The notes below the pieces were generated by a model, which searched no databases, had not been told where the DNA came from, and was given only the letters and a program-made list of their open reading frames with translations. Shown here piece by piece: positions 1 through 64,000 of a DNA stretch of 64,000 nt. This stretch comes from Oscillospiraceae bacterium (GTDB taxonomy: Bacteria > Bacillota_A > Clostridia > Oscillospirales > Oscillospiraceae), in assembly GCA_017516785.1 (NCBI GenBank), contig JAFXAV010000075.1, positions 62,001-126,000 on the forward strand, written 5' to 3'. Positions within the stretch are counted from its first letter, which is position 1. The number at the start of each line of letters is the position of its first letter. The position numbers and the translations under genes are program-made.

Positions 1-308
1 CTGCTAAGGGGCACTGCGAAGGCCACGCCCTTGCCGTTTCGCACCGTCTGGAACTTTTCTTCCAGGGTGTTCATGATGGCAGGCACCATATCCTCTCTTG
101 CAACACTGAGGATGACCGCTTTGTGATTGTTAAGACCCAGCAGCTCCACGATTTCGGAGCTGGCAGTACCCAGACCGCCCATCACCAGCTGGCAGTTCAC
201 TTCGAACTGGCTGATGACGTCCAGGTAAAATTCACCCTTGGGACGGTCCACCACGGTGAAGATCAGTTTCAGCTTCTTGATGGCGGATTCGTTGATCGTA
301 TTACCCAT
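1..308 (-). CDS. P-II family nitrogen regulator-like protein (partial, cut by window edge)
   Basis: Read on the minus strand from an ATG at 308, this frame is open to the window edge (about 102 codons). It begins MGNTINESAIKKLKLIFTVV and continues with a ferredoxin-like alternation of strands and helices, including VMGGLGTASSEIVELLGLN and a late VRNGKGVAFAVPLS stretch, which matches the P-II/GlnK-like fold. The start follows the DUF1538 stop by 13 bases with a GGAGG-type ribosome site, so the two are co-transcribed. Known context: P-II-like proteins often sit beside DUF1538 membrane proteins and probably control them. The classical GlnB T-loop is not evident, so the ligand is unknown. The C-terminus lies outside the window. 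Confidence 0.7.
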   Translation of the reverse strand, partial: MGNTINESAIKKLKLIFTVVDRPKGEFYLDVISQFEVNCQLVMGGLGTASSEIVELLGLNNHKAVILSVAREDMVPAIMNTLEEKFQTVRNGKGVAFAVPLS

Positions 309-321
309 GTCGCGTCCCTCC

Positions 322-1851
322 TTACATAAAGTTGATGATCTGCTGGTCGTCTGCGCCCAGGATCCGCTTCATAGCCCGGTGCTCGGCGATCATCTCGGAA
401 ACCATTGCCCGGAAGCCCAGCAACTGAATGGTGATCAGAGGAGCCATGGCAACCAGACTCACCACGCCGAAGCCGTCCCGCAGCACAGCATCACCACCCT
501 GAAGGCTAACGCACACGCCAACCGCGAAGGGAAGAATGAAGCCGGAAGTCATGGGACCGCTGGCAACGCCGCCGGAGTCGAAGGCGATGGCGGTGTACAC
601 AGGAGGCACAAACAGGCTCAGGGCCAGGGAAATGAAGTAGCCGGGAATCACATAGTAGACCAGGCTGAAATCAAAGATGATACGGATGACAGAAAGGCCG
701 ATGGCAGAGCCGACGCCGATGCACAGGCCCAGCATCATGGACTTCTTGCTGACGGAGCCGCCGGTGACATCCTCGACCTGGCCATTCAGAACATGGATGG
801 CAGGTTCGGCCAAAACCGTCAGAATACCCATCAGCAGGCCGAAGCAGGTAAGGAACACCTTGTTGCCGGAGGCCAGGGAGGTACCCATCTTGTAGCCGAT
901 GGGCATGAAACCCACATTGACGCCGGTGAGGAAAATCACCAGGCCCACATAAGTAAAAGCAACGCCAATGGCTATTCTTTTCAGCCGCTTCATGGACAGC
1001 TTCAGGAAGGTTACCTGACAGATCAGGAAGAATGCCACAATCATCCCCAGAGCCACGGCGACTTCCTTGGCGGTGTGGCCGAAGCTGTGGAGGTAAGTGC
1101 CGATAATATCGGAGCTGACTGTATAGTCAGGCACCTGATAGGTCAGATCGTTAGTGGAGAAAATGCCCAGAATCATGACCGCCATAATGGGGCCAACGGA
1201 GCAGAGGGCCACCAGACCGAAGCTGTTTTCAGAGCTTCTGCGGTCACCTAAGATACTGGAAATACCGACACCCAGTGCCATGATGAAAGGCACCGTGATG
1301 GGGCCGGTGGTAACGCCGCCAGAGTCGAATGCCATAGGCATCAGGGCGGAGTTGCCGTTGACCGTGAGCATCAGGGCCAGGGCAAAGACCAGCATGTAGA
1401 AGAGCATCAGAATATTGGAGAGGCTCTTCTTGAAGACGATCTTCAATATAGCCACCACCAGGAACGCACCAACGCCGATACCGACGGTATAGACAAGCAA
1501 TGTACCATTCATAACCGCGCTGACCTGGCCCGCAAGAACCTGCAGGTCGGGCTCTGCAATGGTGATCAGCATACCCAGCACAAAGCAAACCGTCAGCAGC
1601 AGACCCAGCTTTCGCTGCTTGGAAAGACCGGAACCCACATGGGCACCCATGGGAGTCATAGCCAAATCGGCACCCAGGCTGAAGAGGCCGATGCCCAAAA
1701 CCAGCAGCACCGCACCGATGGAGAATGTGATCAGTTCTGCTTTGGAGAATTCGAATAGGGGCGTCAGCGCCATGATATAGACAATGGCAGTGATCGGCAG
1801 GGCCGAAACCAGGGCTTCTTTGATCTTTTCCCACAGTTCGCGCAATTCCAT
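322..1851 (-). CDS. DUF1538 family polytopic membrane protein
   Basis: A 509-residue protein with about 12 hydrophobic segments. It is built as an internal duplication: each half carries an AEPxxxVLxGQV motif (IAEPDLQVLAGQV, then LAEPAIHVLNGQV) and an AFDSGGVxxGP motif (AFDSGGVTTGPITV, then AFDSGGVASGPMTS). This two-unit organisation is the DUF1538 hallmark. The start at 1851 (MELRELWEKIKEAL) is preferred over an upstream ATG because AAGGAAGG lies directly before it and the upstream extension crosses a terminator hairpin. Function is not established; the inverted-repeat topology suggests a transporter or channel. The downstream P-II-like gene suggests small-molecule control, possibly nitrogen or energy status (inference). 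Confidence 0.85.
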   Translation of the reverse strand: MELRELWEKIKEALVSALPITAIVYIMALTPLFEFSKAELITFSIGAVLLVLGIGLFSLGADLAMTPMGAHVGSGLSKQRKLGLLLTVCFVLGMLITIAEPDLQVLAGQVSAVMNGTLLVYTVGIGVGAFLVVAILKIVFKKSLSNILMLFYMLVFALALMLTVNGNSALMPMAFDSGGVTTGPITVPFIMALGVGISSILGDRRSSENSFGLVALCSVGPIMAVMILGIFSTNDLTYQVPDYTVSSDIIGTYLHSFGHTAKEVAVALGMIVAFFLICQVTFLKLSMKRLKRIAIGVAFTYVGLVIFLTGVNVGFMPIGYKMGTSLASGNKVFLTCFGLLMGILTVLAEPAIHVLNGQVEDVTGGSVSKKSMMLGLCIGVGSAIGLSVIRIIFDFSLVYYVIPGYFISLALSLFVPPVYTAIAFDSGGVASGPMTSGFILPFAVGVCVSLQGGDAVLRDGFGVVSLVAMAPLITIQLLGFRAMVSEMIAEHRAMKRILGADDQQIINFM

Positions 1852-1890
1852 CACCTTCCTTATGGTAATATATTTATCAATTATAGCAGA

Positions 1891-1928
1891 AAATCCCCCC
1901 TTTGCCAAGGGCAAAAGGGGGATTTTTC
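1891..1928 (-). terminator. Intrinsic terminator downstream of the VanZ-family gene
   Basis: Arms at 1891-1906 and 1910-1925 pair over about 15 positions with one mismatch around a short loop, with T-rich flanks on both strands. It lies after the VanZ-family stop and just before the DUF1538 start on the minus strand. Confidence 0.75.
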
Positions 1929-1946
1929 TCATTTCTTAGCCAAAAA

Positions 1947-3350
1947 TCACTGTATGGCAGGAATATGGACCACTGCACTGTAGCCTTCTTCCGGTGATTC
2001 CAGCTCCATTTCATAAACCGGCTGATAAAAGCCCTTTGTATCCACCAGGAAAACCAGATCGCAGGACAGGACATGAACCTCAGAAGGTTCCATCCGTTCA
2101 AACCAGTCGCCGCCGGAAATCATGCCGGACTTTACTTTTTCGACAGCCGCTTCCGCAGAAATAACCTGTGCTTCGCTATGGTATTCAAAGGTAAGCAAGT
2201 GGTTTTTGAATTCCCGGAGGCCGAAATCCTGCTCGACAGTACAAATCAGTTCGCCGTCAGTCATGGTATTTCCATCGATATGGCGATTGACACGGAAGAT
2301 ATGAACACCGTCGCCCTCATAGAAAAGCTCTGCCTCCTCCGGCACTTCGATGCCGAATTCTGCCAGCATTTCCCGAAGGGTTTCCTCGTCCAGCTCTGCA
2401 TAGGCGGCAGTTTCAAAATCGATATCATTCAAATCCCAGTATTCCAGATGCCCGTCCGCAAAGAAAACCTCCAGAATCCGGTTTCCGTAGAATTCCCGCA
2501 GGTAGACTTCCTCATTGTAGACCGTCACATCCACCTTGTCCACACCGATGCTTTCAAAGAAAGCCCGGCCGATGACTTCGCATTCCTTTCTGGATTTTGG
2601 CGTAGTCTGGTAAATGGAAACAGTGCCTGCGTCATCGCTGATTTCGCAGTCCACCTGCCACTGTACATTGGAAGTATCCACCCGGAAGGCAGGTGCTGTG
2701 GCAATATTGCCGTACTCCTGCAGCTCATAGGCAGCAAAAATACCACCCACGGAGGCTGCCGTCAGCATCAGGGCAAGGCCATGGCAAAGGGCCTTTTTCC
2801 AGTTTCTGTGCCAGATTTGCAGCGCCGCCATCACAAGCCAGTAGCCAATCATGGCGCCCAGGGCATTGGCAAAGAGGTCATCCACATCACAGAGGCCCTT
2901 GCAGGTGATGTACTGGATGATTTCAATTCCCAAAGTGGTCAATAATCCTGCCGGGAGCATCCAATACCATTTCCGCAGCTTTTTGCTCAGCAGCGGCAGC
3001 AGAACACCCAACGGCACAAACATGCCGATGTTCAGCAGCACATTCAGCCAGTGCTTTTCGCTGAAGGTGTTCCATGCCTCCCGCCATGCCCGGAAGAGAT
3101 GCAGATTGATGTTCCGCCAGCCGGAAATGCTGCCCCGGATGACGGTGATGTAGACAAGGCCAATAAGGTAGGCGCAGAGCGCCAGAATCAGAAAAGCCTT
3201 CTTCCAGGGGAATTTCCGGGTATCACCGTACTTCTTCTGGTATATTTTCGAAGCAGCAAGAATCAGGCCACCCGCCACAGGGAGCGCCGCAATGGCAAGA
3301 ATCGCCGCCCGTTCCAGATAGTGCATAACCAGGTTCATAAAATCGCTCAC
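1947..3350 (-). CDS. VanZ-family membrane protein with C-terminal extra-membrane domain
   Basis: A 467-residue protein. The N-terminal ~190 residues hold about five membrane segments with VanZ features: NVLLNIGMFVPLGVLLPLL, then GIEIIQYITCKGLCDVDDL and ANALGAMIGYWLV. Another membrane segment (about residues 205-225) is followed by ~240 soluble residues predicted outside the membrane, with no family I recognise. I chose a GTG start (VSDFMNLV) because AAAGGAG lies 8 bases upstream of it, whereas an in-frame ATG seven codons earlier would place that site inside the gene. VanZ proteins are linked to teicoplanin resistance and envelope stress, but most members have no proven role. The long C-terminal domain is unusual, since VanZ proteins are usually under 200 residues. 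Confidence 0.75.
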   Translation of the reverse strand: MSDFMNLVMHYLERAAILAIAALPVAGGLILAASKIYQKKYGDTRKFPWKKAFLILALCAYLIGLVYITVIRGSISGWRNINLHLFRAWREAWNTFSEKHWLNVLLNIGMFVPLGVLLPLLSKKLRKWYWMLPAGLLTTLGIEIIQYITCKGLCDVDDLFANALGAMIGYWLVMAALQIWHRNWKKALCHGLALMLTAASVGGIFAAYELQEYGNIATAPAFRVDTSNVQWQVDCEISDDAGTVSIYQTTPKSRKECEVIGRAFFESIGVDKVDVTVYNEEVYLREFYGNRILEVFFADGHLEYWDLNDIDFETAAYAELDEETLREMLAEFGIEVPEEAELFYEGDGVHIFRVNRHIDGNTMTDGELICTVEQDFGLREFKNHLLTFEYHSEAQVISAEAAVEKVKSGMISGGDWFERMEPSEVHVLSCDLVFLVDTKGFYQPVYEMELESPEEGYSAVVHIPAIQ

Positions 3351-3371
3351 AGAATCATCTCCTTTTTCCAC

Positions 3372-3400
3372 ATTATACCATCTTGTCCCGTGCCGCTCAA
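3372..3400 (-). promoter_or_regulatory. Promoter for the VanZ-family gene
   Basis: Minus strand: TTGAGC at 3400-3395, 17-base spacer, TATAAT at 3377-3372. The predicted transcript starts only about 15 bases before the GTG codon, giving an almost leaderless message. Confidence 0.65.
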
Positions 3401-3446
3401 GGAAAGCCGGCTTAAGCTTTCTTTAACCTTTCATTAAGGAGATGGC

Positions 3447-3475
3447 TTGTAAATGGTCGGAGATTTCCGTATAAT
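3447..3475 (+). promoter_or_regulatory. Promoter for the histidine phosphatase gene
   Basis: TTGTAA at 3447-3452, 17-base spacer, TATAAT at 3470-3475, divergent from the VanZ-gene promoter. Confidence 0.65.
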
Positions 3476-3510
3476 ATAGGAAAAACGACCACTCCGAAAG
3501 GATGTTACCT

Positions 3511-4233
3511 ATGAAGCTGATCATCATTCGCCACGGCGACCCGGACTATTCCATCGACTCTCTGACCCCCACCGGCTGGACGGAATCAGAGCTTCTTGCC
3601 ACCCGCATTTCCAGGCTGGATGTCAAAGCCTTCTACTGTTCTCCTCTGGGACGAGCCAGAGACACCGCCGCACCTACCCTGAAAGTCATGGGCCGGGAAG
3701 CAGAAATCTGCCCCTGGCTCCGGGAATTTGCCCCGAAGGTGGTCAAACCCTCTAAGACCGGCGTTGCCTGGGACTGGCTGCCCCAGGACTGGACCCCCAG
3801 AGAATATTTCTATGACAAGGACCGCTGGGTGGATGCCCCCGAATTCCAGGCGGCAGGTGTCGCGGAAGAATACAAATGGGTCTGCGAAGAACTGGATGCC
3901 CTCATTGCCCGCCACGGCTACCGCAGAGAAAATAACCTCTACCGGGCAAAGAATCCCAATATGGATACCATCGTCCTCTTCTGCCACTATGGTCTGGAGT
4001 GCGTGCTGCTTTCCCATCTGCTGAACTGCAGCCCCATGATTTTCTGGCACGGCAGCTGCGCTCTGCCCACCTCTGTCACCACCCTGATTACCGAAGAGCG
4101 CCGGGAAGGTTACGCCTATTTCCGGATGAACGGCTTCGGCGACATCTCCCATCTCTATTCTGCCGGACAGGGGCCTTCCTTCTCCGCCCGGTTCTGCGAG
4201 ATGTACACCAACGATCACGAACGACACGACTAA
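3511..4233 (+). CDS. Histidine phosphatase family protein
   Basis: A 240-residue protein beginning MKLIIIRHGDPDYSIDSLTP, with the RHG catalytic motif at residues 7-9, the YCSPLGRARDTA segment typical of the second arginine region, and a second histidine in the VLFCHYGLECVLLSHLL region near residue 160. These are the marks of the phosphoglycerate mutase/acid phosphatase clan. The start at 3511 is three codons inside the longest frame and is preceded by GAAAGGA at 8-base spacing. The substrate cannot be told from sequence. The nearby serine operon lacks serB, so a phosphoserine phosphatase role is conceivable but untested. It is transcribed alone from its own promoter. Confidence 0.85.
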   Translation: MKLIIIRHGDPDYSIDSLTPTGWTESELLATRISRLDVKAFYCSPLGRARDTAAPTLKVMGREAEICPWLREFAPKVVKPSKTGVAWDWLPQDWTPREYFYDKDRWVDAPEFQAAGVAEEYKWVCEELDALIARHGYRRENNLYRAKNPNMDTIVLFCHYGLECVLLSHLLNCSPMIFWHGSCALPTSVTTLITEERREGYAYFRMNGFGDISHLYSAGQGPSFSARFCEMYTNDHERHD

Positions 4234-4249
4234 GCGGGCAGTGCCCGCT
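4233..4249. repeat. 17-bp perfect palindrome at the stop of the histidine phosphatase gene
   Basis: AGCGGGCA G TGCCCGCT begins at the last base of the stop codon. No T-run follows on the plus strand, so it is a poor intrinsic terminator. The next ~80 bases are GC-rich, non-coding and CGNTCG-rich. Confidence 0.5.
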
Positions 4250-4352
4250 GCCAATGCGTGCTTGGTGCGCCGGTACTCGTCACCCGTTCGCTCGGCTCGG
4301 TAACGCTACTGCTGTATACAATTCGTAATAACGCAATTCTACTTTATGTAGA

Positions 4353-4381
4353 GTGACTTTCCGGGGCAGCGGTTCTATAAT
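4353..4381 (+). promoter_or_regulatory. Promoter for the XRE-family membrane regulator
   Basis: GTGACT at 4353-4358, 17-base spacer, TATAAT at 4376-4381, 23 bases before the ATG with AAAGGAGG between. Confidence 0.6.
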
Positions 4382-4404
4382 AATGACAAAAGGAGGAAGA
4401 GATT

Positions 4405-5190
4405 ATGGACACTGCATACACCGGAAATCAAATCGCCACACGCCGGAAGGCTCTGGGCATGACCCAGAAGGAGCTGGCCGAAAAGCTCCATGTGACGGAC
4501 AAGGCCGTCAGCAAATGGGAACGGGGAATCAATTTCCCCGACCTTGGTCTGATGGAAGCTCTGGCTTCCGCTCTGGAAACCACCCCTGCCCACTTACTGG
4601 GACTGGAGGAAGCCAACCGGGATGAAATCGTCAGCTCCATGGCAGAAATCTCCAATCAGCAGCTGGATGACTCTCTTCGGGAGGTCAAGTGGCTTGGCTG
4701 GGGATGTGTACTGGCCGCTGCGCTACTCACTGCCGTTTATTTTCTCTACGGCAAGAACGTCCGCCACACCCAGATTGCCTACATGATGCTCAGCTGTGTC
4801 ATCTGTGCTACTGCAGTCTGCGGCCCGTGGCTGCTCTTTAAGTATGGGCAAATCCGCAGGTTCAACACCGGCGATACCCTTTGCCTTTACGGCGCGGCGT
4901 TGCCCGTTCTCATCCATCTGGGCATTTCCTTCATCACGGGACACAGTCCCCATCCTGTGCTGGGCCTGTGTCTGATTATCATTGCAGCCTGCTTTACACA
5001 GCTGTTCTTCTATCGGATCATGACACCTCATTTTGCAAAGGCACTGCCCCTCATTCTCTGCACCGCATTCATGGCGCTGCAATTCAAATTCGGTAATTTC
5101 ATTCCGGAGGTCATCGCCCCGGCGGTCTGCTGTTTGATCATCTGGATGATCTGTTTTTTGAAAACGCGCAAAAAAGAACCGATTCTATGA
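4405..5190 (+). CDS. XRE-family HTH regulator fused to a membrane domain
   Basis: A 261-residue protein. Residues about 6-62 form a Cro/CI-type helix-turn-helix (IATRRKALGMTQKELAEKL, then VTDKAVSKWERG). A short linker leads to about five hydrophobic segments from residue 95 to the C-terminus, which ends in basic residues. This architecture is common in Clostridia as a membrane-tethered regulator, sometimes beside a transporter. No cognate transporter is adjacent here, so the target may be its own promoter or a distant gene. AAAGGAGG before the ATG fixes the start. The stop codon lies inside the following terminator hairpin loop. Confidence 0.85.
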   Translation: MDTAYTGNQIATRRKALGMTQKELAEKLHVTDKAVSKWERGINFPDLGLMEALASALETTPAHLLGLEEANRDEIVSSMAEISNQQLDDSLREVKWLGWGCVLAAALLTAVYFLYGKNVRHTQIAYMMLSCVICATAVCGPWLLFKYGQIRRFNTGDTLCLYGAALPVLIHLGISFITGHSPHPVLGLCLIIIAACFTQLFFYRIMTPHFAKALPLILCTAFMALQFKFGNFIPEVIAPAVCCLIIWMICFLKTRKKEPIL

Positions 5191-5208
5191 AGGATCGGTT
5201 CTTTTTTA
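5173..5208. terminator. Bidirectional terminator between the XRE regulator and serA
   Basis: AAAGAACCGAT (5173-5183) pairs with ATCGGTTCTTT (5194-5204), flanked by A-run and T-run. It serves the convergent genes on both strands and overlaps the stop codon of the plus-strand gene. Confidence 0.9.
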
Positions 5209-5214
5209 TTTAAT

Positions 5215-6378
5215 TTACTTGATGACCCGGACTCTCAGGACACCGTTGATACCCTTCAGGTGTTCCACCACTGCATCGGAGGCAGTCTGGTCGATGTCCA
5301 GCATGGTGTAAGCATACTCACCCTTGGAGGCATTCTGCAGACCGGCGATGTTGATATTCTCGCCTGCCACTGCGGAGGTAAACTGACCCAGGGAGTTGGG
5401 GATGTTCTTATGGAGAATGGCGATACGGCCTGCGGTGCTGCAGACGCCCATATCGCAGCTGGGGTAGTTAACGGAGTTGACGATGTTGCCGTTTTCCAGA
5501 TAGTTCATCACCTGGCGGACAGCCATCTTGGCGCAGTTGTCCTCGGACTCCTCGGTGGAGGCGCCCAGGTGAGGAATGGCGATGACGCCGGCCATGTTGG
5601 CGGTCTTAACATTGGGGAAGTCGGTGACATAACGGGCAACCTTGCCGGACTTCAGAGCGGCTTCCATAGCATCGTCATCCACCAGCTTGTCGCGGGCGAA
5701 GTTCAGGAGGATCACGCCGTCCTTCATCTTGGAAATGGCTTCCTCACCGATCATGCCCTTGGTGGAATCCATCAGGGGAACATGGACGGAGATGATGTCA
5801 CACTTTTCATAGATCTCTTCTCTGGTCTTTACACGGACAATGTGGTGATCCAGATGCCATGCGGCGTCGATGGAGATGAAAGGGTCGCAGCCGTAGACTT
5901 CCATGCCCAGACGGCGGGCAGCGTTGGCCAGAGGGCCGCCGATGGCGCCCAGGCCAATGACACCCAGTCGCTTGCCGGCGATTTCAAAGCCTGCAAACTG
6001 GGACTTGCCCTTTTCCACCAGCTTGGCAACGTCGGGACTGCCCTTGATGGACTGGACCCAGTTGATGCCGCCGACGATGTCGCGGCAGGCCAGCAGCATA
6101 CCGCAGAGGGCCAGCTCCATAACGCCGTTGGCGTTGGCGCCGGGGGTGTTGAAAACCACGATGCCCTGGTCAGCGCAGCTGGTCAGAGGGATATTGTTGA
6201 CACCTGCGCCTGCACGGGCAACGGCCAGCAGGTTCTCAGGCAGGTTCATATCGTGCATGGAAGCGCTGCGGACCAGAACGGCCTCGGCGTCTTCGATGTT
6301 TTCGCTCTTTTCATAGTTTTCCGTCCAGAGGGCAGTACCCTTGGGGGAGATCTTATTCAGATAATGTACTTTCGTCAT
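5215..6378 (-). CDS. serA: D-3-phosphoglycerate dehydrogenase
   Basis: A 387-residue NAD-dependent dehydrogenase for the first step of serine synthesis (3-phosphoglycerate to 3-phosphohydroxypyruvate). The Rossmann motif GVIGLGAIGGPLANAARRLG lies near residue 140. The conserved LNFARDKLVDDDAM segment supplies the catalytic arginine, and IPHLGASTEESEDNCA the catalytic histidine. A C-terminal ACT domain (about residues 315-387, with the INIAGLQNASKGEYAYTMLD stretch) suggests amino-acid feedback. The compact size matches the short SerA form common in Firmicutes. It is the last gene of the apgM-serC-serA operon, 15 bases after serC, and is followed by a strong terminator. Confidence 0.93.
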   Translation of the reverse strand: MTKVHYLNKISPKGTALWTENYEKSENIEDAEAVLVRSASMHDMNLPENLLAVARAGAGVNNIPLTSCADQGIVVFNTPGANANGVMELALCGMLLACRDIVGGINWVQSIKGSPDVAKLVEKGKSQFAGFEIAGKRLGVIGLGAIGGPLANAARRLGMEVYGCDPFISIDAAWHLDHHIVRVKTREEIYEKCDIISVHVPLMDSTKGMIGEEAISKMKDGVILLNFARDKLVDDDAMEAALKSGKVARYVTDFPNVKTANMAGVIAIPHLGASTEESEDNCAKMAVRQVMNYLENGNIVNSVNYPSCDMGVCSTAGRIAILHKNIPNSLGQFTSAVAGENINIAGLQNASKGEYAYTMLDIDQTASDAVVEHLKGINGVLRVRVIK

Positions 6379-6393
6379 GATATTTCCCGTCCT

Positions 6394-7476
6394 TTAACCG
6401 TTTTCCTTTTCAAACTGAGCCATGAAGGCAACCAGCTTTTCCACACCTTCGATGGGCATGGCGTTGTAGATGGAAGCGCGCATGCCGCCGACGGTACGGT
6501 GGCCCTTCAGGTTCACAAAACCAGCATCGGCTGCTTCCTTGACAAACTTGGCGTCCAGATCCTTGTCACCGGTGACAAAGGGGACGTTCATCAGAGAGCG
6601 GTCCTTCTTTTCGACGGTGCCCTTGAAGAGCTTGCTCTGATCCAGGAAATCGTAGAGGATCTTGGCTTTCTTCTGGTTATATGCCTGCATGGCTTCCAGA
6701 CCGCCCTGCTTTTTCAGCCACTTGAAGACCTTGCCGCAGATGTAGATGCCGTAGGCAGGGGGAGTGTTGTAGAGGGATGCTGCGTCAGCATGGGTCTTGT
6801 AGGTCAGCATGGTGGGGGTGCCGGGGAGCACGTCCTCGGTAATCAGGTCTTCCCGGATGATGACGATAACCACGCCGGCGGGGCCGACGTTTTTCTGAAC
6901 GCCGCCGTAGATGACGCCGTACTTGCTGACATCCACAGGCTCACTGAGGAAGCAGGAGGAGACGTCTGCAATCAGGGTCTTGCCCTTGGTGTTGGGCAGG
7001 TTCCAGAACTTGGTGCCGTAGATGGTGTTGTTCTCGCAGATATAGACATAGTCTGCATCCTCGGAGATGGGCAGATCAGAGCAATCGGGGATGTAGGAGA
7101 AGGTCTTGTCGGCGGAGGAAGCAATGGCGTTGGCCTTGCCGTACTTCTGGGCTTCCTGGTATGCCTTCTTGGCCCACTGACCGGTGATGATGTAGTCGGC
7201 AACGCCGTTCTTCATCAGGTTCATGGGGATCATGGCAAACTGCTGGGAAGCGCCGCCCTGGAGGAACAGAACCTTGTAGTTATCGGGAATGTTCATCAGG
7301 TCACGGAGGTCAGCCTCTGCGGTGTCGATGATTTCCTGGTATGCCTTGGAGCGGTGACTCATTTCCATGACGGACATGCCGGTGCCCTGGTAATCGAGCA
7401 TCTCGGCGGCGGCTTCGGTCAGAACTTCTTCAGGCAGGACAGCGGGACCTGCGGAAAAATTATATACTCTGGACAT
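6394..7476 (-). CDS. serC: Phosphoserine aminotransferase
   Basis: A 360-residue class V PLP-dependent aminotransferase that converts 3-phosphohydroxypyruvate to phosphoserine with glutamate. It opens MSRVYNFSAGPAVLPEEVL, the usual SerC N-terminus, has SHRSKAYQEI, and carries the Schiff-base lysine in GGVQKNVGPAG. The C-terminal GHRTVGGMRASIYNAMP segment binds phosphate. The start at 7476 is five codons inside the longest frame; GGAGG in that extension is the ribosome site. It lies between apgM and serA with short gaps. Confidence 0.95.
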   Translation of the reverse strand: MSRVYNFSAGPAVLPEEVLTEAAAEMLDYQGTGMSVMEMSHRSKAYQEIIDTAEADLRDLMNIPDNYKVLFLQGGASQQFAMIPMNLMKNGVADYIITGQWAKKAYQEAQKYGKANAIASSADKTFSYIPDCSDLPISEDADYVYICENNTIYGTKFWNLPNTKGKTLIADVSSCFLSEPVDVSKYGVIYGGVQKNVGPAGVVIVIIREDLITEDVLPGTPTMLTYKTHADAASLYNTPPAYGIYICGKVFKWLKKQGGLEAMQAYNQKKAKILYDFLDQSKLFKGTVEKKDRSLMNVPFVTGDKDLDAKFVKEAADAGFVNLKGHRTVGGMRASIYNAMPIEGVEKLVAFMAQFEKENG

Positions 7477-7495
7477 AAATTGATCCTCCAATTCA

Positions 7496-8692
7496 TTATT
7501 TCAGGAATTTATCCATCAGTTTGTAGCCTTCCGGCTCAAAAATGCCGGTGGCGGCAGCTTCTTTTTCACTGTAACATGCGATTTTCTTCTGCTCCCGGGT
7601 GGAATCATACAGAATATAGGGAACCGGGTCGGAAGTATGGGTGCGGCACCAGATGGGGGTGGGATGGTCGGGCATGATCAGCATCCGGTAGGGTTCGCCG
7701 GATGCATCCATTGCCATCTTGACCCGCTTGACAAGGCGCTGGTCCAGATACTCCACAGACTGGATCTTGTGACCGACATTGCCCTGGTGGCCCATCTCAT
7801 CGGGACCTTCCACGTGGATATAGACGAAGTCCTGACCGTCTTCCAGCAGCGCCTTGATGGCTGCATCGGCCTTGCCTTCGTAGTTGGTATCAAGAGAGCC
7901 GTTGGCTCCGGGGACATTCACAACCTCCATGCCTGCGCCCACGGCGATGCCCTTGAGCAGGTCCACAGCAGAGATCATGGTGCCGTTGAGGCCGGTCTTT
8001 TCCTTGAAAGAGCCGAGGCTAGGCTTGGTGCCTGCGCCCCAGAACCAGAGGGAATTGGCCTTGTTCTTGCCGGCGGCTGCCCGGGCCACATTCAGGGGAT
8101 GGTTGTTCAGAACATCGAAGCTCTTTTCCATCATATCCCGGAAAAGCTTTTCCTGGGGCAGGTACTTGCCGATCACTTCGCCCAGATGGTCATGGGGCTG
8201 GGAGAAGTCCAGAACGGTGCCATTTTTCCAGATGGTAATGTGGCGGTAGCTGGTACCGGTGTAGAACTGAATCTCGTCAGAGTTGAAAGCCTCCCGGATG
8301 GCATCCATCAGGATGTCGGCATCCTCGGTGGAAATCTCACCGGAACTGTGGTCCAGGATGGTCTTTTCTTCATAGGGTTCGGATTCCGTCACGGTGACGA
8401 TGTTGCATCGCAGCACCACATCGGAATCCTCCATGCAGACGCCGACACTGAGAGCCTCCAGCGGTGATCGTCCTGAGTAATTCTTTTCAGGGTCATAGCC
8501 CAGCACAGCAAGGTTTGCCACATCGCTGCCGGGCTTCATGGATGCGGGAACAGTCTTTGCCAGTCCCAGCTCGCCCTTTGAGGCCAGTTCATCCATGGTT
8601 GGGATCTGGGCGCACTCCAGAGGGGTCTTGCCGCCTAAGGATTCCAGAGGCTCATCGGCCATTCCGTCACCCAGGATCACAATATACTTCAT
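7496..8692 (-). CDS. apgM: ApgM-type cofactor-independent phosphoglycerate mutase family protein
   Basis: A 398-residue alkaline-phosphatase-superfamily enzyme. It opens with IVILGDGMADEP (metal ligand Asp) and contains KPGSDVANLAVLGYDP with the catalytic serine region, FVYIHVEGPDEMGHQG with metal-binding His/Asp, and MPDHPTPIWCRTHTSDPVPY near the C-terminus. The family interconverts 2- and 3-phosphoglycerate, but some members act on other phospho-substrates such as homoserine. Here it heads an operon with serC and serA, and serB is missing, so a role in the final phosphoserine step or in supplying 3-phosphoglycerate is possible (inference). The start is supported by GAGGTGA about 8 bases upstream. 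Confidence 0.85.
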   Translation of the reverse strand: MKYIVILGDGMADEPLESLGGKTPLECAQIPTMDELASKGELGLAKTVPASMKPGSDVANLAVLGYDPEKNYSGRSPLEALSVGVCMEDSDVVLRCNIVTVTESEPYEEKTILDHSSGEISTEDADILMDAIREAFNSDEIQFYTGTSYRHITIWKNGTVLDFSQPHDHLGEVIGKYLPQEKLFRDMMEKSFDVLNNHPLNVARAAAGKNKANSLWFWGAGTKPSLGSFKEKTGLNGTMISAVDLLKGIAVGAGMEVVNVPGANGSLDTNYEGKADAAIKALLEDGQDFVYIHVEGPDEMGHQGNVGHKIQSVEYLDQRLVKRVKMAMDASGEPYRMLIMPDHPTPIWCRTHTSDPVPYILYDSTREQKKIACYSEKEAAATGIFEPEGYKLMDKFLK

Positions 8693-8979
8693 CGTCTTCT
8701 CACCTCGTTATCGTCCCCGTACTAAGGACAAATGTAACTGTATTGTATATTAGCACTTTGTATCCAAAAATACAAGATGCGTTTTTCAACAATCTTCGTG
8801 GAAATTTCGGTTCATTGTGGGCATAATGCCGATTTTACATTTTTTACCGGTTTTTTCCCGAAAATCCTTACTGCCGCAGCGATAATTTCTGTTGTATTTC
8901 TTTATAGATCGTGCTATAATGGTAAAGATTTACCGAATCAGACAGATACTGACACCCATAAGCGAAAGGAGCTGACGGT
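8693..8979. other. Divergent intergenic region between apgM and the CotH-family gene
   Basis: 287 bases. The plus side holds a clear promoter for the CotH operon (8892-8920). The minus side has a TACAAT-like -10 (8747-8742) for the serine operon with a weak -35. No small gene with a convincing ribosome site was seen. Confidence 0.5.
8892..8920 (+). promoter_or_regulatory. Promoter for the CotH-VTC-DUF4956 operon
   Basis: TTGTAT at 8892-8897, 17-base spacer, TATAAT at 8915-8920. AAAGGAG before the ATG at 8980 completes the unit. Confidence 0.7.
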
Positions 8980-11900
8980 ATGAATCGAAAAAAGAGCTTT
9001 CTGGCGCTTCTTCTGTGCGTCATTTTATTTGCAGGAGCCGTTCTGGGCGCCATGTTTTTCACCCGGGGCAGTGAGGGCGACGAAGCAAATTCCAACCCCA
9101 TTGTCATGAGCGAAATTCTGGCAAGCAACCGGACCTACCCCAATGCTTTCGGCATGTATCTGGATTATATTGAAATCCACAACACCACCGATTCCGCCAT
9201 GGATATCTCCGGTTATATGCTGGCCGACACCAGCGACAGCATCGGCTACACCTTCCCCAACGGCACCATCCTCCACGGCCACAGCTACATTGTATGCTGG
9301 TGCAACAAGGACAGCGACAGCGAAAATTTCGCCTCCTTCGGCATCTCCCGCAACGGTGAAGAGACCATCTACCTCTATAACAGCGCCAACGTTCTCATTG
9401 ACCAGATTCAGGTTCCCCGAATCCATGACAACGTCCCCCTGGTCCGTCAGGCAGACAATTCCTGGACCACCGCAGTCTACGCAACTCCCGGCTATGAAAA
9501 CACTGAGGAAGGCTTCAATGCGTGGCTGAAGTCCATGGGCGCAGATGACATCAGCGTGGTCATCAGCGAAGTGATGCCCGGTAGTGGCTACGCCGTCATC
9601 GACGGCGAGGGCAACCAGAGCGACTGGATCGAACTGATGAACACCGGCGACAAGGCCGTTTCCCTGGACGGCGGCTTCCTCTCCGATGATCCCGAGGACC
9701 GGACCAAGTATATGATCCCCGCCCTGACCATTGAACCGGGTGAACGTGTAGTGATCCGCTGCGCCGGCGACTACGCCCGGGAAGGCGAAGCAGACTTCGC
9801 CCTGTCCCGTGACGGCAGCACCGTGATCCTCACCGGTGCTCTGGGCAACACCATCAGCGAGGTGAATTATCCCGATCTGGGCAAGGAATGCTCCTGGGCT
9901 CTGCAGGAAGACGGCACCTATCTGGAAACCACCCAAACGACCCCCGGCTACGAAAATACCGAAGCAGGTTACAACGCCTGGCTTCAGGATCTGAACTACA
10001 CCACCCCTGAGGTAGTCATCAGCGAAATCATGACCGCCAACCGCAGCACCATCACCAACCGCGATGGCGAGCTCTGCGACTGGATTGAGCTCTATAACCC
10101 CACCGGCGAAGCAATTTCCCTGGAAGGTCTGTACCTTTCCAATGATGCATCTGACCGGATGAAGTGGCCCATCCCCGCCATCACTCTGGGCGCGGGAGAA
10201 CGGACCGTCATCTGCTGCTCCGGCAGCGGCGCCCCTGAGGGCGAAGCGGAATTTGCCCTGTCCCGGGCAGGCTGCAATGTACTGCTGTCCGGCAGTGTGG
10301 GTAACGTAATCGCTCAGGTGGATGTGCCCCGGATGGCGGAAGACCGCAGCTGGGCGCTGCAGTCCAACGGAACCTATGTGGAATCCAATATCCCCTCCCC
10401 CGGTTTTGAGAACACCGAGGACGGCTGCCTGGCCTTCCGGGAAACTCTGGAAGTCACCAGTCCCCTGATCATCTCCGAGGTCATGCCCTCCAACTGTACC
10501 TACCTGATGCAGCATGACGGCGAGTACTACGACTGGCTGGAGCTGACCAATGTGTCCGACTCCGACATTCGTCTGTGCAACTACGCCCTGTCCGATGATC
10601 CCGAGGAACTGCAGAAATATGTTCTTCCCGACAAGACCCTGGCCCCCGGCGAGCGGATCGTGATCATCCTCTCCGGCTACAAGGATCTGTCCACGGACGC
10701 CTATGCCCATGCTCCCTTCACCCTCAGCCGGGAAGAGAGTTGGGTCTACCTGAGCCGTGTCTCCGAAAGCGGCTGTGCCGATTACCTGCGGATCTTCGAT
10801 GTGCCCTATCAGCACAGCGTCGGCCGTGTGGAAGGCGACAACGGTACCTACTACTTCACCAAACCAACCCCGGGTACCCTCAATGGATCCGGGGTTGCCT
10901 TTATCTCTGAGACCCCTGTGGTGGTCACGGAGGATGGCATCTATAACGATGTGATCAGTGTTTCCGTGGAGCTGAACGGCGAAGGCCCCCTGTACTATAC
11001 CCTGGACGGCAGCATCCCCACCGCCCGCTCCAAACAGTACACCGGCCCCATCTCCCTGAATTCCACCAGTGTTGTCCGGGTGGTGAGTATCGAAGAGGGA
11101 AAGCTCCCCAGCGATGTAGTCACCGCCAGCTATATCATCAACGAAAACCACACCCTGCCGGTGATCAGCCTGGCTGCAAAGCACGATGACCTCTTCGCGG
11201 GCAACGGCATCTATGTGGACTACTACCAGGAAAAAGAAGTTCTCTGCAATGCCACCCTCTATGAAGACGGTGCAGGCTTCTCCATCGACTGCGGTCTGGA
11301 AATGTTCGGCCATACCGGCCTGAAGAATCCCAAGAAGAGCTTCAAGATCAATTTCCGGGGCCGCTACGGCAATAATTACCTGACCTACCCTGTTTACGGC
11401 GAGGATGGTCCCCAGGTCTATGAATCCCTGCTGATCCGCTCCGGTCAGGACTACCCCAAGAGTATTTTCCGCGATGAACTGTTCACCTCTCTCTGCCGGG
11501 AGGCAACGGACAATGTGCTGGCTCAGCGGGATAAATTCTGCATTCTCTACATCAACGGCGAATACTTCGGCATCTACTGTCTGAAGGAAGCATTCTCCGA
11601 AACCTTCTACGCCCAGAACAAGGGCGTCAGCGTGGGCAGTGTGGAAGTGGTGCAGGCTCCCTTCGGCACCTCTGCCGAGCTCTACACCCTCTATAAATAT
11701 TGCCTCAACAACAATCTGCGCCACGATGAACCCTATGAGTACGTCACTTCCCAGATCGACATCGACAGTCTCATCGACTGGATGATCTTCGAAGCCTACT
11801 GCACCAACGGCGACGTCCAGCAGAATCTGCGCTATTTCCGCAGCACCGAAACCGGCAACAAATGGCAGATGGCCTACTACGATCTGGACTGGGCCTTCTA

Positions 11901-12267
11901 CTATAACAACGGCTTCAAGCATGTGCTGTCCCCGGACAAGGCTTGGCAGCATCTGGGCTTCACCCGGGGCCTTGCCAAGAATCCCCAGTTCCGGGAAAAG
12001 CTGCTGCAGCGCTGCAGTGAATTCTACTACGGCACCCTCAGCGATGACAACGTCATCAAACGCATCGACTACTACTACGAACTGCTGAAGCCGGAAGTGA
12101 AGCGGGAGCGAGACCGCTGGTCCAGCAGCTACGAAGCCTGGGAGCGGGAAGTTCAGGGTCTCAAGAACTTTGTGGTCAAGCAGGATCACTGGGGCAATCT
12201 GATCAGCTCTCTGCGGCTGTACGTCAACCTGACGGATGCAGAAGAAGCTCAATACTTCGGGAGGTAA
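8980..12267 (+). CDS. Exported CotH-family protein with four lamin-tail domains
   Basis: A 1095-residue protein. An N-terminal signal or anchor (residues 4-28) is followed by four lamin-tail (LTD) modules starting near residues 40, 187, 342 and 493. Each opens with a V/I-x-SE-I/V-M/L motif and carries the D-W/Y-I/L-E-L/I core. Next comes a chitobiase/beta-hexosaminidase C-terminal-like module (about 640-715, YYTLDGSIPTARSKQYTGPI), and then a CotH kinase domain (about 724-1060) with KSFKINFRGRYGN and YDLDWAFYYNN. CotH proteins are atypical protein kinases, best known from spore coats; exported versions with LTD modules occur widely in gut Clostridia with unknown substrates. It heads an operon with a VTC-domain protein and a DUF4956 protein. 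Confidence 0.88.
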   Translation: MNRKKSFLALLLCVILFAGAVLGAMFFTRGSEGDEANSNPIVMSEILASNRTYPNAFGMYLDYIEIHNTTDSAMDISGYMLADTSDSIGYTFPNGTILHGHSYIVCWCNKDSDSENFASFGISRNGEETIYLYNSANVLIDQIQVPRIHDNVPLVRQADNSWTTAVYATPGYENTEEGFNAWLKSMGADDISVVISEVMPGSGYAVIDGEGNQSDWIELMNTGDKAVSLDGGFLSDDPEDRTKYMIPALTIEPGERVVIRCAGDYAREGEADFALSRDGSTVILTGALGNTISEVNYPDLGKECSWALQEDGTYLETTQTTPGYENTEAGYNAWLQDLNYTTPEVVISEIMTANRSTITNRDGELCDWIELYNPTGEAISLEGLYLSNDASDRMKWPIPAITLGAGERTVICCSGSGAPEGEAEFALSRAGCNVLLSGSVGNVIAQVDVPRMAEDRSWALQSNGTYVESNIPSPGFENTEDGCLAFRETLEVTSPLIISEVMPSNCTYLMQHDGEYYDWLELTNVSDSDIRLCNYALSDDPEELQKYVLPDKTLAPGERIVIILSGYKDLSTDAYAHAPFTLSREESWVYLSRVSESGCADYLRIFDVPYQHSVGRVEGDNGTYYFTKPTPGTLNGSGVAFISETPVVVTEDGIYNDVISVSVELNGEGPLYYTLDGSIPTARSKQYTGPISLNSTSVVRVVSIEEGKLPSDVVTASYIINENHTLPVISLAAKHDDLFAGNGIYVDYYQEKEVLCNATLYEDGAGFSIDCGLEMFGHTGLKNPKKSFKINFRGRYGNNYLTYPVYGEDGPQVYESLLIRSGQDYPKSIFRDELFTSLCREATDNVLAQRDKFCILYINGEYFGIYCLKEAFSETFYAQNKGVSVGSVEVVQAPFGTSAELYTLYKYCLNNNLRHDEPYEYVTSQIDIDSLIDWMIFEAYCTNGDVQQNLRYFRSTETGNKWQMAYYDLDWAFYYNNGFKHVLSPDKAWQHLGFTRGLAKNPQFREKLLQRCSEFYYGTLSDDNVIKRIDYYYELLKPEVKRERDRWSSSYEAWEREVQGLKNFVVKQDHWGNLISSLRLYVNLTDAEEAQYFGR

Positions 12268-12273
12268 TAAGCA

Positions 12274-12957
12274 ATGGAACAAGGTTACCGACATGAACTG
12301 AAATACCTGATCTCCCGTCAGGATGCGGAGCTTCTGAAGCTGCGGCTGCCCCATGTGATGGAGCGTGACTCCCATGCAGGAGAAACCGGCCGCTACACCA
12401 TCCGAAGCCTCTATTTCGATGATTTTGAATCCAGAGCCTACTTTGAAAAGGTAGACGGCATCAACGAGCGCACCAAATACCGCATCCGGTTCTATGACTA
12501 CAATCCGGACCTCATCAAGCTGGAGCGAAAGGAAAAGCTGGGCAGCCTCACAAGAAAAGCCGCCCAGACCATCACTCTGAACGATGCCAGAGCCCTGGAA
12601 TTTGCTTACACATCCGGCTGCCCCGACAATCCCGAAGGTCTGACGGAAGAGCTGCGGCTGGCCTGCACCGGCCGGGGTCTGCGGCCCAGAGTCCTGGTGG
12701 ACTACGACCGGACTCCCTTCGTCTGCAAGGCAGGCAACACCCGCATCACCCTGGACGAAAATCTCCGAACCCGTCCCTACATTCCCCATCTGTTCGCCTC
12801 CCCCCGGGCCATGATCCCGGTGCTGGAGCCGGATCAGGTGATTCTGGAAGTCAAATTCGATGACTTCCTCCCCGGCTATCTCTCCGACGCCCTGGCGGAT
12901 ATTCCCAAGGCGCCCATGGCCATTTCCAAATTCGCACTGTGCATGAGCTTTATTTAA
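12274..12957 (+). CDS. VTC-domain (polyphosphate polymerase-like) protein
   Basis: A 227-residue soluble protein with the VTC tunnel-domain signature: RHELKYLIS at the N-terminus, RYTIRSLYFDDFESRAY, KYRIRFYDYN, KLERKEKLG, VDYDRTPFVC and VILEVKFDDFLPGYL. The basic/acidic strand pattern (ELKY, RxR, KxERK, E-V-K) is that of triphosphate-tunnel metalloenzymes. Yeast VTC4 makes polyphosphate with this domain, but bacterial stand-alone copies are untested. It starts 6 bases after the CotH gene and its end overlaps the upstream region of the DUF4956 gene. The trio CotH-VTC-DUF4956 recurs in Firmicutes. Confidence 0.85.
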   Translation: MEQGYRHELKYLISRQDAELLKLRLPHVMERDSHAGETGRYTIRSLYFDDFESRAYFEKVDGINERTKYRIRFYDYNPDLIKLERKEKLGSLTRKAAQTITLNDARALEFAYTSGCPDNPEGLTEELRLACTGRGLRPRVLVDYDRTPFVCKAGNTRITLDENLRTRPYIPHLFASPRAMIPVLEPDQVILEVKFDDFLPGYLSDALADIPKAPMAISKFALCMSFI

Positions 12958-12974
12958 AGAAAGGAAGCAACGTC

Positions 12975-13643
12975 ATGATCAATTTCTCCGACGTCATCAA
13001 GGGCAAGTTCCTTGAAGAATTCTCCGCCATTTCCATGAGCGATGCCATTGTCGCCATCGCCCTGTCCTTCGTGCTGAGCCTGTTCATCGTGTTCATCTAC
13101 AGAGTCAGCTACGCAGGTGTCAACTACAACCGCAACTTCGCCGCCTGCCTGATGATGCTGAGCATGGTCACCTCCCTGGTCATTCTGATCATCTCCTCTG
13201 AGATCGTCCTGAGTCTGGGCATGGTTGGCGCTCTGTCCATCGTCCGTTTCCGTACCGCCGTCAAGGAACCCACCGACACCGCATTCCTGTTCTGGGCCAT
13301 CGCCACCGGCATCATCTGCGGCGCAGGCTATGTGACCATTTCCATTCTGGCAACCCTGCTGCTGGGTCTGCTGTTCGTGGCTGTCCACGCCCTCAGCGGC
13401 AAGCAGAAGCACGGCAGCTACATGATCGTGGTCCGCTATGAAAGCGGCTCCGAAGTGGAGTCCAAGCTGGCCAATTACCCCGGCTACCGGATGAAGAACA
13501 AGACCCTGGCAGGCTCCTACACTGAGCTGGTCTGTGAGGTCAAGCTGTCCGATGCAGCACTGCAGAAAATCGACTTCCTGCGCACCATTCCCGGCGTTCG
13601 CGAGATCACCATCATGAACTCCGTGGGCGGCAGCGTTCTGTGA
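12975..13643 (+). CDS. DUF4956 membrane protein
   Basis: A 222-residue protein with about four membrane segments (residues 20-140), including GMVGALSIVRFRTAVKEPTD, the most conserved DUF4956 motif. A soluble ferredoxin-like C-terminal domain (about 145-222) follows. The start at 12975 (MINFSDVIKGKF) is taken because GAAAGGAAG lies before it; an upstream ATG would overlap the VTC gene by 19 bases. It is the last gene of the CotH operon and is followed by a strong terminator. Its function is unknown; partnership with the VTC-domain protein suggests a membrane platform for a phosphate-polymer or surface-modification system (inference). Confidence 0.85.
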   Translation: MINFSDVIKGKFLEEFSAISMSDAIVAIALSFVLSLFIVFIYRVSYAGVNYNRNFAACLMMLSMVTSLVILIISSEIVLSLGMVGALSIVRFRTAVKEPTDTAFLFWAIATGIICGAGYVTISILATLLLGLLFVAVHALSGKQKHGSYMIVVRYESGSEVESKLANYPGYRMKNKTLAGSYTELVCEVKLSDAALQKIDFLRTIPGVREITIMNSVGGSVL

Positions 13644-13663
13644 AAAAATACCTAAAAACCGAT

Positions 13664-13697
13664 AAAGGCCCGGCTCTAATGAGCCGGGCCTTTTATA
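13664..13697 (+). terminator. Terminator of the CotH-VTC-DUF4956 operon
   Basis: AAAGGCCCGGCTC (13664-13676) pairs perfectly with GAGCCGGGCCTTT (13681-13693), followed by a short T-run. Confidence 0.92.
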
Positions 13698-13836
13698 CAT
13701 TCTGCCGCAATTTCTATCTATTTTTTATCGTACCAAGGTATCTAGTATGAGAAAAAATCTCCAAGGTACCGTCGTCACCGCACCCGAACCGGGCAAACTG
13801 GATATCACCAGGAACAGCACCCCGGTGGATTACTGT

Positions 13837-14442
13837 TCACCTGACCCGGTTGTCACCCCGGATGGCGCTGCGCAGACCCAGTTCCGTGCCCTTGTAAATG
13901 CGCACATAGTTTACCCGGTGCTTGTAGATGATCACCGCTGTGGCAATCAGCATGATCAGCGCCACAACCCAGGAGGTAAAGGCGAAGAAAATGGGAGAAA
14001 CCACGATGGTCGTGGTGGTAGCCATGACGATGTAGTCGGTAACAATGGTGATGACCACCGAAGCGATGATGATGGCAACGGCAAATTTCCAGTTCAGGGC
14101 AATCAGCATGCCGATGTAGCAGGCAAAACCCTTGCCGCCGTTGAATTTCAGATAGAAGGGAAAAATATGGCCCAGCACCGCCGCCACACCGGTGACCACA
14201 CCCACATGGGGCGTATCCGGGAAGAGCCATTTTGCAATGATCACGGCGATCATTGCCTTGGCGACGTCATGGACCGTGGTCAGAATGCCGGCCTTCCAGC
14301 CCATCAGCACCGTCACATTGGAGCCGCCCAGATTGCCGCTGCCGCCACTGCGCAGGTCCACTTTCTTGATTTTGGAGAGGTAATAGGCCATATGGGAACA
14401 GCCGAACAGATAACCGAGAATAATCGCAGGGATGTAATTCAT
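13837..14442 (-). CDS. plsY: Glycerol-3-phosphate acyltransferase PlsY family
   Basis: A 201-residue integral membrane protein with about five hydrophobic segments. PlsY motif 1 appears as SGGSGNLGGSNV (usual form GSGNxGATN) and motif 2 as GHIFPFYLKFNGGKGFA. PlsY transfers acyl groups from acyl-phosphate to glycerol-3-phosphate to start phospholipid synthesis. The Leu-Gly-Gly in motif 1 departs from the usual Pro-Gly-Ala, so this may be a diverged paralogue rather than the housekeeping copy. It is monocistronic, with TTGTGT-17-TACAAT upstream. The 140 bases between it and the previous terminator hold nothing I recognise. Confidence 0.85.
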   Translation of the reverse strand: MNYIPAIILGYLFGCSHMAYYLSKIKKVDLRSGGSGNLGGSNVTVLMGWKAGILTTVHDVAKAMIAVIIAKWLFPDTPHVGVVTGVAAVLGHIFPFYLKFNGGKGFACYIGMLIALNWKFAVAIIIASVVITIVTDYIVMATTTTIVVSPIFFAFTSWVVALIMLIATAVIIYKHRVNYVRIYKGTELGLRSAIRGDNRVR

Positions 14443-14470
14443 AAAAGCACCGCCTTTGACAGTTTTCTAC

Positions 14471-14499
14471 ATTGTATCACAGAATGACCCCATACACAA
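14471..14499 (-). promoter_or_regulatory. Promoter for plsY
   Basis: Minus strand: TTGTGT at 14499-14494, 17-base spacer, TACAAT at 14476-14471. Confidence 0.6.
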
Positions 14500-14502
14500 G
14501 AA

Positions 14503-14530
14503 AAAGGAGACGCCGAAGCGTCTCCTTTGA
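14503..14530 (-). terminator. Terminator of the F420 ligase-family gene
   Basis: AAAGGAGACGC (14503-14513) pairs with GCGTCTCCTTT (14518-14528) around a CGAA loop; a T-run follows on the minus strand. It overlaps the plsY promoter -35 neighbourhood. Confidence 0.85.
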
Positions 14531-14542
14531 ATCTTTTTCAGA

Positions 14543-15736
14543 TTAGCTGGTGTAGTTATCGAAGTAACCCTGGATGTGGATGATGGGAGTACCCTTGTCG
14601 CCGGAGCCGGAGGTCAGGTCGCACAGGGAGCCGATCAGGTCGGTCAGGCGGCGGGGGGTGGTGCCCTGGGATGCCATGTTGCCAACCAGGCTGGAGCCGT
14701 CCTTTGCACGGATGGCGTCCTCGATGGCCTTTTTCAGAGCTTCGCCGGACAGTTCGGAGAAGTCGTTGTCAGCCAGATACTTCAGCTTCAGCTCGTTGGG
14801 AGTGCCTTCCAGACCTGCGGTGTATGCGGGAGAAACCACGGGGTCAGCCAGCTCCCAGATCTTACCCACGGGATCCTTGAATGCGCCATCGCCATAGACC
14901 ATGACTTCGACACACTTACCGGTCTTCTCCAGGAAGGAAGCCTGAACCTCTTCAACCAGACCCTGGCAGTCTCTGGGGAACAGCTTGATGGTGGACTCGG
15001 TGGACTTGTTGGAGCCCAGCAGGCCGTACTTCTCGTTGTAGCCGTTGCCGTCGATGGATTCGTTCAGGATATCGTCCATGCCGCAGACCTTCTCAGCGCC
15101 GGCAGCGTACAGCAGCCGCTTGGTACGGGCGCGGGTATGGATATCGCAGTTCAGAACGTTCTTGGTGTAGGGCAGGATTGCACGGCAGTCGTTGGCGAAG
15201 ATGATCTCAGCCTCAGCGCCCATCTCACGGATCAGGTCACCGTAGTACTGGACATAGTCAACACCGGTGAAGGGGTGCAGATTCTGGCCGAACAGCTCGC
15301 GGTACTTTTCCTCGGTCAGGACGTCGGAGAAGGGGTTAACCTTTGCAGCGTCCAGCTGATCGAAGGAAACCAGCTCGTTACCTACTTCGTCAGAGGGATA
15401 GCTCAGCATCAGGACGACCTTCTTGGCGCCCTTGGCGATGCCGCGCAGGCAGATGGCGAAACGGTTACGGGACAGGATGGGGAAAATGACACCGATGGTC
15501 TCACCGCCCAGCTTGTTGCGGACGTCAGTGGCGATTGCATCGACGGAGGCGTAGTTGCCCTGGGAGCGGGCCACAATGGACTCGGTCATTGCAACGACAT
15601 CACGGTCGCGCAGTTCATAGCCTTCGCTTGCTGCAGCTTCCAGAACGCTGTCGACAACGATCTTAGCCAGGTCGTCACCTTCACGAATGATGGGGCAGCG
15701 AATGCCTCGGGAGATAGTTCCGACTTTTCTTTCCAT
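14543..15736 (-). CDS. Coenzyme F420-0:L-glutamate ligase family protein
   Basis: A 397-residue protein with the F420 ligase (CofE-like) fold. It has an N-terminal GTISRGIRCPIIREGDDL segment, DVVAMTESIVARSQGNYAS near residue 45, and a long central glutamate/aspartate-rich metal and substrate region. This longer relative is widespread in Clostridia that do not make F420, so the real substrate is unknown and is likely another gamma-carboxylate or amino-acid ligation (inference). It is monocistronic, with its own promoter and terminator. Confidence 0.75.
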   Translation of the reverse strand: MERKVGTISRGIRCPIIREGDDLAKIVVDSVLEAAASEGYELRDRDVVAMTESIVARSQGNYASVDAIATDVRNKLGGETIGVIFPILSRNRFAICLRGIAKGAKKVVLMLSYPSDEVGNELVSFDQLDAAKVNPFSDVLTEEKYRELFGQNLHPFTGVDYVQYYGDLIREMGAEAEIIFANDCRAILPYTKNVLNCDIHTRARTKRLLYAAGAEKVCGMDDILNESIDGNGYNEKYGLLGSNKSTESTIKLFPRDCQGLVEEVQASFLEKTGKCVEVMVYGDGAFKDPVGKIWELADPVVSPAYTAGLEGTPNELKLKYLADNDFSELSGEALKKAIEDAIRAKDGSSLVGNMASQGTTPRRLTDLIGSLCDLTSGSGDKGTPIIHIQGYFDNYTS

Positions 15737-15797
15737 ATGAAAACCTCATTTCCCCGGCTGGTTAACCGGCCGGATAAAAATCTATTTAACACCAATT

Positions 15798-15825
15798 ATT
15801 ATATCGCAGATATGCTCATTTTCAA
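15798..15825 (-). promoter_or_regulatory. Promoter for the F420 ligase-family gene
   Basis: Minus strand: TTGAAA at 15825-15820, 16-base spacer, TATAAT at 15803-15798. Confidence 0.65.
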
Positions 15826-16016
15826 TCATTTTTTTCTGGAAAATGCAGGTTCAATTAAATTTTGTAAAACTTCACAAAAATTGCTTTTTTGATTCTGCAA
15901 TCTGTGACACATGGAAAAATGTGTGTATTTCATGTACTTTCCCATGCAAAATTCTGATTCTACCCCCGGTAGAATGGGCATTCTCCCGGAAGTTCCCCAC
16001 AAAAACCATCTTTCCC

Positions 16017-16046
16017 TTTACAGTCCGCGCCGCCGGATGGTACAAT
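16017..16046 (+). promoter_or_regulatory. Promoter for the hydrolase-acyltransferase fusion gene
   Basis: TTTACA at 16017-16022, 18-base spacer, TACAAT at 16041-16046, about 30 bases before the ATG. Confidence 0.6.
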
Positions 16047-16077
16047 GCATCCAACAAATCAAAAGGAACGAATCATT

Positions 16078-18246
16078 ATGGCATTATCTGCAAAACTGAT
16101 CCGCGCCCAGCTGCGTTTTTTCCGTCCTCTGGTAGACAGTCTCTCTCTGGAAACCACCCGGAAGGGCCAGGACAAAGTCGGTGAGCTGATGGGCTTCATC
16201 CACCGAAAAGACACCATTGTCAAGCACCACACCTTTGAGAAATTCGACGGTGCCTGGATCATCCCCAAGGACGAACGCCGCAGCGGCGTGATCCTTTATC
16301 TTCATGGCGGCGGCTATACTTGTGGCGATCTGGAATACGCCAAGGGTTTCGGCTCCACCCTGGCCGTCCAGTGTGGAAGCAGAGTTTTCTGCGCCGGTTA
16401 CCGGCTGGCACCGGAGCATCCCTTCCCCGCCGCCCTGGACGATACCTTAATTGCATATACCTACCTTCTGGACAAGGGCTACAAGCCGGAACACATCGCT
16501 CTCTGCGGCGAAAGTGCCGGCGGCGGTCTGTGCTACGCCCTGTGCCTGAAGCTGAAGGAACTGGCTCTTCCCATACCCGGCTGCATCGTAGGCATCTCTC
16601 CCTGGACAGATATGACCGCTTCCGGCCCCTCTTATGAGGATAATAAGGAAGTGGATCCTTCCATGACAAAAGAACTTCTGGATTTCTTCGCATCCTGCTA
16701 TACTGCCGACCGGAAGGACCCGCTGGTTTCTCCCCTCTTCGGCAACCTCACCGGCATGCCCCCCTCCCTCCTCTTTGCAGGCGGTGATGAGATCATGCTG
16801 GATGACACCCTGATGCTTCATCAGAAGCTTCTGGACAGCGGCTGCAAAAGCAATGTCCATATCGCTCCCGAGCGGTGGCACGGCTACGTCCTTTATAATC
16901 TGAAGGAAAATGAACAGGATTTCGTCACCCTCAATCAGTTTCTGAATAAGCATCAGTCCCAGGAACGGAAGCTGCGCTGGCTGCGGCTGGACAATGCCGC
17001 CAAGATTTACCCCGCCTCCCGCCGGAGAAACTGGAGCAATGTCTTCCGGCTGTCCGCCACCCTTTCCGAGGATGTGGACCGGGAGGTTCTCCAGTCCGCC
17101 CTGGATGTGACGGTACGGCGCTTCCCCTCCATCGGCGCGCGGCTGCGCCGGGGCGTGTTCTGGTACTATCTGGAACAGATTCCCAAAGCGCCGGAAATCC
17201 GGGAGGAGCTTTCCTATCCCCTGGCCCGGATGTCCAAGCGGGATATCCGCAAATGCGCTTTTCGGGTCATCGTCTACAACCGCCGCATCGCCGTGGAATT
17301 CTTCCACGCCCTGACCGACGGCAACGGCGCCATGATTTTCCTGAAATCCCTGCTGGCAGAATACATCCAGCAGAAATACGGCATCCATGTGACCAACGAA
17401 AAGGGCGTTCTTCCCCGGCTGGAGGAACCCTCCCCCGAGGAGATGGAGGACTGCTTCCTGAAATACGCAGGCGACTTCCCCGCATCCCGCAAAGAAAATA
17501 GCGCCTGGCATTACCGGGGTACCCCCGAGCCTGACGGCTTTATCAATCTGGTCTGTTTCCGGCTGAATGTGGCAGAGGTGATTGCCAAAGCTCACAGCTA
17601 CGGCGTCAGCCTGACGGCTTTCCTGGTTGCCGCCATGATGCAGGCCCTGATGGACTGGCAGCAGGAGGTGGTCCACCGCCGCCGCAGCCGCAAACCCATC
17701 AAGGTGCTGATTCCCGTGAACCTGCGGAAACTCTTCCCCAGCAAGACCCTCCGGAATTTTGTCTACTACACCACACCCGAACTGGACCCCCGGCTGGGCA
17801 GCTACAGTTTTAAGGAAATTTGCTCCATTGTCCACCACAAGATGGGCATGGACATCAACCCCAAGGTTATGGCCAGCCGCTTCGCCACCAACGTCCGGGA
17901 TGAAAAATCCCCCTTCCTGAAAATCGTGCCCCTGTTTCTGAAGAACATCGTCATGCGGGCAGTTTTTGATATGGTAGGCGAATGCAAGTCCTGCCTGAGT
18001 ATGTCGAATCTGGGCGCTGTGGATATTCCTTCCGAGATGAAACCCTATATTGAGCGGTTCGACTTCATCATCGGCCCTCAGGCCAAATTTCCCCACAACT
18101 GCGGCGTGCTGAGCTACAACGGCACCCTCTATATCAACCTGATCCGCAAGATCAAGGAATCCGGACTGGAAGCCCATTTCTTCCAGGTGCTCCGGCAGCA
18201 GGGTCTGAACGTGCTTGTAGAGAGCAATCAGCCCGATCAAACATAA
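16078..18246 (+). CDS. Alpha/beta hydrolase fused to an alcohol acyltransferase/condensation-like domain
   Basis: A 722-residue two-domain protein. Residues 1-300 are a hormone-sensitive-lipase-type alpha/beta hydrolase: oxyanion motif LHGGGY near 75, nucleophile elbow CGESAGGG near 143, acid in FAGGDEIMLDD near 237 and histidine in ERWHGYVL near 267. Residues about 310-722 resemble the alcohol acetyltransferase/PapA/condensation fold, with an HALTDGNG motif near 410 (the HxxxDG catalytic type) and a late SNLG motif followed by FDFIIGPQ. The start at 16078 follows AAAAGGAACG. The fusion could couple deacylation and acyl transfer on a lipid or surface polyketide-like ester (inference). It is co-transcribed with a DUF6320-like zinc-ribbon membrane protein. 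Confidence 0.82.
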   Translation: MALSAKLIRAQLRFFRPLVDSLSLETTRKGQDKVGELMGFIHRKDTIVKHHTFEKFDGAWIIPKDERRSGVILYLHGGGYTCGDLEYAKGFGSTLAVQCGSRVFCAGYRLAPEHPFPAALDDTLIAYTYLLDKGYKPEHIALCGESAGGGLCYALCLKLKELALPIPGCIVGISPWTDMTASGPSYEDNKEVDPSMTKELLDFFASCYTADRKDPLVSPLFGNLTGMPPSLLFAGGDEIMLDDTLMLHQKLLDSGCKSNVHIAPERWHGYVLYNLKENEQDFVTLNQFLNKHQSQERKLRWLRLDNAAKIYPASRRRNWSNVFRLSATLSEDVDREVLQSALDVTVRRFPSIGARLRRGVFWYYLEQIPKAPEIREELSYPLARMSKRDIRKCAFRVIVYNRRIAVEFFHALTDGNGAMIFLKSLLAEYIQQKYGIHVTNEKGVLPRLEEPSPEEMEDCFLKYAGDFPASRKENSAWHYRGTPEPDGFINLVCFRLNVAEVIAKAHSYGVSLTAFLVAAMMQALMDWQQEVVHRRRSRKPIKVLIPVNLRKLFPSKTLRNFVYYTTPELDPRLGSYSFKEICSIVHHKMGMDINPKVMASRFATNVRDEKSPFLKIVPLFLKNIVMRAVFDMVGECKSCLSMSNLGAVDIPSEMKPYIERFDFIIGPQAKFPHNCGVLSYNGTLYINLIRKIKESGLEAHFFQVLRQQGLNVLVESNQPDQT

Positions 18247-18258
18247 GGAGAAATAGAT

Positions 18259-18954
18259 ATGTACTGTATCCGATGCGGCGTGGAACTGGCGGACTCCGAA
18301 AAGCGGTGTCCCCTCTGCCAGACTCTGGTATTCCACCCGGAACTGACCCGCCCCGAGGGCGAAAAGCAATATCCCCCTGATCTCTATCCCGCCCCCCAGG
18401 CCCGGCCTTTCGGTCATCTGCTGATCATCACCATGGCTTTTCTGCTGACCGGCATGATCACCGCCCTCTGTAATATCCAAATCAGCGGTCACATTACCTG
18501 GGCAGGCTATGTCATCGGTGGTCTGCTGCTGGGATATGTGATGATTGTGTTGCCCTTCTGGTTTAAAAATCCCAATCCGGTGATTTTTGTTCCCTGTAAT
18601 TTTACAGCCATTGCCCTGCTGCTTCTGTATGTGAACTGCGTCACAAACGGCAACTGGTTTCTCAGTTTCGCCTTCCCGATCACCGGCACCGCCGGTCTGA
18701 TCGTCACTGCGGTGGTGGCTCTGACCCGCTACATCCGCCGGGGCAGACTCTATATCTACGGCGGCGCTTCCATTCTCTCAGGCGGCCTAATGCTGCTGAT
18801 TGAGATGATGCTGAACATCACCCTGGGCCGGAAAATCATTTTCCTCTGGTCCCCCTATCCTTTCATGGCCCTGGAGCTTCTGGGTATCACCATGCTGATC
18901 ATCGCCATTTTCCGTCCCCTGCGGGAATCCCTCCGCAAGCGGACATTCCTTTAA
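18259..18954 (+). CDS. Zinc-ribbon membrane protein (DUF6320-like)
   Basis: A 231-residue protein. The N-terminus is a zinc ribbon (CIRCGVELADSEKRCPLC: two CxxC pairs in the first 21 residues), a ~35-residue linker follows, then about six hydrophobic segments to the C-terminus. It starts 12 bases after the hydrolase-acyltransferase gene with AAGGAG, so the two are translated from one message. This pairing recurs in Firmicutes and suggests that the membrane protein supports the acyltransferase reaction (inference). No enzymatic motif is visible. Confidence 0.7.
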   Translation: MYCIRCGVELADSEKRCPLCQTLVFHPELTRPEGEKQYPPDLYPAPQARPFGHLLIITMAFLLTGMITALCNIQISGHITWAGYVIGGLLLGYVMIVLPFWFKNPNPVIFVPCNFTAIALLLLYVNCVTNGNWFLSFAFPITGTAGLIVTAVVALTRYIRRGRLYIYGGASILSGGLMLLIEMMLNITLGRKIIFLWSPYPFMALELLGITMLIIAIFRPLRESLRKRTFL

Positions 18955-18962
18955 ATCACGCA

Positions 18963-18996
18963 AAAAGGACGTGCCTTCAAAGCACGTCCTTTTCAT
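18963..18996. terminator. Bidirectional terminator between convergent genes
   Basis: AAAAGGACGTGC (18963-18974) pairs with GCACGTCCTTTT (18982-18993). The LysR stop codon lies immediately after. Confidence 0.9.
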
Positions 18997-18997
18997 T

Positions 18998-19900
18998 TTA
19001 CTTTCCAGCGCTGTAGAAATATTTGACGAATTCCACAAATTCCCGGATGGGGGCATAGTCGCCGTGGTCGGTCCGATACGCCAGATACAGATTTCTGGTG
19101 TTGGTGTGTTCCGGCAGATCAAAGGCCAGCAGCCGCTTTTCCCGAATGAAATTCTGGGCGGCCCGCTGGGAGATGAAGCTGATGCCCAGGCCCTGGGCAA
19201 CCAGATTCTTGATAGCCTCCGGGTCGTTAACACGGGCGGTGATGTTCAGCTGCTCATCGCTGATGCCCATTTCCTCCAGGAAGCGATCCACACTCTTTTT
19301 GCTGCCGCTGCCCTTTTCCCGGAGAATCACAGGCTCGGTGGTCAGCAGTTCCACTGCGGAAACACCCTTGCGCTGGAGCTTCAGGAATTGCTCTGTCACG
19401 GGAGTGATCAGAACCATCCGGTCCTCGCAGAAAGGCTCGCAGGTGAGAGATTCCTTCTCCACGTCCATGCCGATGAGGCCAACGTCAAAGATGCCATCGG
19501 TGAGGCCGTCCAGAACGCCCTTGGAGTCGCTCTGATGGATGACAAAGAAGGTGTTGGTATGTTTGCCGCCGAATTTGGGCAGAACTTCCGGCAGGATGTA
19601 GGCAGAGGGGATGGTGGAGGCGCCCAGGTGGATGATGCGCTTGGCTTCGGAGGAACACTCCTGAAGCATCCGGTCCCGCAGCTGCAGGATATTCACGGCG
19701 TACTCGTAGAGCTTCTGACCCTCGGCGGTGACCTCGATGCTCTTGGTAGTCCGCAGAATCAAGCGCATATTCAGTTCTTCCTCCAGTGCCCGGATGTGGG
19801 TACTGATGGTGGGCTGGGAAATATAGAGCTGCTCCGCCGCCCGGGTGAAGCTGCGCAGCCGCACAACGGCGGCAAAGGATTCCAGCTGTTTAAATTCCAT
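18998..19900 (-). CDS. LysR-family regulator of selenium metabolism
   Basis: A 300-residue LysR regulator. The winged HTH occupies residues 1-60 ([19 protein letters not shown]) and a periplasmic-binding-like effector domain runs from about 90 to 295 ([32 protein letters not shown]). The start overlaps the end of the class V desulfurase gene by 11 bases, so the two are translationally coupled. The setting, next to the desulfurase and divergent from yedE-yedF-DUF3343-selD, matches the selenium metabolism-associated LysR subgroup. It probably controls the divergent promoters at 21.1 kb; the effector is unknown. Confidence 0.85.
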
Positions 19901-21053
19901 TACAAATCTCCTTTAGTGCGGAAATGGCCGCATCTGCCTGCTCGGCGGTATTGAACCAGCCGAAGGAAAAACGGATGGTGCCGGTGGGATAAGTACCGAG
20001 AGTCATATGGGCAGAGGGGGCGCAGTGCAGGCCCACGCGGGTCATGATGCCGAAATTGGCATCCAGCTCGAAGGCCGCCTGGGAAAGTTCCTTCGTCAGG
20101 GTCTGGATGCTGACCACGCCGGTGCGTCTGCAGCAGTCACGTCTGCCGATAATTTTGATGAGTCCCTGCTGCTCCAGAGGTTCCAGATTTCGAAGGAGCC
20201 GCTCCGTCAGGACCAGCTCGTGGGCGCGGATGTTTTCGATACCGGTTTCCTGCAGCCATTCAAGACCTGCATGAAGGCCGATGATGCCCGGCAGATTCAT
20301 GGTACCCGGTTCAAAGCGGTCAGGCATAAAGTCGGGGATTTCTTCCGTGTGGCTGATAGAACCGGTGCCGCCGGAGAGCAGCGGGTCAATAAGCGGAATC
20401 ATTTCTTCCTTTAAAATAAAGCCGCCGATGCCCTGGGGACCCAGAAGGCCCTTGTGGCCGGTGAAGGCCAGGGCGTCGATGTGCATTTTCTCCATATCGA
20501 TGTCCATGACACCGGCAGTCTGGGCGCAGTCCACGATGAACTTCAGACCATGGGCATGGGCAAATGCGCCCACTTCTGCAATGGGCAGTACCGTGCCGCA
20601 GACATTGCTGGCGTGCATGATGGCGATGGCTTTGGTGTTGGGCTTCACCAGGGATTCCAGCAAATCCAGCTTCAGATTGCCCTGGCCATCGCAGGGAATC
20701 CGGTCAAATTCCACGCCTGCCTTTTCCAGCTGGCGGATGGGGCGCATCATGGCATTGTGCTCCATGGAAGACACCAGCACATGGTCGCCGGGCTTCAGAA
20801 AGCCCTTCAAAATCACATTCAGGCTTTCTGTGACATTCTTTGTAAAGACCACATTTTTGCAGTCGCCGCCGTGAAAGAGGTCAGCGAGCATCTGCCGGGT
20901 CTCAAAAACCAGTTCCTCCACATCGTAGGCGCCGTCATAGCAGCCCCGGTTGATGTTACAGCCCTGGCTGGTCATATATTCATAAACTGCCTGGGGCACC
21001 GCTTCCGGCTTTGGAAATGTGGTGCTGGCATTATCCAGATAAATCTTTTCCAT
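19890..21053 (-). CDS. Cysteine desulfurase/selenocysteine lyase-type class V PLP enzyme
   Basis: A 387-residue PLP enzyme of the EF2568-like cysteine desulfurase family. It has [16 protein letters not shown] at the N-terminus, [12 protein letters not shown], the PLP lysine in [16 protein letters not shown] and a C-terminal reactive cysteine in [10 protein letters not shown]. It likely releases sulfur or selenium from cysteine/selenocysteine for labile selenium-cofactor assembly or SelD supply (inference from context). I placed the start at 21053 (MEKIYLDN), since AGAGGA lies in the short upstream extension. It is the first gene of a two-gene operon with the LysR regulator. Confidence 0.85.
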
Positions 21054-21100
21054 GAATTTTCCTCTGTTCATCCGACTGAATTATTCATCTATGATTTTTT

Positions 21101-21129
21101 ATTATAACTCATATTTATCAAAAAATCAA
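21101..21129 (-). promoter_or_regulatory. Promoter for the desulfurase-lysR operon
   Basis: Minus strand: TTGATT at 21129-21124, 17-base spacer, TATAAT at 21106-21101. One TTATCA element overlaps the spacer. Confidence 0.65.
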
Positions 21130-21176
21130 ATATAATCGTTATCTTTATCAATAATTTTTATTTGTCCCCGTTATCA
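21115..21176. promoter_or_regulatory. Candidate LysR operator region with three TTATCA elements
   Basis: TTATCA occurs at 21115-21120, 21145-21150 and 21171-21176 in the AT-rich gap between the divergent desulfurase-lysR and yedE promoters. LysR regulators usually bind such shared regions. The assignment is inference. Confidence 0.35.
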
Positions 21177-21190
21177 GCCTGTGCTATACT
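21162..21190 (+). promoter_or_regulatory. Promoter for the yedE selenium operon
   Basis: TTGTCC at 21162-21167, 17-base spacer, TATACT at 21185-21190. GGAGGT and the ATG at 21229 follow. Confidence 0.65.
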
Positions 21191-21228
21191 GACAATATCC
21201 TATATACAAAAATATGGAGGTAGAAACA

Positions 21229-22350
21229 ATGAAAACCAAAAATGAAAAGCTCGGCATTATGATCGCCGGTCTTCTCATCGGCGTCATCGCTGTGCTGCTG
21301 GTGCTGTTCGGCAACCCTAAGAACATGGGTTACTGCATCGCCTGCTTCCTGCGTGATACCGCCGGTGGCCTGAAGCTGCACACCGCAGCTGTTGTCCAGT
21401 ACGTCCGTCCCGAAATCATCGGTCTGGTCCTGGGCAGCTTCATCATGGCAGTCCTGAACAAGGAATGGGCACCCAAGGGCGGCTCCGCTCCCTTCACCCG
21501 TTTCATCCTGGGCTTCTTCGTCATGATCGGCTGTCTGGCATTCCTGGGCTGCCCCTTCCGTATGACCCTCCGTCTGGCCGGCGGTGACCTGAATGCTCTG
21601 GTTGGCCTGGCTGGCTTCGTGGTCGGTATTCTGTGCGGCGTGTTCTTCCTGAACAAGGGCTACTCTCTGAAGCGTACCTACAAGCAGCCCAAGCTGGAGG
21701 GTGCTGTCGCTCCCGCTATCCAGGTTGTCCTGCTGGTTGTCCTGGTTGCTCTGCCCACTCTGCTGGTCTTCTCCGAGAAGGGCCCCGGCTCCATGCACGC
21801 TCCCATCATCATCTCCCTGGTCGCTGGTCTGGTTGTCGGCGCTCTGGCACAGCGTACCCGTATGTGCATGGTCGGCGGCATCCGTGACGTGATCCTGTTC
21901 AAGGAAACCAAGCTGCTGTCCGGTTTCATCACTCTGTTTGTTGCTGCTCTGGTCGGCAACCTGGTTCTGAACGCTGTCAAGGGCGGCGGCTTCTTCAAGC
22001 TGGGCTTCATCGGTGAAGACTGGGTCCAGCCTGTTGCCCACACCGCTCACATTTGGAACTTCCTGGGCATGATGCTGGTCGGTTACGGCTGCACCCTGCT
22101 GGGCGGCTGCCCCCTGCGTCAGCTGATCCTGGCCGGCGAAGGCAACACCGACTCCGCCATCACCGTTACCGGTCTGGTTGTCGGCGCTGCATTCTGCCAC
22201 AACTTCGGTCTGGCCGGCGGCGCCGCTGCCATCACTGACGGCGTTGTCAGCACCGGCGGCGTTGGCATCAACGGTCAGGTTATGGTCGTTGTGGGCCTGA
22301 TTGTCTGCACTATCATCGGCTGTGTCAACACTTTCAAGAAGGAACAGTAA
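21229..22350 (+). CDS. yedE: YedE-family putative selenium transporter
   Basis: A 373-residue membrane protein with about ten segments, of the YeeE/YedE (DUF395) family. It has two related halves with short cysteine motifs: MGYCIACFLRD and FLGCPFRMTLRLAGGD in the first, RTRMCMVGGIRD and LLGGCPLRQLILAGEGNTDS in the second. The family moves thiosulfate or related sulfur species; this branch, always beside selD and yedF, is assigned to selenium. The start at 21229 follows GGAGGT. Codon use is strongly biased (CGT, GTT, CTG), unlike the genes upstream, which suggests high expression. Confidence 0.88.
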   Translation: MKTKNEKLGIMIAGLLIGVIAVLLVLFGNPKNMGYCIACFLRDTAGGLKLHTAAVVQYVRPEIIGLVLGSFIMAVLNKEWAPKGGSAPFTRFILGFFVMIGCLAFLGCPFRMTLRLAGGDLNALVGLAGFVVGILCGVFFLNKGYSLKRTYKQPKLEGAVAPAIQVVLLVVLVALPTLLVFSEKGPGSMHAPIIISLVAGLVVGALAQRTRMCMVGGIRDVILFKETKLLSGFITLFVAALVGNLVLNAVKGGGFFKLGFIGEDWVQPVAHTAHIWNFLGMMLVGYGCTLLGGCPLRQLILAGEGNTDSAITVTGLVVGAAFCHNFGLAGGAAAITDGVVSTGGVGINGQVMVVVGLIVCTIIGCVNTFKKEQ

Positions 22351-22366
22351 TAGGAGGAATTTAACT

Positions 22367-22567
22367 ATGCTGGATGCAAGAGGTCTTTCCTGCCCCGAAC
22401 CCGTTGTCATGATCCGCAAGGCCATGATGACCAAGGCCAACGAATACACCATGGTCGTGGACAACCCCACCTCCAAGGAAAACGTCACCCGCTACGCTGA
22501 GCATCAGGGCTACACCGTCACCGTTACCGAAAACGGCGACGAATACACCTTGACTATGAAGAAGTAA
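22367..22567 (+). CDS. yedF: YedF/TusA-like sulfurtransferase
   Basis: A 66-residue protein with the TusA signature MLDARGLSCPEPVVMIRKAM, in which the CPxP cysteine carries sulfur or selenium. Standard YedF proteins have a longer C-terminal domain (about 200 residues), so this is the short form. It starts 16 bases after yedE with AGGAGG and probably hands chalcogen from the YedE channel to SelD or the desulfurase (inference). Confidence 0.82.
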   Translation: MLDARGLSCPEPVVMIRKAMMTKANEYTMVVDNPTSKENVTRYAEHQGYTVTVTENGDEYTLTMKK

Positions 22568-22611
22568 TCCTATAAAATAGGAATACTTTCAAAAGTAAGG
22601 AAGAATCATTC

Positions 22612-22857
22612 ATGACTTACATCGCAACTTTCTACTCCCACTTCGGCGCCATCCGGTTCAAGAAGCTCTGCTCCGGCAAGGGCTGGGCCGCGCGGGTTAT
22701 GCCGGTTCCCCGGGATTTAAGCAGCAGCTGCGGCACCTGTGTCCGTTACGACGGCGATGGTATCTGCCCCTCTGATGAAATGCCCGAGGAAGTGGAGCAG
22801 ATCGTTCAGGTCACACCTGATGGCTATATCCAGCTCCACCGGGCGCTGGACAGCTGA
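22612..22857 (+). CDS. DUF3343 family small protein
   Basis: An 81-residue protein beginning MTYIATFYSHFGAIRFKKL, with a central SSSCGTCVRYDG cysteine pair and a second cysteine at GICPSD. This is the DUF3343 pattern, a putative Se/redox partner found next to yedE, yedF and selD. AAGGAAG lies before the ATG. A chalcogen-binding or thiol-exchange role is inferred from context only. Confidence 0.8.
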   Translation: MTYIATFYSHFGAIRFKKLCSGKGWAARVMPVPRDLSSSCGTCVRYDGDGICPSDEMPEEVEQIVQVTPDGYIQLHRALDS

Positions 22858-22866
22858 AGCAAAAAC

Positions 22867-22896
22867 AAAGGGGCTGAGATTCTCAGCCCCTTTTCA
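22867..22896 (+). terminator. Terminator or attenuator just upstream of selD
   Basis: AAAGGGGCTGAG (22867-22878) pairs with CTCAGCCCCTTT (22882-22893), followed by a T-rich end. It lies 20 bases before the selD ATG, leaving no room for a promoter, so selD must be reached by read-through. Confidence 0.7.
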
Positions 22897-22915
22897 TCAC
22901 TAAGGAGAAAATGCT

Positions 22916-23953
22916 ATGGAAACTCAAGTGAAAATGACCAAGCTGGCCAAGTGCGCCGGCTGCGGCGCCAAGGTCGGCGCCGGTACTCTGGCAAAGATGC
23001 TGGAAGGTTTCAAGACCCACTATGATCCCCGCCTGATCGTCGGCTATGACAAGTCCGATGATGCCAGCGTCTACTATCTGGACAAGAACACCGCTCTGGT
23101 TCAGACCACCGACTTCTTCCCCCCCATCGTGGACGATCCCTACCTCTACGGTCAGATCGCCGCCACCAACGCCATTTCTGATATCTATGCCATGGGCGGC
23201 GAATCCAAGCTGGCTCTGAATATCATGTGCGTTTCCGATCAGATGGGCAAGGAAGCCGTTCAGCAGGTTCTCCGGGGCGGCTATGACAAGGCTTATGAAG
23301 CCGGTCTGATCATCACCGGTGGCCACACCATCAACGGCGCAGAGCCCATCTACGGTCTGGCAGTTTCCGGTTTCGTACACCCCGACAAGGTGCTGACCAA
23401 CTCCGGTGCCATGCCCGGCGACGTGCTGATCCTGACCAAGCCCCTGGGTGTGGGTATCCTGACCACCTCCGCCAAGGCTGACATGGTGGAAAAGGAAGTC
23501 ATGGACCGGATCTATGCCCAGATGGCAACCCTCAATAAGGCTGCCCGGGATGTGATGGTCAAGTACTCCGTCCATTCCTGCACCGACGTCACCGGCTTCT
23601 CCCTGATGGGCCACGGCTATGAAATGGCTCAGGGCAGCAACGCCACCCTGCACATCAAGTGCGCTGACGTTCCCTACCATCCCGAAGCTTATGAACTGGC
23701 TGAGATGGGCTTCATCCCCGCTGGTGCCTACCGCAACCGGGAATTCGCCGAAGCAGGTGTCAAGAATGTGGCCGGTGTCCCCCGTGCCCTGCAGGACATC
23801 TTCTTCGATCCCCAGACCAGCGGCGGTCTGCTCTTCGCCATCCCCGCAGAGGAAGCTGAAGAGTGCCTGGCTGAGATGCAGAAGGCCGTCCCCGCTGCCC
23901 GGATCATCGGTTATGTCACCGAAGAACTGGACGCAGCCATCTACCTGGAGTAA
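22916..23953 (+). CDS. selD: Selenide, water dikinase
   Basis: A 345-residue enzyme that makes selenophosphate from selenide and ATP. The catalytic motif KCAGCGAKVGAG places Cys16 and Lys19 where E. coli SelD has Cys17 and Lys20, so this is the cysteine rather than the selenocysteine form. TTDFFPPIVDDPYLYGQIAA and GGHTINGAEPIYGLAV follow, and DPQTSGGLLFAIP closes the C-terminal domain. AAGGAG precedes the ATG. It serves the labile selenium cofactor of the xanthine dehydrogenase-type enzymes. I see no selA, selB or selC in the window. Confidence 0.95.
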   Translation: METQVKMTKLAKCAGCGAKVGAGTLAKMLEGFKTHYDPRLIVGYDKSDDASVYYLDKNTALVQTTDFFPPIVDDPYLYGQIAATNAISDIYAMGGESKLALNIMCVSDQMGKEAVQQVLRGGYDKAYEAGLIITGGHTINGAEPIYGLAVSGFVHPDKVLTNSGAMPGDVLILTKPLGVGILTTSAKADMVEKEVMDRIYAQMATLNKAARDVMVKYSVHSCTDVTGFSLMGHGYEMAQGSNATLHIKCADVPYHPEAYELAEMGFIPAGAYRNREFAEAGVKNVAGVPRALQDIFFDPQTSGGLLFAIPAEEAEECLAEMQKAVPAARIIGYVTEELDAAIYLE

Positions 23954-23960
23954 TGCAAAA

Positions 23961-23999
23961 AACGAAAGCCACGACCCGAAAGGGCCGTGGCTTTTTTCG
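23961..23999. terminator. Bidirectional terminator after selD
   Basis: A GC-rich stem (AAAGCCACG-CCC paired with GGG-CGTGGCTTT) around GAAA, with A and T runs at the ends. It separates selD from the convergent transglutaminase-like gene. Confidence 0.88.
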
Positions 24000-25484
24000 T
24001 TATTCGATGGGAGTTCTGGGGTAGAGTTCCTGATCTCTCATGTAGTAGCCGGGAGCCAGTGCGTTATAGCCGTCGATAAATTCATCCGTCACCAGGCAGA
24101 AATAGTTGTTGCGGTAAACCTTGCCGGAAGGAGTGGCATCATAGTGGTAATAATTCTCACCGCCGTCCACGCTGACCATACTCCAGAAATGGGTGGTGCG
24201 GCGAGGGGAATCCTTGCTGCGGATCACCGTAATGTTGGGAATTCCCAGCCGGTCGAACATCACCTTGCTGATGGAATAATAGCTGAAGCAGTCGCCCTGG
24301 CGGGTCTTGAGCATCTTGTAGGCTGCCTGAAGGCTGTCGGTCTTATCGGAGTGGTTGATGTAGGAGCAGTTGCTCTTGACCCACTTGTAGATTTTCTGAA
24401 CCTTTTCCCGGACGGTCATATCTTCGGTGATGATGTCATCCAGAATATCGTCCACCATATCCAGAATGACCTGTTCCTCCACATAGTTCTCGGACTTTTC
24501 CTTGACAGTCACGGTGGTGGTAAAGGTGGACTCGTTGCCTGCGGCATCCGTTGCCTTGTAGATGACTTCGTAGGTACCGGGCTTACTCAGATCCACGCCG
24601 GTGGAATCCACCGTCAGGACAGGCTTTTCGTCCTTGTCATCCACTACCAGAACGCCGCTGCGGTAGGCAACGGTGCTGCCCTCGTAGAGGGAAATGGGGT
24701 TGATGCCCATGATAGTGGGAGCCTCGTTGTCCTCGATGACGGTCATGACCACAGACACAGCGGCTTCATTGCCGGTCTTGTCGCGGCCAGTGTAGGTCAC
24801 CTCATAGGTACCTTCCTTATTCAAATCCACCTGGCTGTCGTCCACTTCGAGAACAGGTTCTTCGTCCAGATCATCGGAAATGGTCACGCCCTTGAGATAA
24901 TCGGGAGTCTGTCCGATGTAGAAGGTAAAGTCTGCCGCGCCCTCAATGACAGGAGCCTGGGTGTCGATGATCACAGTCAGGACGCCTTCCACAGTGGCGG
25001 TGTTGCCGCTTTCGTCAGTCAGCAGCAGCGGAATCTTCTGCTCCCCCGCCAGGGTCATGTCCGGTTCTTTTTCAAACCGGACGGTAACGGCGGTTATGTC
25101 CTGGAACTCCTGAATAAAGTCCTCCGCAGCGGGCATTTCATAGGACATTACGGTGACAGGCACCAGCACCGCATTGGGGCTGACCGTGTCCCGGACGGAC
25201 AGCACCGCATCGTAAACCCGTTTGCAGTAGTTCAGCTGCACCGGATAATCGCCGGGGCGGCTCAGATCGATGGTATTCAGATCCGTTGCAAATTCCACAG
25301 GGAAGGGCAGATCCCGAACCTTGTAGCCATTGGGATCCACGGTTTCAGTGCCTGCCTCCACGGTAATGCTGTCGGAAATGTTGGTAAAAACCATCCAGGC
25401 AGCAGCGCCCGCCACTGCCAGCGCCAGTACCAGCAGGATCATGACGATGGTCAGCAGAATTTTAGTCGATTTTTTCTTACGCAA
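24000..25484 (-). CDS. Membrane-anchored transglutaminase-like protein with Ig-like repeats
   Basis: A 494-residue protein. An N-terminal signal/anchor (residues 5-33) leads to three or four immunoglobulin-like (DUF5011) modules (about 45-345), with repeated GTYEVxYxxxDxxGNE segments, and then a transglutaminase core. The catalytic triad is present: Cys in RQGDCFSYYSIS near 398, His in RTTHFWSMVS near 430 and Asp in YYHYDATPSG near 450. Such proteins are extracellular proteases or crosslinkers of unknown target. It follows the D-aminoacylase gene by 15 bases and is therefore co-transcribed with it. Confidence 0.85.
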   Translation of the reverse strand: MRKKKSTKILLTIVMILLVLALAVAGAAAWMVFTNISDSITVEAGTETVDPNGYKVRDLPFPVEFATDLNTIDLSRPGDYPVQLNYCKRVYDAVLSVRDTVSPNAVLVPVTVMSYEMPAAEDFIQEFQDITAVTVRFEKEPDMTLAGEQKIPLLLTDESGNTATVEGVLTVIIDTQAPVIEGAADFTFYIGQTPDYLKGVTISDDLDEEPVLEVDDSQVDLNKEGTYEVTYTGRDKTGNEAAVSVVMTVIEDNEAPTIMGINPISLYEGSTVAYRSGVLVVDDKDEKPVLTVDSTGVDLSKPGTYEVIYKATDAAGNESTFTTTVTVKEKSENYVEEQVILDMVDDILDDIITEDMTVREKVQKIYKWVKSNCSYINHSDKTDSLQAAYKMLKTRQGDCFSYYSISKVMFDRLGIPNITVIRSKDSPRRTTHFWSMVSVDGGENYYHYDATPSGKVYRNNYFCLVTDEFIDGYNALAPGYYMRDQELYPRTPIE

Positions 25485-25499
25485 TTTTTCACACCTCGC

Positions 25500-27083
25500 T
25501 TACAGAATCTGTCCGCCGAAGTGATCGGTAAACCGGCCTTCCAGCAGGGCAGGCTTGCCCATGACAAAGACCGTATCCATGCCGGCGGCTAATGTGTCAG
25601 GTTTTGTCCAGGTGCCAGTCTGGTGGATGTTTTCAAGATCAAATAGGCACAAATCCGCATCGGCACCCACCGCGATTTTACCCTTGGTTTCCAGACCGAA
25701 GCGCCAGGCGGGCAGCCCGGAAATCTTGTGAACAGCCTCTTCAATGGTCAGAAGGCCCCGCTCTTTCACGTAATGCTCCAGAAGCCTCGGAATATTGCCG
25801 TAAACTCTGGGGTGCATCAGACCGTCCTCGGGATAGGTGGCATCGGAGATGACAGAGGAATAGGGTTCCTTCAGAATGGCATCGATGTCATTGTCGTGGG
25901 TGATCCGGTCGATCATGGCGGGAGTGCAGTGCTCGGAGGCCAGCAAATCGAAAAGGGCATCGTAGACATCCTTGCCCTGCTGCGCCGCAATCTCCACGAT
26001 GGACATGCCCTCGTAGATCTTATTCTCCGGCATCCGCAGAGAAGTTGCCTGAATATTGTCAAAGCCAACCAGCAGGGAGATGTTCTCGAAGTCGCTACCT
26101 GTCTTCATCCGCTCTTTCATGATGGCCCGCTTCTCAGGGTCGCGGAGCGCATCGGTCAGGGCATCCATGCCGCCAGCCTGGAACTCGGGAGGCAGCACAT
26201 GGATCAGCTGGGTGGACCCGGCGGGATAGGGATACACATCACAGGTGATGTCCAGACCCTCTTCCCGGGCGGCACGGAACATCTCCAGCATCTTGGGGAC
26301 GCAGCGCTGCCAGTTGCGGGTACCGATGGCCTTCAGATGGCTGATCTGCATGGGAGTCTTCAGATCCCGGGCAACTGTCAGCATCTCCTCCAGTGCTTCC
26401 ACCACCTCATCGCCTTCCTGGCGCATGTGGACCGTGATAACCTTGCCGGAATTGCGGAGGGGTTCCAGGGATTTGATCATACCCTTGGTGTCATAGAAGC
26501 ATTCGGGGGCATAGCCAAGGCCCAGGGACACACCCAGAGCGCCTTCTTCCAGGCCCTGCTCCAGCAGCTTCCAGATAAACTTGTATTCCTCTTCCGTCAG
26601 CTCTCCGTCCCGGAAACCGGCGGCGCAGCCCCGAAGGGTGCCCATGCCCACCAGCATGCCGTTGTGAATCCGCTGAGGCACCCAGGAAAGCTGCTGCTTG
26701 TATTCAGCCACCGTGGAAAAATCGCAGCCGTCGGGCATATCGCCCACCACAGGGGCCAGATAATCCAGAATTTCCTGCCGGAAGGGACCCTGCACCGGAG
26801 TCATGGACAGGCCGCAGTTGCCGTTGATGACCAGAGTCAGGCCCTGAGCCAGTTCAGCCTTGCCGTAGCCTTCCCGGAAGGCGGCAGCCTCGCCGTGGCG
26901 GTGGACATCGATGAAGCCGGGGGTCAGGTATCTGCCCCTGCCGTCGATGGTATGTAACGCTTCGCAGCCGGCAAGATCGCCGATTGCGGCAATTTTCTCA
27001 TTTTCAATCGCAACATCTGCCCGGAAGGGAGCCTTGCCGCTTCCGTCTACAATGTATACATTTTGAATTAAGTAATCAGTCAT
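25500..27083 (-). CDS. N-acyl-D-amino-acid deacylase family amidohydrolase
   Basis: A 527-residue metal-dependent amidohydrolase. The N-terminal HxH motif is in PGFIDVHRHGEA near 55, QISHLKAIGTRNWQ carries another metal ligand, and a late HDNDID/YSSVISDATYPEDG segment belongs to the active site. The family deacylates N-acyl-D-amino acids, but members also act on dipeptides and cyclic amides. The start at 27083 (MTDYLIQNV) is chosen because AAAGGAG lies 8 bases upstream. It is divergent from the purine cluster, so a purine-derived substrate is possible but unproven. Confidence 0.8.
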   Translation of the reverse strand: MTDYLIQNVYIVDGSGKAPFRADVAIENEKIAAIGDLAGCEALHTIDGRGRYLTPGFIDVHRHGEAAAFREGYGKAELAQGLTLVINGNCGLSMTPVQGPFRQEILDYLAPVVGDMPDGCDFSTVAEYKQQLSWVPQRIHNGMLVGMGTLRGCAAGFRDGELTEEEYKFIWKLLEQGLEEGALGVSLGLGYAPECFYDTKGMIKSLEPLRNSGKVITVHMRQEGDEVVEALEEMLTVARDLKTPMQISHLKAIGTRNWQRCVPKMLEMFRAAREEGLDITCDVYPYPAGSTQLIHVLPPEFQAGGMDALTDALRDPEKRAIMKERMKTGSDFENISLLVGFDNIQATSLRMPENKIYEGMSIVEIAAQQGKDVYDALFDLLASEHCTPAMIDRITHDNDIDAILKEPYSSVISDATYPEDGLMHPRVYGNIPRLLEHYVKERGLLTIEEAVHKISGLPAWRFGLETKGKIAVGADADLCLFDLENIHQTGTWTKPDTLAAGMDTVFVMGKPALLEGRFTDHFGGQIL

Positions 27084-27113
27084 AACCATTTCTCCTTTCA
27101 TGGAGTTTTGACC

Positions 27114-27142
27114 ATTGTACCACCAAGTAAGCTTATTTTCAA
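27114..27142 (-). promoter_or_regulatory. Promoter for the D-aminoacylase operon
   Basis: Minus strand: TTGAAA at 27142-27137, 17-base spacer, TACAAT at 27119-27114. Confidence 0.65.
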
Positions 27143-27307
27143 TCATGCATATGGAATCTTAACATTTTTTACAGGTTTCGGCTTTTTTCACAAGCGCTGC
27201 CGGGTATGCCCAGTCTTTTTCCTTATCTTTTCAAAAATACCACGATTTTATAGGCATTTTCAACAATTTTCAGGGGGCAATCTCGGTACGCCGGACGAAA
27301 CTTACCC

Positions 27308-27336
27308 TTGAATTTAAGGCAGTCAAATGGTATACT
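27308..27336 (+). promoter_or_regulatory. Strong promoter directed antisense into the YheO-type regulator gene
   Basis: TTGAAT at 27308-27313, 17-base spacer, TATACT at 27331-27336. No plus-strand frame with a ribosome site follows; the next 650 bases are antisense to the regulator, so it may make an antisense or long leader RNA. Confidence 0.5.
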
Positions 27337-27394
27337 TTAGATGTGCAACAATGTGTGGGCGTAGTGCGTCCAAATGCAAAAATATACCATTTGA
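27323..27394. repeat. 12-bp perfect inverted repeat flanking 48 bases
   Basis: TCAAATGGTATA (27323-27334) and its exact complement TATACCATTTGA (27383-27394). The left arm overlaps the -10 box of the antisense-directed promoter, which suggests an operator or paired promoter copies. Confidence 0.55.
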
Positions 27395-27409
27395 ATCCTG
27401 CTTTTGACC

Positions 27410-27442
27410 AAAAAAGCAGCAGCTCCGGATCTCCGAAGCTGC
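27410..27442 (-). terminator. Terminator of the YheO-type regulator gene
   Basis: Stem 27419-27428 with 27433-27442 (ten pairs, one G-U), with a run of six T on the minus strand at 27415-27410. Confidence 0.85.
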
Positions 27443-27458
27443 CGCCCGTATGTGATTC

Positions 27459-28106
27459 TTACTTATCCTTATCGCCCTTGGCTTCATCAATATAGCTGTA
27501 CAGGGTGTACTTGGAAATACCGAAGAAGTTGCACACCCGCTGACCAGACTTGGTGATCAGGAATGCGCCGCTGTCGTTCAGGAAGCCGATAGCCTTGACC
27601 TTGTCTTCCTTGTTCATCAGTGCCACAGGCTTGCCGACCAGCTGAGCGCTCTGCTTGATCAGCTCTTCCAGCAGATCGTTGACATTGTGGGAAATGGTTA
27701 CAGGCTCCTGAGCTGATGTATCCGCCGCGGTAAATGCATGGATCTGATCCTCAACCGCCTTCATCATGGTGATGTCGTAGTTGATGGCGAAAATGCCGAT
27801 GACCTTGCCCGCTTCATCCCGCATGAACATGGTGCTGGACTTCAGGATCTTGCCGTCCTCGGTTCTGGTCAGATAAGACAGGCGGTCTTCCAGCTTGGAA
27901 GGATCAGCCTTCAGTGCCTCCCACACAACATGGGAAGGACCGTCACCCACCTTGCGGCCGGTCACATGGCCGTTCTCAATGGCGACGATGGAGTGCTCAT
28001 CTTCCGTGGCGCACAGATCGTGGACAACCACTTCACAGTTGGAACCAAACTGACGGGCAACGCCCTTGGCCAGCTGGGTTAAAAAAGCAATTTCATTTGG
28101 TTTCAT
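27459..28106 (-). CDS. YheO-like PAS/HTH transcriptional regulator
   Basis: A 215-residue protein of the YheO-PAS plus HTH_22 type. The N-terminal PAS-like domain (about 1-115) has GVARQFGSNCEVVVHDL, SIVAIENGHVTGRKVGDGPS and KSSTMFMRDEAGKVIGIFAI. The C-terminal HTH (about 170-210) has GAFLITKSGQRVCNFFGISK. Relatives such as DauR repress amino-acid catabolic genes, and family members occur near purine clusters. It is divergent from ssnA and probably controls the ssnA-ygfK-xdh operon (inference). Promoter and terminator are both visible. Confidence 0.82.
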   Translation of the reverse strand: MKPNEIAFLTQLAKGVARQFGSNCEVVVHDLCATEDEHSIVAIENGHVTGRKVGDGPSHVVWEALKADPSKLEDRLSYLTRTEDGKILKSSTMFMRDEAGKVIGIFAINYDITMMKAVEDQIHAFTAADTSAQEPVTISHNVNDLLEELIKQSAQLVGKPVALMNKEDKVKAIGFLNDSGAFLITKSGQRVCNFFGISKYTLYSYIDEAKGDKDK

Positions 28107-28462
28107 TGTTTTCAGTCCCCTTCCGAACTTCCTTTATGAAATGATTATATCAGTTTATCAAGGAATTTCAATGGTTCAAATAAAAAATTTGTAGCAAAAA
28201 CTGAAATTTTGTCAAAGCCGCAGGCTGAAACGCAGTGCCTCGCGCACGGGCCGGCTTTAAGGAAGCTTCTCAGAACTTTTCTTCCGAAGCAGCGATCGTT
28301 CCGCTGCGGGAAGGATTTTGAAAAACACCGGAGTATCCGCCAATACTCAAGGCTTTTCAAAGTCCCGACTGCCCCGGACCGGCCGCTCCTTCAGACGAAT
28401 CGCTCCCGGAGGCGACCATACATTATATATCCTTCCATTCAAATAAAGGAGGCAAAACAAAC
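28107..28462. other. Long divergent region and leader upstream of ssnA
   Basis: 356 bases. The minus-strand promoter for the regulator is at 28144-28171. The ssnA side has a GC-rich stretch (28210-28410) with several short inverted repeats and only a weak promoter candidate (TTGAAA 28318-28323, 18 bases, AATACT 28342-28347). AAAGGAGG precedes the ATG. I cannot match it to a known riboswitch. Confidence 0.45.
28144..28171 (-). promoter_or_regulatory. Promoter for the YheO-type regulator
   Basis: Minus strand: TTGAAA at 28171-28166, 16-base spacer, TATAAT at 28149-28144. Confidence 0.6.
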
Positions 28463-29806
28463 ATGCTGATCGTAGGAAATGGTAAGCTCATCACCCGCGA
28501 CCCCGCAAACCCCTATCTGGTGGACGGCGCTGTCGTCATTGACGGCGAACTCATCAAGGAAGTCGGTACTCTGGCTGACATGAAGGCCAAGTATCCCAAC
28601 TCTGAGTTTGTGGATGCTCAGGGCGGCGTCATTATGCCCGGTCTGATCAACGCACACACTCACATCTACTCCGGTCTGGCTCGTGGCCTTTCCATCGCTG
28701 GCAAGAACTCCCGCAACTTCATCGAAGTTCTGGAAGACACCTGGTGGAACATCGACCGTCACCTGACCATGGACGGCACCAAGGCCTGTGCTTACCCCAC
28801 TGTCCTGGACTCCATCCGCAACGGTGTCACCACCATCGTTGACCATCACGCATCCTTCGGCGAGATCCCCGGCACTCTGTTCACCATCAAGGACGTCTGC
28901 CAGGAAATCGGCATCCGTGCCAACCTGTGCTACGAAGTCTCCGAGCGTGACGGCGAAGTCAAGACCGCTGAGTCCATCCAGGAGAACGCAGAGTTCGCCC
29001 GCTGGGCAGCTGCACAGAACGATGACATGATCTCCGCCATGTTCGGCGGCCATGCCCTGTTCACCATCTCCAACAAGACCTTCGAGAAGATGATCGCTGA
29101 GAACAACGGCCTGACCGGCTTCCACATCCACGTGGCTGAGGGTCTGAACGACGTTTATGACTCCCTGAACCATCACATGTGCTACCCCATCGAGCGTCTG
29201 GAGCGCCTGGGCGGCATCCTGGGTCCCAAGACCATGCTGGGCCACTGCATCCATCTGACCGACTCCGAGCTGGACACCATCGCTGCCACCGGCACCATGT
29301 GTGTCAACAACCCCGAGTCCAACATGGGCAACGCTGTCGGCTGTTCCCCCGTTCTGAAGATGTTCGAGAAGGGCATCCACGTCTGCATGGGTACCGACGC
29401 TTACACCCACGACATGCTGGAATCCCTGAAGGTCTTCCTGATCATCCAGCGCCACAACGCAGGCAAGCCCAACGTCGCCTGGGGCGAAGGCACCACCATG
29501 CTGTTCCAGAACAACGCCAAGATGATGGCCAAGTACTGCAAGAAGCCTCTGGGCATCATTGCTCCCGGCGCTGCAGCTGACATCTGCGTCATGGACTACA
29601 AGCCCTTCACTCCCTTCTCCGACGAGAACATCGACGGCCACATGATCTTCGGCATGATGGGCAAGAACAACCGCACCACCATCATCAATGGCAAGGTCAT
29701 CTACAAGGACCGCGAATTCGTCAACATCGACGAGGATGCCATCAATGCATGGACCATGGAGCAGGCCAAGAAGCTGTGGGGCGCTCTGAACAACCGCGTT
29801 TACTAA
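28463..29806 (+). CDS. ssnA: SsnA-family aminohydrolase
   Basis: A 447-residue metal-dependent amidohydrolase of the SsnA family (putative chlorohydrolase/aminohydrolase). The HxH metal motif is in MPGLINAHTHIYSGLARGLS near residue 69, with a third histidine in FHIHVAEG near 221, a fourth in LGHCIHL near 259 and the Asp in GTDAYTHDML near 312. Known clusters place SsnA with ygfK, xdh, ygeX and hyuA in anaerobic purine degradation, where it likely deaminates or opens a purine-derived ring (inference). AAAGGAGG sits before the ATG. It is the first gene of the ssnA-ygfK-xdh-ferredoxin transcription unit. Confidence 0.92.
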   Translation: MLIVGNGKLITRDPANPYLVDGAVVIDGELIKEVGTLADMKAKYPNSEFVDAQGGVIMPGLINAHTHIYSGLARGLSIAGKNSRNFIEVLEDTWWNIDRHLTMDGTKACAYPTVLDSIRNGVTTIVDHHASFGEIPGTLFTIKDVCQEIGIRANLCYEVSERDGEVKTAESIQENAEFARWAAAQNDDMISAMFGGHALFTISNKTFEKMIAENNGLTGFHIHVAEGLNDVYDSLNHHMCYPIERLERLGGILGPKTMLGHCIHLTDSELDTIAATGTMCVNNPESNMGNAVGCSPVLKMFEKGIHVCMGTDAYTHDMLESLKVFLIIQRHNAGKPNVAWGEGTTMLFQNNAKMMAKYCKKPLGIIAPGAAADICVMDYKPFTPFSDENIDGHMIFGMMGKNNRTTIINGKVIYKDREFVNIDEDAINAWTMEQAKKLWGALNNRVY

Positions 29807-29872
29807 ATAAAAACCACCGCTTATCTACCAACTGAATAATCCCTACCATATCAATTCATAAGTCTTTTTGGA

Positions 29873-29903
29873 GGCTGCATCCGGCACACATCCGGATGCA
29901 GCC
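29873..29903 (+). promoter_or_regulatory. Intergenic hairpin between ssnA and ygfK
   Basis: GGCTGCATCCGG (29873-29884) pairs perfectly with CCGGATGCAGCC (29892-29903). No T-run follows, so it is more likely an mRNA stability or processing element than a terminator. Confidence 0.6.
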
Positions 29904-29939
29904 CGACCCAAAATCACATAAACATTGGAGGAATAAAAC

Positions 29940-32933
29940 ATGGCTGATATTATGCGTCCCATTCCCTTTGGTCAGATGATGACCTGGATCCTGAAGGAGA
30001 ACGAGGAAAAGGGCTCCATCTTCGGCGTTGCAAAGCAGGTCCACCACACCACCGGCAAGGCTCTGCCCATCTTCGACGAAAAGATCGAGACTCCCTACGG
30101 TCCCGCAGCAGGCCCCAACTCTCAGCTGGCTCAGAACATCGTTGCAGCATACGCAGCAGGCTCCCGTTTCTTCGAACTGAAGACCATCCAGCAGATGGAC
30201 GGCGAAGAGCTGAGCAAGTGCGTCAACAAGCCCTGCATCACCGCAGGCGACGAGTGCTACAACTGTGAATGGTCCACCGAGCTGTACGTTCCCGAAGCCT
30301 ACAACGAGTACGTTAAGGGCTGGTGGGCATGTAAGCTGATGGCAAAGGAACTGGGCATGGGCGACCCCAACGGTTTCGTTTTCAATATGTCCGTCGGTTA
30401 CAACCTGGATGACATCAAGAAGCCCAAGACCAACACCTACATCGACAACATGATGGATGCTTCCAAGACCGAGATCTGGAACGAGTGCAAGTCCTGGACC
30501 CTGGCTAACCTGGATCTCTTTAAGAACGTCGATGCTGAGTACGTCGAGAGCGTTTCCGCCCGCGTTTCTAACTCCATCACCGAATCCACCCTGCATGGCT
30601 GCCCTCCCCAGGAGATCGAAGCCATCGCCCGCTACCTGATCACCGAAAAGCACCTGAACACCTACATCAAGTGCAACCCCACTCTGCTGGGCTACGAGTA
30701 CGCACGTAAGCGCCTGGACTCCCTGGGCTTCGACTACATCGCTTTCACTGACAGCCACTTCGTGGAAGACCTGCAGTGGGCAGATGCAGTTCCCATGTTC
30801 GAGCGTCTGATCGCCCTGTGCGAGCAGGAAGGCGTCGAGTTCGGTCTGAAGCTGACCAACACCTTCCCCGTCGACGTCAAGGCCGGCGAGCTGCCCAACA
30901 ACGAGATGTACATGTCCGGTCGTTCCCTGTACCCCCTGTCCATCTCCCTGGCACGCCGCATCACCGACCAGTTCAACGGCAAGCTGAGAATCTCCTACTC
31001 CGGCGGCGCAGAAGCCCGTAACATCAAGGCTCTGTTCGACGCAGGTATCTGGCCCATCACCATGGCCACCACCATCCTGAAGCCCGGCGGATACGAGCGT
31101 ATGACTCAGGTCTACAATGCTCTGGGCGACTGCGGCGACAAGCGTTGGGAATCCCTGAATGTCGAAGCTGTCCGCGCTCTGGACGACGGCGTCGCTACCG
31201 ATCCTCTGTACCAGAAGCCCATCAAGCCCCTGCCCGTCCGTCACATCGGCGAGCAGGTTCCCCTGGTTGACTGCTTCAATGCTCCCTGCCGCAATGGCTG
31301 CCCCATCGAGCAGGACATCCCCGCTTACCTGACCGCTGTTGGCGAAGGCCGCATGGCTGATGCTCTGAACATCATCCTGGAGCGCAACGCTCTGCCCTTC
31401 ATCACCGGCACCATCTGCCCCCATCACTGCGGCGACAAGTGCATGCGTAACTACTACGACGAGCACGTTTACATCCGCGAGGCCAAGCTGACCGCAGCTA
31501 CCGGCGCATTCGAAGAAGTCCTGGCTACCCTGAAGCCCGCCGCTCCCGTGGCCGGCAAGAAGGTTGCAGTCATCGGCGGCGGCCCCGCTGGTCTGGCAGC
31601 AGCTTCCTTCCTGTCCCGCGCTGGCGTTGACGTCACCGTTTACGAGCGCACCGACAAGCTGGGCGGCATCGTCCGTCACGTGATCCCCGAGTTCCGTATC
31701 TCCACCCAGTCCATCGACAACGACGTGGCACTGTGCAAGGCATACGGCGCCAAGTTCGAGCTGAATACCGAAGTCACCTCCGTTGCTGACCTGCTGGCTG
31801 CCGGCTACACCGACGTTATCGTCGCTGTCGGCGCTTGGAAGGCCGGTGCTACCGGTGTTGAGTACGGTGAGACTCTGAACGTTATCAAGTTCCTGTACGC
31901 AGCAAAGAACGCTCCCGAGACCCTGAACCTGGGCAACGACGTTGTCGTCATCGGCGGCGGCAACACCGCTATGGACGCTGCCCGCGTTGCAAAGCGTCTG
32001 GGCGCTGAGAACGTCCGCCTGATCTACCGTCGTACCAAGCGCTACATGCCCGCCGACGAAGAAGAGCTGGCTGAAGCTATCGAAGACGGCGTTCAGTTCA
32101 TGGAACTGCTGGCACCCATCGGTGTCAAGGACGGCGTCCTGACCTGCGAGGCTATGGAGCTGGGCGCTCCCGATGCTTCCGGCCGCCGCTCTGTGGTTGC
32201 TACCGGCAACAAGGTTGAAATCCCCGCTTCCATCGTCATCACCGCTATCGGCGAGAAGGTCGAGACCGGCCTGTACGAGGGTATCGGTGTTGAGCTGACC
32301 AAGAAGGGCACTCCCGTCGTCGACGAGAACATGCAGACCTCCGTCGCTCACGTCTACGCTGTTGGTGACGGCCGCCGCGGCCCCGCAACCATCGTTGAGG
32401 GTATCGCTGACGCCGCCAAGGCTACCACCGCTATCGCCGGCTATGACTTCGGCAAGTACACCGAAGCCAACGTCGATCCCGACTACCAGAAGATCCTGGA
32501 CAAGAAGGGCTCCCTGTGCTCCGACTGCGCTTCCTGCGAAGACAGCCGCTGCCTGGGCTGCGCTACCGTCTGTGAGACCTGTGCTTCCGTCTGCCCCAAC
32601 CGTGCAAACGTGGCTATCGCTGTTCCCGGCATGCGTCAGCGCCAGATCGTCCACGTGGACGGCATGTGCAATGAGTGCGGCAACTGCCTGATCTTCTGCC
32701 CCTACGATTCCCGCCCCTACAAGGATAAGTTCACCCTGTTCTGGACCAAGTGGGACTTCGAGAACTCCACCAACGCCGGCTGGCTTGAGCTGGGCGACGG
32801 CAAGGTCCTGGTCCGTCTGGGCGACACTGTTGCCGAGTACGTCGTGGCCGATCCCGCCTGCGGCCTGTACGAGCCTCTGCGTCAGATCATCCTGGCTGTT
32901 GAAAATGACTACAGCTGGCTGCTGACCAAGTAA
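29940..32933 (+). CDS. ygfK: Putative selenate reductase subunit YgfK (flavin/iron-sulfur oxidoreductase)
   Basis: A 997-residue protein. Residues 1-430 form a dihydropyrimidine dehydrogenase/dihydroorotate dehydrogenase-like barrel (IKCNPTLLGYEYARKRLDSL, GFDYIAFTDSHFVED). Next is an iron-sulfur segment (CNAPCRNGCPIEQDIPAYL, then TICPHHCGDKC). A GltD-like FAD site (VAVIGGGPAGLAAASFLSRA) lies near 540 and an NAD(P) site (VVVIGGGNTAMDAARVAKRL) near 668. C-terminal ferredoxin cysteines cluster from about 858 (CSDCASCEDSRCLGC, CNECGNCLIFCP). The selenate-reductase name is historical; in purine clusters it probably transfers electrons in reductive purine-ring chemistry with Xdh. Bias towards CGT/CGC and GTT codons suggests high expression. 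Confidence 0.93.
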   Translation: MADIMRPIPFGQMMTWILKENEEKGSIFGVAKQVHHTTGKALPIFDEKIETPYGPAAGPNSQLAQNIVAAYAAGSRFFELKTIQQMDGEELSKCVNKPCITAGDECYNCEWSTELYVPEAYNEYVKGWWACKLMAKELGMGDPNGFVFNMSVGYNLDDIKKPKTNTYIDNMMDASKTEIWNECKSWTLANLDLFKNVDAEYVESVSARVSNSITESTLHGCPPQEIEAIARYLITEKHLNTYIKCNPTLLGYEYARKRLDSLGFDYIAFTDSHFVEDLQWADAVPMFERLIALCEQEGVEFGLKLTNTFPVDVKAGELPNNEMYMSGRSLYPLSISLARRITDQFNGKLRISYSGGAEARNIKALFDAGIWPITMATTILKPGGYERMTQVYNALGDCGDKRWESLNVEAVRALDDGVATDPLYQKPIKPLPVRHIGEQVPLVDCFNAPCRNGCPIEQDIPAYLTAVGEGRMADALNIILERNALPFITGTICPHHCGDKCMRNYYDEHVYIREAKLTAATGAFEEVLATLKPAAPVAGKKVAVIGGGPAGLAAASFLSRAGVDVTVYERTDKLGGIVRHVIPEFRISTQSIDNDVALCKAYGAKFELNTEVTSVADLLAAGYTDVIVAVGAWKAGATGVEYGETLNVIKFLYAAKNAPETLNLGNDVVVIGGGNTAMDAARVAKRLGAENVRLIYRRTKRYMPADEEELAEAIEDGVQFMELLAPIGVKDGVLTCEAMELGAPDASGRRSVVATGNKVEIPASIVITAIGEKVETGLYEGIGVELTKKGTPVVDENMQTSVAHVYAVGDGRRGPATIVEGIADAAKATTAIAGYDFGKYTEANVDPDYQKILDKKGSLCSDCASCEDSRCLGCATVCETCASVCPNRANVAIAVPGMRQRQIVHVDGMCNECGNCLIFCPYDSRPYKDKFTLFWTKWDFENSTNAGWLELGDGKVLVRLGDTVAEYVVADPACGLYEPLRQIILAVENDYSWLLTK

Positions 32934-32946
32934 GCTTATCTACCCT

Positions 32947-32970
32947 GGAAGGGGGAGCAATCCCCCTTCC
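32947..32970 (+). promoter_or_regulatory. Intergenic hairpin between ygfK and xdh
   Basis: GGAAGGGGG (32947-32955) pairs with CCCCCTTCC (32962-32970), 32 bases before the xdh ATG and with no T-tail. Confidence 0.6.
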
Positions 32971-33002
32971 ATCATAAATACTTTTTGAAAGAAGGATTCC
33001 GT

Positions 33003-35579
33003 ATGAGCTATACCTTTACTGTCAACGGCGTCCAGCGTACTACCGATGAGAAGAAGTCCCTGCTTCGCTATCTCCGCGATGATCTGCGTCTGACCTCTGT
33101 CAAGGACGGCTGCAGCCAGGGTGCCTGCGGTGCATGTACCGTCATCATCGACGGCGTCACCTGCAAGTCCTGTGTTCCCACCACCGACCGCCTGGAAGGC
33201 AAGAACATCGTCACCGTTGAAGGTCTGACTGAGTGGGAAAAGGAACTGTACACCTATGCCTACGGCGAAGCCGGCGCTGTTCAGTGCGGCTTCTGCATCC
33301 CCGGCATGGTCATGTGTACCAAGGCACTGCTGGACGTCAATCCCGACCCCACCGAGGACGAGATCAAGTACGCTCTGCGCAACAACTACTGCCGCTGCAC
33401 CGGCTACGTGAAGATCATTGCAGCTGTCAAGCTGGCAGCCAAGATCAAGAAGGCCGGCGCCATCCCCGCCCCCACCAGCGATGACTGGCACGTGGGCAAC
33501 CGCGTCCATCGTCTGGACGTCGAGGAGAAGGTCCTGGGCTACGGTCAGTATCCCGATGACATCTACCCCGAAGGCACTACTTACGCCGGCTGTGTCCGCA
33601 GTAAGTACCCCCGCGCCCGTGTCCTGTCCATTGACACCTCCAAGGCCGAAGCTCTGAAGGGCGTTGTCAAGTGCATCACCGCAGCTGACATCCCCGGCGA
33701 GAACTTCATCGGCCACCTGAAGCATGACCAGTACACCCTGGTTCCCGTGGGTGAACTGACCCACTACCTGGGCGATGCCATCGTTCTGATCGTTGCTGAA
33801 GACACCGCAACCCTCGAGAAGGCCAAGAAGCTGGTCAAGATCGAGTACGAGGTCCTGCCCGCAGTCACCTGCATCGCTGATGCAAAGGCTCCCGGCGCTC
33901 CCCTGGTCTTTGAGACTGACAAGTCCAACGTCCAGGCTCACGAGCACATCACCCGCGGTGATGCCCGCGGCCAGATTGCCAAGGCACCTCACGTCATCTC
34001 CCATCACTTCGAGACTCCCTGGACTGAGCATGCATTCCTGGAGCCCGAAGCAACTACTGCATTCATCGATGAAGACGGCGACATCTTCGTCTACTCCACT
34101 GACCAGTCTGCTCACCAGACCCTCCACGAGTGCCAGCTGCTGCTGGGCACCAAGAAGGTCAAGGTTCAGAACGCTCTGGTCGGCGGCGGCTTCGGCGGCA
34201 AGGAAGACATGACCGTTCAGCATCTGGCTGCACTGGCTGTCTACCATACCAAGCGCCCCGTTAAGATGAACCTGACCCGTGCCGAGTCCCTGCTGGTGCA
34301 CCCCAAGCGTCACCACTTCTCCATGGACTTCACCATGGGCTGCGACAACGACGGCAAAATCATGGGTGTCGTGGCTGTCTGTGAGTCCGATACCGGCGCA
34401 TACGCCTCCCTGGGCGGCCCCGTTCTGCAGCGTGCATGTACCCACGCCGCTGGTCCCTACGCTTACGAGAACTTCGAAATCGAGGGCACCGCTTACTACA
34501 CCAACAATCCTCCTGCAGGTGCATTCCGTGGCTTCGGCGTCACTCAGACCTGCTTCGCCACCGAGACCCTGCTGAACATGATGGCCGAAAAGATCGGCAT
34601 CACTCCCTGGCAGATCCGCTATGTCAACGCCATCCGTCCCTGGGGCGTCCTGCCCAACGGTCAGATCGTTGACGACTCCACCGGTCTGGTGGAAACCCTG
34701 GAGGCTGTCAAGCCTTACTATGACGCAGCTGTCGCTGCCGGCAAGCCTGTCGGTATTGGCTGCGCCATGAAGAACGCCGGCGTTGGCGTCGGTATCCCCG
34801 ATACCGGCCGCGTCAAGCTGCTGATTGAGAAGGATCAGAAGGTCCACATCTACTCCGGCGCTTCCTGCATCGGTCAGGGCCTGGGCACTGTCCTGGTTCA
34901 GAACGTTGTTGAGTACACTGGCCTGAACCGCGAGGACATCGTCTACGAGCGCTCCAATACCTGGTATGCTCCTGACTCCGGTACCACCTCCGGTTCCCGT
35001 CAGACTCTGGTCACCGGCGAAGCCTGTATCCGCGCCTGCCGCCTGCTGAAGGCTGAGCTGGATGCCGGCAAGACCCTGGCCGACCTGGTCGATAAGGAAT
35101 TCTACGGCGAGTACCTGGCCAAGACCGATCCTCTGGGTGCCAAGGTTCCCAACCCCAAGAGCCACGTTGCTTATGGCTACGCAACCCAGCTGTGCATTCT
35201 GGACAAGAAGACCGGCAAGGTTGAGCAGATGATCGCCGCTCACGACGTGGGCAAGGCAGTCAATCCTCTGTCCTGCGAAGGCCAGATCGAAGGCGGCGTC
35301 CTGATGAGCATGGGTTTCGCCCTGCGTGAGGAGTATCCTCTGAAGGACTGCAAGCCCATCGAAAAGTACGGCTCCCTGGGTCTGTTCCGCGCTCACGAGA
35401 TCCCCAAGATCATCCCCATCGTCATTGACAAGCCCGGTCTGGATGTGGCCGGCGGTGCAATTGGTATCGGTGAAATCACCTCCATCCCCACCGCTCCCGC
35501 CATCACCGAAGCTTACTATCAGCTCGACGGTGAGCGCCGTTACAGCCTGCCTATCCATGGCACGCCCTATAACAAGTAA
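33003..35579 (+). CDS. xdh: Selenium-dependent xanthine dehydrogenase (fused Fe-S and Mo subunits)
   Basis: An 858-residue molybdenum hydroxylase. The N-terminal [2Fe-2S] domain (DGCSQGACGACTVIIDG with C near 40-50, CKSC) and the helical second [2Fe-2S] domain (QCGFCIPGMVM; NNYCRCTGY near 135) precede the Mo-pterin domain from about 160 on (ALVGGGFGGKEDMTVQHLAA; PPAGAFRGFGVTQ near 500; YSGASCIGQGLGTVLVQNV; GGAIGIGEITSIPTAPAI at the end). No FAD domain is present, so YgfK or the following ferredoxin must supply or take electrons. The single-chain form fits the Se_dep_XDH type. I found no in-frame TGA, so selenium is expected as a labile cofactor installed by YqeB/YqeC, not selenocysteine. The start at 33003 follows GAAGGA. 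Confidence 0.93.
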   Translation: MSYTFTVNGVQRTTDEKKSLLRYLRDDLRLTSVKDGCSQGACGACTVIIDGVTCKSCVPTTDRLEGKNIVTVEGLTEWEKELYTYAYGEAGAVQCGFCIPGMVMCTKALLDVNPDPTEDEIKYALRNNYCRCTGYVKIIAAVKLAAKIKKAGAIPAPTSDDWHVGNRVHRLDVEEKVLGYGQYPDDIYPEGTTYAGCVRSKYPRARVLSIDTSKAEALKGVVKCITAADIPGENFIGHLKHDQYTLVPVGELTHYLGDAIVLIVAEDTATLEKAKKLVKIEYEVLPAVTCIADAKAPGAPLVFETDKSNVQAHEHITRGDARGQIAKAPHVISHHFETPWTEHAFLEPEATTAFIDEDGDIFVYSTDQSAHQTLHECQLLLGTKKVKVQNALVGGGFGGKEDMTVQHLAALAVYHTKRPVKMNLTRAESLLVHPKRHHFSMDFTMGCDNDGKIMGVVAVCESDTGAYASLGGPVLQRACTHAAGPYAYENFEIEGTAYYTNNPPAGAFRGFGVTQTCFATETLLNMMAEKIGITPWQIRYVNAIRPWGVLPNGQIVDDSTGLVETLEAVKPYYDAAVAAGKPVGIGCAMKNAGVGVGIPDTGRVKLLIEKDQKVHIYSGASCIGQGLGTVLVQNVVEYTGLNREDIVYERSNTWYAPDSGTTSGSRQTLVTGEACIRACRLLKAELDAGKTLADLVDKEFYGEYLAKTDPLGAKVPNPKSHVAYGYATQLCILDKKTGKVEQMIAAHDVGKAVNPLSCEGQIEGGVLMSMGFALREEYPLKDCKPIEKYGSLGLFRAHEIPKIIPIVIDKPGLDVAGGAIGIGEITSIPTAPAITEAYYQLDGERRYSLPIHGTPYNK

Positions 35580-35595
35580 GGAGGGGGAAAGAATT

Positions 35596-36090
35596 ATGGC
35601 TATGAAGAAGAAGTTCCCCTACAAGACCGCTGTCGTGGCCTGCAACGGCGGCTGCCGCGCCAACAGATACGTTCCCGAGCGCTGCACCTACGGCTGCATC
35701 GCCTGTGAGCAGTGTGTCATCGCCTGTAAGTTCGGCGCCATCTCCATCAACGACATCGGTGTTGCCGAGGTCAATGAGGAAAAGTGCATCGCATGCGGCG
35801 CCTGCGTCAAGGCATGCCCCCTGAACCTGATCAAGGTTCACGAGTGCGCTAACTTCATCGTTGTCAAGTGCGCCAACAAGGACAAGGGCAAGGATGCCCG
35901 CGCTGTCTGCGAGAAGAGCTGCATCGGCTGCGGTATGTGTGAGAAGGTCTGCACCGCCAGCGCCATCCACGTTATTGACAACGTGGCCGTCATCGACGAT
36001 GCAAAGTGCCTCAGCTGCGGCATGTGCGCCGTCAACTGCCCCCGTGGTGCCATCATCGACACCCGCGGTGTTCTGACCGGCAAGTATTAA
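35596..36090 (+). CDS. Multi-cluster 4Fe-4S ferredoxin-type protein
   Basis: A 164-residue protein with four cysteine groups: CTYGCIACEQCVIAC, CIACGACVKACP, CIGCGMCEKVC and CLSCGMCAVNCP. This pattern resembles the RnfB/HycB-like polyferredoxin domain. An unusually purine-rich GGAGGGGG site precedes the ATG. It follows xdh by 16 bases and very likely passes electrons between Xdh and YgfK or to an Rnf/ferredoxin pool (inference). Confidence 0.9.
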   Translation: MAMKKKFPYKTAVVACNGGCRANRYVPERCTYGCIACEQCVIACKFGAISINDIGVAEVNEEKCIACGACVKACPLNLIKVHECANFIVVKCANKDKGKDARAVCEKSCIGCGMCEKVCTASAIHVIDNVAVIDDAKCLSCGMCAVNCPRGAIIDTRGVLTGKY

Positions 36091-36474
36091 TTCCATTCAG
36101 GCGGCGGGTTCCGCCCGCCGCCCCATTCCTCTGGACCTAACTTTTTGTTTGGTCGGCTCCTTCCCAGGTTTTTCGAAACGACTCGAAATTTTGCACCTCA
36201 AATTTACAGTTCCATCGCCGCCTCCGGCCAGTAACTAAATTTGTCCGTCAAAAAACAGGGTTTTTACCCGGAAATATTCGAAAACCGATACAGCAAAATA
36301 GCCAAAAACAAGGGGCATTTACCCCCCTGAAACGAGAAATTTTCTCCAAATTCAGCAGACGAAAAAGCTTGACATTCAGCCTTTCGTTGGGTATTATAGA
36401 TATATATCCATACAAAAAGTTTTGTAACCAAAAAAATTTTTAGCATACATATTAATTTAGGAGGCTAAGAAATA
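36091..36474. other. Intergenic region between the Fe-S gene and ygeX
   Basis: 384 bases. A perfect 9-bp GC-rich stem (GGCGGCGGG 36100-36108 with CCCGCCGCC 36114-36122) has no T-run. A second small hairpin (GGGG/CCCC near 36312-36327) follows, then the strong ygeX promoter. No gene is seen. Confidence 0.6.
36369..36397 (+). promoter_or_regulatory. Strong promoter for the ygeX-ygeY-ygeW-carbamate kinase unit
   Basis: Consensus TTGACA at 36369-36374, 17-base spacer, TATTAT at 36392-36397. A ~70-base leader and TAGGAGGC precede the ATG. Confidence 0.8.
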
Positions 36475-37689
36475 ATGGAACCCAAGATGAAATGGAAACT
36501 GAATACCATGCCCAAGGGCGATGGTAACGAACTGGAAATCATGGCTCTGGAAAACGTTGCCAATGCCCGTGCTTTCCACGAGAGCTTCCCCCAGTACTGC
36601 ATCACTCCTCTGGCTAAGCTGGACAAGATGGCTGAGTACCTGGGCCTGAACTTCCTGGCTATCAAGGACGAGAGCTACCGCTTCGGCCTGAATGCTTTCA
36701 AGGTTCTGGGTGGCTCCTTCGCAATGGCTAAGTACATTGCTAAGGAACTGGGCAAGGACGTTTCTGAGATGACTTACGAGTACCTGACCAGCGCTGCTCT
36801 GAAGGAAGAGTTCGGCCAGGCTACTTTCTGCACCGCTACCGACGGCAACCACGGCCGTGGCGTGGCATGGGCTGCCAACAAGCTGGGCCAGAAGGCTATC
36901 GTTCACATGCCTAAGGGCTCCTCCAAGTACCGCTTCGACAACATCGCCAAGGAAAACGCAAAGGTCACCATCGAAGAAGTCAACTACGACGAGTGTGTCC
37001 GTATTGCTGCTGCTGAGGCTGACGCTGTTGAGCATGGCGTTATCGTTCAGGATACCGCTTGGGAAGGCTACACCGAGATCCCCAGCTGGATCATGCAGGG
37101 CTACGCAACCATGGGTTCCGAGGCTCTGGAGCAGCTGAAGGGCTACGGCGTTGAGCGCCCCGACGTTGTCATCCTGCAGGCTGGCGTTGGCTGCATGGCC
37201 GGTGCTATCTGCGCTTACATCGTCAACAGCTATCCCGACAATCCTCCCAAGATCGTCATCGCTGAGGCTGGCATCGCTGACTGCCTGTACCAGGGCGCTG
37301 TTGCCAACGACGGCAAGTACCGCATCGTTGACGGCGATCTGCAGACCATCATGGCTGGCCTGGCTTGCGGCGAGCCCAACATCGTCTGCTGGGAAATCCT
37401 GCGTAACCATGTTACCGCATTCTGCTCCTGCCCCGACTGGATGGCAGCTAAGGGCATGAGAATGCTGGCAGCTCCCATCAAGGGCGACCCCGCTGTCTGC
37501 TCCGGCGAATCCGGCGCAATCGGCATGGGCGTTATCGCTTCCCTGATGACCGATCCCGACTACGCCGAACTGAAGGACGCTCTGGGCCTGGGCAAGGATT
37601 CCAAGGTCCTGCTGTTCTCCACCGAAGGCGACACCGATCCCGACAAGTACAAGAGCATTGTCTGGGGCGGCGAATACGCAACTGTGTAA
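36475..37689 (+). CDS. ygeX: Diaminopropionate ammonia-lyase
   Basis: A 404-residue PLP enzyme of the tryptophan synthase-beta fold. The PLP lysine is in GLNAFKVLGGSFAMA near residue 75, CTATDGNHGRGVAWAANK near 125 binds the phosphate region, and the C-terminal AGVGCMAGAICAYIV and CSGESGAIGMGVIASLM segments are typical. It cleaves 2,3-diaminopropionate to pyruvate and two ammonia. In purine clusters this releases the carbon skeleton as pyruvate. The start is fixed by TAGGAGGC. Codon bias is strong (GCT, CTG, CGT/CGC). Confidence 0.95.
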   Translation: MEPKMKWKLNTMPKGDGNELEIMALENVANARAFHESFPQYCITPLAKLDKMAEYLGLNFLAIKDESYRFGLNAFKVLGGSFAMAKYIAKELGKDVSEMTYEYLTSAALKEEFGQATFCTATDGNHGRGVAWAANKLGQKAIVHMPKGSSKYRFDNIAKENAKVTIEEVNYDECVRIAAAEADAVEHGVIVQDTAWEGYTEIPSWIMQGYATMGSEALEQLKGYGVERPDVVILQAGVGCMAGAICAYIVNSYPDNPPKIVIAEAGIADCLYQGAVANDGKYRIVDGDLQTIMAGLACGEPNIVCWEILRNHVTAFCSCPDWMAAKGMRMLAAPIKGDPAVCSGESGAIGMGVIASLMTDPDYAELKDALGLGKDSKVLLFSTEGDTDPDKYKSIVWGGEYATV

Positions 37690-37743
37690 TCCCTTTAGCA
37701 AAAGCTATCCACATATTTTCATCTTTCAAGGAGGAAACTACCA

Positions 37744-39156
37744 ATGGTCAATGCAAATCTGGACTACGCTCAGATCAAGGCTGCCGCTGAGGCATACAAG
37801 GCTGACATGTCCGCTTTCCTGCGCGCTATGATTTCTCATCCCTCTGAATCCTGCGAAGAGGGTGCTGTCTGCGAGTGCATCAAGGCTGAAATGGAAAAGC
37901 TGGGCTTCGACGAAGTTGAATTCGACGGCCTGGGCAACGTTATCGGCTGGATGGGCACCGGTGACAAGATCATCGCCATCGACTCCCACATCGACACTGT
38001 CGGTATCGGCAACATCAACAACTGGACCCATGATCCCTATGTTGGTTACGAAGACGACGAGGTCATCTACGGCCGCGGCGGCTCCGACCAGGAGGGCGGC
38101 ATGGCTTCCGCTACCTACGGCGCTAAGATCATGAAGGACCTGGGCCTGATTCCCGAGGGCTACAAGATCATGGTCATCGGTTCCGTTCAGGAAGAAGACT
38201 GCGACGGCATGTGCTGGCAGTACGTTGTTAACAAGCACTTCCCCAAGAAGGGCATCAAGAAGGAACAGGTTGAGTTCGTTATCTCCACCGAGCCCACCGA
38301 CGGCGGTATCTATCGTGGCCATCGCGGCCGTATGGAAATCCGCGTTGATGTCAAGGGCGTTTCCTGCCACGGCTCCGCTCCCGACCGCGGCGACAACGCT
38401 ATCTACAAGATGGCTGACATCCTGCAGGACGTTCGCGCTCTGAACGAGAACGACGCTGCTGACGAGACCGAGATCAAGGGTCTGGTCAAGATGCTGGATC
38501 CCAAGTACAACCCCGACCACTACGAAGACGCTCGCTTCCTGGGCCGCGGCACTTGCACCACTTCTCAGATCTACTTCACCTCTCCCTCTCGCTGCGCTGT
38601 TGCTGACTCCTGCTCCATCTCCATCGACCGCCGTATGACCGCCGGTGAGACCTGGGATTCCTGCCTGCAGGAAATCCGCGATCTGCCCAACGTCAAGAAG
38701 TACGGTGACGACGTCGTCGTTTCCATGTACATGTACGATCGTCCCTCCTGGACTGGCGAAGTCTACGAGACCGAGTGCTACTTCCCCACTTGGATCAACA
38801 AGAAGGAATCCGCACACGTCAAGGCTCTGGAAGACGCACATCTGGCACTGTTCGGCGACACCCGTACCTGCCCCAACTCCGAAATCGCTCGCGCTAAGCG
38901 TGAGGGCCGTCCCCTGACCGACAAGTGGACCTTCTCCACCAACGGTGTTGCTATCCAGGGCCGCTACGGCATCCCCTGTGTTGGCTTTGGCCCCGGTGCT
39001 GAGTCTCAGGCTCATGCTCCCAACGAGATCACCTGGAAGTCCGACCTGGTTACCTGTGCCGCTCTGTACGTCGCAGCTGTCAACCTGTACGACGAGTCCA
39101 AGAAGATCGACGTCTACGAGTTCCGCGCTGGCAAGACCGACAACGAGATCCTGTAA
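37744..39156 (+). CDS. ygeY: YgeY-family M20-type hydrolase, selenium metabolism-linked
   Basis: A 470-residue M20 peptidase-like metallohydrolase. The first metal ligand is His in [12 protein letters not shown] near residue 83, with [20 protein letters not shown] near 120 (Asp ligand), a Glu pair in [10 protein letters not shown] near 155 and a Zn ligand in [20 protein letters not shown] near 190. A dimerisation domain with [15 protein letters not shown] follows. The family is known only from linkage to selenium/purine clusters; a ureido- or carbamoyl-diaminopropionate hydrolase role is likely (inference). AAGGAGG lies before the ATG, and the gene is 54 bases after ygeX. Confidence 0.92.
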
Positions 39157-39192
39157 TCCAGCTTCTCACAACAAGTAATCCCCGGCACCTCT

Positions 39193-39216
39193 GGATCCGG
39201 ACTGCAATTCGGATCC
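39193..39216 (+). promoter_or_regulatory. Intergenic hairpin between ygeY and ygeW
   Basis: GGATCCG (39193-39199) pairs with CGGATCC (39210-39216); no T-tail follows. It is another likely processing or stabilising element in the purine cluster. Confidence 0.5.
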
Positions 39217-39269
39217 TGAGGCTAAGTAAAAAACTTTATTTAAATTAAAATTAAAGGAGACTACTCAAA

Positions 39270-40469
39270 ATGGACAAGACCCTGCAGCAGTATATTGACA
39301 AGCTGAACTCCCTGAACTTTGCTGAGATGTACAACGGCGACTTCTACCTGACTTGGGACAAGACTCAGGACGAGCTGGAAGCTGTTTACACCGTCGCTGA
39401 TGCTCTGCGCTACATGCGTGAGAACAACATCTCCACCAAGATCTTCGAGTCCGGCCTGGGCATCTCCCTGTTCCGCGACAACTCCACCCGTACTCGTTTC
39501 TCCTTCGCTTCCGCCTGCAACCTGCTGGGCCTGGAAGTTCAGGATCTGGACGAGGGTAAGTCTCAGGTCGCTCACGGTGAGACCGTCCGCGAGACTGCAA
39601 ACATGGTTTCCTTCATGGCTGACGTCATCGGTATCCGTGACGACATGTACATCGGCAAGGGCCACACCTACCAGAAGGAGTTCATGGACGCTGTTACCGA
39701 AGGCAATGCAGCTGGCATCCTGGAGCAGAAGCCCACTCTGGTCAACCTGCAGTGTGACATCGACCATCCCACCCAGGCTATGGCTGACGCCCTGCACATC
39801 ATCCACGAGTTCGGCGGCATCGAGAACCTGAAGGGCAAGAAGATTGCTATGACTTGGGCATACTCTCCCTCCTACGGCAAGCCCCTGTCCGTTCCCCAGG
39901 GTATCGTTGGTCTGATGACCCGCTTCGGCATGGACGTCGTCCTGGCTCATCCCGAGGGCTACGAAATCATGCCCGAGGTCGAGGCTGTTGCTAAGGCTAA
40001 CGCTGAGAAGTACGGCGGCTCCTTCACCAAGGTCAACACCATGGCTGAAGCTTTCGTCGATGCTGACGTCGTTTACCCCAAGTCCTGGGCTCCCTTCGCT
40101 GCTATGGAAAAGCGTACCGTCCTGTACGGCAACGGCGACATGGCTGGCGTCAAGGCTCTGGAGCTGGAGCTGCTGGAGCAGAACAAGGAGCACATGGATT
40201 GGTGCTGCACTGAAGAGCTGATGGCTACCACCAAGGACGGCAAGGCTCTGTACATGCACTGCCTGCCCGCTGACATCAACGACGTTTCCTGCGTCCACGG
40301 CGAAGTCGAAGCTACCGTCTTCGATCGTTACCGCGATCCTCTGTACATGGAAGCTTCCTACAAGCCCTACATCATCGCTGCTATGATCTTCCTGGCTAAG
40401 GTTAAGGACGTTCAGGGCACCCTGAAGGCTCTGGAAGAGAAGAGCACCGCTCGTTGGTTCCAGGCTTAA
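39270..40469 (+). CDS. ygeW: Knotted carbamoyltransferase YgeW
   Basis: A 399-residue transcarbamylase-fold enzyme. The carbamoyl-phosphate motif STRTRFSFASACNLLG lies near residue 72, DIDHPTQAMADALHI near 165 and MHCLPADINDVSC near 330. The substrate is unproven, but in purine clusters phosphorolysis of a carbamoylated diaminopropionate to carbamoyl phosphate is the favoured role (inference from pathway logic). The product would be used by the carbamate kinase gene that follows. AAAGGAGA precedes the ATG. Highly biased codons. Confidence 0.93.
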   Translation: MDKTLQQYIDKLNSLNFAEMYNGDFYLTWDKTQDELEAVYTVADALRYMRENNISTKIFESGLGISLFRDNSTRTRFSFASACNLLGLEVQDLDEGKSQVAHGETVRETANMVSFMADVIGIRDDMYIGKGHTYQKEFMDAVTEGNAAGILEQKPTLVNLQCDIDHPTQAMADALHIIHEFGGIENLKGKKIAMTWAYSPSYGKPLSVPQGIVGLMTRFGMDVVLAHPEGYEIMPEVEAVAKANAEKYGGSFTKVNTMAEAFVDADVVYPKSWAPFAAMEKRTVLYGNGDMAGVKALELELLEQNKEHMDWCCTEELMATTKDGKALYMHCLPADINDVSCVHGEVEATVFDRYRDPLYMEASYKPYIIAAMIFLAKVKDVQGTLKALEEKSTARWFQA

Positions 40470-40500
40470 GTTTCCGCTCTTAGGAGACTCCTAATCTAAC

Positions 40501-40548
40501 CCAAACCGGGCCCGTACACGCCGCACACGGCAGTGTGCGGGCCTTTGG
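40501..40548 (+). promoter_or_regulatory. Long hairpin between ygeW and the carbamate kinase gene
   Basis: CCAAA--GGGCCCGTACAC (from 40501) pairs with GTGTGCGGGCC-TTTGG (to 40548) with small bulges. No T-run, so read-through to the kinase gene is likely. Confidence 0.5.
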
Positions 40549-40605
40549 TCATTGATATGACCACTTTCTGCCATATTTAAAAATTATTACGAGGTGTTAT
40601 AAATT

Positions 40606-41514
40606 ATGGGCAAGCGTATCGTTATCGCTCTGGGCGGCAACGCTCTGGGCAGCAATCTGCCTGAGCAGATGGAAGCTGTTAAGATCACTGCTAAGGCTAT
40701 CGTTGACCTGATCGAAGAAGGCCACGAGGTTATCGTCGCTCACGGCAACGGCCCCCAGGTCGGTATGATCAAGAACTCCATGGACAAGTCCATCCCCATG
40801 TCTGTCTGCGTCGCTATGAGCCAGGCTTACATCGGCTATGACCTGCAGAACGCTCTGCGTGAAGAGATGCTGGGCCGCGGCCTGAACAAGGCTGTCTCCA
40901 CCGTCCTGACCCAGGTCGAAGTTGACCCCGCTGACCCCGCATTCCTGAAGCCCACCAAGCCCATCGGTTCCTTCATGACCAAGGAAGAGGCTGAGGCTCT
41001 GGAAGCTAAGGGTTATACCTGTGTTGAAGACTCCGGCCGTGGCTACCGTCAGGTCGTTGCTTCTCCCCGTCCTCAGGGCATCGTTGAGCTGGAGACCATC
41101 AAGACTCTGGTCGACGCTGGCCTGGTCGTCATCGCCTGCGGCGGCGGCGGCATTCCCGTTGTCAAGACCGATGGCCATCACCTGAAGGGTGCTGCAGCTG
41201 TTATCGACAAGGACTTCGCTTCCTGTGTCCTGGCTCAGCAGCTGGATGCTGACTGCCTGATCATCCTGACCGCTGTTGAGAAGGTCGCTATCCACTTCGG
41301 TAAGCCCGATGTTGAATGGCTGGCTGACCTGACCCCCGCAAAGGCTCAGGAGTACATCGAAGCTGGCGAGTTCGCTCCCGGCTCCATGCTGCCCAAGGTT
41401 CAGGCTGCTGTTATGTTCGCAGAGTCCAAGCCCGGCCGCACTGCTCTGATCACCCTGCTGGAGAAGGCTAAGGACGGCGTTGCTGGCAAGACCGGTACCT
41501 CCATCCATCAGTAA
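40606..41514 (+). CDS. arcC: Carbamate kinase
   Basis: A 302-residue kinase that converts carbamoyl phosphate and ADP to ATP, ammonia and CO2. It opens with IVIALGGNALGSNLPEQM and has AHGNGPQVGMIKNSMD near residue 50, VVIACGGGGIPVVK near 175 and VIDKDFASCVLAQQL near 205. In E. coli purine-cluster naming it is yqeA. It is the likely energy-yielding step of the pathway. GAGGTG lies before the ATG. A strong terminator follows, so hydantoinase and ridA genes have their own starts. Confidence 0.94.
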   Translation: MGKRIVIALGGNALGSNLPEQMEAVKITAKAIVDLIEEGHEVIVAHGNGPQVGMIKNSMDKSIPMSVCVAMSQAYIGYDLQNALREEMLGRGLNKAVSTVLTQVEVDPADPAFLKPTKPIGSFMTKEEAEALEAKGYTCVEDSGRGYRQVVASPRPQGIVELETIKTLVDAGLVVIACGGGGIPVVKTDGHHLKGAAAVIDKDFASCVLAQQLDADCLIILTAVEKVAIHFGKPDVEWLADLTPAKAQEYIEAGEFAPGSMLPKVQAAVMFAESKPGRTALITLLEKAKDGVAGKTGTSIHQ

Positions 41515-41546
41515 TCTTCTGATTCAGCTGAATTAGGCAATTTATG

Positions 41547-41586
41547 ACCCGCCCTGCGAAGCAATTCGCCGGGCGGGTTTTTTACT
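41547..41586 (+). terminator. Terminator after the carbamate kinase gene
   Basis: ACCCGCCC (41547-41554) and GGGCGGGT (41571-41578) enclose a second GCGAA/TTCGC stem, followed by a T-run. Confidence 0.9.
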
Positions 41587-41599
41587 GATATTTTTCAAT

Positions 41600-41629
41600 T
41601 TGTCATTGACAAAAGCCGACTTTTATAAG
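41600..41629 (+). promoter_or_regulatory. Promoter and palindrome for the dihydropyrimidinase-like gene
   Basis: TTGTCA at 41600-41605, 18-base spacer, TATAAG at 41624-41629. The -35 sits inside a perfect 13-bp palindrome, TTGTCATTGACAA (41600-41612), a possible operator. Confidence 0.5.
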
Positions 41630-41740
41630 AAAATTAAAAAAGATACCTATGCCCCGGATGTTCTGTCGAAATTTGGCATGATTCCTGTCCGGGATCCATG
41701 ATTATTGCAAAATATCAGTATCAGAAAGGTGAACGAAACT

Positions 41741-43090
41741 ATGACGATCCTGAAAAACGGCACCCTGGTTACCCCTGAAGGCCTGAAGATGGCCGACCTG
41801 GCCTTTGACGGCGACAAGATTACCGCCATCGGCGAAAATCTTCCCGTTTCCGAAGGTGACACCGTTGTCGATGTCGGCGGCTGTATTGTATTCCCCGGCT
41901 TTATCGACGGCCACACCCATCTGGACCTGGTCAATGACCTGGGTCATACCGCTGACAATTTTGAAACCGGCTCCCGCGGTGCTGTCTGCGGCGGTACCAC
42001 CACCTGCATGGATATGGCTACCCAGGAAAAGGGCGACACCTTGGTTCACACCATGGAAGTCTGGAAGGACCTGGCTCAGAACATTTCCTGCAACTACGGC
42101 ATTCATATGTCCATCACTGACTGGAACGAGACCACCAAGGCCGAAATCCAGACCATGGCTGAAGAAGGCATCACCACCTATAAGACCTACACTGCCTATG
42201 GCATCGCCATCGACGATGTGGACACCATGGCAGTTCTGAAGGAACTGAAGACTGTGAACGGCATCTGCGGCATCCACTGCGAAAACGGCCCCCTGATTCC
42301 TGTTCTGCAGAAGGAAGTTCTGGAGTCCGGCATCACCTCCCCCGCCGGTCATCCCATCAGCAAGCCCGACTATCTGGAAGCTGAAGCTATCAACCGCGTG
42401 TGCTATATCGCTGAAATTCTGGACTCCCCCGTTCATATTGTCCACCTGTCCAGCAAGCTGGGTCTGGACGAGATCCGTGCCGCCCGTAACCGCGGCGTCA
42501 CCGTCTACGCCGAGACCTGCCCCCAGTATCTGCTGTTTAACGACAGTGTTTACTCCCGTCCCGACGGCTCCAAGTTCGTTCTGAGCCCTCCCATCCGCAA
42601 GGATGAGGACGCTGCAGCCCTCCACGAGGCCGTTGTGAACGGCGAAATCGGCACCATCTCCACCGACCACTGCCCCTTCAACTTCACTCTGAAGCAGGCT
42701 CAGGCTGCCAAGGGCTTTGATAAGATCCCCGGCGGCGGCGCAGGTGTTGAACATCGCCCCGCGCTGATGATGACCCACTTCAAGAACGATCTGGATTACG
42801 TCCAGATGAACAAGATCCTCAGCGAAAACGCAGCAAAGCTCTTTAACCTGTACCCCAAGAAGGGCTGCCTGCAGGTTGGCTCCGATGCTGACATCACTGT
42901 TTGGGATCCCAGTGTCAAGTGGACCATCTCTGCTGATAATCAGCACCAGAACGTGGACCACACCCCCTACGAAGGTTTCGAAGTCGAAGGCAAGGCAAAG
43001 TACGTCTACGTCAACGGCCAGCTTGCTGTTGTCGACGGCGAGCCCACCGGCGTTCAGGCAGGCACCTTCGTCCGCGCTGACTGCATCTAA
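41741..43090 (+). CDS. hydA: Dihydropyrimidinase/hydantoinase family protein
   Basis: A 449-residue cyclic amidohydrolase. The HxH motif is in IDGHTHLDL near residue 59, the carboxylated lysine in ITTYKTYTAYGI near 147, further histidines in IHCENG near 180 and VHIVHLSS near 236, and the Asp in STDHCPFNF near 311. It hydrolyses cyclic ureides such as hydantoin and dihydropyrimidines. In purine clusters the equivalent gene is called hyuA or dht and opens a ring intermediate. The start at 41741 (MTILKNGTLV) follows GAAAGGTG. It is transcribed from its own promoter. Confidence 0.9.
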   Translation: MTILKNGTLVTPEGLKMADLAFDGDKITAIGENLPVSEGDTVVDVGGCIVFPGFIDGHTHLDLVNDLGHTADNFETGSRGAVCGGTTTCMDMATQEKGDTLVHTMEVWKDLAQNISCNYGIHMSITDWNETTKAEIQTMAEEGITTYKTYTAYGIAIDDVDTMAVLKELKTVNGICGIHCENGPLIPVLQKEVLESGITSPAGHPISKPDYLEAEAINRVCYIAEILDSPVHIVHLSSKLGLDEIRAARNRGVTVYAETCPQYLLFNDSVYSRPDGSKFVLSPPIRKDEDAAALHEAVVNGEIGTISTDHCPFNFTLKQAQAAKGFDKIPGGGAGVEHRPALMMTHFKNDLDYVQMNKILSENAAKLFNLYPKKGCLQVGSDADITVWDPSVKWTISADNQHQNVDHTPYEGFEVEGKAKYVYVNGQLAVVDGEPTGVQAGTFVRADCI

Positions 43091-43118
43091 AAAACAGCCT
43101 GATCCAATCATAAAACAC

Positions 43119-43147
43119 TTGTCTTATGGCTGGATTGGCGGTATAAT
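43119..43147 (+). promoter_or_regulatory. Promoter for ridA
   Basis: TTGTCT at 43119-43124, 17-base spacer, TATAAT at 43142-43147, about 37 bases before the ATG. Confidence 0.7.
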
Positions 43148-43183
43148 AGAGTTATCCAAAACTTACAAAGGAGATTGATTTCA

Positions 43184-43564
43184 ATGAGCAACGTCGCTAT
43201 CAACACCCCCAATGCTCCCGCCGCTATCGGCCCCTACTCCCAGGCTATCCAGGCTGGCAACACCATCTATGTTTCCGGTCAGCTGCCCATCGACCCCGCT
43301 ACCGGCGCTTTCGCTGGTGACGAGATCAAGGCTCAGACCCGTCAGAGCCTGACCAACATGAAGAACATCCTGATCGAAGCCGGCACCGATATGTCCGCTG
43401 TCGTCAAGACCACCGTTCTGCTGGCCAACATCGCTGACTTCGCTGCTATGAACGAAGTTTACGCAGAGTTCTTCACCGCTCCCTATCCCGCCCGCGCTGC
43501 TTTCCAGGTTGCTTGCCTGCCCAAGAACGCTCTGGTCGAGATCGAGTGCGTCGCTGTTAAGTAA
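43184..43564 (+). CDS. ridA: RidA-family enamine/imine deaminase
   Basis: A 126-residue RidA (YjgF/YER057c/UK114) protein: [32 protein letters not shown], and [20 protein letters not shown] with the active-site arginine near residue 104. It quickly hydrolyses 2-aminoacrylate, the reactive product expected from diaminopropionate lyase YgeX, which explains its place here. The start at 43184 follows AAAGGAG. Highly biased codons suggest abundance. Confidence 0.94.
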
Positions 43565-43586
43565 TTAACACCAATATTTAAAATAA

Positions 43587-43618
43587 ACACCCCGAACCGA
43601 TGGTTCGGGGTGTTTTTC
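43587..43618. terminator. Terminator after ridA
   Basis: ACACCCCGAACC (43587-43598) pairs with GGTTCGGGGTGT (43602-43613), then a T-run. Confidence 0.92.
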
Positions 43619-43625
43619 TGATAAT

Positions 43626-43655
43626 AATCCCGGAGATCCGGAGATCTCCGGGATT
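43626..43655. repeat. 13-bp perfect hairpin near the end of the wall-protein gene
   Basis: AATCCCGGAGATC (43626-43638) pairs with GATCTCCGGGATT (43643-43655). It lies after the stop of the minus-strand gene and probably helps end its transcript; the T-run is weak. Confidence 0.6.
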
Positions 43656-43662
43656 TCCGATT

Positions 43663-46002
43663 TTATTTGGTCATAATCTGGACATTGTCCTTCATATTGA
43701 AGATAATCCTCACGGATGCATCCGCAATGGCTGAGGTGCCGCCCAGAACGTAGCCCTTGATGATCTCAGCACATTCAATGTATGCAGCAGCCATATCCTC
43801 ACCGCCCTTGCTTGCCAGCAGCAGGGGGGCACCCATGGCATAGGCCAGAGGACCGCCGCAGAGGCCATCAGGGAAATTCCTGGAATAGGCCACCAGCGCA
43901 TACTCGGGAGCTTCGAAATACTTGTCTGCAAACAATGCAGAGGTCTCCTCACGGGATGCGCCGGAAATGCGTTCCACGTTGCCATAGCCGCTGAGAACTT
44001 CTTCCAGAGCTTCGCTGACGGAATTGACGCCGCCGATGATGGTGAAGTCATTACCGTCCTGAACTTCCAGGAACGCCTTCTGGCCTTCGGTCAGCTTTCC
44101 GGTTTTGTTGTTTACCAGCAGAATGGGAAGACCTGCAGCAGAGGCAGACAGGGAATCTGCGAAGTTGTAGGCAGTGCAGACCAGAATCTCCTTATCCCCC
44201 ACACCGGCGGCTTCCAGAATTGCCAGGTTGGTTTCAAACCGGTCGGAACCGGCGAAGCGCTGCACATGAATTCCCTCAGCCTTCAGTGCCTCATCCAGCT
44301 TTCCGGAAACAGAACTGGTACCGCCCAGGATGCAGACTCTGCCGCCCTCGGCCAGGTTCTCGGTGATGTAGGCCATATTGTCTTCCAGAACCTTGTCATT
44401 GTACAGCAGAATGGGAGCCTCACGGACTGCAGCCAGATAGCTGCCGGTGAGGGCATCGGCAAAATTCTCGCCGCTGGCAACAATGATGGTATTAAACTTC
44501 TCAAGTCCCAGAGTTTCCTTCAGCACATCCGCTGCCACGTAGGCAGTGTCGTAACGGGATGCGCCGGAAATGCGGTAGATTGCGCCTGCGCCGCAGCCGG
44601 TGCAGACATCATCCTCGAACACATGGGGCACTGTGGCAATGGCTTCGGTATAGGAAGCGCTGCACTCAGTACAGGTATAGGTCCGGACGCCCTCTTTGTC
44701 GCAGGTAGGCTCCGTGGTGACGGCAGATTCATAAGTATGGTTAAGCAGCGCCAGTTCGTCGGTATAGGTGTGTGCGCAGACCTGGCAGGTATAGGTCACC
44801 TGGCCTTTTTCGGAACAGGTGGATTTCTTAGTCACTTCGCTGGTGTAGTCATGACCGGTGGGGTCAGTCTTTTCGGTGTAAGTACCGCCGCAGACGGAGC
44901 AGGTGTAGAGCACCTCACCCTCTTCCGTGCAGCTGGGTTCCCTGGTCACCGTTCCCTGGTCATAGTCATGACCGACGGCGGGAATCGCTTCTGTTTCCTG
45001 ATAACCGCAGGTGGTGCAGGTATAGGTCATAATGCCGTCTTCGGTGCAGGTGGGTTCGGCAGTCACCACACCCTGATCAAAGGTATGGCCAAAGTCTTCC
45101 TTACTGATGGGATAGCTTGCAGTAAATTCTTCCGTAGTATAATCTTCGTAGAGAATGTGGTCGGCAAAGCTGTCAGAACCCTGCAGGAAATGCTCATACT
45201 TGCCGGTTTCAGCATCCAGGGCGGCATCTGTATGGTAATACTTGCCGTTCATTTCCACGATATTCCAGTACCGCTCCACGCCGTCCACAGTGCCGCAGAC
45301 AATCCGGCAGTCGATGCCGTAATCCAGGGCCATCCGGTAGAGCAGAAGGGCAATGGCATAGTCCGTACCGGCTGCATCATAAAGAGGCGCCCGGGCGGTG
45401 CAGTCTGCAAGCAAGGTATCCTCAGTAATGGGTCCCAGATAGGTAACGCCATTGTTCAGGTAATTATAGACGGTCAGGAGCTTGTCATATTCGTCTTCAT
45501 CATCGATGTCCCAGCCGTTATAGAATTCTTCCAGCAAAGAAGCGATCTCGCTTTCCTGCGCACTGTTGGTCAGATAAGTGAAGTCAAAGTAATAGTCCAC
45601 CAGGGCATTGCCGCCTTCCCCCTCGGGAGGATCCACAGCAGCGGACAGTTCCACGTAGAGCGTGTTGAAATACAGGTAGTCGCCCTCGTTGGAAACGCCG
45701 GTGTGAGCCATTGCGATGTTAAGCATCTTATTGGCATAGAAACGCAGGGAATCTTCGCCCCAGTATTTGGCAACAAGACCAACCTGAACGGTACTGCGGC
45801 GGTTTACCATACCCTCGCGCAGAGTGGGCGCTGCATCCTCAGGGGTGGCATAATAGGTGTTGTTCAGGGTCTCCTGCTCCCGGGTCGCCACAATGTTGAT
45901 CATTTTCTCGCCGTGCTCCGTCTCCGCTGCGAGGGAAGTCACAGGCAGTGCAGTCAGCACCAGGCACAAAGCCAGCAACAGTGATAATACTTTCTTCTTC
46001 AT
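43663..46002 (-). CDS. Exported CWB2 wall protein with degenerate transglutaminase-like domain
   Basis: A 779-residue protein. A signal peptide (about 1-25, ending SLAAE) is followed by a transglutaminase-like region (about 150-290). Next come four Cys-rich repeats of about 38 residues with the pattern CTxxGxxxYTCxxCG-x-YTE (about 310-465), then three CWB2 repeats (about 475-770; RISGASRYDTAYVAADVL, FADALTGSYLAAVREAPILL, VCILGGTSSVSG). Compared with its paralogue at 46.1-48.3 kb, the catalytic Cys aligns with Asp in AAGTDYAIALLLYR and the catalytic His with Arg in ERYWNIV; only the Asp (HTDAALD) remains. It is probably a binding pseudoenzyme. AAAGGAGGG precedes the ATG. Confidence 0.85.
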   Translation of the reverse strand: MKKKVLSLLLALCLVLTALPVTSLAAETEHGEKMINIVATREQETLNNTYYATPEDAAPTLREGMVNRRSTVQVGLVAKYWGEDSLRFYANKMLNIAMAHTGVSNEGDYLYFNTLYVELSAAVDPPEGEGGNALVDYYFDFTYLTNSAQESEIASLLEEFYNGWDIDDEDEYDKLLTVYNYLNNGVTYLGPITEDTLLADCTARAPLYDAAGTDYAIALLLYRMALDYGIDCRIVCGTVDGVERYWNIVEMNGKYYHTDAALDAETGKYEHFLQGSDSFADHILYEDYTTEEFTASYPISKEDFGHTFDQGVVTAEPTCTEDGIMTYTCTTCGYQETEAIPAVGHDYDQGTVTREPSCTEEGEVLYTCSVCGGTYTEKTDPTGHDYTSEVTKKSTCSEKGQVTYTCQVCAHTYTDELALLNHTYESAVTTEPTCDKEGVRTYTCTECSASYTEAIATVPHVFEDDVCTGCGAGAIYRISGASRYDTAYVAADVLKETLGLEKFNTIIVASGENFADALTGSYLAAVREAPILLYNDKVLEDNMAYITENLAEGGRVCILGGTSSVSGKLDEALKAEGIHVQRFAGSDRFETNLAILEAAGVGDKEILVCTAYNFADSLSASAAGLPILLVNNKTGKLTEGQKAFLEVQDGNDFTIIGGVNSVSEALEEVLSGYGNVERISGASREETSALFADKYFEAPEYALVAYSRNFPDGLCGGPLAYAMGAPLLLASKGGEDMAAAYIECAEIIKGYVLGGTSAIADASVRIIFNMKDNVQIMTK

Positions 46003-46031
46003 TATTAAACCCTCCTTTGTCGGTTTTCTAA

Positions 46032-46061
46032 ATTATATCATATATTAACAGTTCTGCACAA
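46032..46061 (-). promoter_or_regulatory. Promoter for the degenerate transglutaminase wall protein
   Basis: Minus strand: TTGTGC at 46061-46056, 18-base spacer, TATAAT at 46037-46032. It overlaps the flank of the upstream gene's terminator. Confidence 0.55.
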
Positions 46062-46063
46062 TA

Positions 46064-46102
46064 AAAAAACGGCGCAAAAAGTCGATTCCTGCGCCGTTTT
46101 TT
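46064..46102 (-). terminator. Terminator between the two minus-strand wall-protein genes
   Basis: AAAAAACGGCGCA (46064-46076) pairs with TGCGCCGTTTTTT (46090-46102). The T-run on the minus strand ends the upstream gene. Confidence 0.9.
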
Positions 46103-46103
46103 C

Positions 46104-48308
46104 TTAAGATTCCTGGAAAATCACACCGGCCGTGCGATCAGAAACAGAAGCGGTACCGCCCAGGATGATGCCCCGGGTGATGCCCTGCTGCTTTACGAAT
46201 TCCGCTGCCGAAGTTTCATTTCCTTCCGCAGCCAGAATCAGAGGTGCGCCCATGGTAAATGCCAGCGGACCGCCGCACAGACCGTCGGGGAATTTCAGCG
46301 CGCTGGCCAGAACCGCCGCCGTGGGCCGGTCAAAGAAACGCTCTGCGATCAGCACAGAGGTCTCATACCGGGAGGAGCCGCCAATGCGCTCCACAGTACC
46401 GTAGGCTGCCAGTTCCTCCGCAATCGCCCGGCTGACGGAGTTTTCTCCGCCGAGAATCGTAAAGCTGCCGCCGGAAGAAGCCAGGAACTGCTTCTGATCT
46501 TCCGTCAGCTTCTTACCCACCAGCAAAATGGGTTTCCGGACAGCAGAAGCGGACAGGCTATCTGCAAAATTTGCGCCGGTACAGACCAGGTATTCCTGGT
46601 TGCCTGCCCCTGCTTCCCGGAGAATTGCCAGGTTGGTACCAAACCGGTCGGCGCCTTCCAGCCGCTTCACCGTGTAATCATTCAGGCCAGTTGCCAGCAC
46701 GGCAGGCAGAGAATTGACGCCGCCCAGCAGATACACTGTGCCGCCGATTGCCAGATTCTCCCGGATATAGTCCTTCACAGACTCGGCGTTTTTGCTGTTT
46801 GCCAGTAGGATGGGCGCGTTGGTTCTGTTCGCCAGATAGCTGCCTGCCAGAGCATCGGCAAAGTTGTCGCCACTGGCCACCACAACGGTGTCAAACCGGG
46901 CAAACCCCAGCTCCTTCTTCAGAGCATCGGCAATCAGCAGAGATGTTTCAAACCGGTTTTCGCCGCTGATACGGACGGTTTCCGTTGCGCCGCAGACGGT
47001 GCATTTGCCGTTTATGTAGTCATGGGGCAGCTTTTCGCTGGGATTGTCAGTGTAGCTGTCACCGCAATTATCGCATGTATGGGCAGTATAGCCCTCGGCG
47101 GTACAGGTGGGAACTACAACAGTTTCCGTATAACTGTGACCCAGTGCTTCAATATCTTCCGTGTAGGCGTCGCCGCAGTTTCCGCAAGTGTAGGTCATGG
47201 TACCAGCTGCCGTACAGGTGGGTTCCAGGGTGACCGTGCCTTCGTCATAGCTGTGCTCCAGAGCAGGGATTTTTTCGATTTCCTCCGCACCGCACTCAAG
47301 GCAGGTATAGGTCAGAACGCCCTTCTTTTCACAGGTCGGCTCCGTTGTCACCACACCGTCATCATAGGGCATGGGGTATTCGTCATAAAATTCCTCGGTG
47401 ACATACTCATCGTAACGGACATGTCCGGTAAACTCATGGTCGCAGACCAGGAAATAGCCGTATTCCTCCGCACCGGCATCCCAGGTGGAGTCTACATTAT
47501 AATAATAGTCCCCCAGATTGACGATGTTCCAGCCGTGGGCTTCTCCGCCGCCCCTGCCTGCAATCAGCCGGGCATCCACATCCAGTTCCAGCGCCAGCCG
47601 GTACAGCAGTACCGCATAACCCTGACAGACAGAAGTACCGTCAATCAGCGCGCCGTAGGCGGTGTACTGAATCTTATAGTCCGAATTGTCCACGTGTTCA
47701 TGGTCATACACCACATTGGCGCAGATATAATCATAGATGGCCCGGATCTTGTCCCGGTCAGCTGCATCATATACATTCAGCTGTTCCAGAAGCGCTGACA
47801 CCGCTGTATCCACTTCTGCTTCCTGCTGGGCGGAGGTGTAATAAGTAACGGTGTAGGTATAAGCTGCATAAGCAATACCATCTTTCCGCTCACCGCCGAT
47901 GTCAACCCGCCAGCCGGCATACTGCCACATCAGGTAGTCGCCCTCGGTAGGCTGACCGGTATGGACCATGGCCGCTGTGTTGATTTCATCCGCAAGGGCA
48001 ACCAGCTCATCATTGGAGACGTTGGGAATCTGCAGATAGACTGTGAAAACCGCCTGCCGCTGCTTCATGAATTTGCGCATCTCTTCGCCTGCGGCTTCCA
48101 CAGAGGTGGCGTATTCAATCTCCTCTCCATCCGCTTTCAGCACCGGTCGGGAATAGACCAGATCCGCCTCCGAAACCACATCGGCGTAGAGCTCGTTGAT
48201 GTGGGTCCGCTGCAGGGAAATCGTATCCCCATTCACAGCCGCCACCGTGTCCGGCAGCAGGCCAAATATCATCAGCAGCGCCAGAATCAGAGATGTCCAC
48301 TTTTTCAT
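46104..48308 (-). CDS. Exported CWB2 wall protein with intact transglutaminase-like domain
   Basis: A 734-residue protein. The signal peptide spans about 1-25 (MKKWTSLILALLMIFGLLPD). A transglutaminase-like domain follows, with catalytic Cys in DGTSVCQGYAVLLYRLAL, His in GEAHGWNIV and Asp in YYNVDSTWDAG. Three Cys-rich repeats (about 320-440) and three CWB2 repeats (about 445-730; RISGENRFETSLLIADALKK, NFADALAGSYLANRTNAPIL) complete it. It likely processes or crosslinks wall or host peptides while anchored to teichoic-type polymers (inference). The start at 48308 was chosen because AGGAAGGAA lies just upstream and the signal peptide then begins cleanly. Confidence 0.87.
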   Translation of the reverse strand: MKKWTSLILALLMIFGLLPDTVAAVNGDTISLQRTHINELYADVVSEADLVYSRPVLKADGEEIEYATSVEAAGEEMRKFMKQRQAVFTVYLQIPNVSNDELVALADEINTAAMVHTGQPTEGDYLMWQYAGWRVDIGGERKDGIAYAAYTYTVTYYTSAQQEAEVDTAVSALLEQLNVYDAADRDKIRAIYDYICANVVYDHEHVDNSDYKIQYTAYGALIDGTSVCQGYAVLLYRLALELDVDARLIAGRGGGEAHGWNIVNLGDYYYNVDSTWDAGAEEYGYFLVCDHEFTGHVRYDEYVTEEFYDEYPMPYDDGVVTTEPTCEKKGVLTYTCLECGAEEIEKIPALEHSYDEGTVTLEPTCTAAGTMTYTCGNCGDAYTEDIEALGHSYTETVVVPTCTAEGYTAHTCDNCGDSYTDNPSEKLPHDYINGKCTVCGATETVRISGENRFETSLLIADALKKELGFARFDTVVVASGDNFADALAGSYLANRTNAPILLANSKNAESVKDYIRENLAIGGTVYLLGGVNSLPAVLATGLNDYTVKRLEGADRFGTNLAILREAGAGNQEYLVCTGANFADSLSASAVRKPILLVGKKLTEDQKQFLASSGGSFTILGGENSVSRAIAEELAAYGTVERIGGSSRYETSVLIAERFFDRPTAAVLASALKFPDGLCGGPLAFTMGAPLILAAEGNETSAAEFVKQQGITRGIILGGTASVSDRTAGVIFQES

Positions 48309-48351
48309 ATTGACTGTTCCTTCCTGTTTCAGTTTTAAATATATATTGATA

Positions 48352-48380
48352 AGTATATTCCAATTTCCGCTGTTTTTCAA
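48352..48380 (-). promoter_or_regulatory. Promoter for the 734-residue wall protein
   Basis: Minus strand: TTGAAA at 48380-48375, 17-base spacer, TATACT at 48357-48352. Confidence 0.7.
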
Positions 48381-48549
48381 GAGCATTTGATTTTGTTGTT
48401 TTCTATTGAAACTTCAATTTTTGAAACAAATTGTGTCCTATTTGTTTTTATTATTACATATATTTCCAGAACAATTACAGCCAAAAACAAATTGCCAAAA
48501 AATGTAATCGTTGCAGCACAATTTGGGAAAATAATTACGTTTTTTTAAC

Positions 48550-48578
48550 TTGACTATTACTGCCATCCGTGGTAGAGT
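48550..48578 (+). promoter_or_regulatory. Promoter for the 1637-residue wall protein
   Basis: TTGACT at 48550-48555, 17-base spacer, TAGAGT at 48573-48578, giving a leader of about 210 bases. Confidence 0.5.
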
Positions 48579-48797
48579 TTAACTGATACTTTTTGTAACT
48601 TTTCGCTGGTTGCCAGGAAAGCTGCGGAAAGTACCAGAGCTGCGAAATATCCGCCCGACGGGATGGATCAAGCGGCCCTTGTTTTTGTCCGGTCAAGGGT
48701 CCCGGACAAAGGCATATCCAGTCCATCCCGGAGTTTTGGGCTGCTTATATCCGGCAACTACATCCGTGCAAACAATATCATGAAAGGAAGTAATTCA

Positions 48798-51700
48798 ATG
48801 AAGAAGATTGCAATGCGACTGCTGAGCATGCTGATCGTTCTCTCCATGGTTATGAGCTTTGCTCCCCTGACTGCTCTGGCCGCCAATGAGAATCCTGCAC
48901 CCGCAGCAGTTAACGACTCCTTCGACCTGTCCGCAATCAAGGGCCTCAATCTGCTGAAGACTGAAGGCGTTGATCTGGACGAAGATGATCCTGCTATCAT
49001 CGCGGCATCCAAGGAACTGGATAACATGAAGGTTCTGGGCGCTGACGGTGACCCTGTGCCTCTGACCGAGGAGCAGAAGCAGCAGGTCCTGTACCTGTTC
49101 CAGCAGTATCTGGACCAGTGGGAAGACAACGCCGACATTCTGGGCGTTCAGACTCCCTTCTTCCTGGCCTACAATGACAACAACGACGAGCTCGGTATTC
49201 TGGGCGAACTGCTGGCCATGAACAACGTCCCCGTTGATGCTGTCCGCGCAGGCTACATGTCCTTTGACGACCTGACCGGTATGATCACCACCTTCTACTA
49301 TGCTGATCAGCTGGGCATCAAGTACTACGGCTCCGCCGTTAAGAATGCCCGTGACGAGATCCTGGACCTGGTCGAAGCATCCGGCGCCAAGACCGATGCT
49401 CAGAAGTACCTGGTCATCAACAACTGGCTGGCTCAGAATGTCACTTTCGACATGGAGTTCATTATGAACGCCGACAAGGACACCAATGGTGACGGCGTCA
49501 TCGACGCAAACGATGACAACACCGATACCATGATCGCCCCCAACCCCCAGAAGCGCGATCACTATGACGACGTTTACAATACCATGTACAATCTGTACGA
49601 GAAGCAGATCCGTGACCAGTTTGAGGGTCAGATTCGCACTGCTCTGGAAGCTGAGTTCAAGAACCGTTACTACAACGAAGCTATCAAGCAGGGTTACTAC
49701 CAGGCCGTTTACGCCGAAGTAGAAACCCAGGTCGAGCAGTCCATCTACCAGCAGGCTTACGATGCCGTCTACCAGGACGCATACGATCAGGCTTACGCTG
49801 AGTACATGGCTGAAAACGGCCCCCACACCCACGAGTACACGGAAGAGATCACCACTCCCGCTACCTGTGAAGAAGCCGGCGTGAAGACCTTCACCTGTGC
49901 ATGTGGGCATACCTACACCGAGGAAATCCCCGCCACCGGCCACACCGACGCCGATGAAAATGAGATTTGCGACACCTGTGAGAAAAACCTGCACGAGCAC
50001 AGCTACACCGAAGAGATCACCACTCCCGCTACCTGCGAAGAAGCTGGCGTGAAGACCTTCACCTGTGCATGTGAGCATACCTACACCGAGGAAATCCCCG
50101 CCACCGGCCATGCTGATGCCAACGAAGACGGCACCTGCGACAACTGCAATGAGCCCATGCCCATCGTGGGTGACGGCGAAGGCGAAGGCCAGGAAGGCGT
50201 GAACGCTGATGGCGACGAAATGACCGAGCTGGAAGCTGCTGCTGACGCTTACGCCAAGGAGCAGGCTGAAGCCGCTGCTGACGCTGCCGGCAACGCTGCT
50301 GTCGAGGAAAATGCTGACGCCATCGCCGAGCAGGCTGATGCTGTCGCTACCGACGAGACCAACAAGTTCCTGGAAGAGAATGCTGACGCCATCGCTGCCG
50401 ATCCCGTTGCATTCTGCGAGACCGCTTTCGGCGCTGATGCTGCTGCACAGATCGCAGCTGGCTGGGACCAGTTCTGGGCCGATGCTCAGACCAACGGTGT
50501 CGAAGTTGACCCCGTCAATGCTCCCGGCGTCAAGATGACCGTCGATCAGATCGTTGCTCAGCAGATGGACACTCCTCAGGAGGATCCCATGCTGCAGAAG
50601 CCCGACGGCTCCTACATGACTCCCAACGAAGCTATCCCCGTCTTTGCTGACCAGGCTGCTGTTGGTCTGACCAACGGTGTCTTCCAGTACTGGCAGGGTT
50701 CCCAGTTCGGCGCTCTGGGCTATGGCAACGCTGTCTGCCTGGGTTACACCAAGGCTTTCACCTACCTGGTTCAGTGCATGAAGTCCGACATCTACACCAC
50801 CAACGGCAACATTGACAACGCCGCCAACTGGAAGACCGCTGAAGAGCTGTACTACACCAACGGCGAGCTGGACGTCACCAAGAATTATCCTGTCGACACC
50901 GTCCGCATCAGCTTTGACTCCGATGTTACCATGTTCGGTGAGACCCAGGCCAACTTCACCTCTGACCACTTCTGGAACGCTGTCCAGATCGACGGCCAGT
51001 GGTTCTACGTTGACCCCTGCTACGTTGACGTTTACATCGAAGTCATGATGCGTGACCGTGTTGAGACCGACGGCAATGTCAACCACATGTACTTCCTGTT
51101 CAGCCACGACACCGCTGCTGAACTGTACGACGGCAACTACTCCGACATCAAGTCCCTGTACGGCACCGGCACCGGCATGGGCACCGATCTCGAAGCTTCC
51201 GCTTCCCCCGCCGATTCCACCGCATACGAGGATTCCTGGATTTCCCGCATCAAGAGCAATCCCGCCTTCGAAAATGGCGTTGCTTACTATGTCTACAACT
51301 CCACTGACCTGATCTCCCTGATGCAGGACAACAACATGAATAACCCCGGCAGCGGCAACGGCTCCAACCCCACCGAAGTCGACCTGAACGATTTCGAAGT
51401 CAAGCTGGTCTCCCACGCCCTGACCAACACCGACGAGCCCGACATTGGCGATACCGACTACACCACCTACATCGAGTTCAACTACTTCGAGAATGAGGAT
51501 GATGAAGAGTCCGAAGCCCGCGTCCGCGATGCCAAGGGCAACATGGTCAAGAGCGAGATGCTGACCGCACTGTACGAGGACCACAAGGCTGCCTGCGAAA
51601 TCTACCCCTCCCTGGCCATCTCCAGCGCACTGTACAACGGCAAGCTGTACTTCAACCTGGATACCTCCCTGCTGTACTACGACCTGGAAACCTGTGAAGT

Positions 51701-53711
51701 TGTCCGCGTCAAGGAGTACAACACCGTCTACGGTGTCCGTGATGACACCATGGCCTTCGGCGGTATGGCTTTCTCCGCCACCGATAATGCCGACAGCGCT
51801 GACTTCACCGTCTACAACCACCCCATTTCCGGCATTTCCCTGAAGGATGACGGCAACCTGTACGTCTCCGTTGCTACCAACTTCGCACACATCTCCGGTA
51901 AGGACAGTGTTGATGATGCTTCCAGCTACGGCTATGAGTTCGAAGAAAGCAACTACAATCCCAATTATAACTCCTATGTCGCTTCCATGTACGGCGGTAT
52001 GGGCAGCCAGGAAACCAACGACAACGACGAGTTCATGTGGGCTACCAACTTCGTGGAAAAGCTCTCCATGAGCGAGCTGGCCGGCACCCGCCACAGCTAC
52101 GAGGACGTCTCCGTTGCCGCTACCTGCCGCCACAATGCCTTCACCGAGAGCCGCTGCTCCGACTGCGGCCTGATCGAGGCTGACACCCGCGTTGAGGAAG
52201 AGGGCACTGCCCACGATCATCACTTTGTCTACTTCGAAGAGACCTACTACACCAAGGACGACAACGGTAACCCGAACACCGGCAACTGCTACGTCTGCAC
52301 CGAGTGTGGTTACGCAATCTCCGAGCCCACCAAGCCCGAGGAGAACGACCAGTACGGCAACTACGGCACCAGCTACGAAGAGCAGATGGAAATCTACGAA
52401 GCCGAGCTGGCTATCTACAACGCAGCTAAGGAAGCCGCAGGTCACACCTACGTGCCCACCGACGCTACCTGGGCTTCTGACAACTCCACCGTTACCTTCC
52501 GTAACCTGGAATGCTCCGCAATCTGCCCCGAGCGTGCAGCTACCCTGGACTGCCTGGTGGTCAATGACCAGTACAACGCTCCCATCTCTGTCCGTCTGAG
52601 CAGCTCCCGTACCGTCAATGCTTCCATCATCGAAACCATCGGTACCTGCCCCGAGGGTCTTGTCCAGGTTTGGGATGCTTCCGGCACCGTTACCGAGAAC
52701 AACAAGGATTACGCCTACACCCTCACCAGAACTGTGACTCTGGACAAGACCGAATGTAAGTTCGAGGGCGGCTTCTGCCCCGTCTGCGGCGACTGCACCG
52801 TCCACCGTATCTCCGGTGAGGACCGCATCACCACTTCCCGCGTCGCAGCTGAAGCCCTGAAGGAAACTCTGGGCGTTGAGAGCTTCAACACCATCATCGT
52901 TGCAAACGGCTGGAACTTCGCTGACGCTCTGACCGGCAGCTACCTTGCAACCGTCAAGAATGCTCCCATCCTGCTGCACGACGACAAGAACCTGGATGCC
53001 AACGTCGCTTACATCACCGGCAACCTGGCTGACAACGGCACCGTTTACATCCTGGGCGGCATCAACTCCGTCTCCGCTTCTCTGGAAGATGCTCTGGAAG
53101 ATCAGGACATCACCGTCAAGCGTCTGGCCGGCAATGACCGCTTCGAGACCAACCTGGCCATCCTGACCGAAGCCGGTGTTGATGACGAGGAAATCCTGGT
53201 CTGCACCGCTTACAACTTTGCTGACTCCCTGTCCGCTTCCGCAACCGGCCTGCCCATGCTGCTGGTTGACAAGACTCTGACCGAGAATCAGGTTAAGTTC
53301 CTGGCTGCCCTGGAAGGCAACGCCATCACCGTCATCGGCGGCGTTAACTCCGTTCCCGAGACCATCGAAACTGCTCTGGCCGAGTACAGCGACACCGTGA
53401 CCCGTATCGCAGGCGAAACCAGAGAAGAAACCTCCATCAAGGTTGCTGCCAAGTACTTCGATGATCCCACCTCCATCGTCCTGGCATACTCCAGAAACTA
53501 CCCCGACGGTCTGTGCGGCGGTCCTCTGGCCTATGCTCTGAAGGCTCCTCTGGTTCTGACCAATGCCGGTGCTGAGGCTGTTGCTGTCGAATATGCAGCT
53601 GAGCACGAAATCACCAGCGGTCTGATCCTGGGCGGTGTCAACTCCGTCTCCGATGCAACTGCAAAGAAGGTCTTCAACCTGACCGGCGAGGGCGTCATCC
53701 CCGCTCTGTAA
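48798..53711 (+). CDS. Giant exported CWB2 wall protein with split transglutaminase-like domain
   Basis: A 1637-residue protein. Signal peptide 1-29 (SMVMSFAPLTALAAN). A transglutaminase N-half (KYLVINNWLAQNVTFD near 202) is separated from the catalytic Cys (GNAVCLGYTKAFTYLVQ near 646), His (SDHFWNAVQIDGQWFYVD) and Asp by about 420 residues. This insert holds an EF-hand-like loop (DTNGDGVIDANDDNTD), a Tyr/Glu-rich helix, two near-identical Cys-rich repeats and an Ala/Glu-rich helix. A long beta-rich region (about 850-1330) and three C-terminal CWB2 repeats (about 1333-1637; HRISGEDRITTSRVAAEALK) follow. The start at 48798 follows AAAGGAAG. Codon bias is strong, suggesting an abundant surface protein. 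Confidence 0.87.
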   Translation: MKKIAMRLLSMLIVLSMVMSFAPLTALAANENPAPAAVNDSFDLSAIKGLNLLKTEGVDLDEDDPAIIAASKELDNMKVLGADGDPVPLTEEQKQQVLYLFQQYLDQWEDNADILGVQTPFFLAYNDNNDELGILGELLAMNNVPVDAVRAGYMSFDDLTGMITTFYYADQLGIKYYGSAVKNARDEILDLVEASGAKTDAQKYLVINNWLAQNVTFDMEFIMNADKDTNGDGVIDANDDNTDTMIAPNPQKRDHYDDVYNTMYNLYEKQIRDQFEGQIRTALEAEFKNRYYNEAIKQGYYQAVYAEVETQVEQSIYQQAYDAVYQDAYDQAYAEYMAENGPHTHEYTEEITTPATCEEAGVKTFTCACGHTYTEEIPATGHTDADENEICDTCEKNLHEHSYTEEITTPATCEEAGVKTFTCACEHTYTEEIPATGHADANEDGTCDNCNEPMPIVGDGEGEGQEGVNADGDEMTELEAAADAYAKEQAEAAADAAGNAAVEENADAIAEQADAVATDETNKFLEENADAIAADPVAFCETAFGADAAAQIAAGWDQFWADAQTNGVEVDPVNAPGVKMTVDQIVAQQMDTPQEDPMLQKPDGSYMTPNEAIPVFADQAAVGLTNGVFQYWQGSQFGALGYGNAVCLGYTKAFTYLVQCMKSDIYTTNGNIDNAANWKTAEELYYTNGELDVTKNYPVDTVRISFDSDVTMFGETQANFTSDHFWNAVQIDGQWFYVDPCYVDVYIEVMMRDRVETDGNVNHMYFLFSHDTAAELYDGNYSDIKSLYGTGTGMGTDLEASASPADSTAYEDSWISRIKSNPAFENGVAYYVYNSTDLISLMQDNNMNNPGSGNGSNPTEVDLNDFEVKLVSHALTNTDEPDIGDTDYTTYIEFNYFENEDDEESEARVRDAKGNMVKSEMLTALYEDHKAACEIYPSLAISSALYNGKLYFNLDTSLLYYDLETCEVVRVKEYNTVYGVRDDTMAFGGMAFSATDNADSADFTVYNHPISGISLKDDGNLYVSVATNFAHISGKDSVDDASSYGYEFEESNYNPNYNSYVASMYGGMGSQETNDNDEFMWATNFVEKLSMSELAGTRHSYEDVSVAATCRHNAFTESRCSDCGLIEADTRVEEEGTAHDHHFVYFEETYYTKDDNGNPNTGNCYVCTECGYAISEPTKPEENDQYGNYGTSYEEQMEIYEAELAIYNAAKEAAGHTYVPTDATWASDNSTVTFRNLECSAICPERAATLDCLVVNDQYNAPISVRLSSSRTVNASIIETIGTCPEGLVQVWDASGTVTENNKDYAYTLTRTVTLDKTECKFEGGFCPVCGDCTVHRISGEDRITTSRVAAEALKETLGVESFNTIIVANGWNFADALTGSYLATVKNAPILLHDDKNLDANVAYITGNLADNGTVYILGGINSVSASLEDALEDQDITVKRLAGNDRFETNLAILTEAGVDDEEILVCTAYNFADSLSASATGLPMLLVDKTLTENQVKFLAALEGNAITVIGGVNSVPETIETALAEYSDTVTRIAGETREETSIKVAAKYFDDPTSIVLAYSRNYPDGLCGGPLAYALKAPLVLTNAGAEAVAVEYAAEHEITSGLILGGVNSVSDATAKKVFNLTGEGVIPAL
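49842..50110 (+). repeat. Two 101-bp direct repeats encoding Cys-rich modules
   Basis: 49842-49942 and 50010-50110, with a 168-base period and about three mismatches (one changes ACGH to ACEH). They encode the EEITTPATCEEAGVKTFTCA modules within the wall protein. Confidence 0.85.
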
Positions 53712-53749
53712 TTGCTGAGTTTCGGTAACTGACACAGTAACAAACGCAA

Positions 53750-53785
53750 AAACCCCGGGAACCCAAAAGGTTCCCGGGGTTTGAA
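53750..53785 (+). terminator. Terminator of the giant wall protein
   Basis: AACCCCGGGAACC (53751-53763) pairs with GGTTCCCGGGGTT (53769-53781), followed by T-rich sequence. Confidence 0.88.
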
Positions 53786-53796
53786 TTTTCCCTGAA

Positions 53797-53833
53797 AAAA
53801 CTCCCGCGCCAATCTGGCGCGGGAGTTTTCCTT
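53797..53833. terminator. Terminator of the marR-degV operon
   Basis: AAAACTCCCGCGCC (53797-53810) pairs with GGCGCGGGAGTTTT (53816-53829); A and T runs on both sides make it bidirectional. Confidence 0.9.
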
Positions 53834-53834
53834 T

Positions 53835-54668
53835 TTACTTGCTGAAGAATGCAATGGCTACAGCGCCGGGACCTGCATGGACACCCACAACTGCGCTGAC
53901 AATGGTGGAATGGACCTCATGGCCTGCCCACAACTCACCGTTTTCTTCCATGTACTTACAGAGCAGATGGTCATCGGTGCCGGTATAGCCCAGCAGGAAC
54001 GGCTTGCTGAAATCAATACCCAACTTTTCTGCTTCCTTGTTCATCATGGCATTTGCCTGCTTATTGCCCCGGGCCTTGCCCACCATCTGGATGACGCCGT
54101 CTTCAATGGCGATGATGGGTTTGATACTCAGCAGACCGCCGGCAATTGCCACGGTCTTGGACACACGGCCGCCCTTCTGCAGATATTCCAGAGTATCCAC
54201 AACGCCCATCAGATGAACCTTATCCCGAACCCGCATCAGTTCCTGAGCAATGGCTTCCGCATTCATGCCCCGGTCTGCCAGCTGAAGGGCATACTCGACC
54301 ATGATGGCGCTGGACAGGGCAATGTGTCGGCTATCCACTACAAAGACCTTACCGGGGTAATCATCTGCGGCAATCTCAGCGCTCTGGAAGGTACCGGACA
54401 GGCCGGAGGAACAGGTGATGCACACTACCTCGCAGCCTTCCGCCACTGCCTTTTCATAAGCTTCACCAAAAGCAAAGGGGGTAGCCTGACTGGTGTGAGG
54501 CAGCTCTTTGCTTTCGCTCAGCTTTTTATAAAATTCCCCGGGGGTAATGGTAACACCGTCCACATACTCCGTTTCGCCGAAGTGAACGGTCAGGGGCACT
54601 ACGTCCACCTGCTCCTTCAGGGAAGGAATCAGATCCGCAGTAGAATCAACGATAATTCTTACTTTCAT
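53835..54668 (-). CDS. DegV family protein (fatty acid-binding)
   Basis: A 277-residue DegV-fold protein. It opens MKVRIIVDSTADLIPSLKEQ, with the DSTAD motif, and has SQATPFAFGEAYEKAV, CITCSSGLSGTFQSAEIAAD (the SSGLSGT motif) and VVDTLEYLQKGGRVSK. DegV proteins bind long-chain fatty acids and can act as fatty acid kinase FakB subunits. The start at 54668 follows GGAGTAACT. The gene lies 19 bases after marR in one operon. Confidence 0.9.
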   Translation of the reverse strand: MKVRIIVDSTADLIPSLKEQVDVVPLTVHFGETEYVDGVTITPGEFYKKLSESKELPHTSQATPFAFGEAYEKAVAEGCEVVCITCSSGLSGTFQSAEIAADDYPGKVFVVDSRHIALSSAIMVEYALQLADRGMNAEAIAQELMRVRDKVHLMGVVDTLEYLQKGGRVSKTVAIAGGLLSIKPIIAIEDGVIQMVGKARGNKQANAMMNKEAEKLGIDFSKPFLLGYTGTDDHLLCKYMEENGELWAGHEVHSTIVSAVVGVHAGPGAVAIAFFSK

Positions 54669-54687
54669 AGTTACTCCAAAAATTAAA

Positions 54688-55143
54688 TTACTCTTCTTCC
54701 AGGCCTTCGGCGCAGATGCTCTGCAGATTGCCGGCAATAAGGCCAAGGACAGAGTAGAAAACACTCCGCTGTTCATCAGACATACCCTCTCCTGCCTTCT
54801 CCACGGCCACTCTGGCCCGGTCCGCCACATGATGGGCGGCTTCTTCGCCCTGTTGGGTCAGCTTCAGCATGGCCCGGTAGCGGTTGCCGTTGTTGGTTTC
54901 CCGGACGACCATGTCTTCTTTTTCCAATTCTGCCACGGTACGGGAAATTGCCGCTTTGTCCTTGTCACAGATGGTGCGCAGCTGGCTGGAAGTAATGCCC
55001 TCGGGATAACGGCTCATAGCCAGCAAACACTGGGCATGGGGACCCTTCAGACCGTACTTTTCCATTTCCACCCGCTCAATCTTCTGAATACAGCGGTTAA
55101 TACAGAAAACAGCAGAAGAAAACTGCTCAAATCGGCTGATCAT
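54688..55143 (-). CDS. MarR family transcriptional regulator
   Basis: A 151-residue winged-helix regulator: GLKGPHAQCLLAMSRYPEGI, then DKAAISRTVAELEKEDMVVR as the recognition helix and NRYRAMLKLTQQGEEAAHHV as the wing. It probably represses itself and degV; two palindromic sites sit over its promoter. The ligand is unknown, but linkage to a fatty-acid-binding DegV protein suggests a lipid signal (inference). Confidence 0.92.
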   Translation of the reverse strand: MISRFEQFSSAVFCINRCIQKIERVEMEKYGLKGPHAQCLLAMSRYPEGITSSQLRTICDKDKAAISRTVAELEKEDMVVRETNNGNRYRAMLKLTQQGEEAAHHVADRARVAVEKAGEGMSDEQRSVFYSVLGLIAGNLQSICAEGLEEE

Positions 55144-55164
55144 AATATCCCTCCGGATTCATAT

Positions 55165-55216
55165 TGTTGACTTATCAACATGCAGAGTATAGCATAAGTA
55201 TGTTGATTTGTCAACT
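55165..55216. promoter_or_regulatory. Two MarR-type operators
   Basis: TGTTGACTTATCAACA (55165-55180) is a perfect interrupted palindrome. TGTTGATTTGTCAACT (55201-55216) is a close second copy 36 bases away. One covers the -35 and the other the transcript start of the marR promoter. Confidence 0.8.
55186..55214 (-). promoter_or_regulatory. Promoter for marR-degV
   Basis: Minus strand: TTGACA at 55214-55209, 17-base spacer, TATACT at 55191-55186. Confidence 0.82.
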
Positions 55217-55305
55217 GATGTTGACGTTTTTTCTTCCAAAATGTTTCGGTTCTGTAAATTAATGGATTTCCCCAAGGATATTTACCGTCTTTTTGTACTA
55301 TCCCG

Positions 55306-55334
55306 TTGTCATTCTATAAAAACAGTGCTATAAT
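55306..55334 (+). promoter_or_regulatory. Promoter for trkA-trkH
   Basis: TTGTCA at 55306-55311, 17-base spacer, TATAAT at 55329-55334. Confidence 0.75.
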
Positions 55335-55377
55335 AACGTTAATTTACGTTTGGTAAACTTCTTCCAAGGAGGTTTTT

Positions 55378-56736
55378 ATGAATATCATCATTGCCGGTCA
55401 CGGTCGGTTCGGCGCAACCCTGACCCGTCTGCTCTCCGCCGAGGGCCATGACCTGACCATCATCGATTGTGACTCCCAGCTGCTGGAGGCCACTCAGGAA
55501 CAGTTTGATGTCATTGCTGTCCACGGCAACTGCGCCGCCATGGATACCCTGCTGCATGCAGGTGTCAAGGATGCAGACCTGCTCATCGCCGTTACCAATG
55601 CCGACGAAGTAAACCTGCTCTGCTGCACCACCGCCCATGGCCTGAATCCCAAGCTGCACACCATCGCCCGGATCCGAAATCCCGAATACACCCAGCAGAT
55701 GTTCACATTGCAGCACATCTTCGGCCTTTCCATGGCCATCAATCCCGAAAAGCAGGTCGCCACCGAGATTAAGCATCTGCTGGAATATCCCGGCTTCCTG
55801 AAGCGGGACAGCTTTGCCAAGGGCCGCACTGAAATTGTGGAACTCCGGGTTGACAGCAGCAGCAAGCTGAAAGACATTGCCCTGTTCGACCTGAACCCCA
55901 TCGTCAAATGCCGTGTTCTGGTCTGCGCCGTCATCCGGGGAGGTCAGGCCATTGCCCCCAAGGGTAATTTCATCCTCCGGGAAGGCGACCGGATCTTTGT
56001 CACCGCCCCCACCCAGAACCTGACCACCCTGCTTCGGAACTTGGGGATCATCACCCGCCGGGTCCGCCGGGTTGTCCTCTGCGGCGGCGGCCGTGTCAGT
56101 TTTTATCTGGCCTCCATGCTTGAAAAAGCCGGAATCTCTGTCCTGCTGGTGGAACAGGATCCTGACCGCTGCCAGGAGCTGGCAGCCCAACTGCCCAATA
56201 CTGTCATTATCCACGGCGACAGCTCTGACCAGACTCTGCTGGACAGCGAAGGCCTCGCCGATGCCGATGCCATGGTCAGCCTGACCGGTCAGGATGAACA
56301 GAATATGATCATGTCCCTCTACGGTCAGAGCCGGGGTATCCCCCAGGTCATTACGAAGCTGAACCGGGTGGAAAACCGCAGAATTATCGACGCTCTGGGT
56401 CTTGGCAGTGTAGTCTGCCCCAAGGAACTGAGCTGCAACACCATCGCCCGCTATGTCCGGGCCATGGACAATCAGAGCGGCGCAGCCGTTTCCGTCCACG
56501 CCATCGCCGATGGTCAGGCGGAAGCCGTCGAATTCCAGGCAGACAGCCGCACCAGGAACTGCGGCATACCCCTGAAGGAGATCAAGCTGAAGTCCGACGT
56601 ACTTCTGGTCAGCATCACCCAGGGTTCCCAAACGGAAATCCCCAGCGGTGATTCCCGGTTCTATCCCGGCGACACCGTCGTGGTGGTCACCAGCGACCGG
56701 GGCTCCATCCGCCAGCTCAACGATATCTTCGCATAA
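55378..56736 (+). CDS. trkA: Trk potassium uptake NAD-binding subunit TrkA
   Basis: A 452-residue peripheral protein with two RCK modules. The first Rossmann motif is at the N-terminus (IIIAGHGRFGATLTRLLSAE) and the second near residue 235 (VVLCGGGRVSFYLASMLEKA). Each is followed by a TrkA-C domain (about 140-225 and 370-450). It gates the TrkH channel in response to NAD(H) or nucleotides. AAGGAGG precedes the ATG. trkH begins 11 bases later, so the two form an operon. Confidence 0.95.
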   Translation: MNIIIAGHGRFGATLTRLLSAEGHDLTIIDCDSQLLEATQEQFDVIAVHGNCAAMDTLLHAGVKDADLLIAVTNADEVNLLCCTTAHGLNPKLHTIARIRNPEYTQQMFTLQHIFGLSMAINPEKQVATEIKHLLEYPGFLKRDSFAKGRTEIVELRVDSSSKLKDIALFDLNPIVKCRVLVCAVIRGGQAIAPKGNFILREGDRIFVTAPTQNLTTLLRNLGIITRRVRRVVLCGGGRVSFYLASMLEKAGISVLLVEQDPDRCQELAAQLPNTVIIHGDSSDQTLLDSEGLADADAMVSLTGQDEQNMIMSLYGQSRGIPQVITKLNRVENRRIIDALGLGSVVCPKELSCNTIARYVRAMDNQSGAAVSVHAIADGQAEAVEFQADSRTRNCGIPLKEIKLKSDVLLVSITQGSQTEIPSGDSRFYPGDTVVVVTSDRGSIRQLNDIFA

Positions 56737-56747
56737 GGGAAACGTCT

Positions 56748-58196
56748 ATGAATTATAAAATGATGGGGCGTTTTATCGCCCAGATCCTGTTTGTGGAGGG
56801 ATTCTTCATGATTCCCGCCCTGCTGATCAGCCTGTTTTGCGGCGATACCATGGCCGTCCGGGGCTTCGTCTGGACCCTTGTCCTGATTGCGGTCATCTCC
56901 GTTGGTCTTTGGCTTCTGTGCAAGGGCGCGCCCAGCGCTTTTTACGCCAAAGAGGGCCTGGTCTGTGTTGCTGCCAGCTGGATCGTCCTCAGTCTGATCG
57001 GCTGTCTGCCCTTCTATATTTCCCGGGAAATCCCCAGCTTTGTGGATGCTTTCTTTGAAATCGTCTCTGGCTTTACCACCACCGGCTCCTCGATTCTGCC
57101 CAATGTGGAAGCTTTGACCAAAGGCATCCTTTACTGGCGCAGCTTCAGCCACTGGTTGGGCGGCATGGGTGTTCTGGTATTCCTGCTGGCCTTCACCGGC
57201 GGCAAGGGTCAGGGTTTTACCATGCATCTGCTGCGGGCAGAAAGCCCCGGCCCCGATGTGGGTAAGCTGGTACCCAAAATGAGAAAGACAGCTTCCATTC
57301 TCTATCTCATCTATGTGGTGATGACCATCCTCAACATCATCTTCCTGCTCATTGGCGGTATGTCCCTGTTTGAAGCCGTCTGCACCGCCTTCGGCACTGC
57401 CGGCACCGGCGGCTTCGGCATCAAGAACGACTCCATTGCCAGCTGCTCCCCCTACCTGCAGAATGTGACCACCATTTTCATGGTCCTCTTCGGCATCAAC
57501 TTCAGCTGCTACTATCTGCTTCTGCTGCGGCAGTTTAAGAGTGTCTTCAAAGACGAGGAGCTGCGGATGTATTTGGGTCTTGTACTCGGCAGCATCCTGC
57601 TGATTACCCTGAATCTGAGAGGCTTCTACCCCACTCTGGGGGAGACCGTCCGGCACGCAGCCTTCCAGGTCTCCACCATTATCACCACCACAGGTTTTGC
57701 CACCACGGATTTTGACCAGTGGCCTGCCTTCTCCAAATCCATTCTGGTGCTGCTGATGATGATCGGCGCCTGTGCCGGTTCCACCGGCGGCGGCTTCAAG
57801 TGCGCCAGACTGCTTTTGGTCCTGAAGAATATGGTTCGCAACATCCGCCAGATTGTCAGTCCCCGGCAGGTGAAGCTGGTCCGGAACAACGGCAGTGTGG
57901 TCAATGAAAAGATCCTGGACAACGCCAATGCGTACCTTGCTGCCTATGTGATCATTATCTTCCTGAGTTTCCTTGTAATCTCTTTGGACAATTTCTCTGT
58001 AGGCACCAATTTCACCGCGGTTCTTGCCTGTTTCAACAACATCGGCCCCGGTTTGGAGGCTGTTGGCCCCACCTGCAATTTCAGCGGCTTCAGTGTCCTT
58101 TCCAAGCTGGTGCTGGCCTTTGACATGCTGGCAGGCCGTCTGGAAATTTTCCCCATGCTGGTGCTCTGTTCCCCCAGTACCTGGAAAAGAAAATAA
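56748..58196 (+). CDS. trkH: Trk potassium uptake membrane subunit TrkH
   Basis: A 482-residue membrane protein with about ten segments. The four selectivity-filter loops are visible as SGFTTTGSSI, GTAGTGGFGI, STIITTTGFATTD and NNIGPGLEAVGP, and the intramembrane loop GACAGSTGGGFKCARL is present. It imports potassium with TrkA. The start follows GGGAAACG with little spacing, which is weak, but coupling to trkA explains it. Confidence 0.94.
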   Translation: MNYKMMGRFIAQILFVEGFFMIPALLISLFCGDTMAVRGFVWTLVLIAVISVGLWLLCKGAPSAFYAKEGLVCVAASWIVLSLIGCLPFYISREIPSFVDAFFEIVSGFTTTGSSILPNVEALTKGILYWRSFSHWLGGMGVLVFLLAFTGGKGQGFTMHLLRAESPGPDVGKLVPKMRKTASILYLIYVVMTILNIIFLLIGGMSLFEAVCTAFGTAGTGGFGIKNDSIASCSPYLQNVTTIFMVLFGINFSCYYLLLLRQFKSVFKDEELRMYLGLVLGSILLITLNLRGFYPTLGETVRHAAFQVSTIITTTGFATTDFDQWPAFSKSILVLLMMIGACAGSTGGGFKCARLLLVLKNMVRNIRQIVSPRQVKLVRNNGSVVNEKILDNANAYLAAYVIIIFLSFLVISLDNFSVGTNFTAVLACFNNIGPGLEAVGPTCNFSGFSVLSKLVLAFDMLAGRLEIFPMLVLCSPSTWKRK

Positions 58197-58212
58197 AACC
58201 TTCTACAAATGC

Positions 58213-58248
58213 AAAACGGACGTACCGAAATTGGTACGTCCGTTTTTT
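58213..58248. terminator. Bidirectional terminator between trkH and yqeB
   Basis: AAAACGGACGTACC (58213-58226) pairs with GGTACGTCCGTTTT (58233-58246), with T/A-rich ends. Confidence 0.92.
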
Positions 58249-58256
58249 ACTTTCAA

Positions 58257-59063
58257 TTACTTTAGCACTGCGGCGCAGACCTGCTCCAGAACAGAGCCTG
58301 CGATGCATCTTGCCTTGTCGGAAATCAGCCAGCAGTTTTCCAGTTCTTCCTTCCGGGGATCGATATCTGCGATCTTGAATCCCTTGGTGACGGGATAGCC
58401 ATCCCGGATCAGGCCCCGGATGATGCCGGTGATGGTGGCATAAACGGGGACATGGCCCTCTGTAGACTCGATGTAGGCAATTTCCGTGCCAGCTTCCACA
58501 ATATCGCCGATGGCATGGACATTCCGCAGAACACCCTCAGCAGGAGAATGCATGACACGCTCCTTGCCATAGCCGCCGATGATACCGGGGATACCGGTAT
58601 TGGCCTTGGCCATACCTTCCTTGATGACACGGCCCAGCTTGTGGCCGCGGCTGGTTTCGATAACAGTGTCCACATCCACACCGGCGGTAAATCCGGGGCC
58701 CAGTGCGATGGTAGCAGGGGCCATGTCGCGGGTGGTACCAAGATTGACCTTGGCGATAATGGCGTCCACCAGTACGGCGGGCTTCACGGTTTCCAGACAC
58801 TTGCCCTCGGGGTCAACCAGCATGGGAACCTTGCCCTCTGCCCAGACTTTTTCCATTTCACTGACATCCTTGATCAGCACGGCAGTCAAGCCCTCGACCG
58901 TTGCGGTGCCTTCATAGACAGCTTCACAGAGGGAAACCTGACGGCGGATGGCCGCAGGATTGGGAATTTCCAGCACCAGGACGTTGAATCCTGCTGCCCA
59001 CAGACGGTGGATGGTGCCGGTGGCCAGGTCACCGCCGCCGCGGACTACGATGGTCTTGTTCAT
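58257..59063 (-). CDS. yqeB: Selenium-dependent molybdenum cofactor maturation protein YqeB
   Basis: A 268-residue protein of the EF2563 family. It opens MNKTIVVRGGGDLATGTIHR, with VDAIIAKVNLGTTRDMAPAT and ALGPGFTAGVDVDTVIETSR. The YqeB/EF2563 family is tied to selenium-dependent molybdenum hydroxylases and is thought to insert selenium or sulfur in the Mo centre. It lies downstream of yqeC with a 10-base gap and serves the xdh product encoded 22 kb away. Confidence 0.9.
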   Translation of the reverse strand: MNKTIVVRGGGDLATGTIHRLWAAGFNVLVLEIPNPAAIRRQVSLCEAVYEGTATVEGLTAVLIKDVSEMEKVWAEGKVPMLVDPEGKCLETVKPAVLVDAIIAKVNLGTTRDMAPATIALGPGFTAGVDVDTVIETSRGHKLGRVIKEGMAKANTGIPGIIGGYGKERVMHSPAEGVLRNVHAIGDIVEAGTEIAYIESTEGHVPVYATITGIIRGLIRDGYPVTKGFKIADIDPRKEELENCWLISDKARCIAGSVLEQVCAAVLK

Positions 59064-59073
59064 AATCTATACC

Positions 59074-59844
59074 TCAATTCTCCCGCCTGACTCCCGCCAT
59101 GGCGTTGTATTTTACCCGTTCATCGGGGTCAAAGGCGGTCATCACCACCTGGGGAACCCCTAAAAGCGCCAGCCTTGCAGCGATCTCATTGCCGATACGG
59201 CGGCGTTTGCCGTCATCGCACTGATTCAGCACCACGCAGTATTTACGGTCTCCCACGTCCTTCATGGCGCCCATGGGCGAGGACAGGATTTCAGCAGCAT
59301 CCGCTTCCGTCAGCAGATGGTCTTCCTCCACACCCAACAGCTCCATAGCCTGTTCCAGCCGGAAACAGCAGTTTTTCAAAGGCTTTCCGATGGCGCTGAG
59401 ACCGAACACACCGATCACAAGATCGCTCTCCGGCAGCAGCACCGGTTCGCCGTCTTTGGGGACCTTTGTAGGAAAATGCTTGGCGCCGTCGGATTCAATG
59501 AAGGCAACATCAGCCTTGGGGAGCAGTTCCCGAAGCATCGCCTCATCGGGCTTTTTCAGCTTGCCCTTGCCGGGCATGGGCGTTCCGATGACGGCAATTT
59601 TCTTTTCCTCCCAGAGTTTCTCAGCTTCCTCGCTGGTTCGGGCATAATAATCGGGATGGGGTTCAAAAATATTGGTAGTAGTGGTAACAAGGACTTTTTT
59701 TCCCTCTTTGGCGCAGGTGGATGCCATGAAATACATCAGCGTACTTTTTCCTCCGCCGCCCACAATGGAGACAATCTGCTTCGCCGCGCCGAAGAAGCCG
59801 AAGGCCTGCTTCAGAGCCCAGGGCGTCGCCGCAAAGATCCTCAT
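59074..59844 (-). CDS. yqeC: Selenium cofactor biosynthesis protein YqeC
   Basis: A 256-residue P-loop protein. SIVGGGGKSTLMYFMASTCA near residue 25 is the nucleotide-binding motif, and VAFIESDGAKHFPTKVPKDG a conserved central motif. YqeC is known from selenium-dependent hydroxylase operons and may act on a cytosine-dinucleotide or Mo-cofactor intermediate. The start at 59844 (MRIFAATPWAL) is preferred over the much longer upstream frame because GGAGGTGG lies just before it. Confidence 0.88.
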   Translation of the reverse strand: MRIFAATPWALKQAFGFFGAAKQIVSIVGGGGKSTLMYFMASTCAKEGKKVLVTTTTNIFEPHPDYYARTSEEAEKLWEEKKIAVIGTPMPGKGKLKKPDEAMLRELLPKADVAFIESDGAKHFPTKVPKDGEPVLLPESDLVIGVFGLSAIGKPLKNCCFRLEQAMELLGVEEDHLLTEADAAEILSSPMGAMKDVGDRKYCVVLNQCDDGKRRRIGNEIAARLALLGVPQVVMTAFDPDERVKYNAMAGVRREN

Positions 59845-59893
59845 AAATCCACCTCCATTGCATTTTCCAATATTTTCATTACTATCATACATA

Positions 59894-59902
59894 ATTATAC
59901 CA
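59894..59902 (-). promoter_or_regulatory. Extended -10 promoter for yqeC-yqeB
   Basis: Minus strand: TGGTATAAT, with TATAAT at 59899-59894 and the TG extension. No good -35 is present. Confidence 0.5.
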
Positions 59903-59968
59903 GAAATTTCAACCACAGATTCGGTCCAAGCGCTTCCGTTTCTTGGTAATTCCGCCACTGCTTTTGTG

Positions 59969-59997
59969 TTGACAGAAAACCGAAAACATGGTATAAT
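59969..59997 (+). promoter_or_regulatory. Consensus promoter of the pyr operon
   Basis: TTGACA at 59969-59974, 17-base spacer, TATAAT at 59992-59997. The leader is about 110 bases. Confidence 0.85.
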
Positions 59998-60060
59998 GCA
60001 CTGGTACAAATGCGAAGACCGCCCTGCAGGACCGGAACGCGCAAAGCGTATAAATCCCCC

Positions 60061-60091
60061 GTCTTGCCGGAACTGCGGCAAGGCTTTTTTT
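60061..60091 (+). terminator. Leader terminator (attenuator) upstream of pyrC
   Basis: CTTGCCG (60063-60069) pairs with CGGCAAG (60076-60082), extended by two more pairs, followed by seven T. It lies between the promoter and the pyrC ATG, so the operon must be read through it. Confidence 0.78.
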
Positions 60092-60112
60092 ATGACAGAA
60101 AGGAGAACACCC

Positions 60113-61333
60113 ATGGCTGAGCAGATGAAGGCAAAGGTTTACGAGACCGCTCTCGCTGCGGACTTTGGCACCAGTGTTGCGTCTTGTGTCGTGTCCAACC
60201 ATCTCGATGTTTTCAATTCCCCCAGATACGCAATCTTTCCCGGCTTTTGTGATGTACATGTACATTTCAGAGAGCCGGGTTTTTCGTACAAGGAGACCAT
60301 CGCAAGCGGTTCCTACAGTGCAGCCAGGGGCGGCTACACTGCAGTTTGCACCATGCCCAACCTGAATCCCGTTCCCGACTCTGTGGAGCATCTGAAGGCT
60401 CAGACCGATATCATCGAGACTGACGCCTGCATCCATGTCTACCCCTACGGTGCCATCACCGTGGGCGAAAAGGGCGAGACAATGGCAGATCTGGAAGGTA
60501 TGGCTCCCAATGTATGTGCCTTCTCCGACGACGGCAAGGGCGTTCAGTCTGATGCTATGATGCGCGAGGCTATGATCCGGGCCAAGGCTCTGGACAAGAT
60601 GATCGTCGCCCACTGTGAGGTCAATGACCTGCTCCACGGCGGCTACATCCACGACGGCGAGTACGCCAAGCTCCACGGCCACCGGGGCATCTGCTCCGAA
60701 AGCGAGTGGGCCCAGGTCGCCCGTGACATCGAACTGGTGAAGGAAATCGGCTGCAAGTATCATGTCTGCCACATCTCCACCAAGGAAACTGTGGACATCA
60801 TCCGCAAGGCCAAGGCCGAGGGTGTGGACATCACCTGCGAGACCGGCCCCCACTACCTGGTCATGAATGACATGGACCTGCAGGAGCACGGCCGCTTCAA
60901 GATGAATCCCCCCATCCGCTCCGAAGAGGACCGCAAGGCTCTGCTGGAGGGCATCCTGGACGGCACCATCGACATGCTGGCCACCGACCATGCCCCTCAC
61001 TCCGCCGAGGAAAAGAGCAGAGGTCTTGAAAAGAGTGTCTTCGGCATTGTCGGTCTTGAAACCGCATTCCCCATTATGTACACTTATCTGGTAAAGCCCG
61101 GCATCATGACCATGGAAAAGCTGGTGGACGTAATGGTGGATGCTCCCAGAAAGTGCTTCGGTCTCCCCCTGGGCTGTGACTTCACGATCTGGGATCTGGA
61201 AGCCGAATACGAAATTGACCCCGATGAGTTCGTTTCCCTGGGCAAGGCTACCACCTTCAACGGCTGGAAAGTAAACGGCCGCTGCATGGCCACCGTCTGT
61301 GACGGCAAGGTAGTCTACCGCGAGAAAAATTAA
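60113..61333 (+). CDS. pyrC: Dihydroorotase
   Basis: A 406-residue class I dihydroorotase. The metal motif is CDVHVHFREPGFSYKE near residue 50, with TAVCTMPNLNPVPDS, MIVAHCEVNDL, YHVCHISTKETVD and ATDHAPHSAEEKSRG (the Asp ligand) in order. It cyclises carbamoyl-aspartate to dihydroorotate. The start at 60113 (MAEQMKAKVYE) follows AAAGGAG; longer readings cross the leader terminator. It heads a pyrC-K-D-F-E operon that lacks pyrB at this site. Confidence 0.95.
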   Translation: MAEQMKAKVYETALAADFGTSVASCVVSNHLDVFNSPRYAIFPGFCDVHVHFREPGFSYKETIASGSYSAARGGYTAVCTMPNLNPVPDSVEHLKAQTDIIETDACIHVYPYGAITVGEKGETMADLEGMAPNVCAFSDDGKGVQSDAMMREAMIRAKALDKMIVAHCEVNDLLHGGYIHDGEYAKLHGHRGICSESEWAQVARDIELVKEIGCKYHVCHISTKETVDIIRKAKAEGVDITCETGPHYLVMNDMDLQEHGRFKMNPPIRSEEDRKALLEGILDGTIDMLATDHAPHSAEEKSRGLEKSVFGIVGLETAFPIMYTYLVKPGIMTMEKLVDVMVDAPRKCFGLPLGCDFTIWDLEAEYEIDPDEFVSLGKATTFNGWKVNGRCMATVCDGKVVYREKN

Positions 61334-61343
61334 GAGGTGAATT

Positions 61344-62078
61344 ATGAAACAGAGTATTTTTACGATCCTTGAAAATACCGCGCTGACCAAGGACGTGTTC
61401 AAGATGGTTCTGGAGGGCGACACCTCCCCCATCACCGCTTCCGGTCAGTTCGTCAACATCCTGCTGGACGGCTTCTTCCTGCGCCGTCCCATCTCCGTCT
61501 GCGACTGGGATGAGAAGACCCTGACCATCGTCTACAAGGTAGTCGGTCACGGTACTGAAGCCATGAGCAAAATGGAAAAAGGCAAGCAGCTGGATATCCT
61601 CACCGGCCTGGGCAACGGTTACGATCTGACTCTGGCTGGCGAGCGCCCCGTTCTGCTGGGCGGCGGCGTGGGCGTGCCTCCCATGTACGGCTGCGCCAAG
61701 GAGCTGGTGAAGCTCGGCATCAAGCCCTACGTCATTCTGGGCTTCAACGTCAAGGACGAAATCTTCTATGAAGAAGAATTCAAGGCACTGGGCTGTGAGA
61801 CCGTGGTCACTACCGTGGACGGCTCCTACGGCATCAAGGGTTTTGTCACCAACGCCCTGCCTGAAGACTACACCTATTTCTACACCTGCGGCCCCGAGCC
61901 TATGCTAAAGGCCGTCTACAAGGCAACCAATACCTCCGGCCAGATGAGCTTTGAAGAGCGCATGGGCTGTGGCTTCGGCGCCTGCATGGGCTGCAGCTGC
62001 AAAACCCTCACCGGCTACAAGCGCATCTGCAAGGAAGGCCCCGTCATGAAGAAGGAGGAGATCTTATGGGAAAGCTGA
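61344..62078 (+). CDS. pyrK: Dihydroorotate dehydrogenase electron transfer subunit
   Basis: A 244-residue FAD and [2Fe-2S] subunit. It has FLRRPISVCDWDEKTL and VGHGTEAMSKMEKGKQLDIL for FAD, LLGGGVGVPPMYGCAKEL for NAD, and the C-terminal cluster GCGFGACMGCSCKT plus RICKEGP. It passes electrons from PyrD to NAD. Its stop overlaps the pyrD start by 13 bases. Confidence 0.95.
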   Translation: MKQSIFTILENTALTKDVFKMVLEGDTSPITASGQFVNILLDGFFLRRPISVCDWDEKTLTIVYKVVGHGTEAMSKMEKGKQLDILTGLGNGYDLTLAGERPVLLGGGVGVPPMYGCAKELVKLGIKPYVILGFNVKDEIFYEEEFKALGCETVVTTVDGSYGIKGFVTNALPEDYTYFYTCGPEPMLKAVYKATNTSGQMSFEERMGCGFGACMGCSCKTLTGYKRICKEGPVMKKEEILWES

Positions 62079-62977
62079 GTGTCAATCTGTGCGGCATTGA
62101 AATGGATAACCCCATTATCCCTGCTTCCGGTACCTTTGGCTTCGGCTATGAGTTTGCCGAACTGTATGACATCAACGAGCTGGGCACCTTCTCCTTCAAG
62201 GGTACCACCAAGGATCCCCGCTTCGGCAACCCCACTCCCCGTATCGCAGAGTGCTACTCCGGCATGATCAACGCCGTGGGTCTGCAGAACCCCGGCGTGG
62301 AAAAAGTCATCTCCGAGGAACTGCCCAAGCTGAAGAAGTGCTTTAACAAGCCCGTTATGGCGAATGTCTCCGGTTTCTCCGTGGAAGACTACGCCTACAC
62401 CTGCGAAAAGCTGGACAAGGAAGAGCAGGTCGGCTGGCTGGAAGTCAACGTCTCCTGCCCCAACGTCCACGGCGGCGGCATGAGCTTCGGCACCCAGCCT
62501 GAGGCTGCAGCCGAAATCACCCGTGCTGTCAAGGCCGTCACCACCAAGCCCGTCATCATCAAGCTGAGCCCCAATGTCACCGACATCGTCTCCATCGCCA
62601 AGGCCTGCGAAGACGCCGGTGCCGACGGCATCAGCCTGATCAACACCATGCTGGGCATGCGCATCAACCTGAAGACCCGCACCCCCGTCATTGCCAACAA
62701 GATGGGCGGCTTCTCCGGCCCCGCCATCTTCCCCGTTGCCGTGCGCATGGTCTACCAGGTTGCCCACGCCGTTAACATCCCCGTTGTGGGCATGGGCGGT
62801 GTCAGCTGCGCCGAAGACGTCATCGAACTGATGCTGGCAGGCGCCACCGCAGTTGAAGTCGGCGCTGCAAACCTCGTCAATCCGTATGTCTGCCGTGATA
62901 TCATCCGGGATCTGCCCGAGGTCATGGCCAAGTATAGAATCAACACCTTAAGTGAAATTATAGGAGGCGTAAAATAA
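62066..62977 (+). CDS. pyrD: Dihydroorotate dehydrogenase catalytic subunit (class 1B)
   Basis: A 303-residue FMN enzyme: GTTKDPRFGNPTPRIAEC, catalytic Cys in NVSCPNVHGGGMSFGTQP, FMN-binding lysine in VIIKLSPNVTDI, and VGMGGVSCAEDVIELMLAGA. The partner PyrK makes it NAD-dependent. The TAATG overlap with pyrF implies coupling. Confidence 0.96.
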   Translation: MGKLSVNLCGIEMDNPIIPASGTFGFGYEFAELYDINELGTFSFKGTTKDPRFGNPTPRIAECYSGMINAVGLQNPGVEKVISEELPKLKKCFNKPVMANVSGFSVEDYAYTCEKLDKEEQVGWLEVNVSCPNVHGGGMSFGTQPEAAAEITRAVKAVTTKPVIIKLSPNVTDIVSIAKACEDAGADGISLINTMLGMRINLKTRTPVIANKMGGFSGPAIFPVAVRMVYQVAHAVNIPVVGMGGVSCAEDVIELMLAGATAVEVGAANLVNPYVCRDIIRDLPEVMAKYRINTLSEIIGGVK

Positions 62978-63681
62978 TGGGTAAAGACGTAATCGTAGCA
63001 TGTGACTTTGCTTCCGCTGAAGCAACCTATGCATTCCTGGACAAGTTTGCAAACTGCGCCCGCAAGCCCTTTGTCAAGATTGGCATGGAGCTGTACTACG
63101 CAGAAGGCCCCGCCATCGTCAAGGGCATCAAGGCCCGCGGCCACAAGATCTTTCTGGATCTGAAGCTGCATGACATCCCCAACACCGTCAAGAAGGCCAT
63201 GGCTGTTCTGTCCCGCCTGGATGTTGACATCACCAACCTGCATGCCGCAGGCGCCACCGCCATGATGCAGGGCGCTCTGGAAGGCCTGACCCGCCCCGAC
63301 GGCACCCGTCCTCTGCTGATCGCTGTCACCCAGCTGACCTCCACCGACCAGGAGACCATGGAGCGCGACCTGCTGATCAAGGAGCCCATCGATCAGGTCG
63401 TTATGCACTACGCTGAGACTGCCAAGAACGCAGGTCTGGACGGCGTTGTCTGCTCCCCCCTGGAAGCCGGCAAGGTTCACGACCGCTGCGGTCAGAATTT
63501 CCTGACCATCACCCCCGGCGTCCGCTTTGCTGACGGCGACATCGGCGACCAGAAGCGCGTCATGACTCCCGCCGCCGCCAAGGCCATCGGCTCCGACTAC
63601 ATCGTTGTCGGCCGTCCCATCACCGCTGCTGCCGACCCCGTTGCCGCTTACGAGCGCTGCGTCGCTGACTTCGTCGACTAA
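62977..63681 (+). CDS. pyrF: Orotidine-5'-phosphate decarboxylase
   Basis: A 234-residue OMP decarboxylase: VIVACDFASAEATYAFLD, the catalytic Lys-Asp pair in FLDLKLHDIPNTVKKAM, and the C-terminal SDYIVVGRPITAAADPVAAY. It catalyses OMP to UMP. GGAGGCG lies before the ATG, whose first base is the last base of the pyrD stop. Confidence 0.96.
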   Translation: MGKDVIVACDFASAEATYAFLDKFANCARKPFVKIGMELYYAEGPAIVKGIKARGHKIFLDLKLHDIPNTVKKAMAVLSRLDVDITNLHAAGATAMMQGALEGLTRPDGTRPLLIAVTQLTSTDQETMERDLLIKEPIDQVVMHYAETAKNAGLDGVVCSPLEAGKVHDRCGQNFLTITPGVRFADGDIGDQKRVMTPAAAKAIGSDYIVVGRPITAAADPVAAYERCVADFVD

Positions 63682-63699
63682 GATTGTTAATACGCATGT

Positions 63700-63724
63700 C
63701 ATGGAGGATCTTCGGTCCTCCATG
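63700..63724 (+). promoter_or_regulatory. Hairpin between pyrF and pyrE
   Basis: CATGGAGGA (63700-63708) pairs with TCCTCCATG (63716-63724). No T-run, so read-through to pyrE is expected; it could stabilise or process the mRNA. Confidence 0.55.
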
Positions 63725-63752
63725 GCAGAGTCCAAATAAAAGGAGATAAATC

Positions 63753-64000
63753 ATGGAAGCTTATAAGAGAGAGTTTATTGAGTTCCTGAAGAGCGCCAAT
63801 GTTCTGAAGTTCGGCGATTTCATCGCCAAGTCCGGCCGCCGGATCCCCTACTTCGTCAACGCAGGCGAAATCAAGACCGGTGATCAAATCTGCAAGCTGG
63901 GCGAGTTCTACGCCAAGGCATACGCAGACAAGCTGGGCGACAAGAAGACCGTCCTGTACGGCCCCGCTTACAAGGGTATTCCCATCGCTGTCGCTGTTTC
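63753..64000 (+). CDS. pyrE: Orotate phosphoribosyltransferase (partial, cut by window edge)
   Basis: The first 82 codons are present: [20 protein letters not shown], then the [20 protein letters not shown] segment typical of OPRTase and [16 protein letters not shown]. It attaches PRPP to orotate to make OMP, upstream of PyrF. AAAGGAG precedes the ATG at good spacing. Confidence 0.93.

Follow-up and report, generated by a model that had tools for sequence, protein, structure and literature searches.

A polyferredoxin gene paired with a selenium-dependent molybdenum hydroxylase in a probable urate-degradation cluster of gut Clostridia

The window analyzed here is a 64,000-nucleotide stretch of an Oscillospiraceae contig (JAFXAV010000075.1). 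It carries a cluster of purine-degradation genes at 27459-43564, accompanied on both sides by genes of selenium metabolism. Families were assigned by using NCBIfam profiles with curated cut-offs, and by using Pfam for the regulator and the polyferredoxin. In the following list, bit scores are given against the cut-off.

18998..19900, minus strand: selenium-metabolism-associated LysR regulator (NF040786, 313 vs 250)
19890..21071, minus strand: cysteine desulfurase-family, selenocysteine lyase-like enzyme (TIGR01977, 454 vs 377; below the cut-off of NF040779 SclA, 422 vs 525)
21214..22350, plus strand: YedE-family putative selenium transporter (TIGR04112, 500 vs 200)
22612..22857, plus strand: putative Se/S carrier protein (Pfam PF11823, 55 vs 25)
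22916..23953, plus strand: SelD selenophosphate synthetase (TIGR00476, 389 vs 125)
25500..27146, minus strand: D-aminoacylase-like amidohydrolase (PDB D-aminoacylase 1rjq, 244 bits)
27459..28106, minus strand: YheO-like PAS and HTH regulator (HTH_22), divergent from ssnA (PF08348, PF13309)
28463..29806, plus strand: SsnA aminohydrolase (TIGR03314, 537 vs 455.5; NF005540 above cut-off)
29940..32933, plus strand: YgfK flavin/Fe-S reductase (TIGR03315, 1315 vs 835)
33003..35579, plus strand: XdhAC-type selenium-dependent molybdenum hydroxylase (XDH) without FAD domain (TIGR03311, 1154 vs 830)
35596..36090, plus strand: 164-amino-acid polyferredoxin (pFd), a relative of the C-terminal region of RnfB, containing four 4Fe-4S motifs (sequence and an RnfB-type PDB chain)
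36369..36397, plus strand: sigma-70-like site upstream of ygeX, TTGACA-17-TATTAT (11 of 12 positions; consensus match only)
36475..37689, plus strand: YgeX diaminopropionate ammonia-lyase (TIGR03528, 601 vs 532)
37744..39156, plus strand: YgeY M20 hydrolase (TIGR03526 and NF009555 above cut-off; 601 vs 321)
39270..40469, plus strand: YgeW knotted carbamoyltransferase (TIGR03316, 770 vs 500)
40606..41514, plus strand: carbamate kinase (TIGR00746, 363 vs 358)
41705..43090, plus strand: HyuA-type D-hydantoinase/dihydropyrimidinase (TIGR02033, 476 vs 393)
43175..43564, plus strand: RidA-family imine/enamine deaminase (TIGR00004, 175 vs 106)
58257..59063, minus strand: YqeB, selenium-molybdenum cofactor maturation (TIGR03309, 350 vs 220)
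59074..60114, minus strand: YqeC selenium cofactor protein (TIGR03172, 198 vs 73)

All 11 genes that an earlier note had placed at 27459-43564 are present in the order it gave, nine of them above curated family cut-offs and two (the regulator and the polyferredoxin) by Pfam domain matches. The cluster extends beyond these coordinates, and its selenium side is larger than the note had described: a selenium LysR gene, a selenocysteine lyase-like gene, yedE, a Se/S-carrier gene, and selD lie upstream (18998-23953), and yqeB and yqeC lie downstream (58257-60114). The same gene order occurs in deer-gut Oscillospiraceae metagenome-assembled loci L001 and L069, and also in L033. The xdh gene probably starts at ATG 33003 rather than at TTG 32985, with relatives beginning MSYTF or nearby, and the start codon of pFd is ATG 35596, preceded by a GGAGG-type site, rather than 35425. 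The regulator gene is divergent from ssnA at a distance of at most 1.8 kb in 14 of 30 assessable loci. An operator common to the regulator-ssnA and pFd-ygeX gaps was sought, and the 14- to 16-nucleotide A/T-rich match obtained was unconvincing. Scans of the window for tRNAs and, at the gathering threshold, for Rfam families gave no matches.

The locus belongs to a reductive pathway for urate that was described in 2025 (PMC12507026). In that pathway, the XDH-type first enzyme forms 2,8-dioxopurine (yanthine) by reduction of urate, YgfK and SsnA lead to ureidomethyl-hydantoin, HyuA yields 2,3-diureidopropionate, YgeW and YgeY take off the two ureido groups, and YgeX forms pyruvate. The window contains SsnA together with YgfK (TIGR03314 and TIGR03315, both above cut-off), an XDH-type first enzyme (TIGR03311, likewise), and HyuA, YgeW, YgeY, and YgeX. 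An FAD-less, selenium-dependent XdhAC would convert urate to yanthine. YgfK, by analogy to E. coli a yanthine reductase, would act with NAD(P)H and, together with SsnA, bring about reduction and opening of the pyrimidine ring, and HyuA would open the hydantoin. YgeW, acting by phosphorolysis, with ATP made by carbamate kinase, would remove the ureido groups together with YgeY; YgeX would release pyruvate and ammonia, and RidA would presumably clear 2-aminoacrylate.

Compared with the published pathway, these families bear out the earlier reading of selenium-linked anaerobic urate breakdown to diaminopropionate, pyruvate, ammonia, and ATP derived from carbamoyl phosphate; what changes is the route, which as characterized is reductive (PMC12507026). 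The same note had called the gene-by-gene chemistry not fully settled. This no longer applies to YgfK, SsnA, and YgeY, whose reactions are reported for the E. coli enzymes (PMC12507026), but it does apply to which ureido group is removed first and to the physiological electron donor of XdhAC, stated to be unknown (PMC12990295).

We consider it highly improbable that urate is not the natural substrate and that a different ureide or purine derivative is broken down instead. No urate permease was found in the window (tblastn with seven UacT/XanQ queries, E 1e-4). However, such linkage is not required (UacT in E. coli), and the genomes of close relatives encode purine permeases at other sites. The D-aminoacylase-like neighbor at 25500-27146 might also hint at a different substrate. 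Its product shares 32% identity with the D-aminoacylase-like genes found in L130 and L203, has close homologues (74-84%) only in L001, L002, L033, and L069/L210 among the loci searched, and is possibly a UacY-like hydrolytic alternative to YgeW. Against another substrate stands the full family set of the characterized urate pathway, assembled in one place.

The predicted first enzyme comprises 2Fe-2S and molybdenum-cofactor domains, and PF00941 is absent from its Pfam list. Searches by tblastn with four queries (YgfM, XdhB, and two XdhB proteins from clostridia) detected no FAD subunit in the window. Many loci have FAD genes some 3 kb past xdh; in the five of these that were inspected (L013, L024, L044, L047, and L070), they follow a second xdhA, so we did not count them as partners. 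By sequence, the best solved relative of the window XDH is aldehyde oxidoreductase (1dgj/1sij), a full-length match to an FAD-less enzyme. Glu606 of E. coli XdhD has been proposed to orient urate. At this column the window XDH has a gap, in a gappy region of the alignment, and a counterpart is missing in all aligned FAD-less selenium XDHs. This includes XDHs from loci whose gene content resembles that of C. difficile, so the residue was set aside as a marker of urate reduction. Yanthine formation by the window enzyme is therefore not predicted by Glu606. We regard this XdhAC as a probable urate reductase.

The most informative gene of the cluster is the one immediately downstream, the polyferredoxin that the earlier note had listed without interpretation; "polyferredoxin" does not occur as a word in PMC12507026. 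It matches an RnfB-type PDB chain (9eri_B, 97 bits). A Pfam search gave no PF04060 match, and the N-terminal membrane segment of RnfB is absent. In the clade to which the window XDH belongs (50 rows), pFd is adjacent in 44 (the window and 43 loci), and XDH is fused to a 2x[4Fe-4S] domain in three (L039, L042, and L078). These 47 are every assessable member, since in the remaining three the contig ends 93, 0, and 38 nucleotides past xdh. Among 74 loci with at least 700 nucleotides of sequence after xdh, pFd adjoins xdh in 30 of the 31 that carry ssnA or ygfK, versus 13 of the 43 that have neither in the fetched region, although these counts are not independent, as related sequences share history.

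Genomics alone does not distinguish pFd as a donor from pFd as an acceptor. If XdhAC worked oxidatively, converting xanthine or hypoxanthine to urate, pFd would accept the electrons, reduced ferredoxin would go to Rnf or a hydrogenase, and yanthine would come from another enzyme. Such a role would fit the family name and the history of selenium xanthine dehydrogenases, the XDH-pFd pairs without ssnA nearby (the fused trio is also of this kind), the missing Glu606 equivalent, and the second selenium XDH and the RnfB-type match in close relatives. We nevertheless judge it unlikely, given that the pair is present in nearly all assessable loci bearing ssnA or ygfK, that no other candidate yanthine-forming enzyme was seen in the cluster, and that, according to another paper cited in PMC12990295, the XdhAC of C. 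sporogenes makes yanthine from urate when supplied with an artificial donor.

Fusions also link pFd to XDH. Ferredoxin domains occur in 15 of the 120 matches listed for a query that is itself a fused protein, so that such matches rank first; these proteins come without genomic context. Half or all of pFd is fused to XDH in other relatives. In P0148 and P0199, the whole four-cluster pFd lies within the fused protein; aligned with the window pFd, it is 58% identical over 157 positions in the former and 55% over 161 in the latter. All 10 fused tails tested score higher against a set of 44 pFd members than against RnfB of two close relatives. A tree built from 91 XDH cores places each of the 14 fused rows within the pFd clade (SH-aLRT 99), and the fusion label requires five changes, at least three of which (fusion or separation) are forced by starred branches. 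In genomes G001 and G008, pFd accompanies only the XDH paralogue that lies in the uricolytic cluster and is absent from the second copy, whose identity to the window XDH is 47%.

Divergence of pFd tracks that of XDH rather than SsnA. Over 29 rows (the window and 28 loci), distances of pFd correlate with those of XDH at r = 0.78 and with those of SsnA at 0.43, and the partial correlations are 0.75 and -0.29. Alternatively, pFd might be a general ferredoxin or a partner of YgfK, next to xdh only through shared descent of gene order. The loci are indeed related, four-cluster ferredoxins are generic carriers, and YgfK is likewise an Fe-S enzyme. Yet XDH is the partner in the fusions, which formed or came apart repeatedly, pFd distances follow XDH and not YgfK (partial correlations 0.67 versus -0.16), and in L021 the regulator and ssnA separate the XDH-pFd pair from ygfK. 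We therefore find this alternative quite improbable. Adjacency and fusion, repeated fusion or separation, and distances tracking XDH together make it likely that pFd is the direct redox partner of this urate reductase, and they strongly favor pFd as a candidate for the first enzyme's electron carrier, as yet unnamed in the field.

The pairing is lineage-restricted. Of 398 genomes sampled evenly across the phylum, 86 had SsnA above the cut-off, and 32 of these 86 loci had a long selenium XDH-like gene. pFd was adjacent in only one, L205, which is a Schaedlerella already included as L004 and the center of the sample; the other SsnA regions gave no pFd match. For L130, L145, and L156, the sequence available after xdh was just 63, 423, and 481 nucleotides. 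The idea that all uricolytic clusters carry pFd is rejected by this sample. Similarly, G006 has SsnA and YgfK, an XDH without pFd, and no pFd match at E 1e-25.

On the basis of gene content, the failure to find an FAD subunit in the window, clade-wide adjacency or fusion, repeated changes between separate and fused states, and correlated divergence, we think it probable that the locus specifies reductive anaerobic breakdown of urate, with pFd as the direct redox partner passing low-potential electrons into XdhAC. We infer the substrate, the direction of electron flow, and physical contact, and take the enzyme chemistry from the papers. In this lineage, XdhAC would receive electrons not from an FAD subunit, unlike the E. 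coli enzyme, but through the RnfB-like four-cluster pFd, which would carry them from the cell's ferredoxin pool to the [2Fe-2S] centers. Going further, we lean slightly toward a two-component ferredoxin:urate oxidoreductase in one gut Clostridia clade, in which XdhAC acquired its own RnfB-derived subunit, fused more than once, and the ferredoxin/Rnf pool, instead of NADH, powers the reduction of urate. If true, the physiological electron donor of XdhAC, so far missing, would be identified for the clade.

What is new is the pFd that follows an FAD-less selenium XDH; the pathway itself was already published (PMC12507026). A clade-wide small partner with natural single-chain fusions is a directly testable candidate for XdhAC electron supply, and co-expression or a natural fusion such as P0148 offers a route to active enzyme. 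pFd may also serve as a genetic marker that tells a ferredoxin-linked variant from an NADH-linked one. Gut bacteria that break down urate influence its levels in hosts lacking uricase, and this capacity is being engineered into probiotics (PMC12507026).

Among known systems, the selenium-dependent molybdenum hydroxylase trait (PMC2276186) is matched by selD, yqeB, and yqeC, all present in the window with a molybdenum hydroxylase, and differs in that mocA was not found there. With the Desulfovibrio aldehyde oxidoreductase (1dgj, 1sij), the window XDH has in common a single-chain molybdenum hydroxylase architecture. pFd resembles the soluble C-terminal ferredoxin region of RnfB from two close relatives (47-48% identity over 130 amino acids), but the RnfB of relatives (L213/L214) has the N-terminal membrane segment that pFd lacks, and pFd has no PF04060 match. 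The E. coli cluster (PMC12507026) shares SsnA, YgfK, HyuA, YgeW, YgeY, YgeX, carbamate kinase, and an XDH-type first enzyme. There, XdhD acts together with YgfM, an FAD subunit, and NADH, whereas the window, in which no FAD subunit was found, has a TIGR03311-type XDH with no Glu606 counterpart, paired with a polyferredoxin, and includes a PAS-HTH regulator and RidA within the cluster. In C. difficile, UacX and UacY replace YgfK and YgeW/kinase, whereas the window has YgfK. The clusters of C. difficile and C. sporogenes share the FAD-less XDH with the window, and ferredoxin has been proposed in print as the reductant of the C. difficile enzymes (PMC12507026; PMC12990295).

The selenium-dependent xanthine dehydrogenase in the window (XDH), a probable urate reductase of the XdhAC type, carries 2Fe-2S and molybdopterin domains and no FAD domain in Pfam. 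It is directly followed by a polyferredoxin gene (pFd), which starts 16 nt past the xdh stop codon and encodes 164 residues with four 4Fe-4S motifs.

33003..35579, plus strand: XDH
35596..36090, plus strand: pFd

To survey this arrangement, genome contigs were scanned with the window XDH, and the best 80 of 157 relatives were analyzed. Six of the 80 loci have fewer than 700 nt after xdh, and the remaining 74 were counted. The pFd gene directly follows xdh in 30 of the 31 loci whose fetched stretch includes ssnA or ygfK, and in 13 of the 43 without either, where "without" is a minimum statement because contig ends shorten the stretches in many loci. The sole ssnA/ygfK locus lacking an adjacent pFd gene (L070) belongs to the other XDH clade. 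In a tree of 95 XDH sequences, a clade of 50 (SH-aLRT 100) includes 44 members with an adjacent pFd gene, namely the window and 43 loci. Among the remaining six, L022, L028 and L075 stop at contig ends, and the XDH of the three sister sequences L039, L042 and L078 has its own C-terminal 2x[4Fe-4S] domain. Outside this clade, pFd is present in L053 and absent from L050, which branches just beyond it. Since XDH-pFd pairs occur with no ssnA nearby, the pair extends beyond the urate cluster; in C. catus, ssnA sits at another place on the contig that carries the pair.

When the L042 XDH, itself fused, was used as a protein query (at least 7993 candidates scored, best 120 examined), 15 among the 120 matches listed combine XDH with 4Fe-4S domains. 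The database entries for these proteins give no genomic context. Two contain pFd in its entirety, RnfB-like central segment included, with tails 58% (P0148, 157 positions) and 55% (P0199, 161 positions) identical to the window pFd; four others (P0145, P0146, P0151, P0161) contain its C-terminal half. All 10 fusion tails tested scored higher against a 44-member pFd set than against two RnfB sequences, and all 14 fused rows in a tree of 91 XDH cores fall within the pFd clade. On this quick tree (SH-aLRT support only), the fusion label requires five changes, at least three of them forced by starred branches, where a change may be fusion or separation and 32 rows belonging to neither group are left out.

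Pairwise distances were compared over 29 rows (the window and 28 loci) having all four of pFd, XDH, SsnA and YgfK. Distances of pFd correlate with those of XDH at 0.78, YgfK at 0.54 and SsnA at 0.43; XDH correlates with SsnA at 0.71 and YgfK at 0.78, and SsnA with YgfK at 0.95. The partial correlation of pFd with XDH given SsnA is 0.75, and that of pFd with SsnA given XDH is -0.29. These distances suggest two modules in the cluster, one of XDH with pFd and one of SsnA with YgfK. The genomes of two close relatives (G001, G008) each have two selenium-dependent XDH genes over the cut-off and, at E 1e-25, one pFd and one longer RnfB-like match. Their second XDH is 47% identical to that of the window and has a LysR-type gene alongside, not pFd. 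Loci such as L044 and L047 have a related selenium-dependent XDH gene that lacks pFd and is followed by a full xdhABC set, in many cases close to selD and yedE; these loci may represent a distinct system for purines or another hydroxylase reaction.

As far as sampled, the pairing is confined to one clade plus L053. In an even sample of the phylum (398 genomes, SsnA over cut-off in 86), a long XDH-like gene of the selenium type was available in 32 loci, and pFd lies alongside in one, that of Schaedlerella, the genome at the center of the sample; no pFd match was found in any other of the 86 SsnA regions. Only 63, 423 and 481 nt of sequence were available downstream of xdh in L130, L145 and L156, respectively. 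Genome G006 encodes SsnA and YgfK together with an XDH that lacks pFd. Presumably, other bacteria use other electron donors. We infer the direction of electron flow in the XDH-pFd pair.

The earlier note had described a near-complete purine catabolic cluster at 27459-43564 (regulator, ssnA, ygfK, xdh, polyferredoxin, ygeX, ygeY, ygeW, carbamate kinase, dihydropyrimidinase and ridA). Every gene it named is present, nine over curated NCBIfam cut-offs and two with the expected Pfam domains. Upstream of these coordinates are LysR, selenocysteine-lyase-like, YedE, Se/S carrier and SelD genes; YqeB and YqeC genes lie beyond them, about 15 kb downstream. Tblastn with 22 queries against the window (4 FAD subunits, 2 mocA, 7 permeases, the remainder yqeB, yqeC, ygfS and ygfT) detected neither a FAD subunit nor mocA nor a purine permease; G001 and G008 have permeases elsewhere in the genome and one RnfB-type match each. 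G+C content of the window is 55%. Among the best 80 of 157 relatives, its nearest XDH relatives are deer-gut Oscillospiraceae MAGs, and XDH identity is 92% to L069 and 90% to L001 and L002. Other features are as follows; the four large surface proteins among them flank the cluster.

8980-13643, plus strand: CotH/lamin-tail-domain, VTC domain and DUF4956 proteins, consecutively
14543-15736, minus strand: F420-0:gamma-glutamyl ligase domain protein (PF01996, 190 bits), here in a genome of Clostridia type
24000-25484, minus strand: large surface protein; transglutaminase core over the Pfam cut-off, no S-layer SlpA-like match
25500-27146, minus strand: D-aminoacylase-like gene; among loci searched, the closest relatives alone have a close homologue
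27459-28106, minus strand: YheO-like PAS/HTH regulator; its gene diverges from ssnA in 14 of the 30 loci that could be assessed
37744-39156, plus strand: YgeY
43175-43564, plus strand: RidA
43663-46002, minus strand: large surface protein; cell-wall-binding type 2 repeats, weak transglutaminase-like match below cut-off
46104-48386, minus strand: large surface protein; weak transglutaminase-like and S-layer SlpA-like matches below cut-off
48663-53711, plus strand: large surface protein; the same two kinds of match, below cut-off
59672-63681, plus strand: dihydroorotase, dihydroorotate dehydrogenase with electron transfer subunit, and OMP decarboxylase; pyrimidine biosynthesis genes adjoining yqeB/yqeC

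Identity to the L001 counterparts is about 99% for YgeY and RidA and 79-84% for pFd, the regulator and the D-aminoacylase-like protein; divergence is thus uneven along one cluster. The regulator is a candidate sensor of urate or yanthine (2,8-dioxopurine), and the D-aminoacylase-like gene and YgeW would provide two routes for ureido removal. RidA would act against 2-aminoacrylate. A RidA-family gene occurs in 8 of 32 ssnA-bearing loci (from the best 80 of 157 XDH relatives), and adjoins ygeX in the gene order of L138 and L139.

According to excerpts of Li et al. 2025 (PMC12507026), the pathway steps were assayed with E. coli and C. difficile enzymes. XdhD-YgfM with NADH converts urate to yanthine, YgfK or UacX plus SsnA yields ureidomethyl-hydantoin, the HyuA step gives 2,3-diureidopropionate, the YgeW or UacY step leads to albizziin, and pyruvate is made via YgeY and YgeX. 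The same authors propose that the enzymes come in forms using NADH, ferredoxin or F420, with ferredoxin as reductant of those of C. difficile. In an independent study, C. sporogenes XdhAC reduced urate with an artificial donor (Liu et al. 2025, as reported by Percudani, PMC12990295). Percudani names three open points: which donor physiologically supplies XdhAC with electrons, in which order the ureido groups are removed, and the stereochemistry. In excerpts of Johnstone and Self 2024 (PMC11448449), C. difficile selD mutants did not draw on urate for fast growth when the medium lacked glycine and threonine, and a yqeB mutant behaved alike, phenotypes that fit the presence of selenium genes in the window.

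Among the papers listed in searches of one literature library, no title or abstract opening describes an XDH-polyferredoxin pair; Liu et al. 2025 and 2023, outside those searches, may discuss it. The word "polyferredoxin" is absent from PMC12507026, and the excerpted text of PMC12898341 names xdhAC and not ferredoxin. The XDH-polyferredoxin unit is a new variant as far as these searches extend, and its proposed role can be tested as an answer to the question of the XdhAC electron donor.

The best solved relative of the window XDH by sequence is a FAD-less aldehyde oxidoreductase, matched over its full length; alignment revealed no counterpart in the window XDH of Glu606, the E. coli XdhD residue suggested to orient urate. 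The solved chain closest to pFd is an RnfB-type subunit (97 bits). Unlike RnfB of two close relatives, to which it is 47-48% identical over 130 aa, pFd is without the membrane part. The cluster itself belongs to a known kind, here in a host lineage that is new for it.
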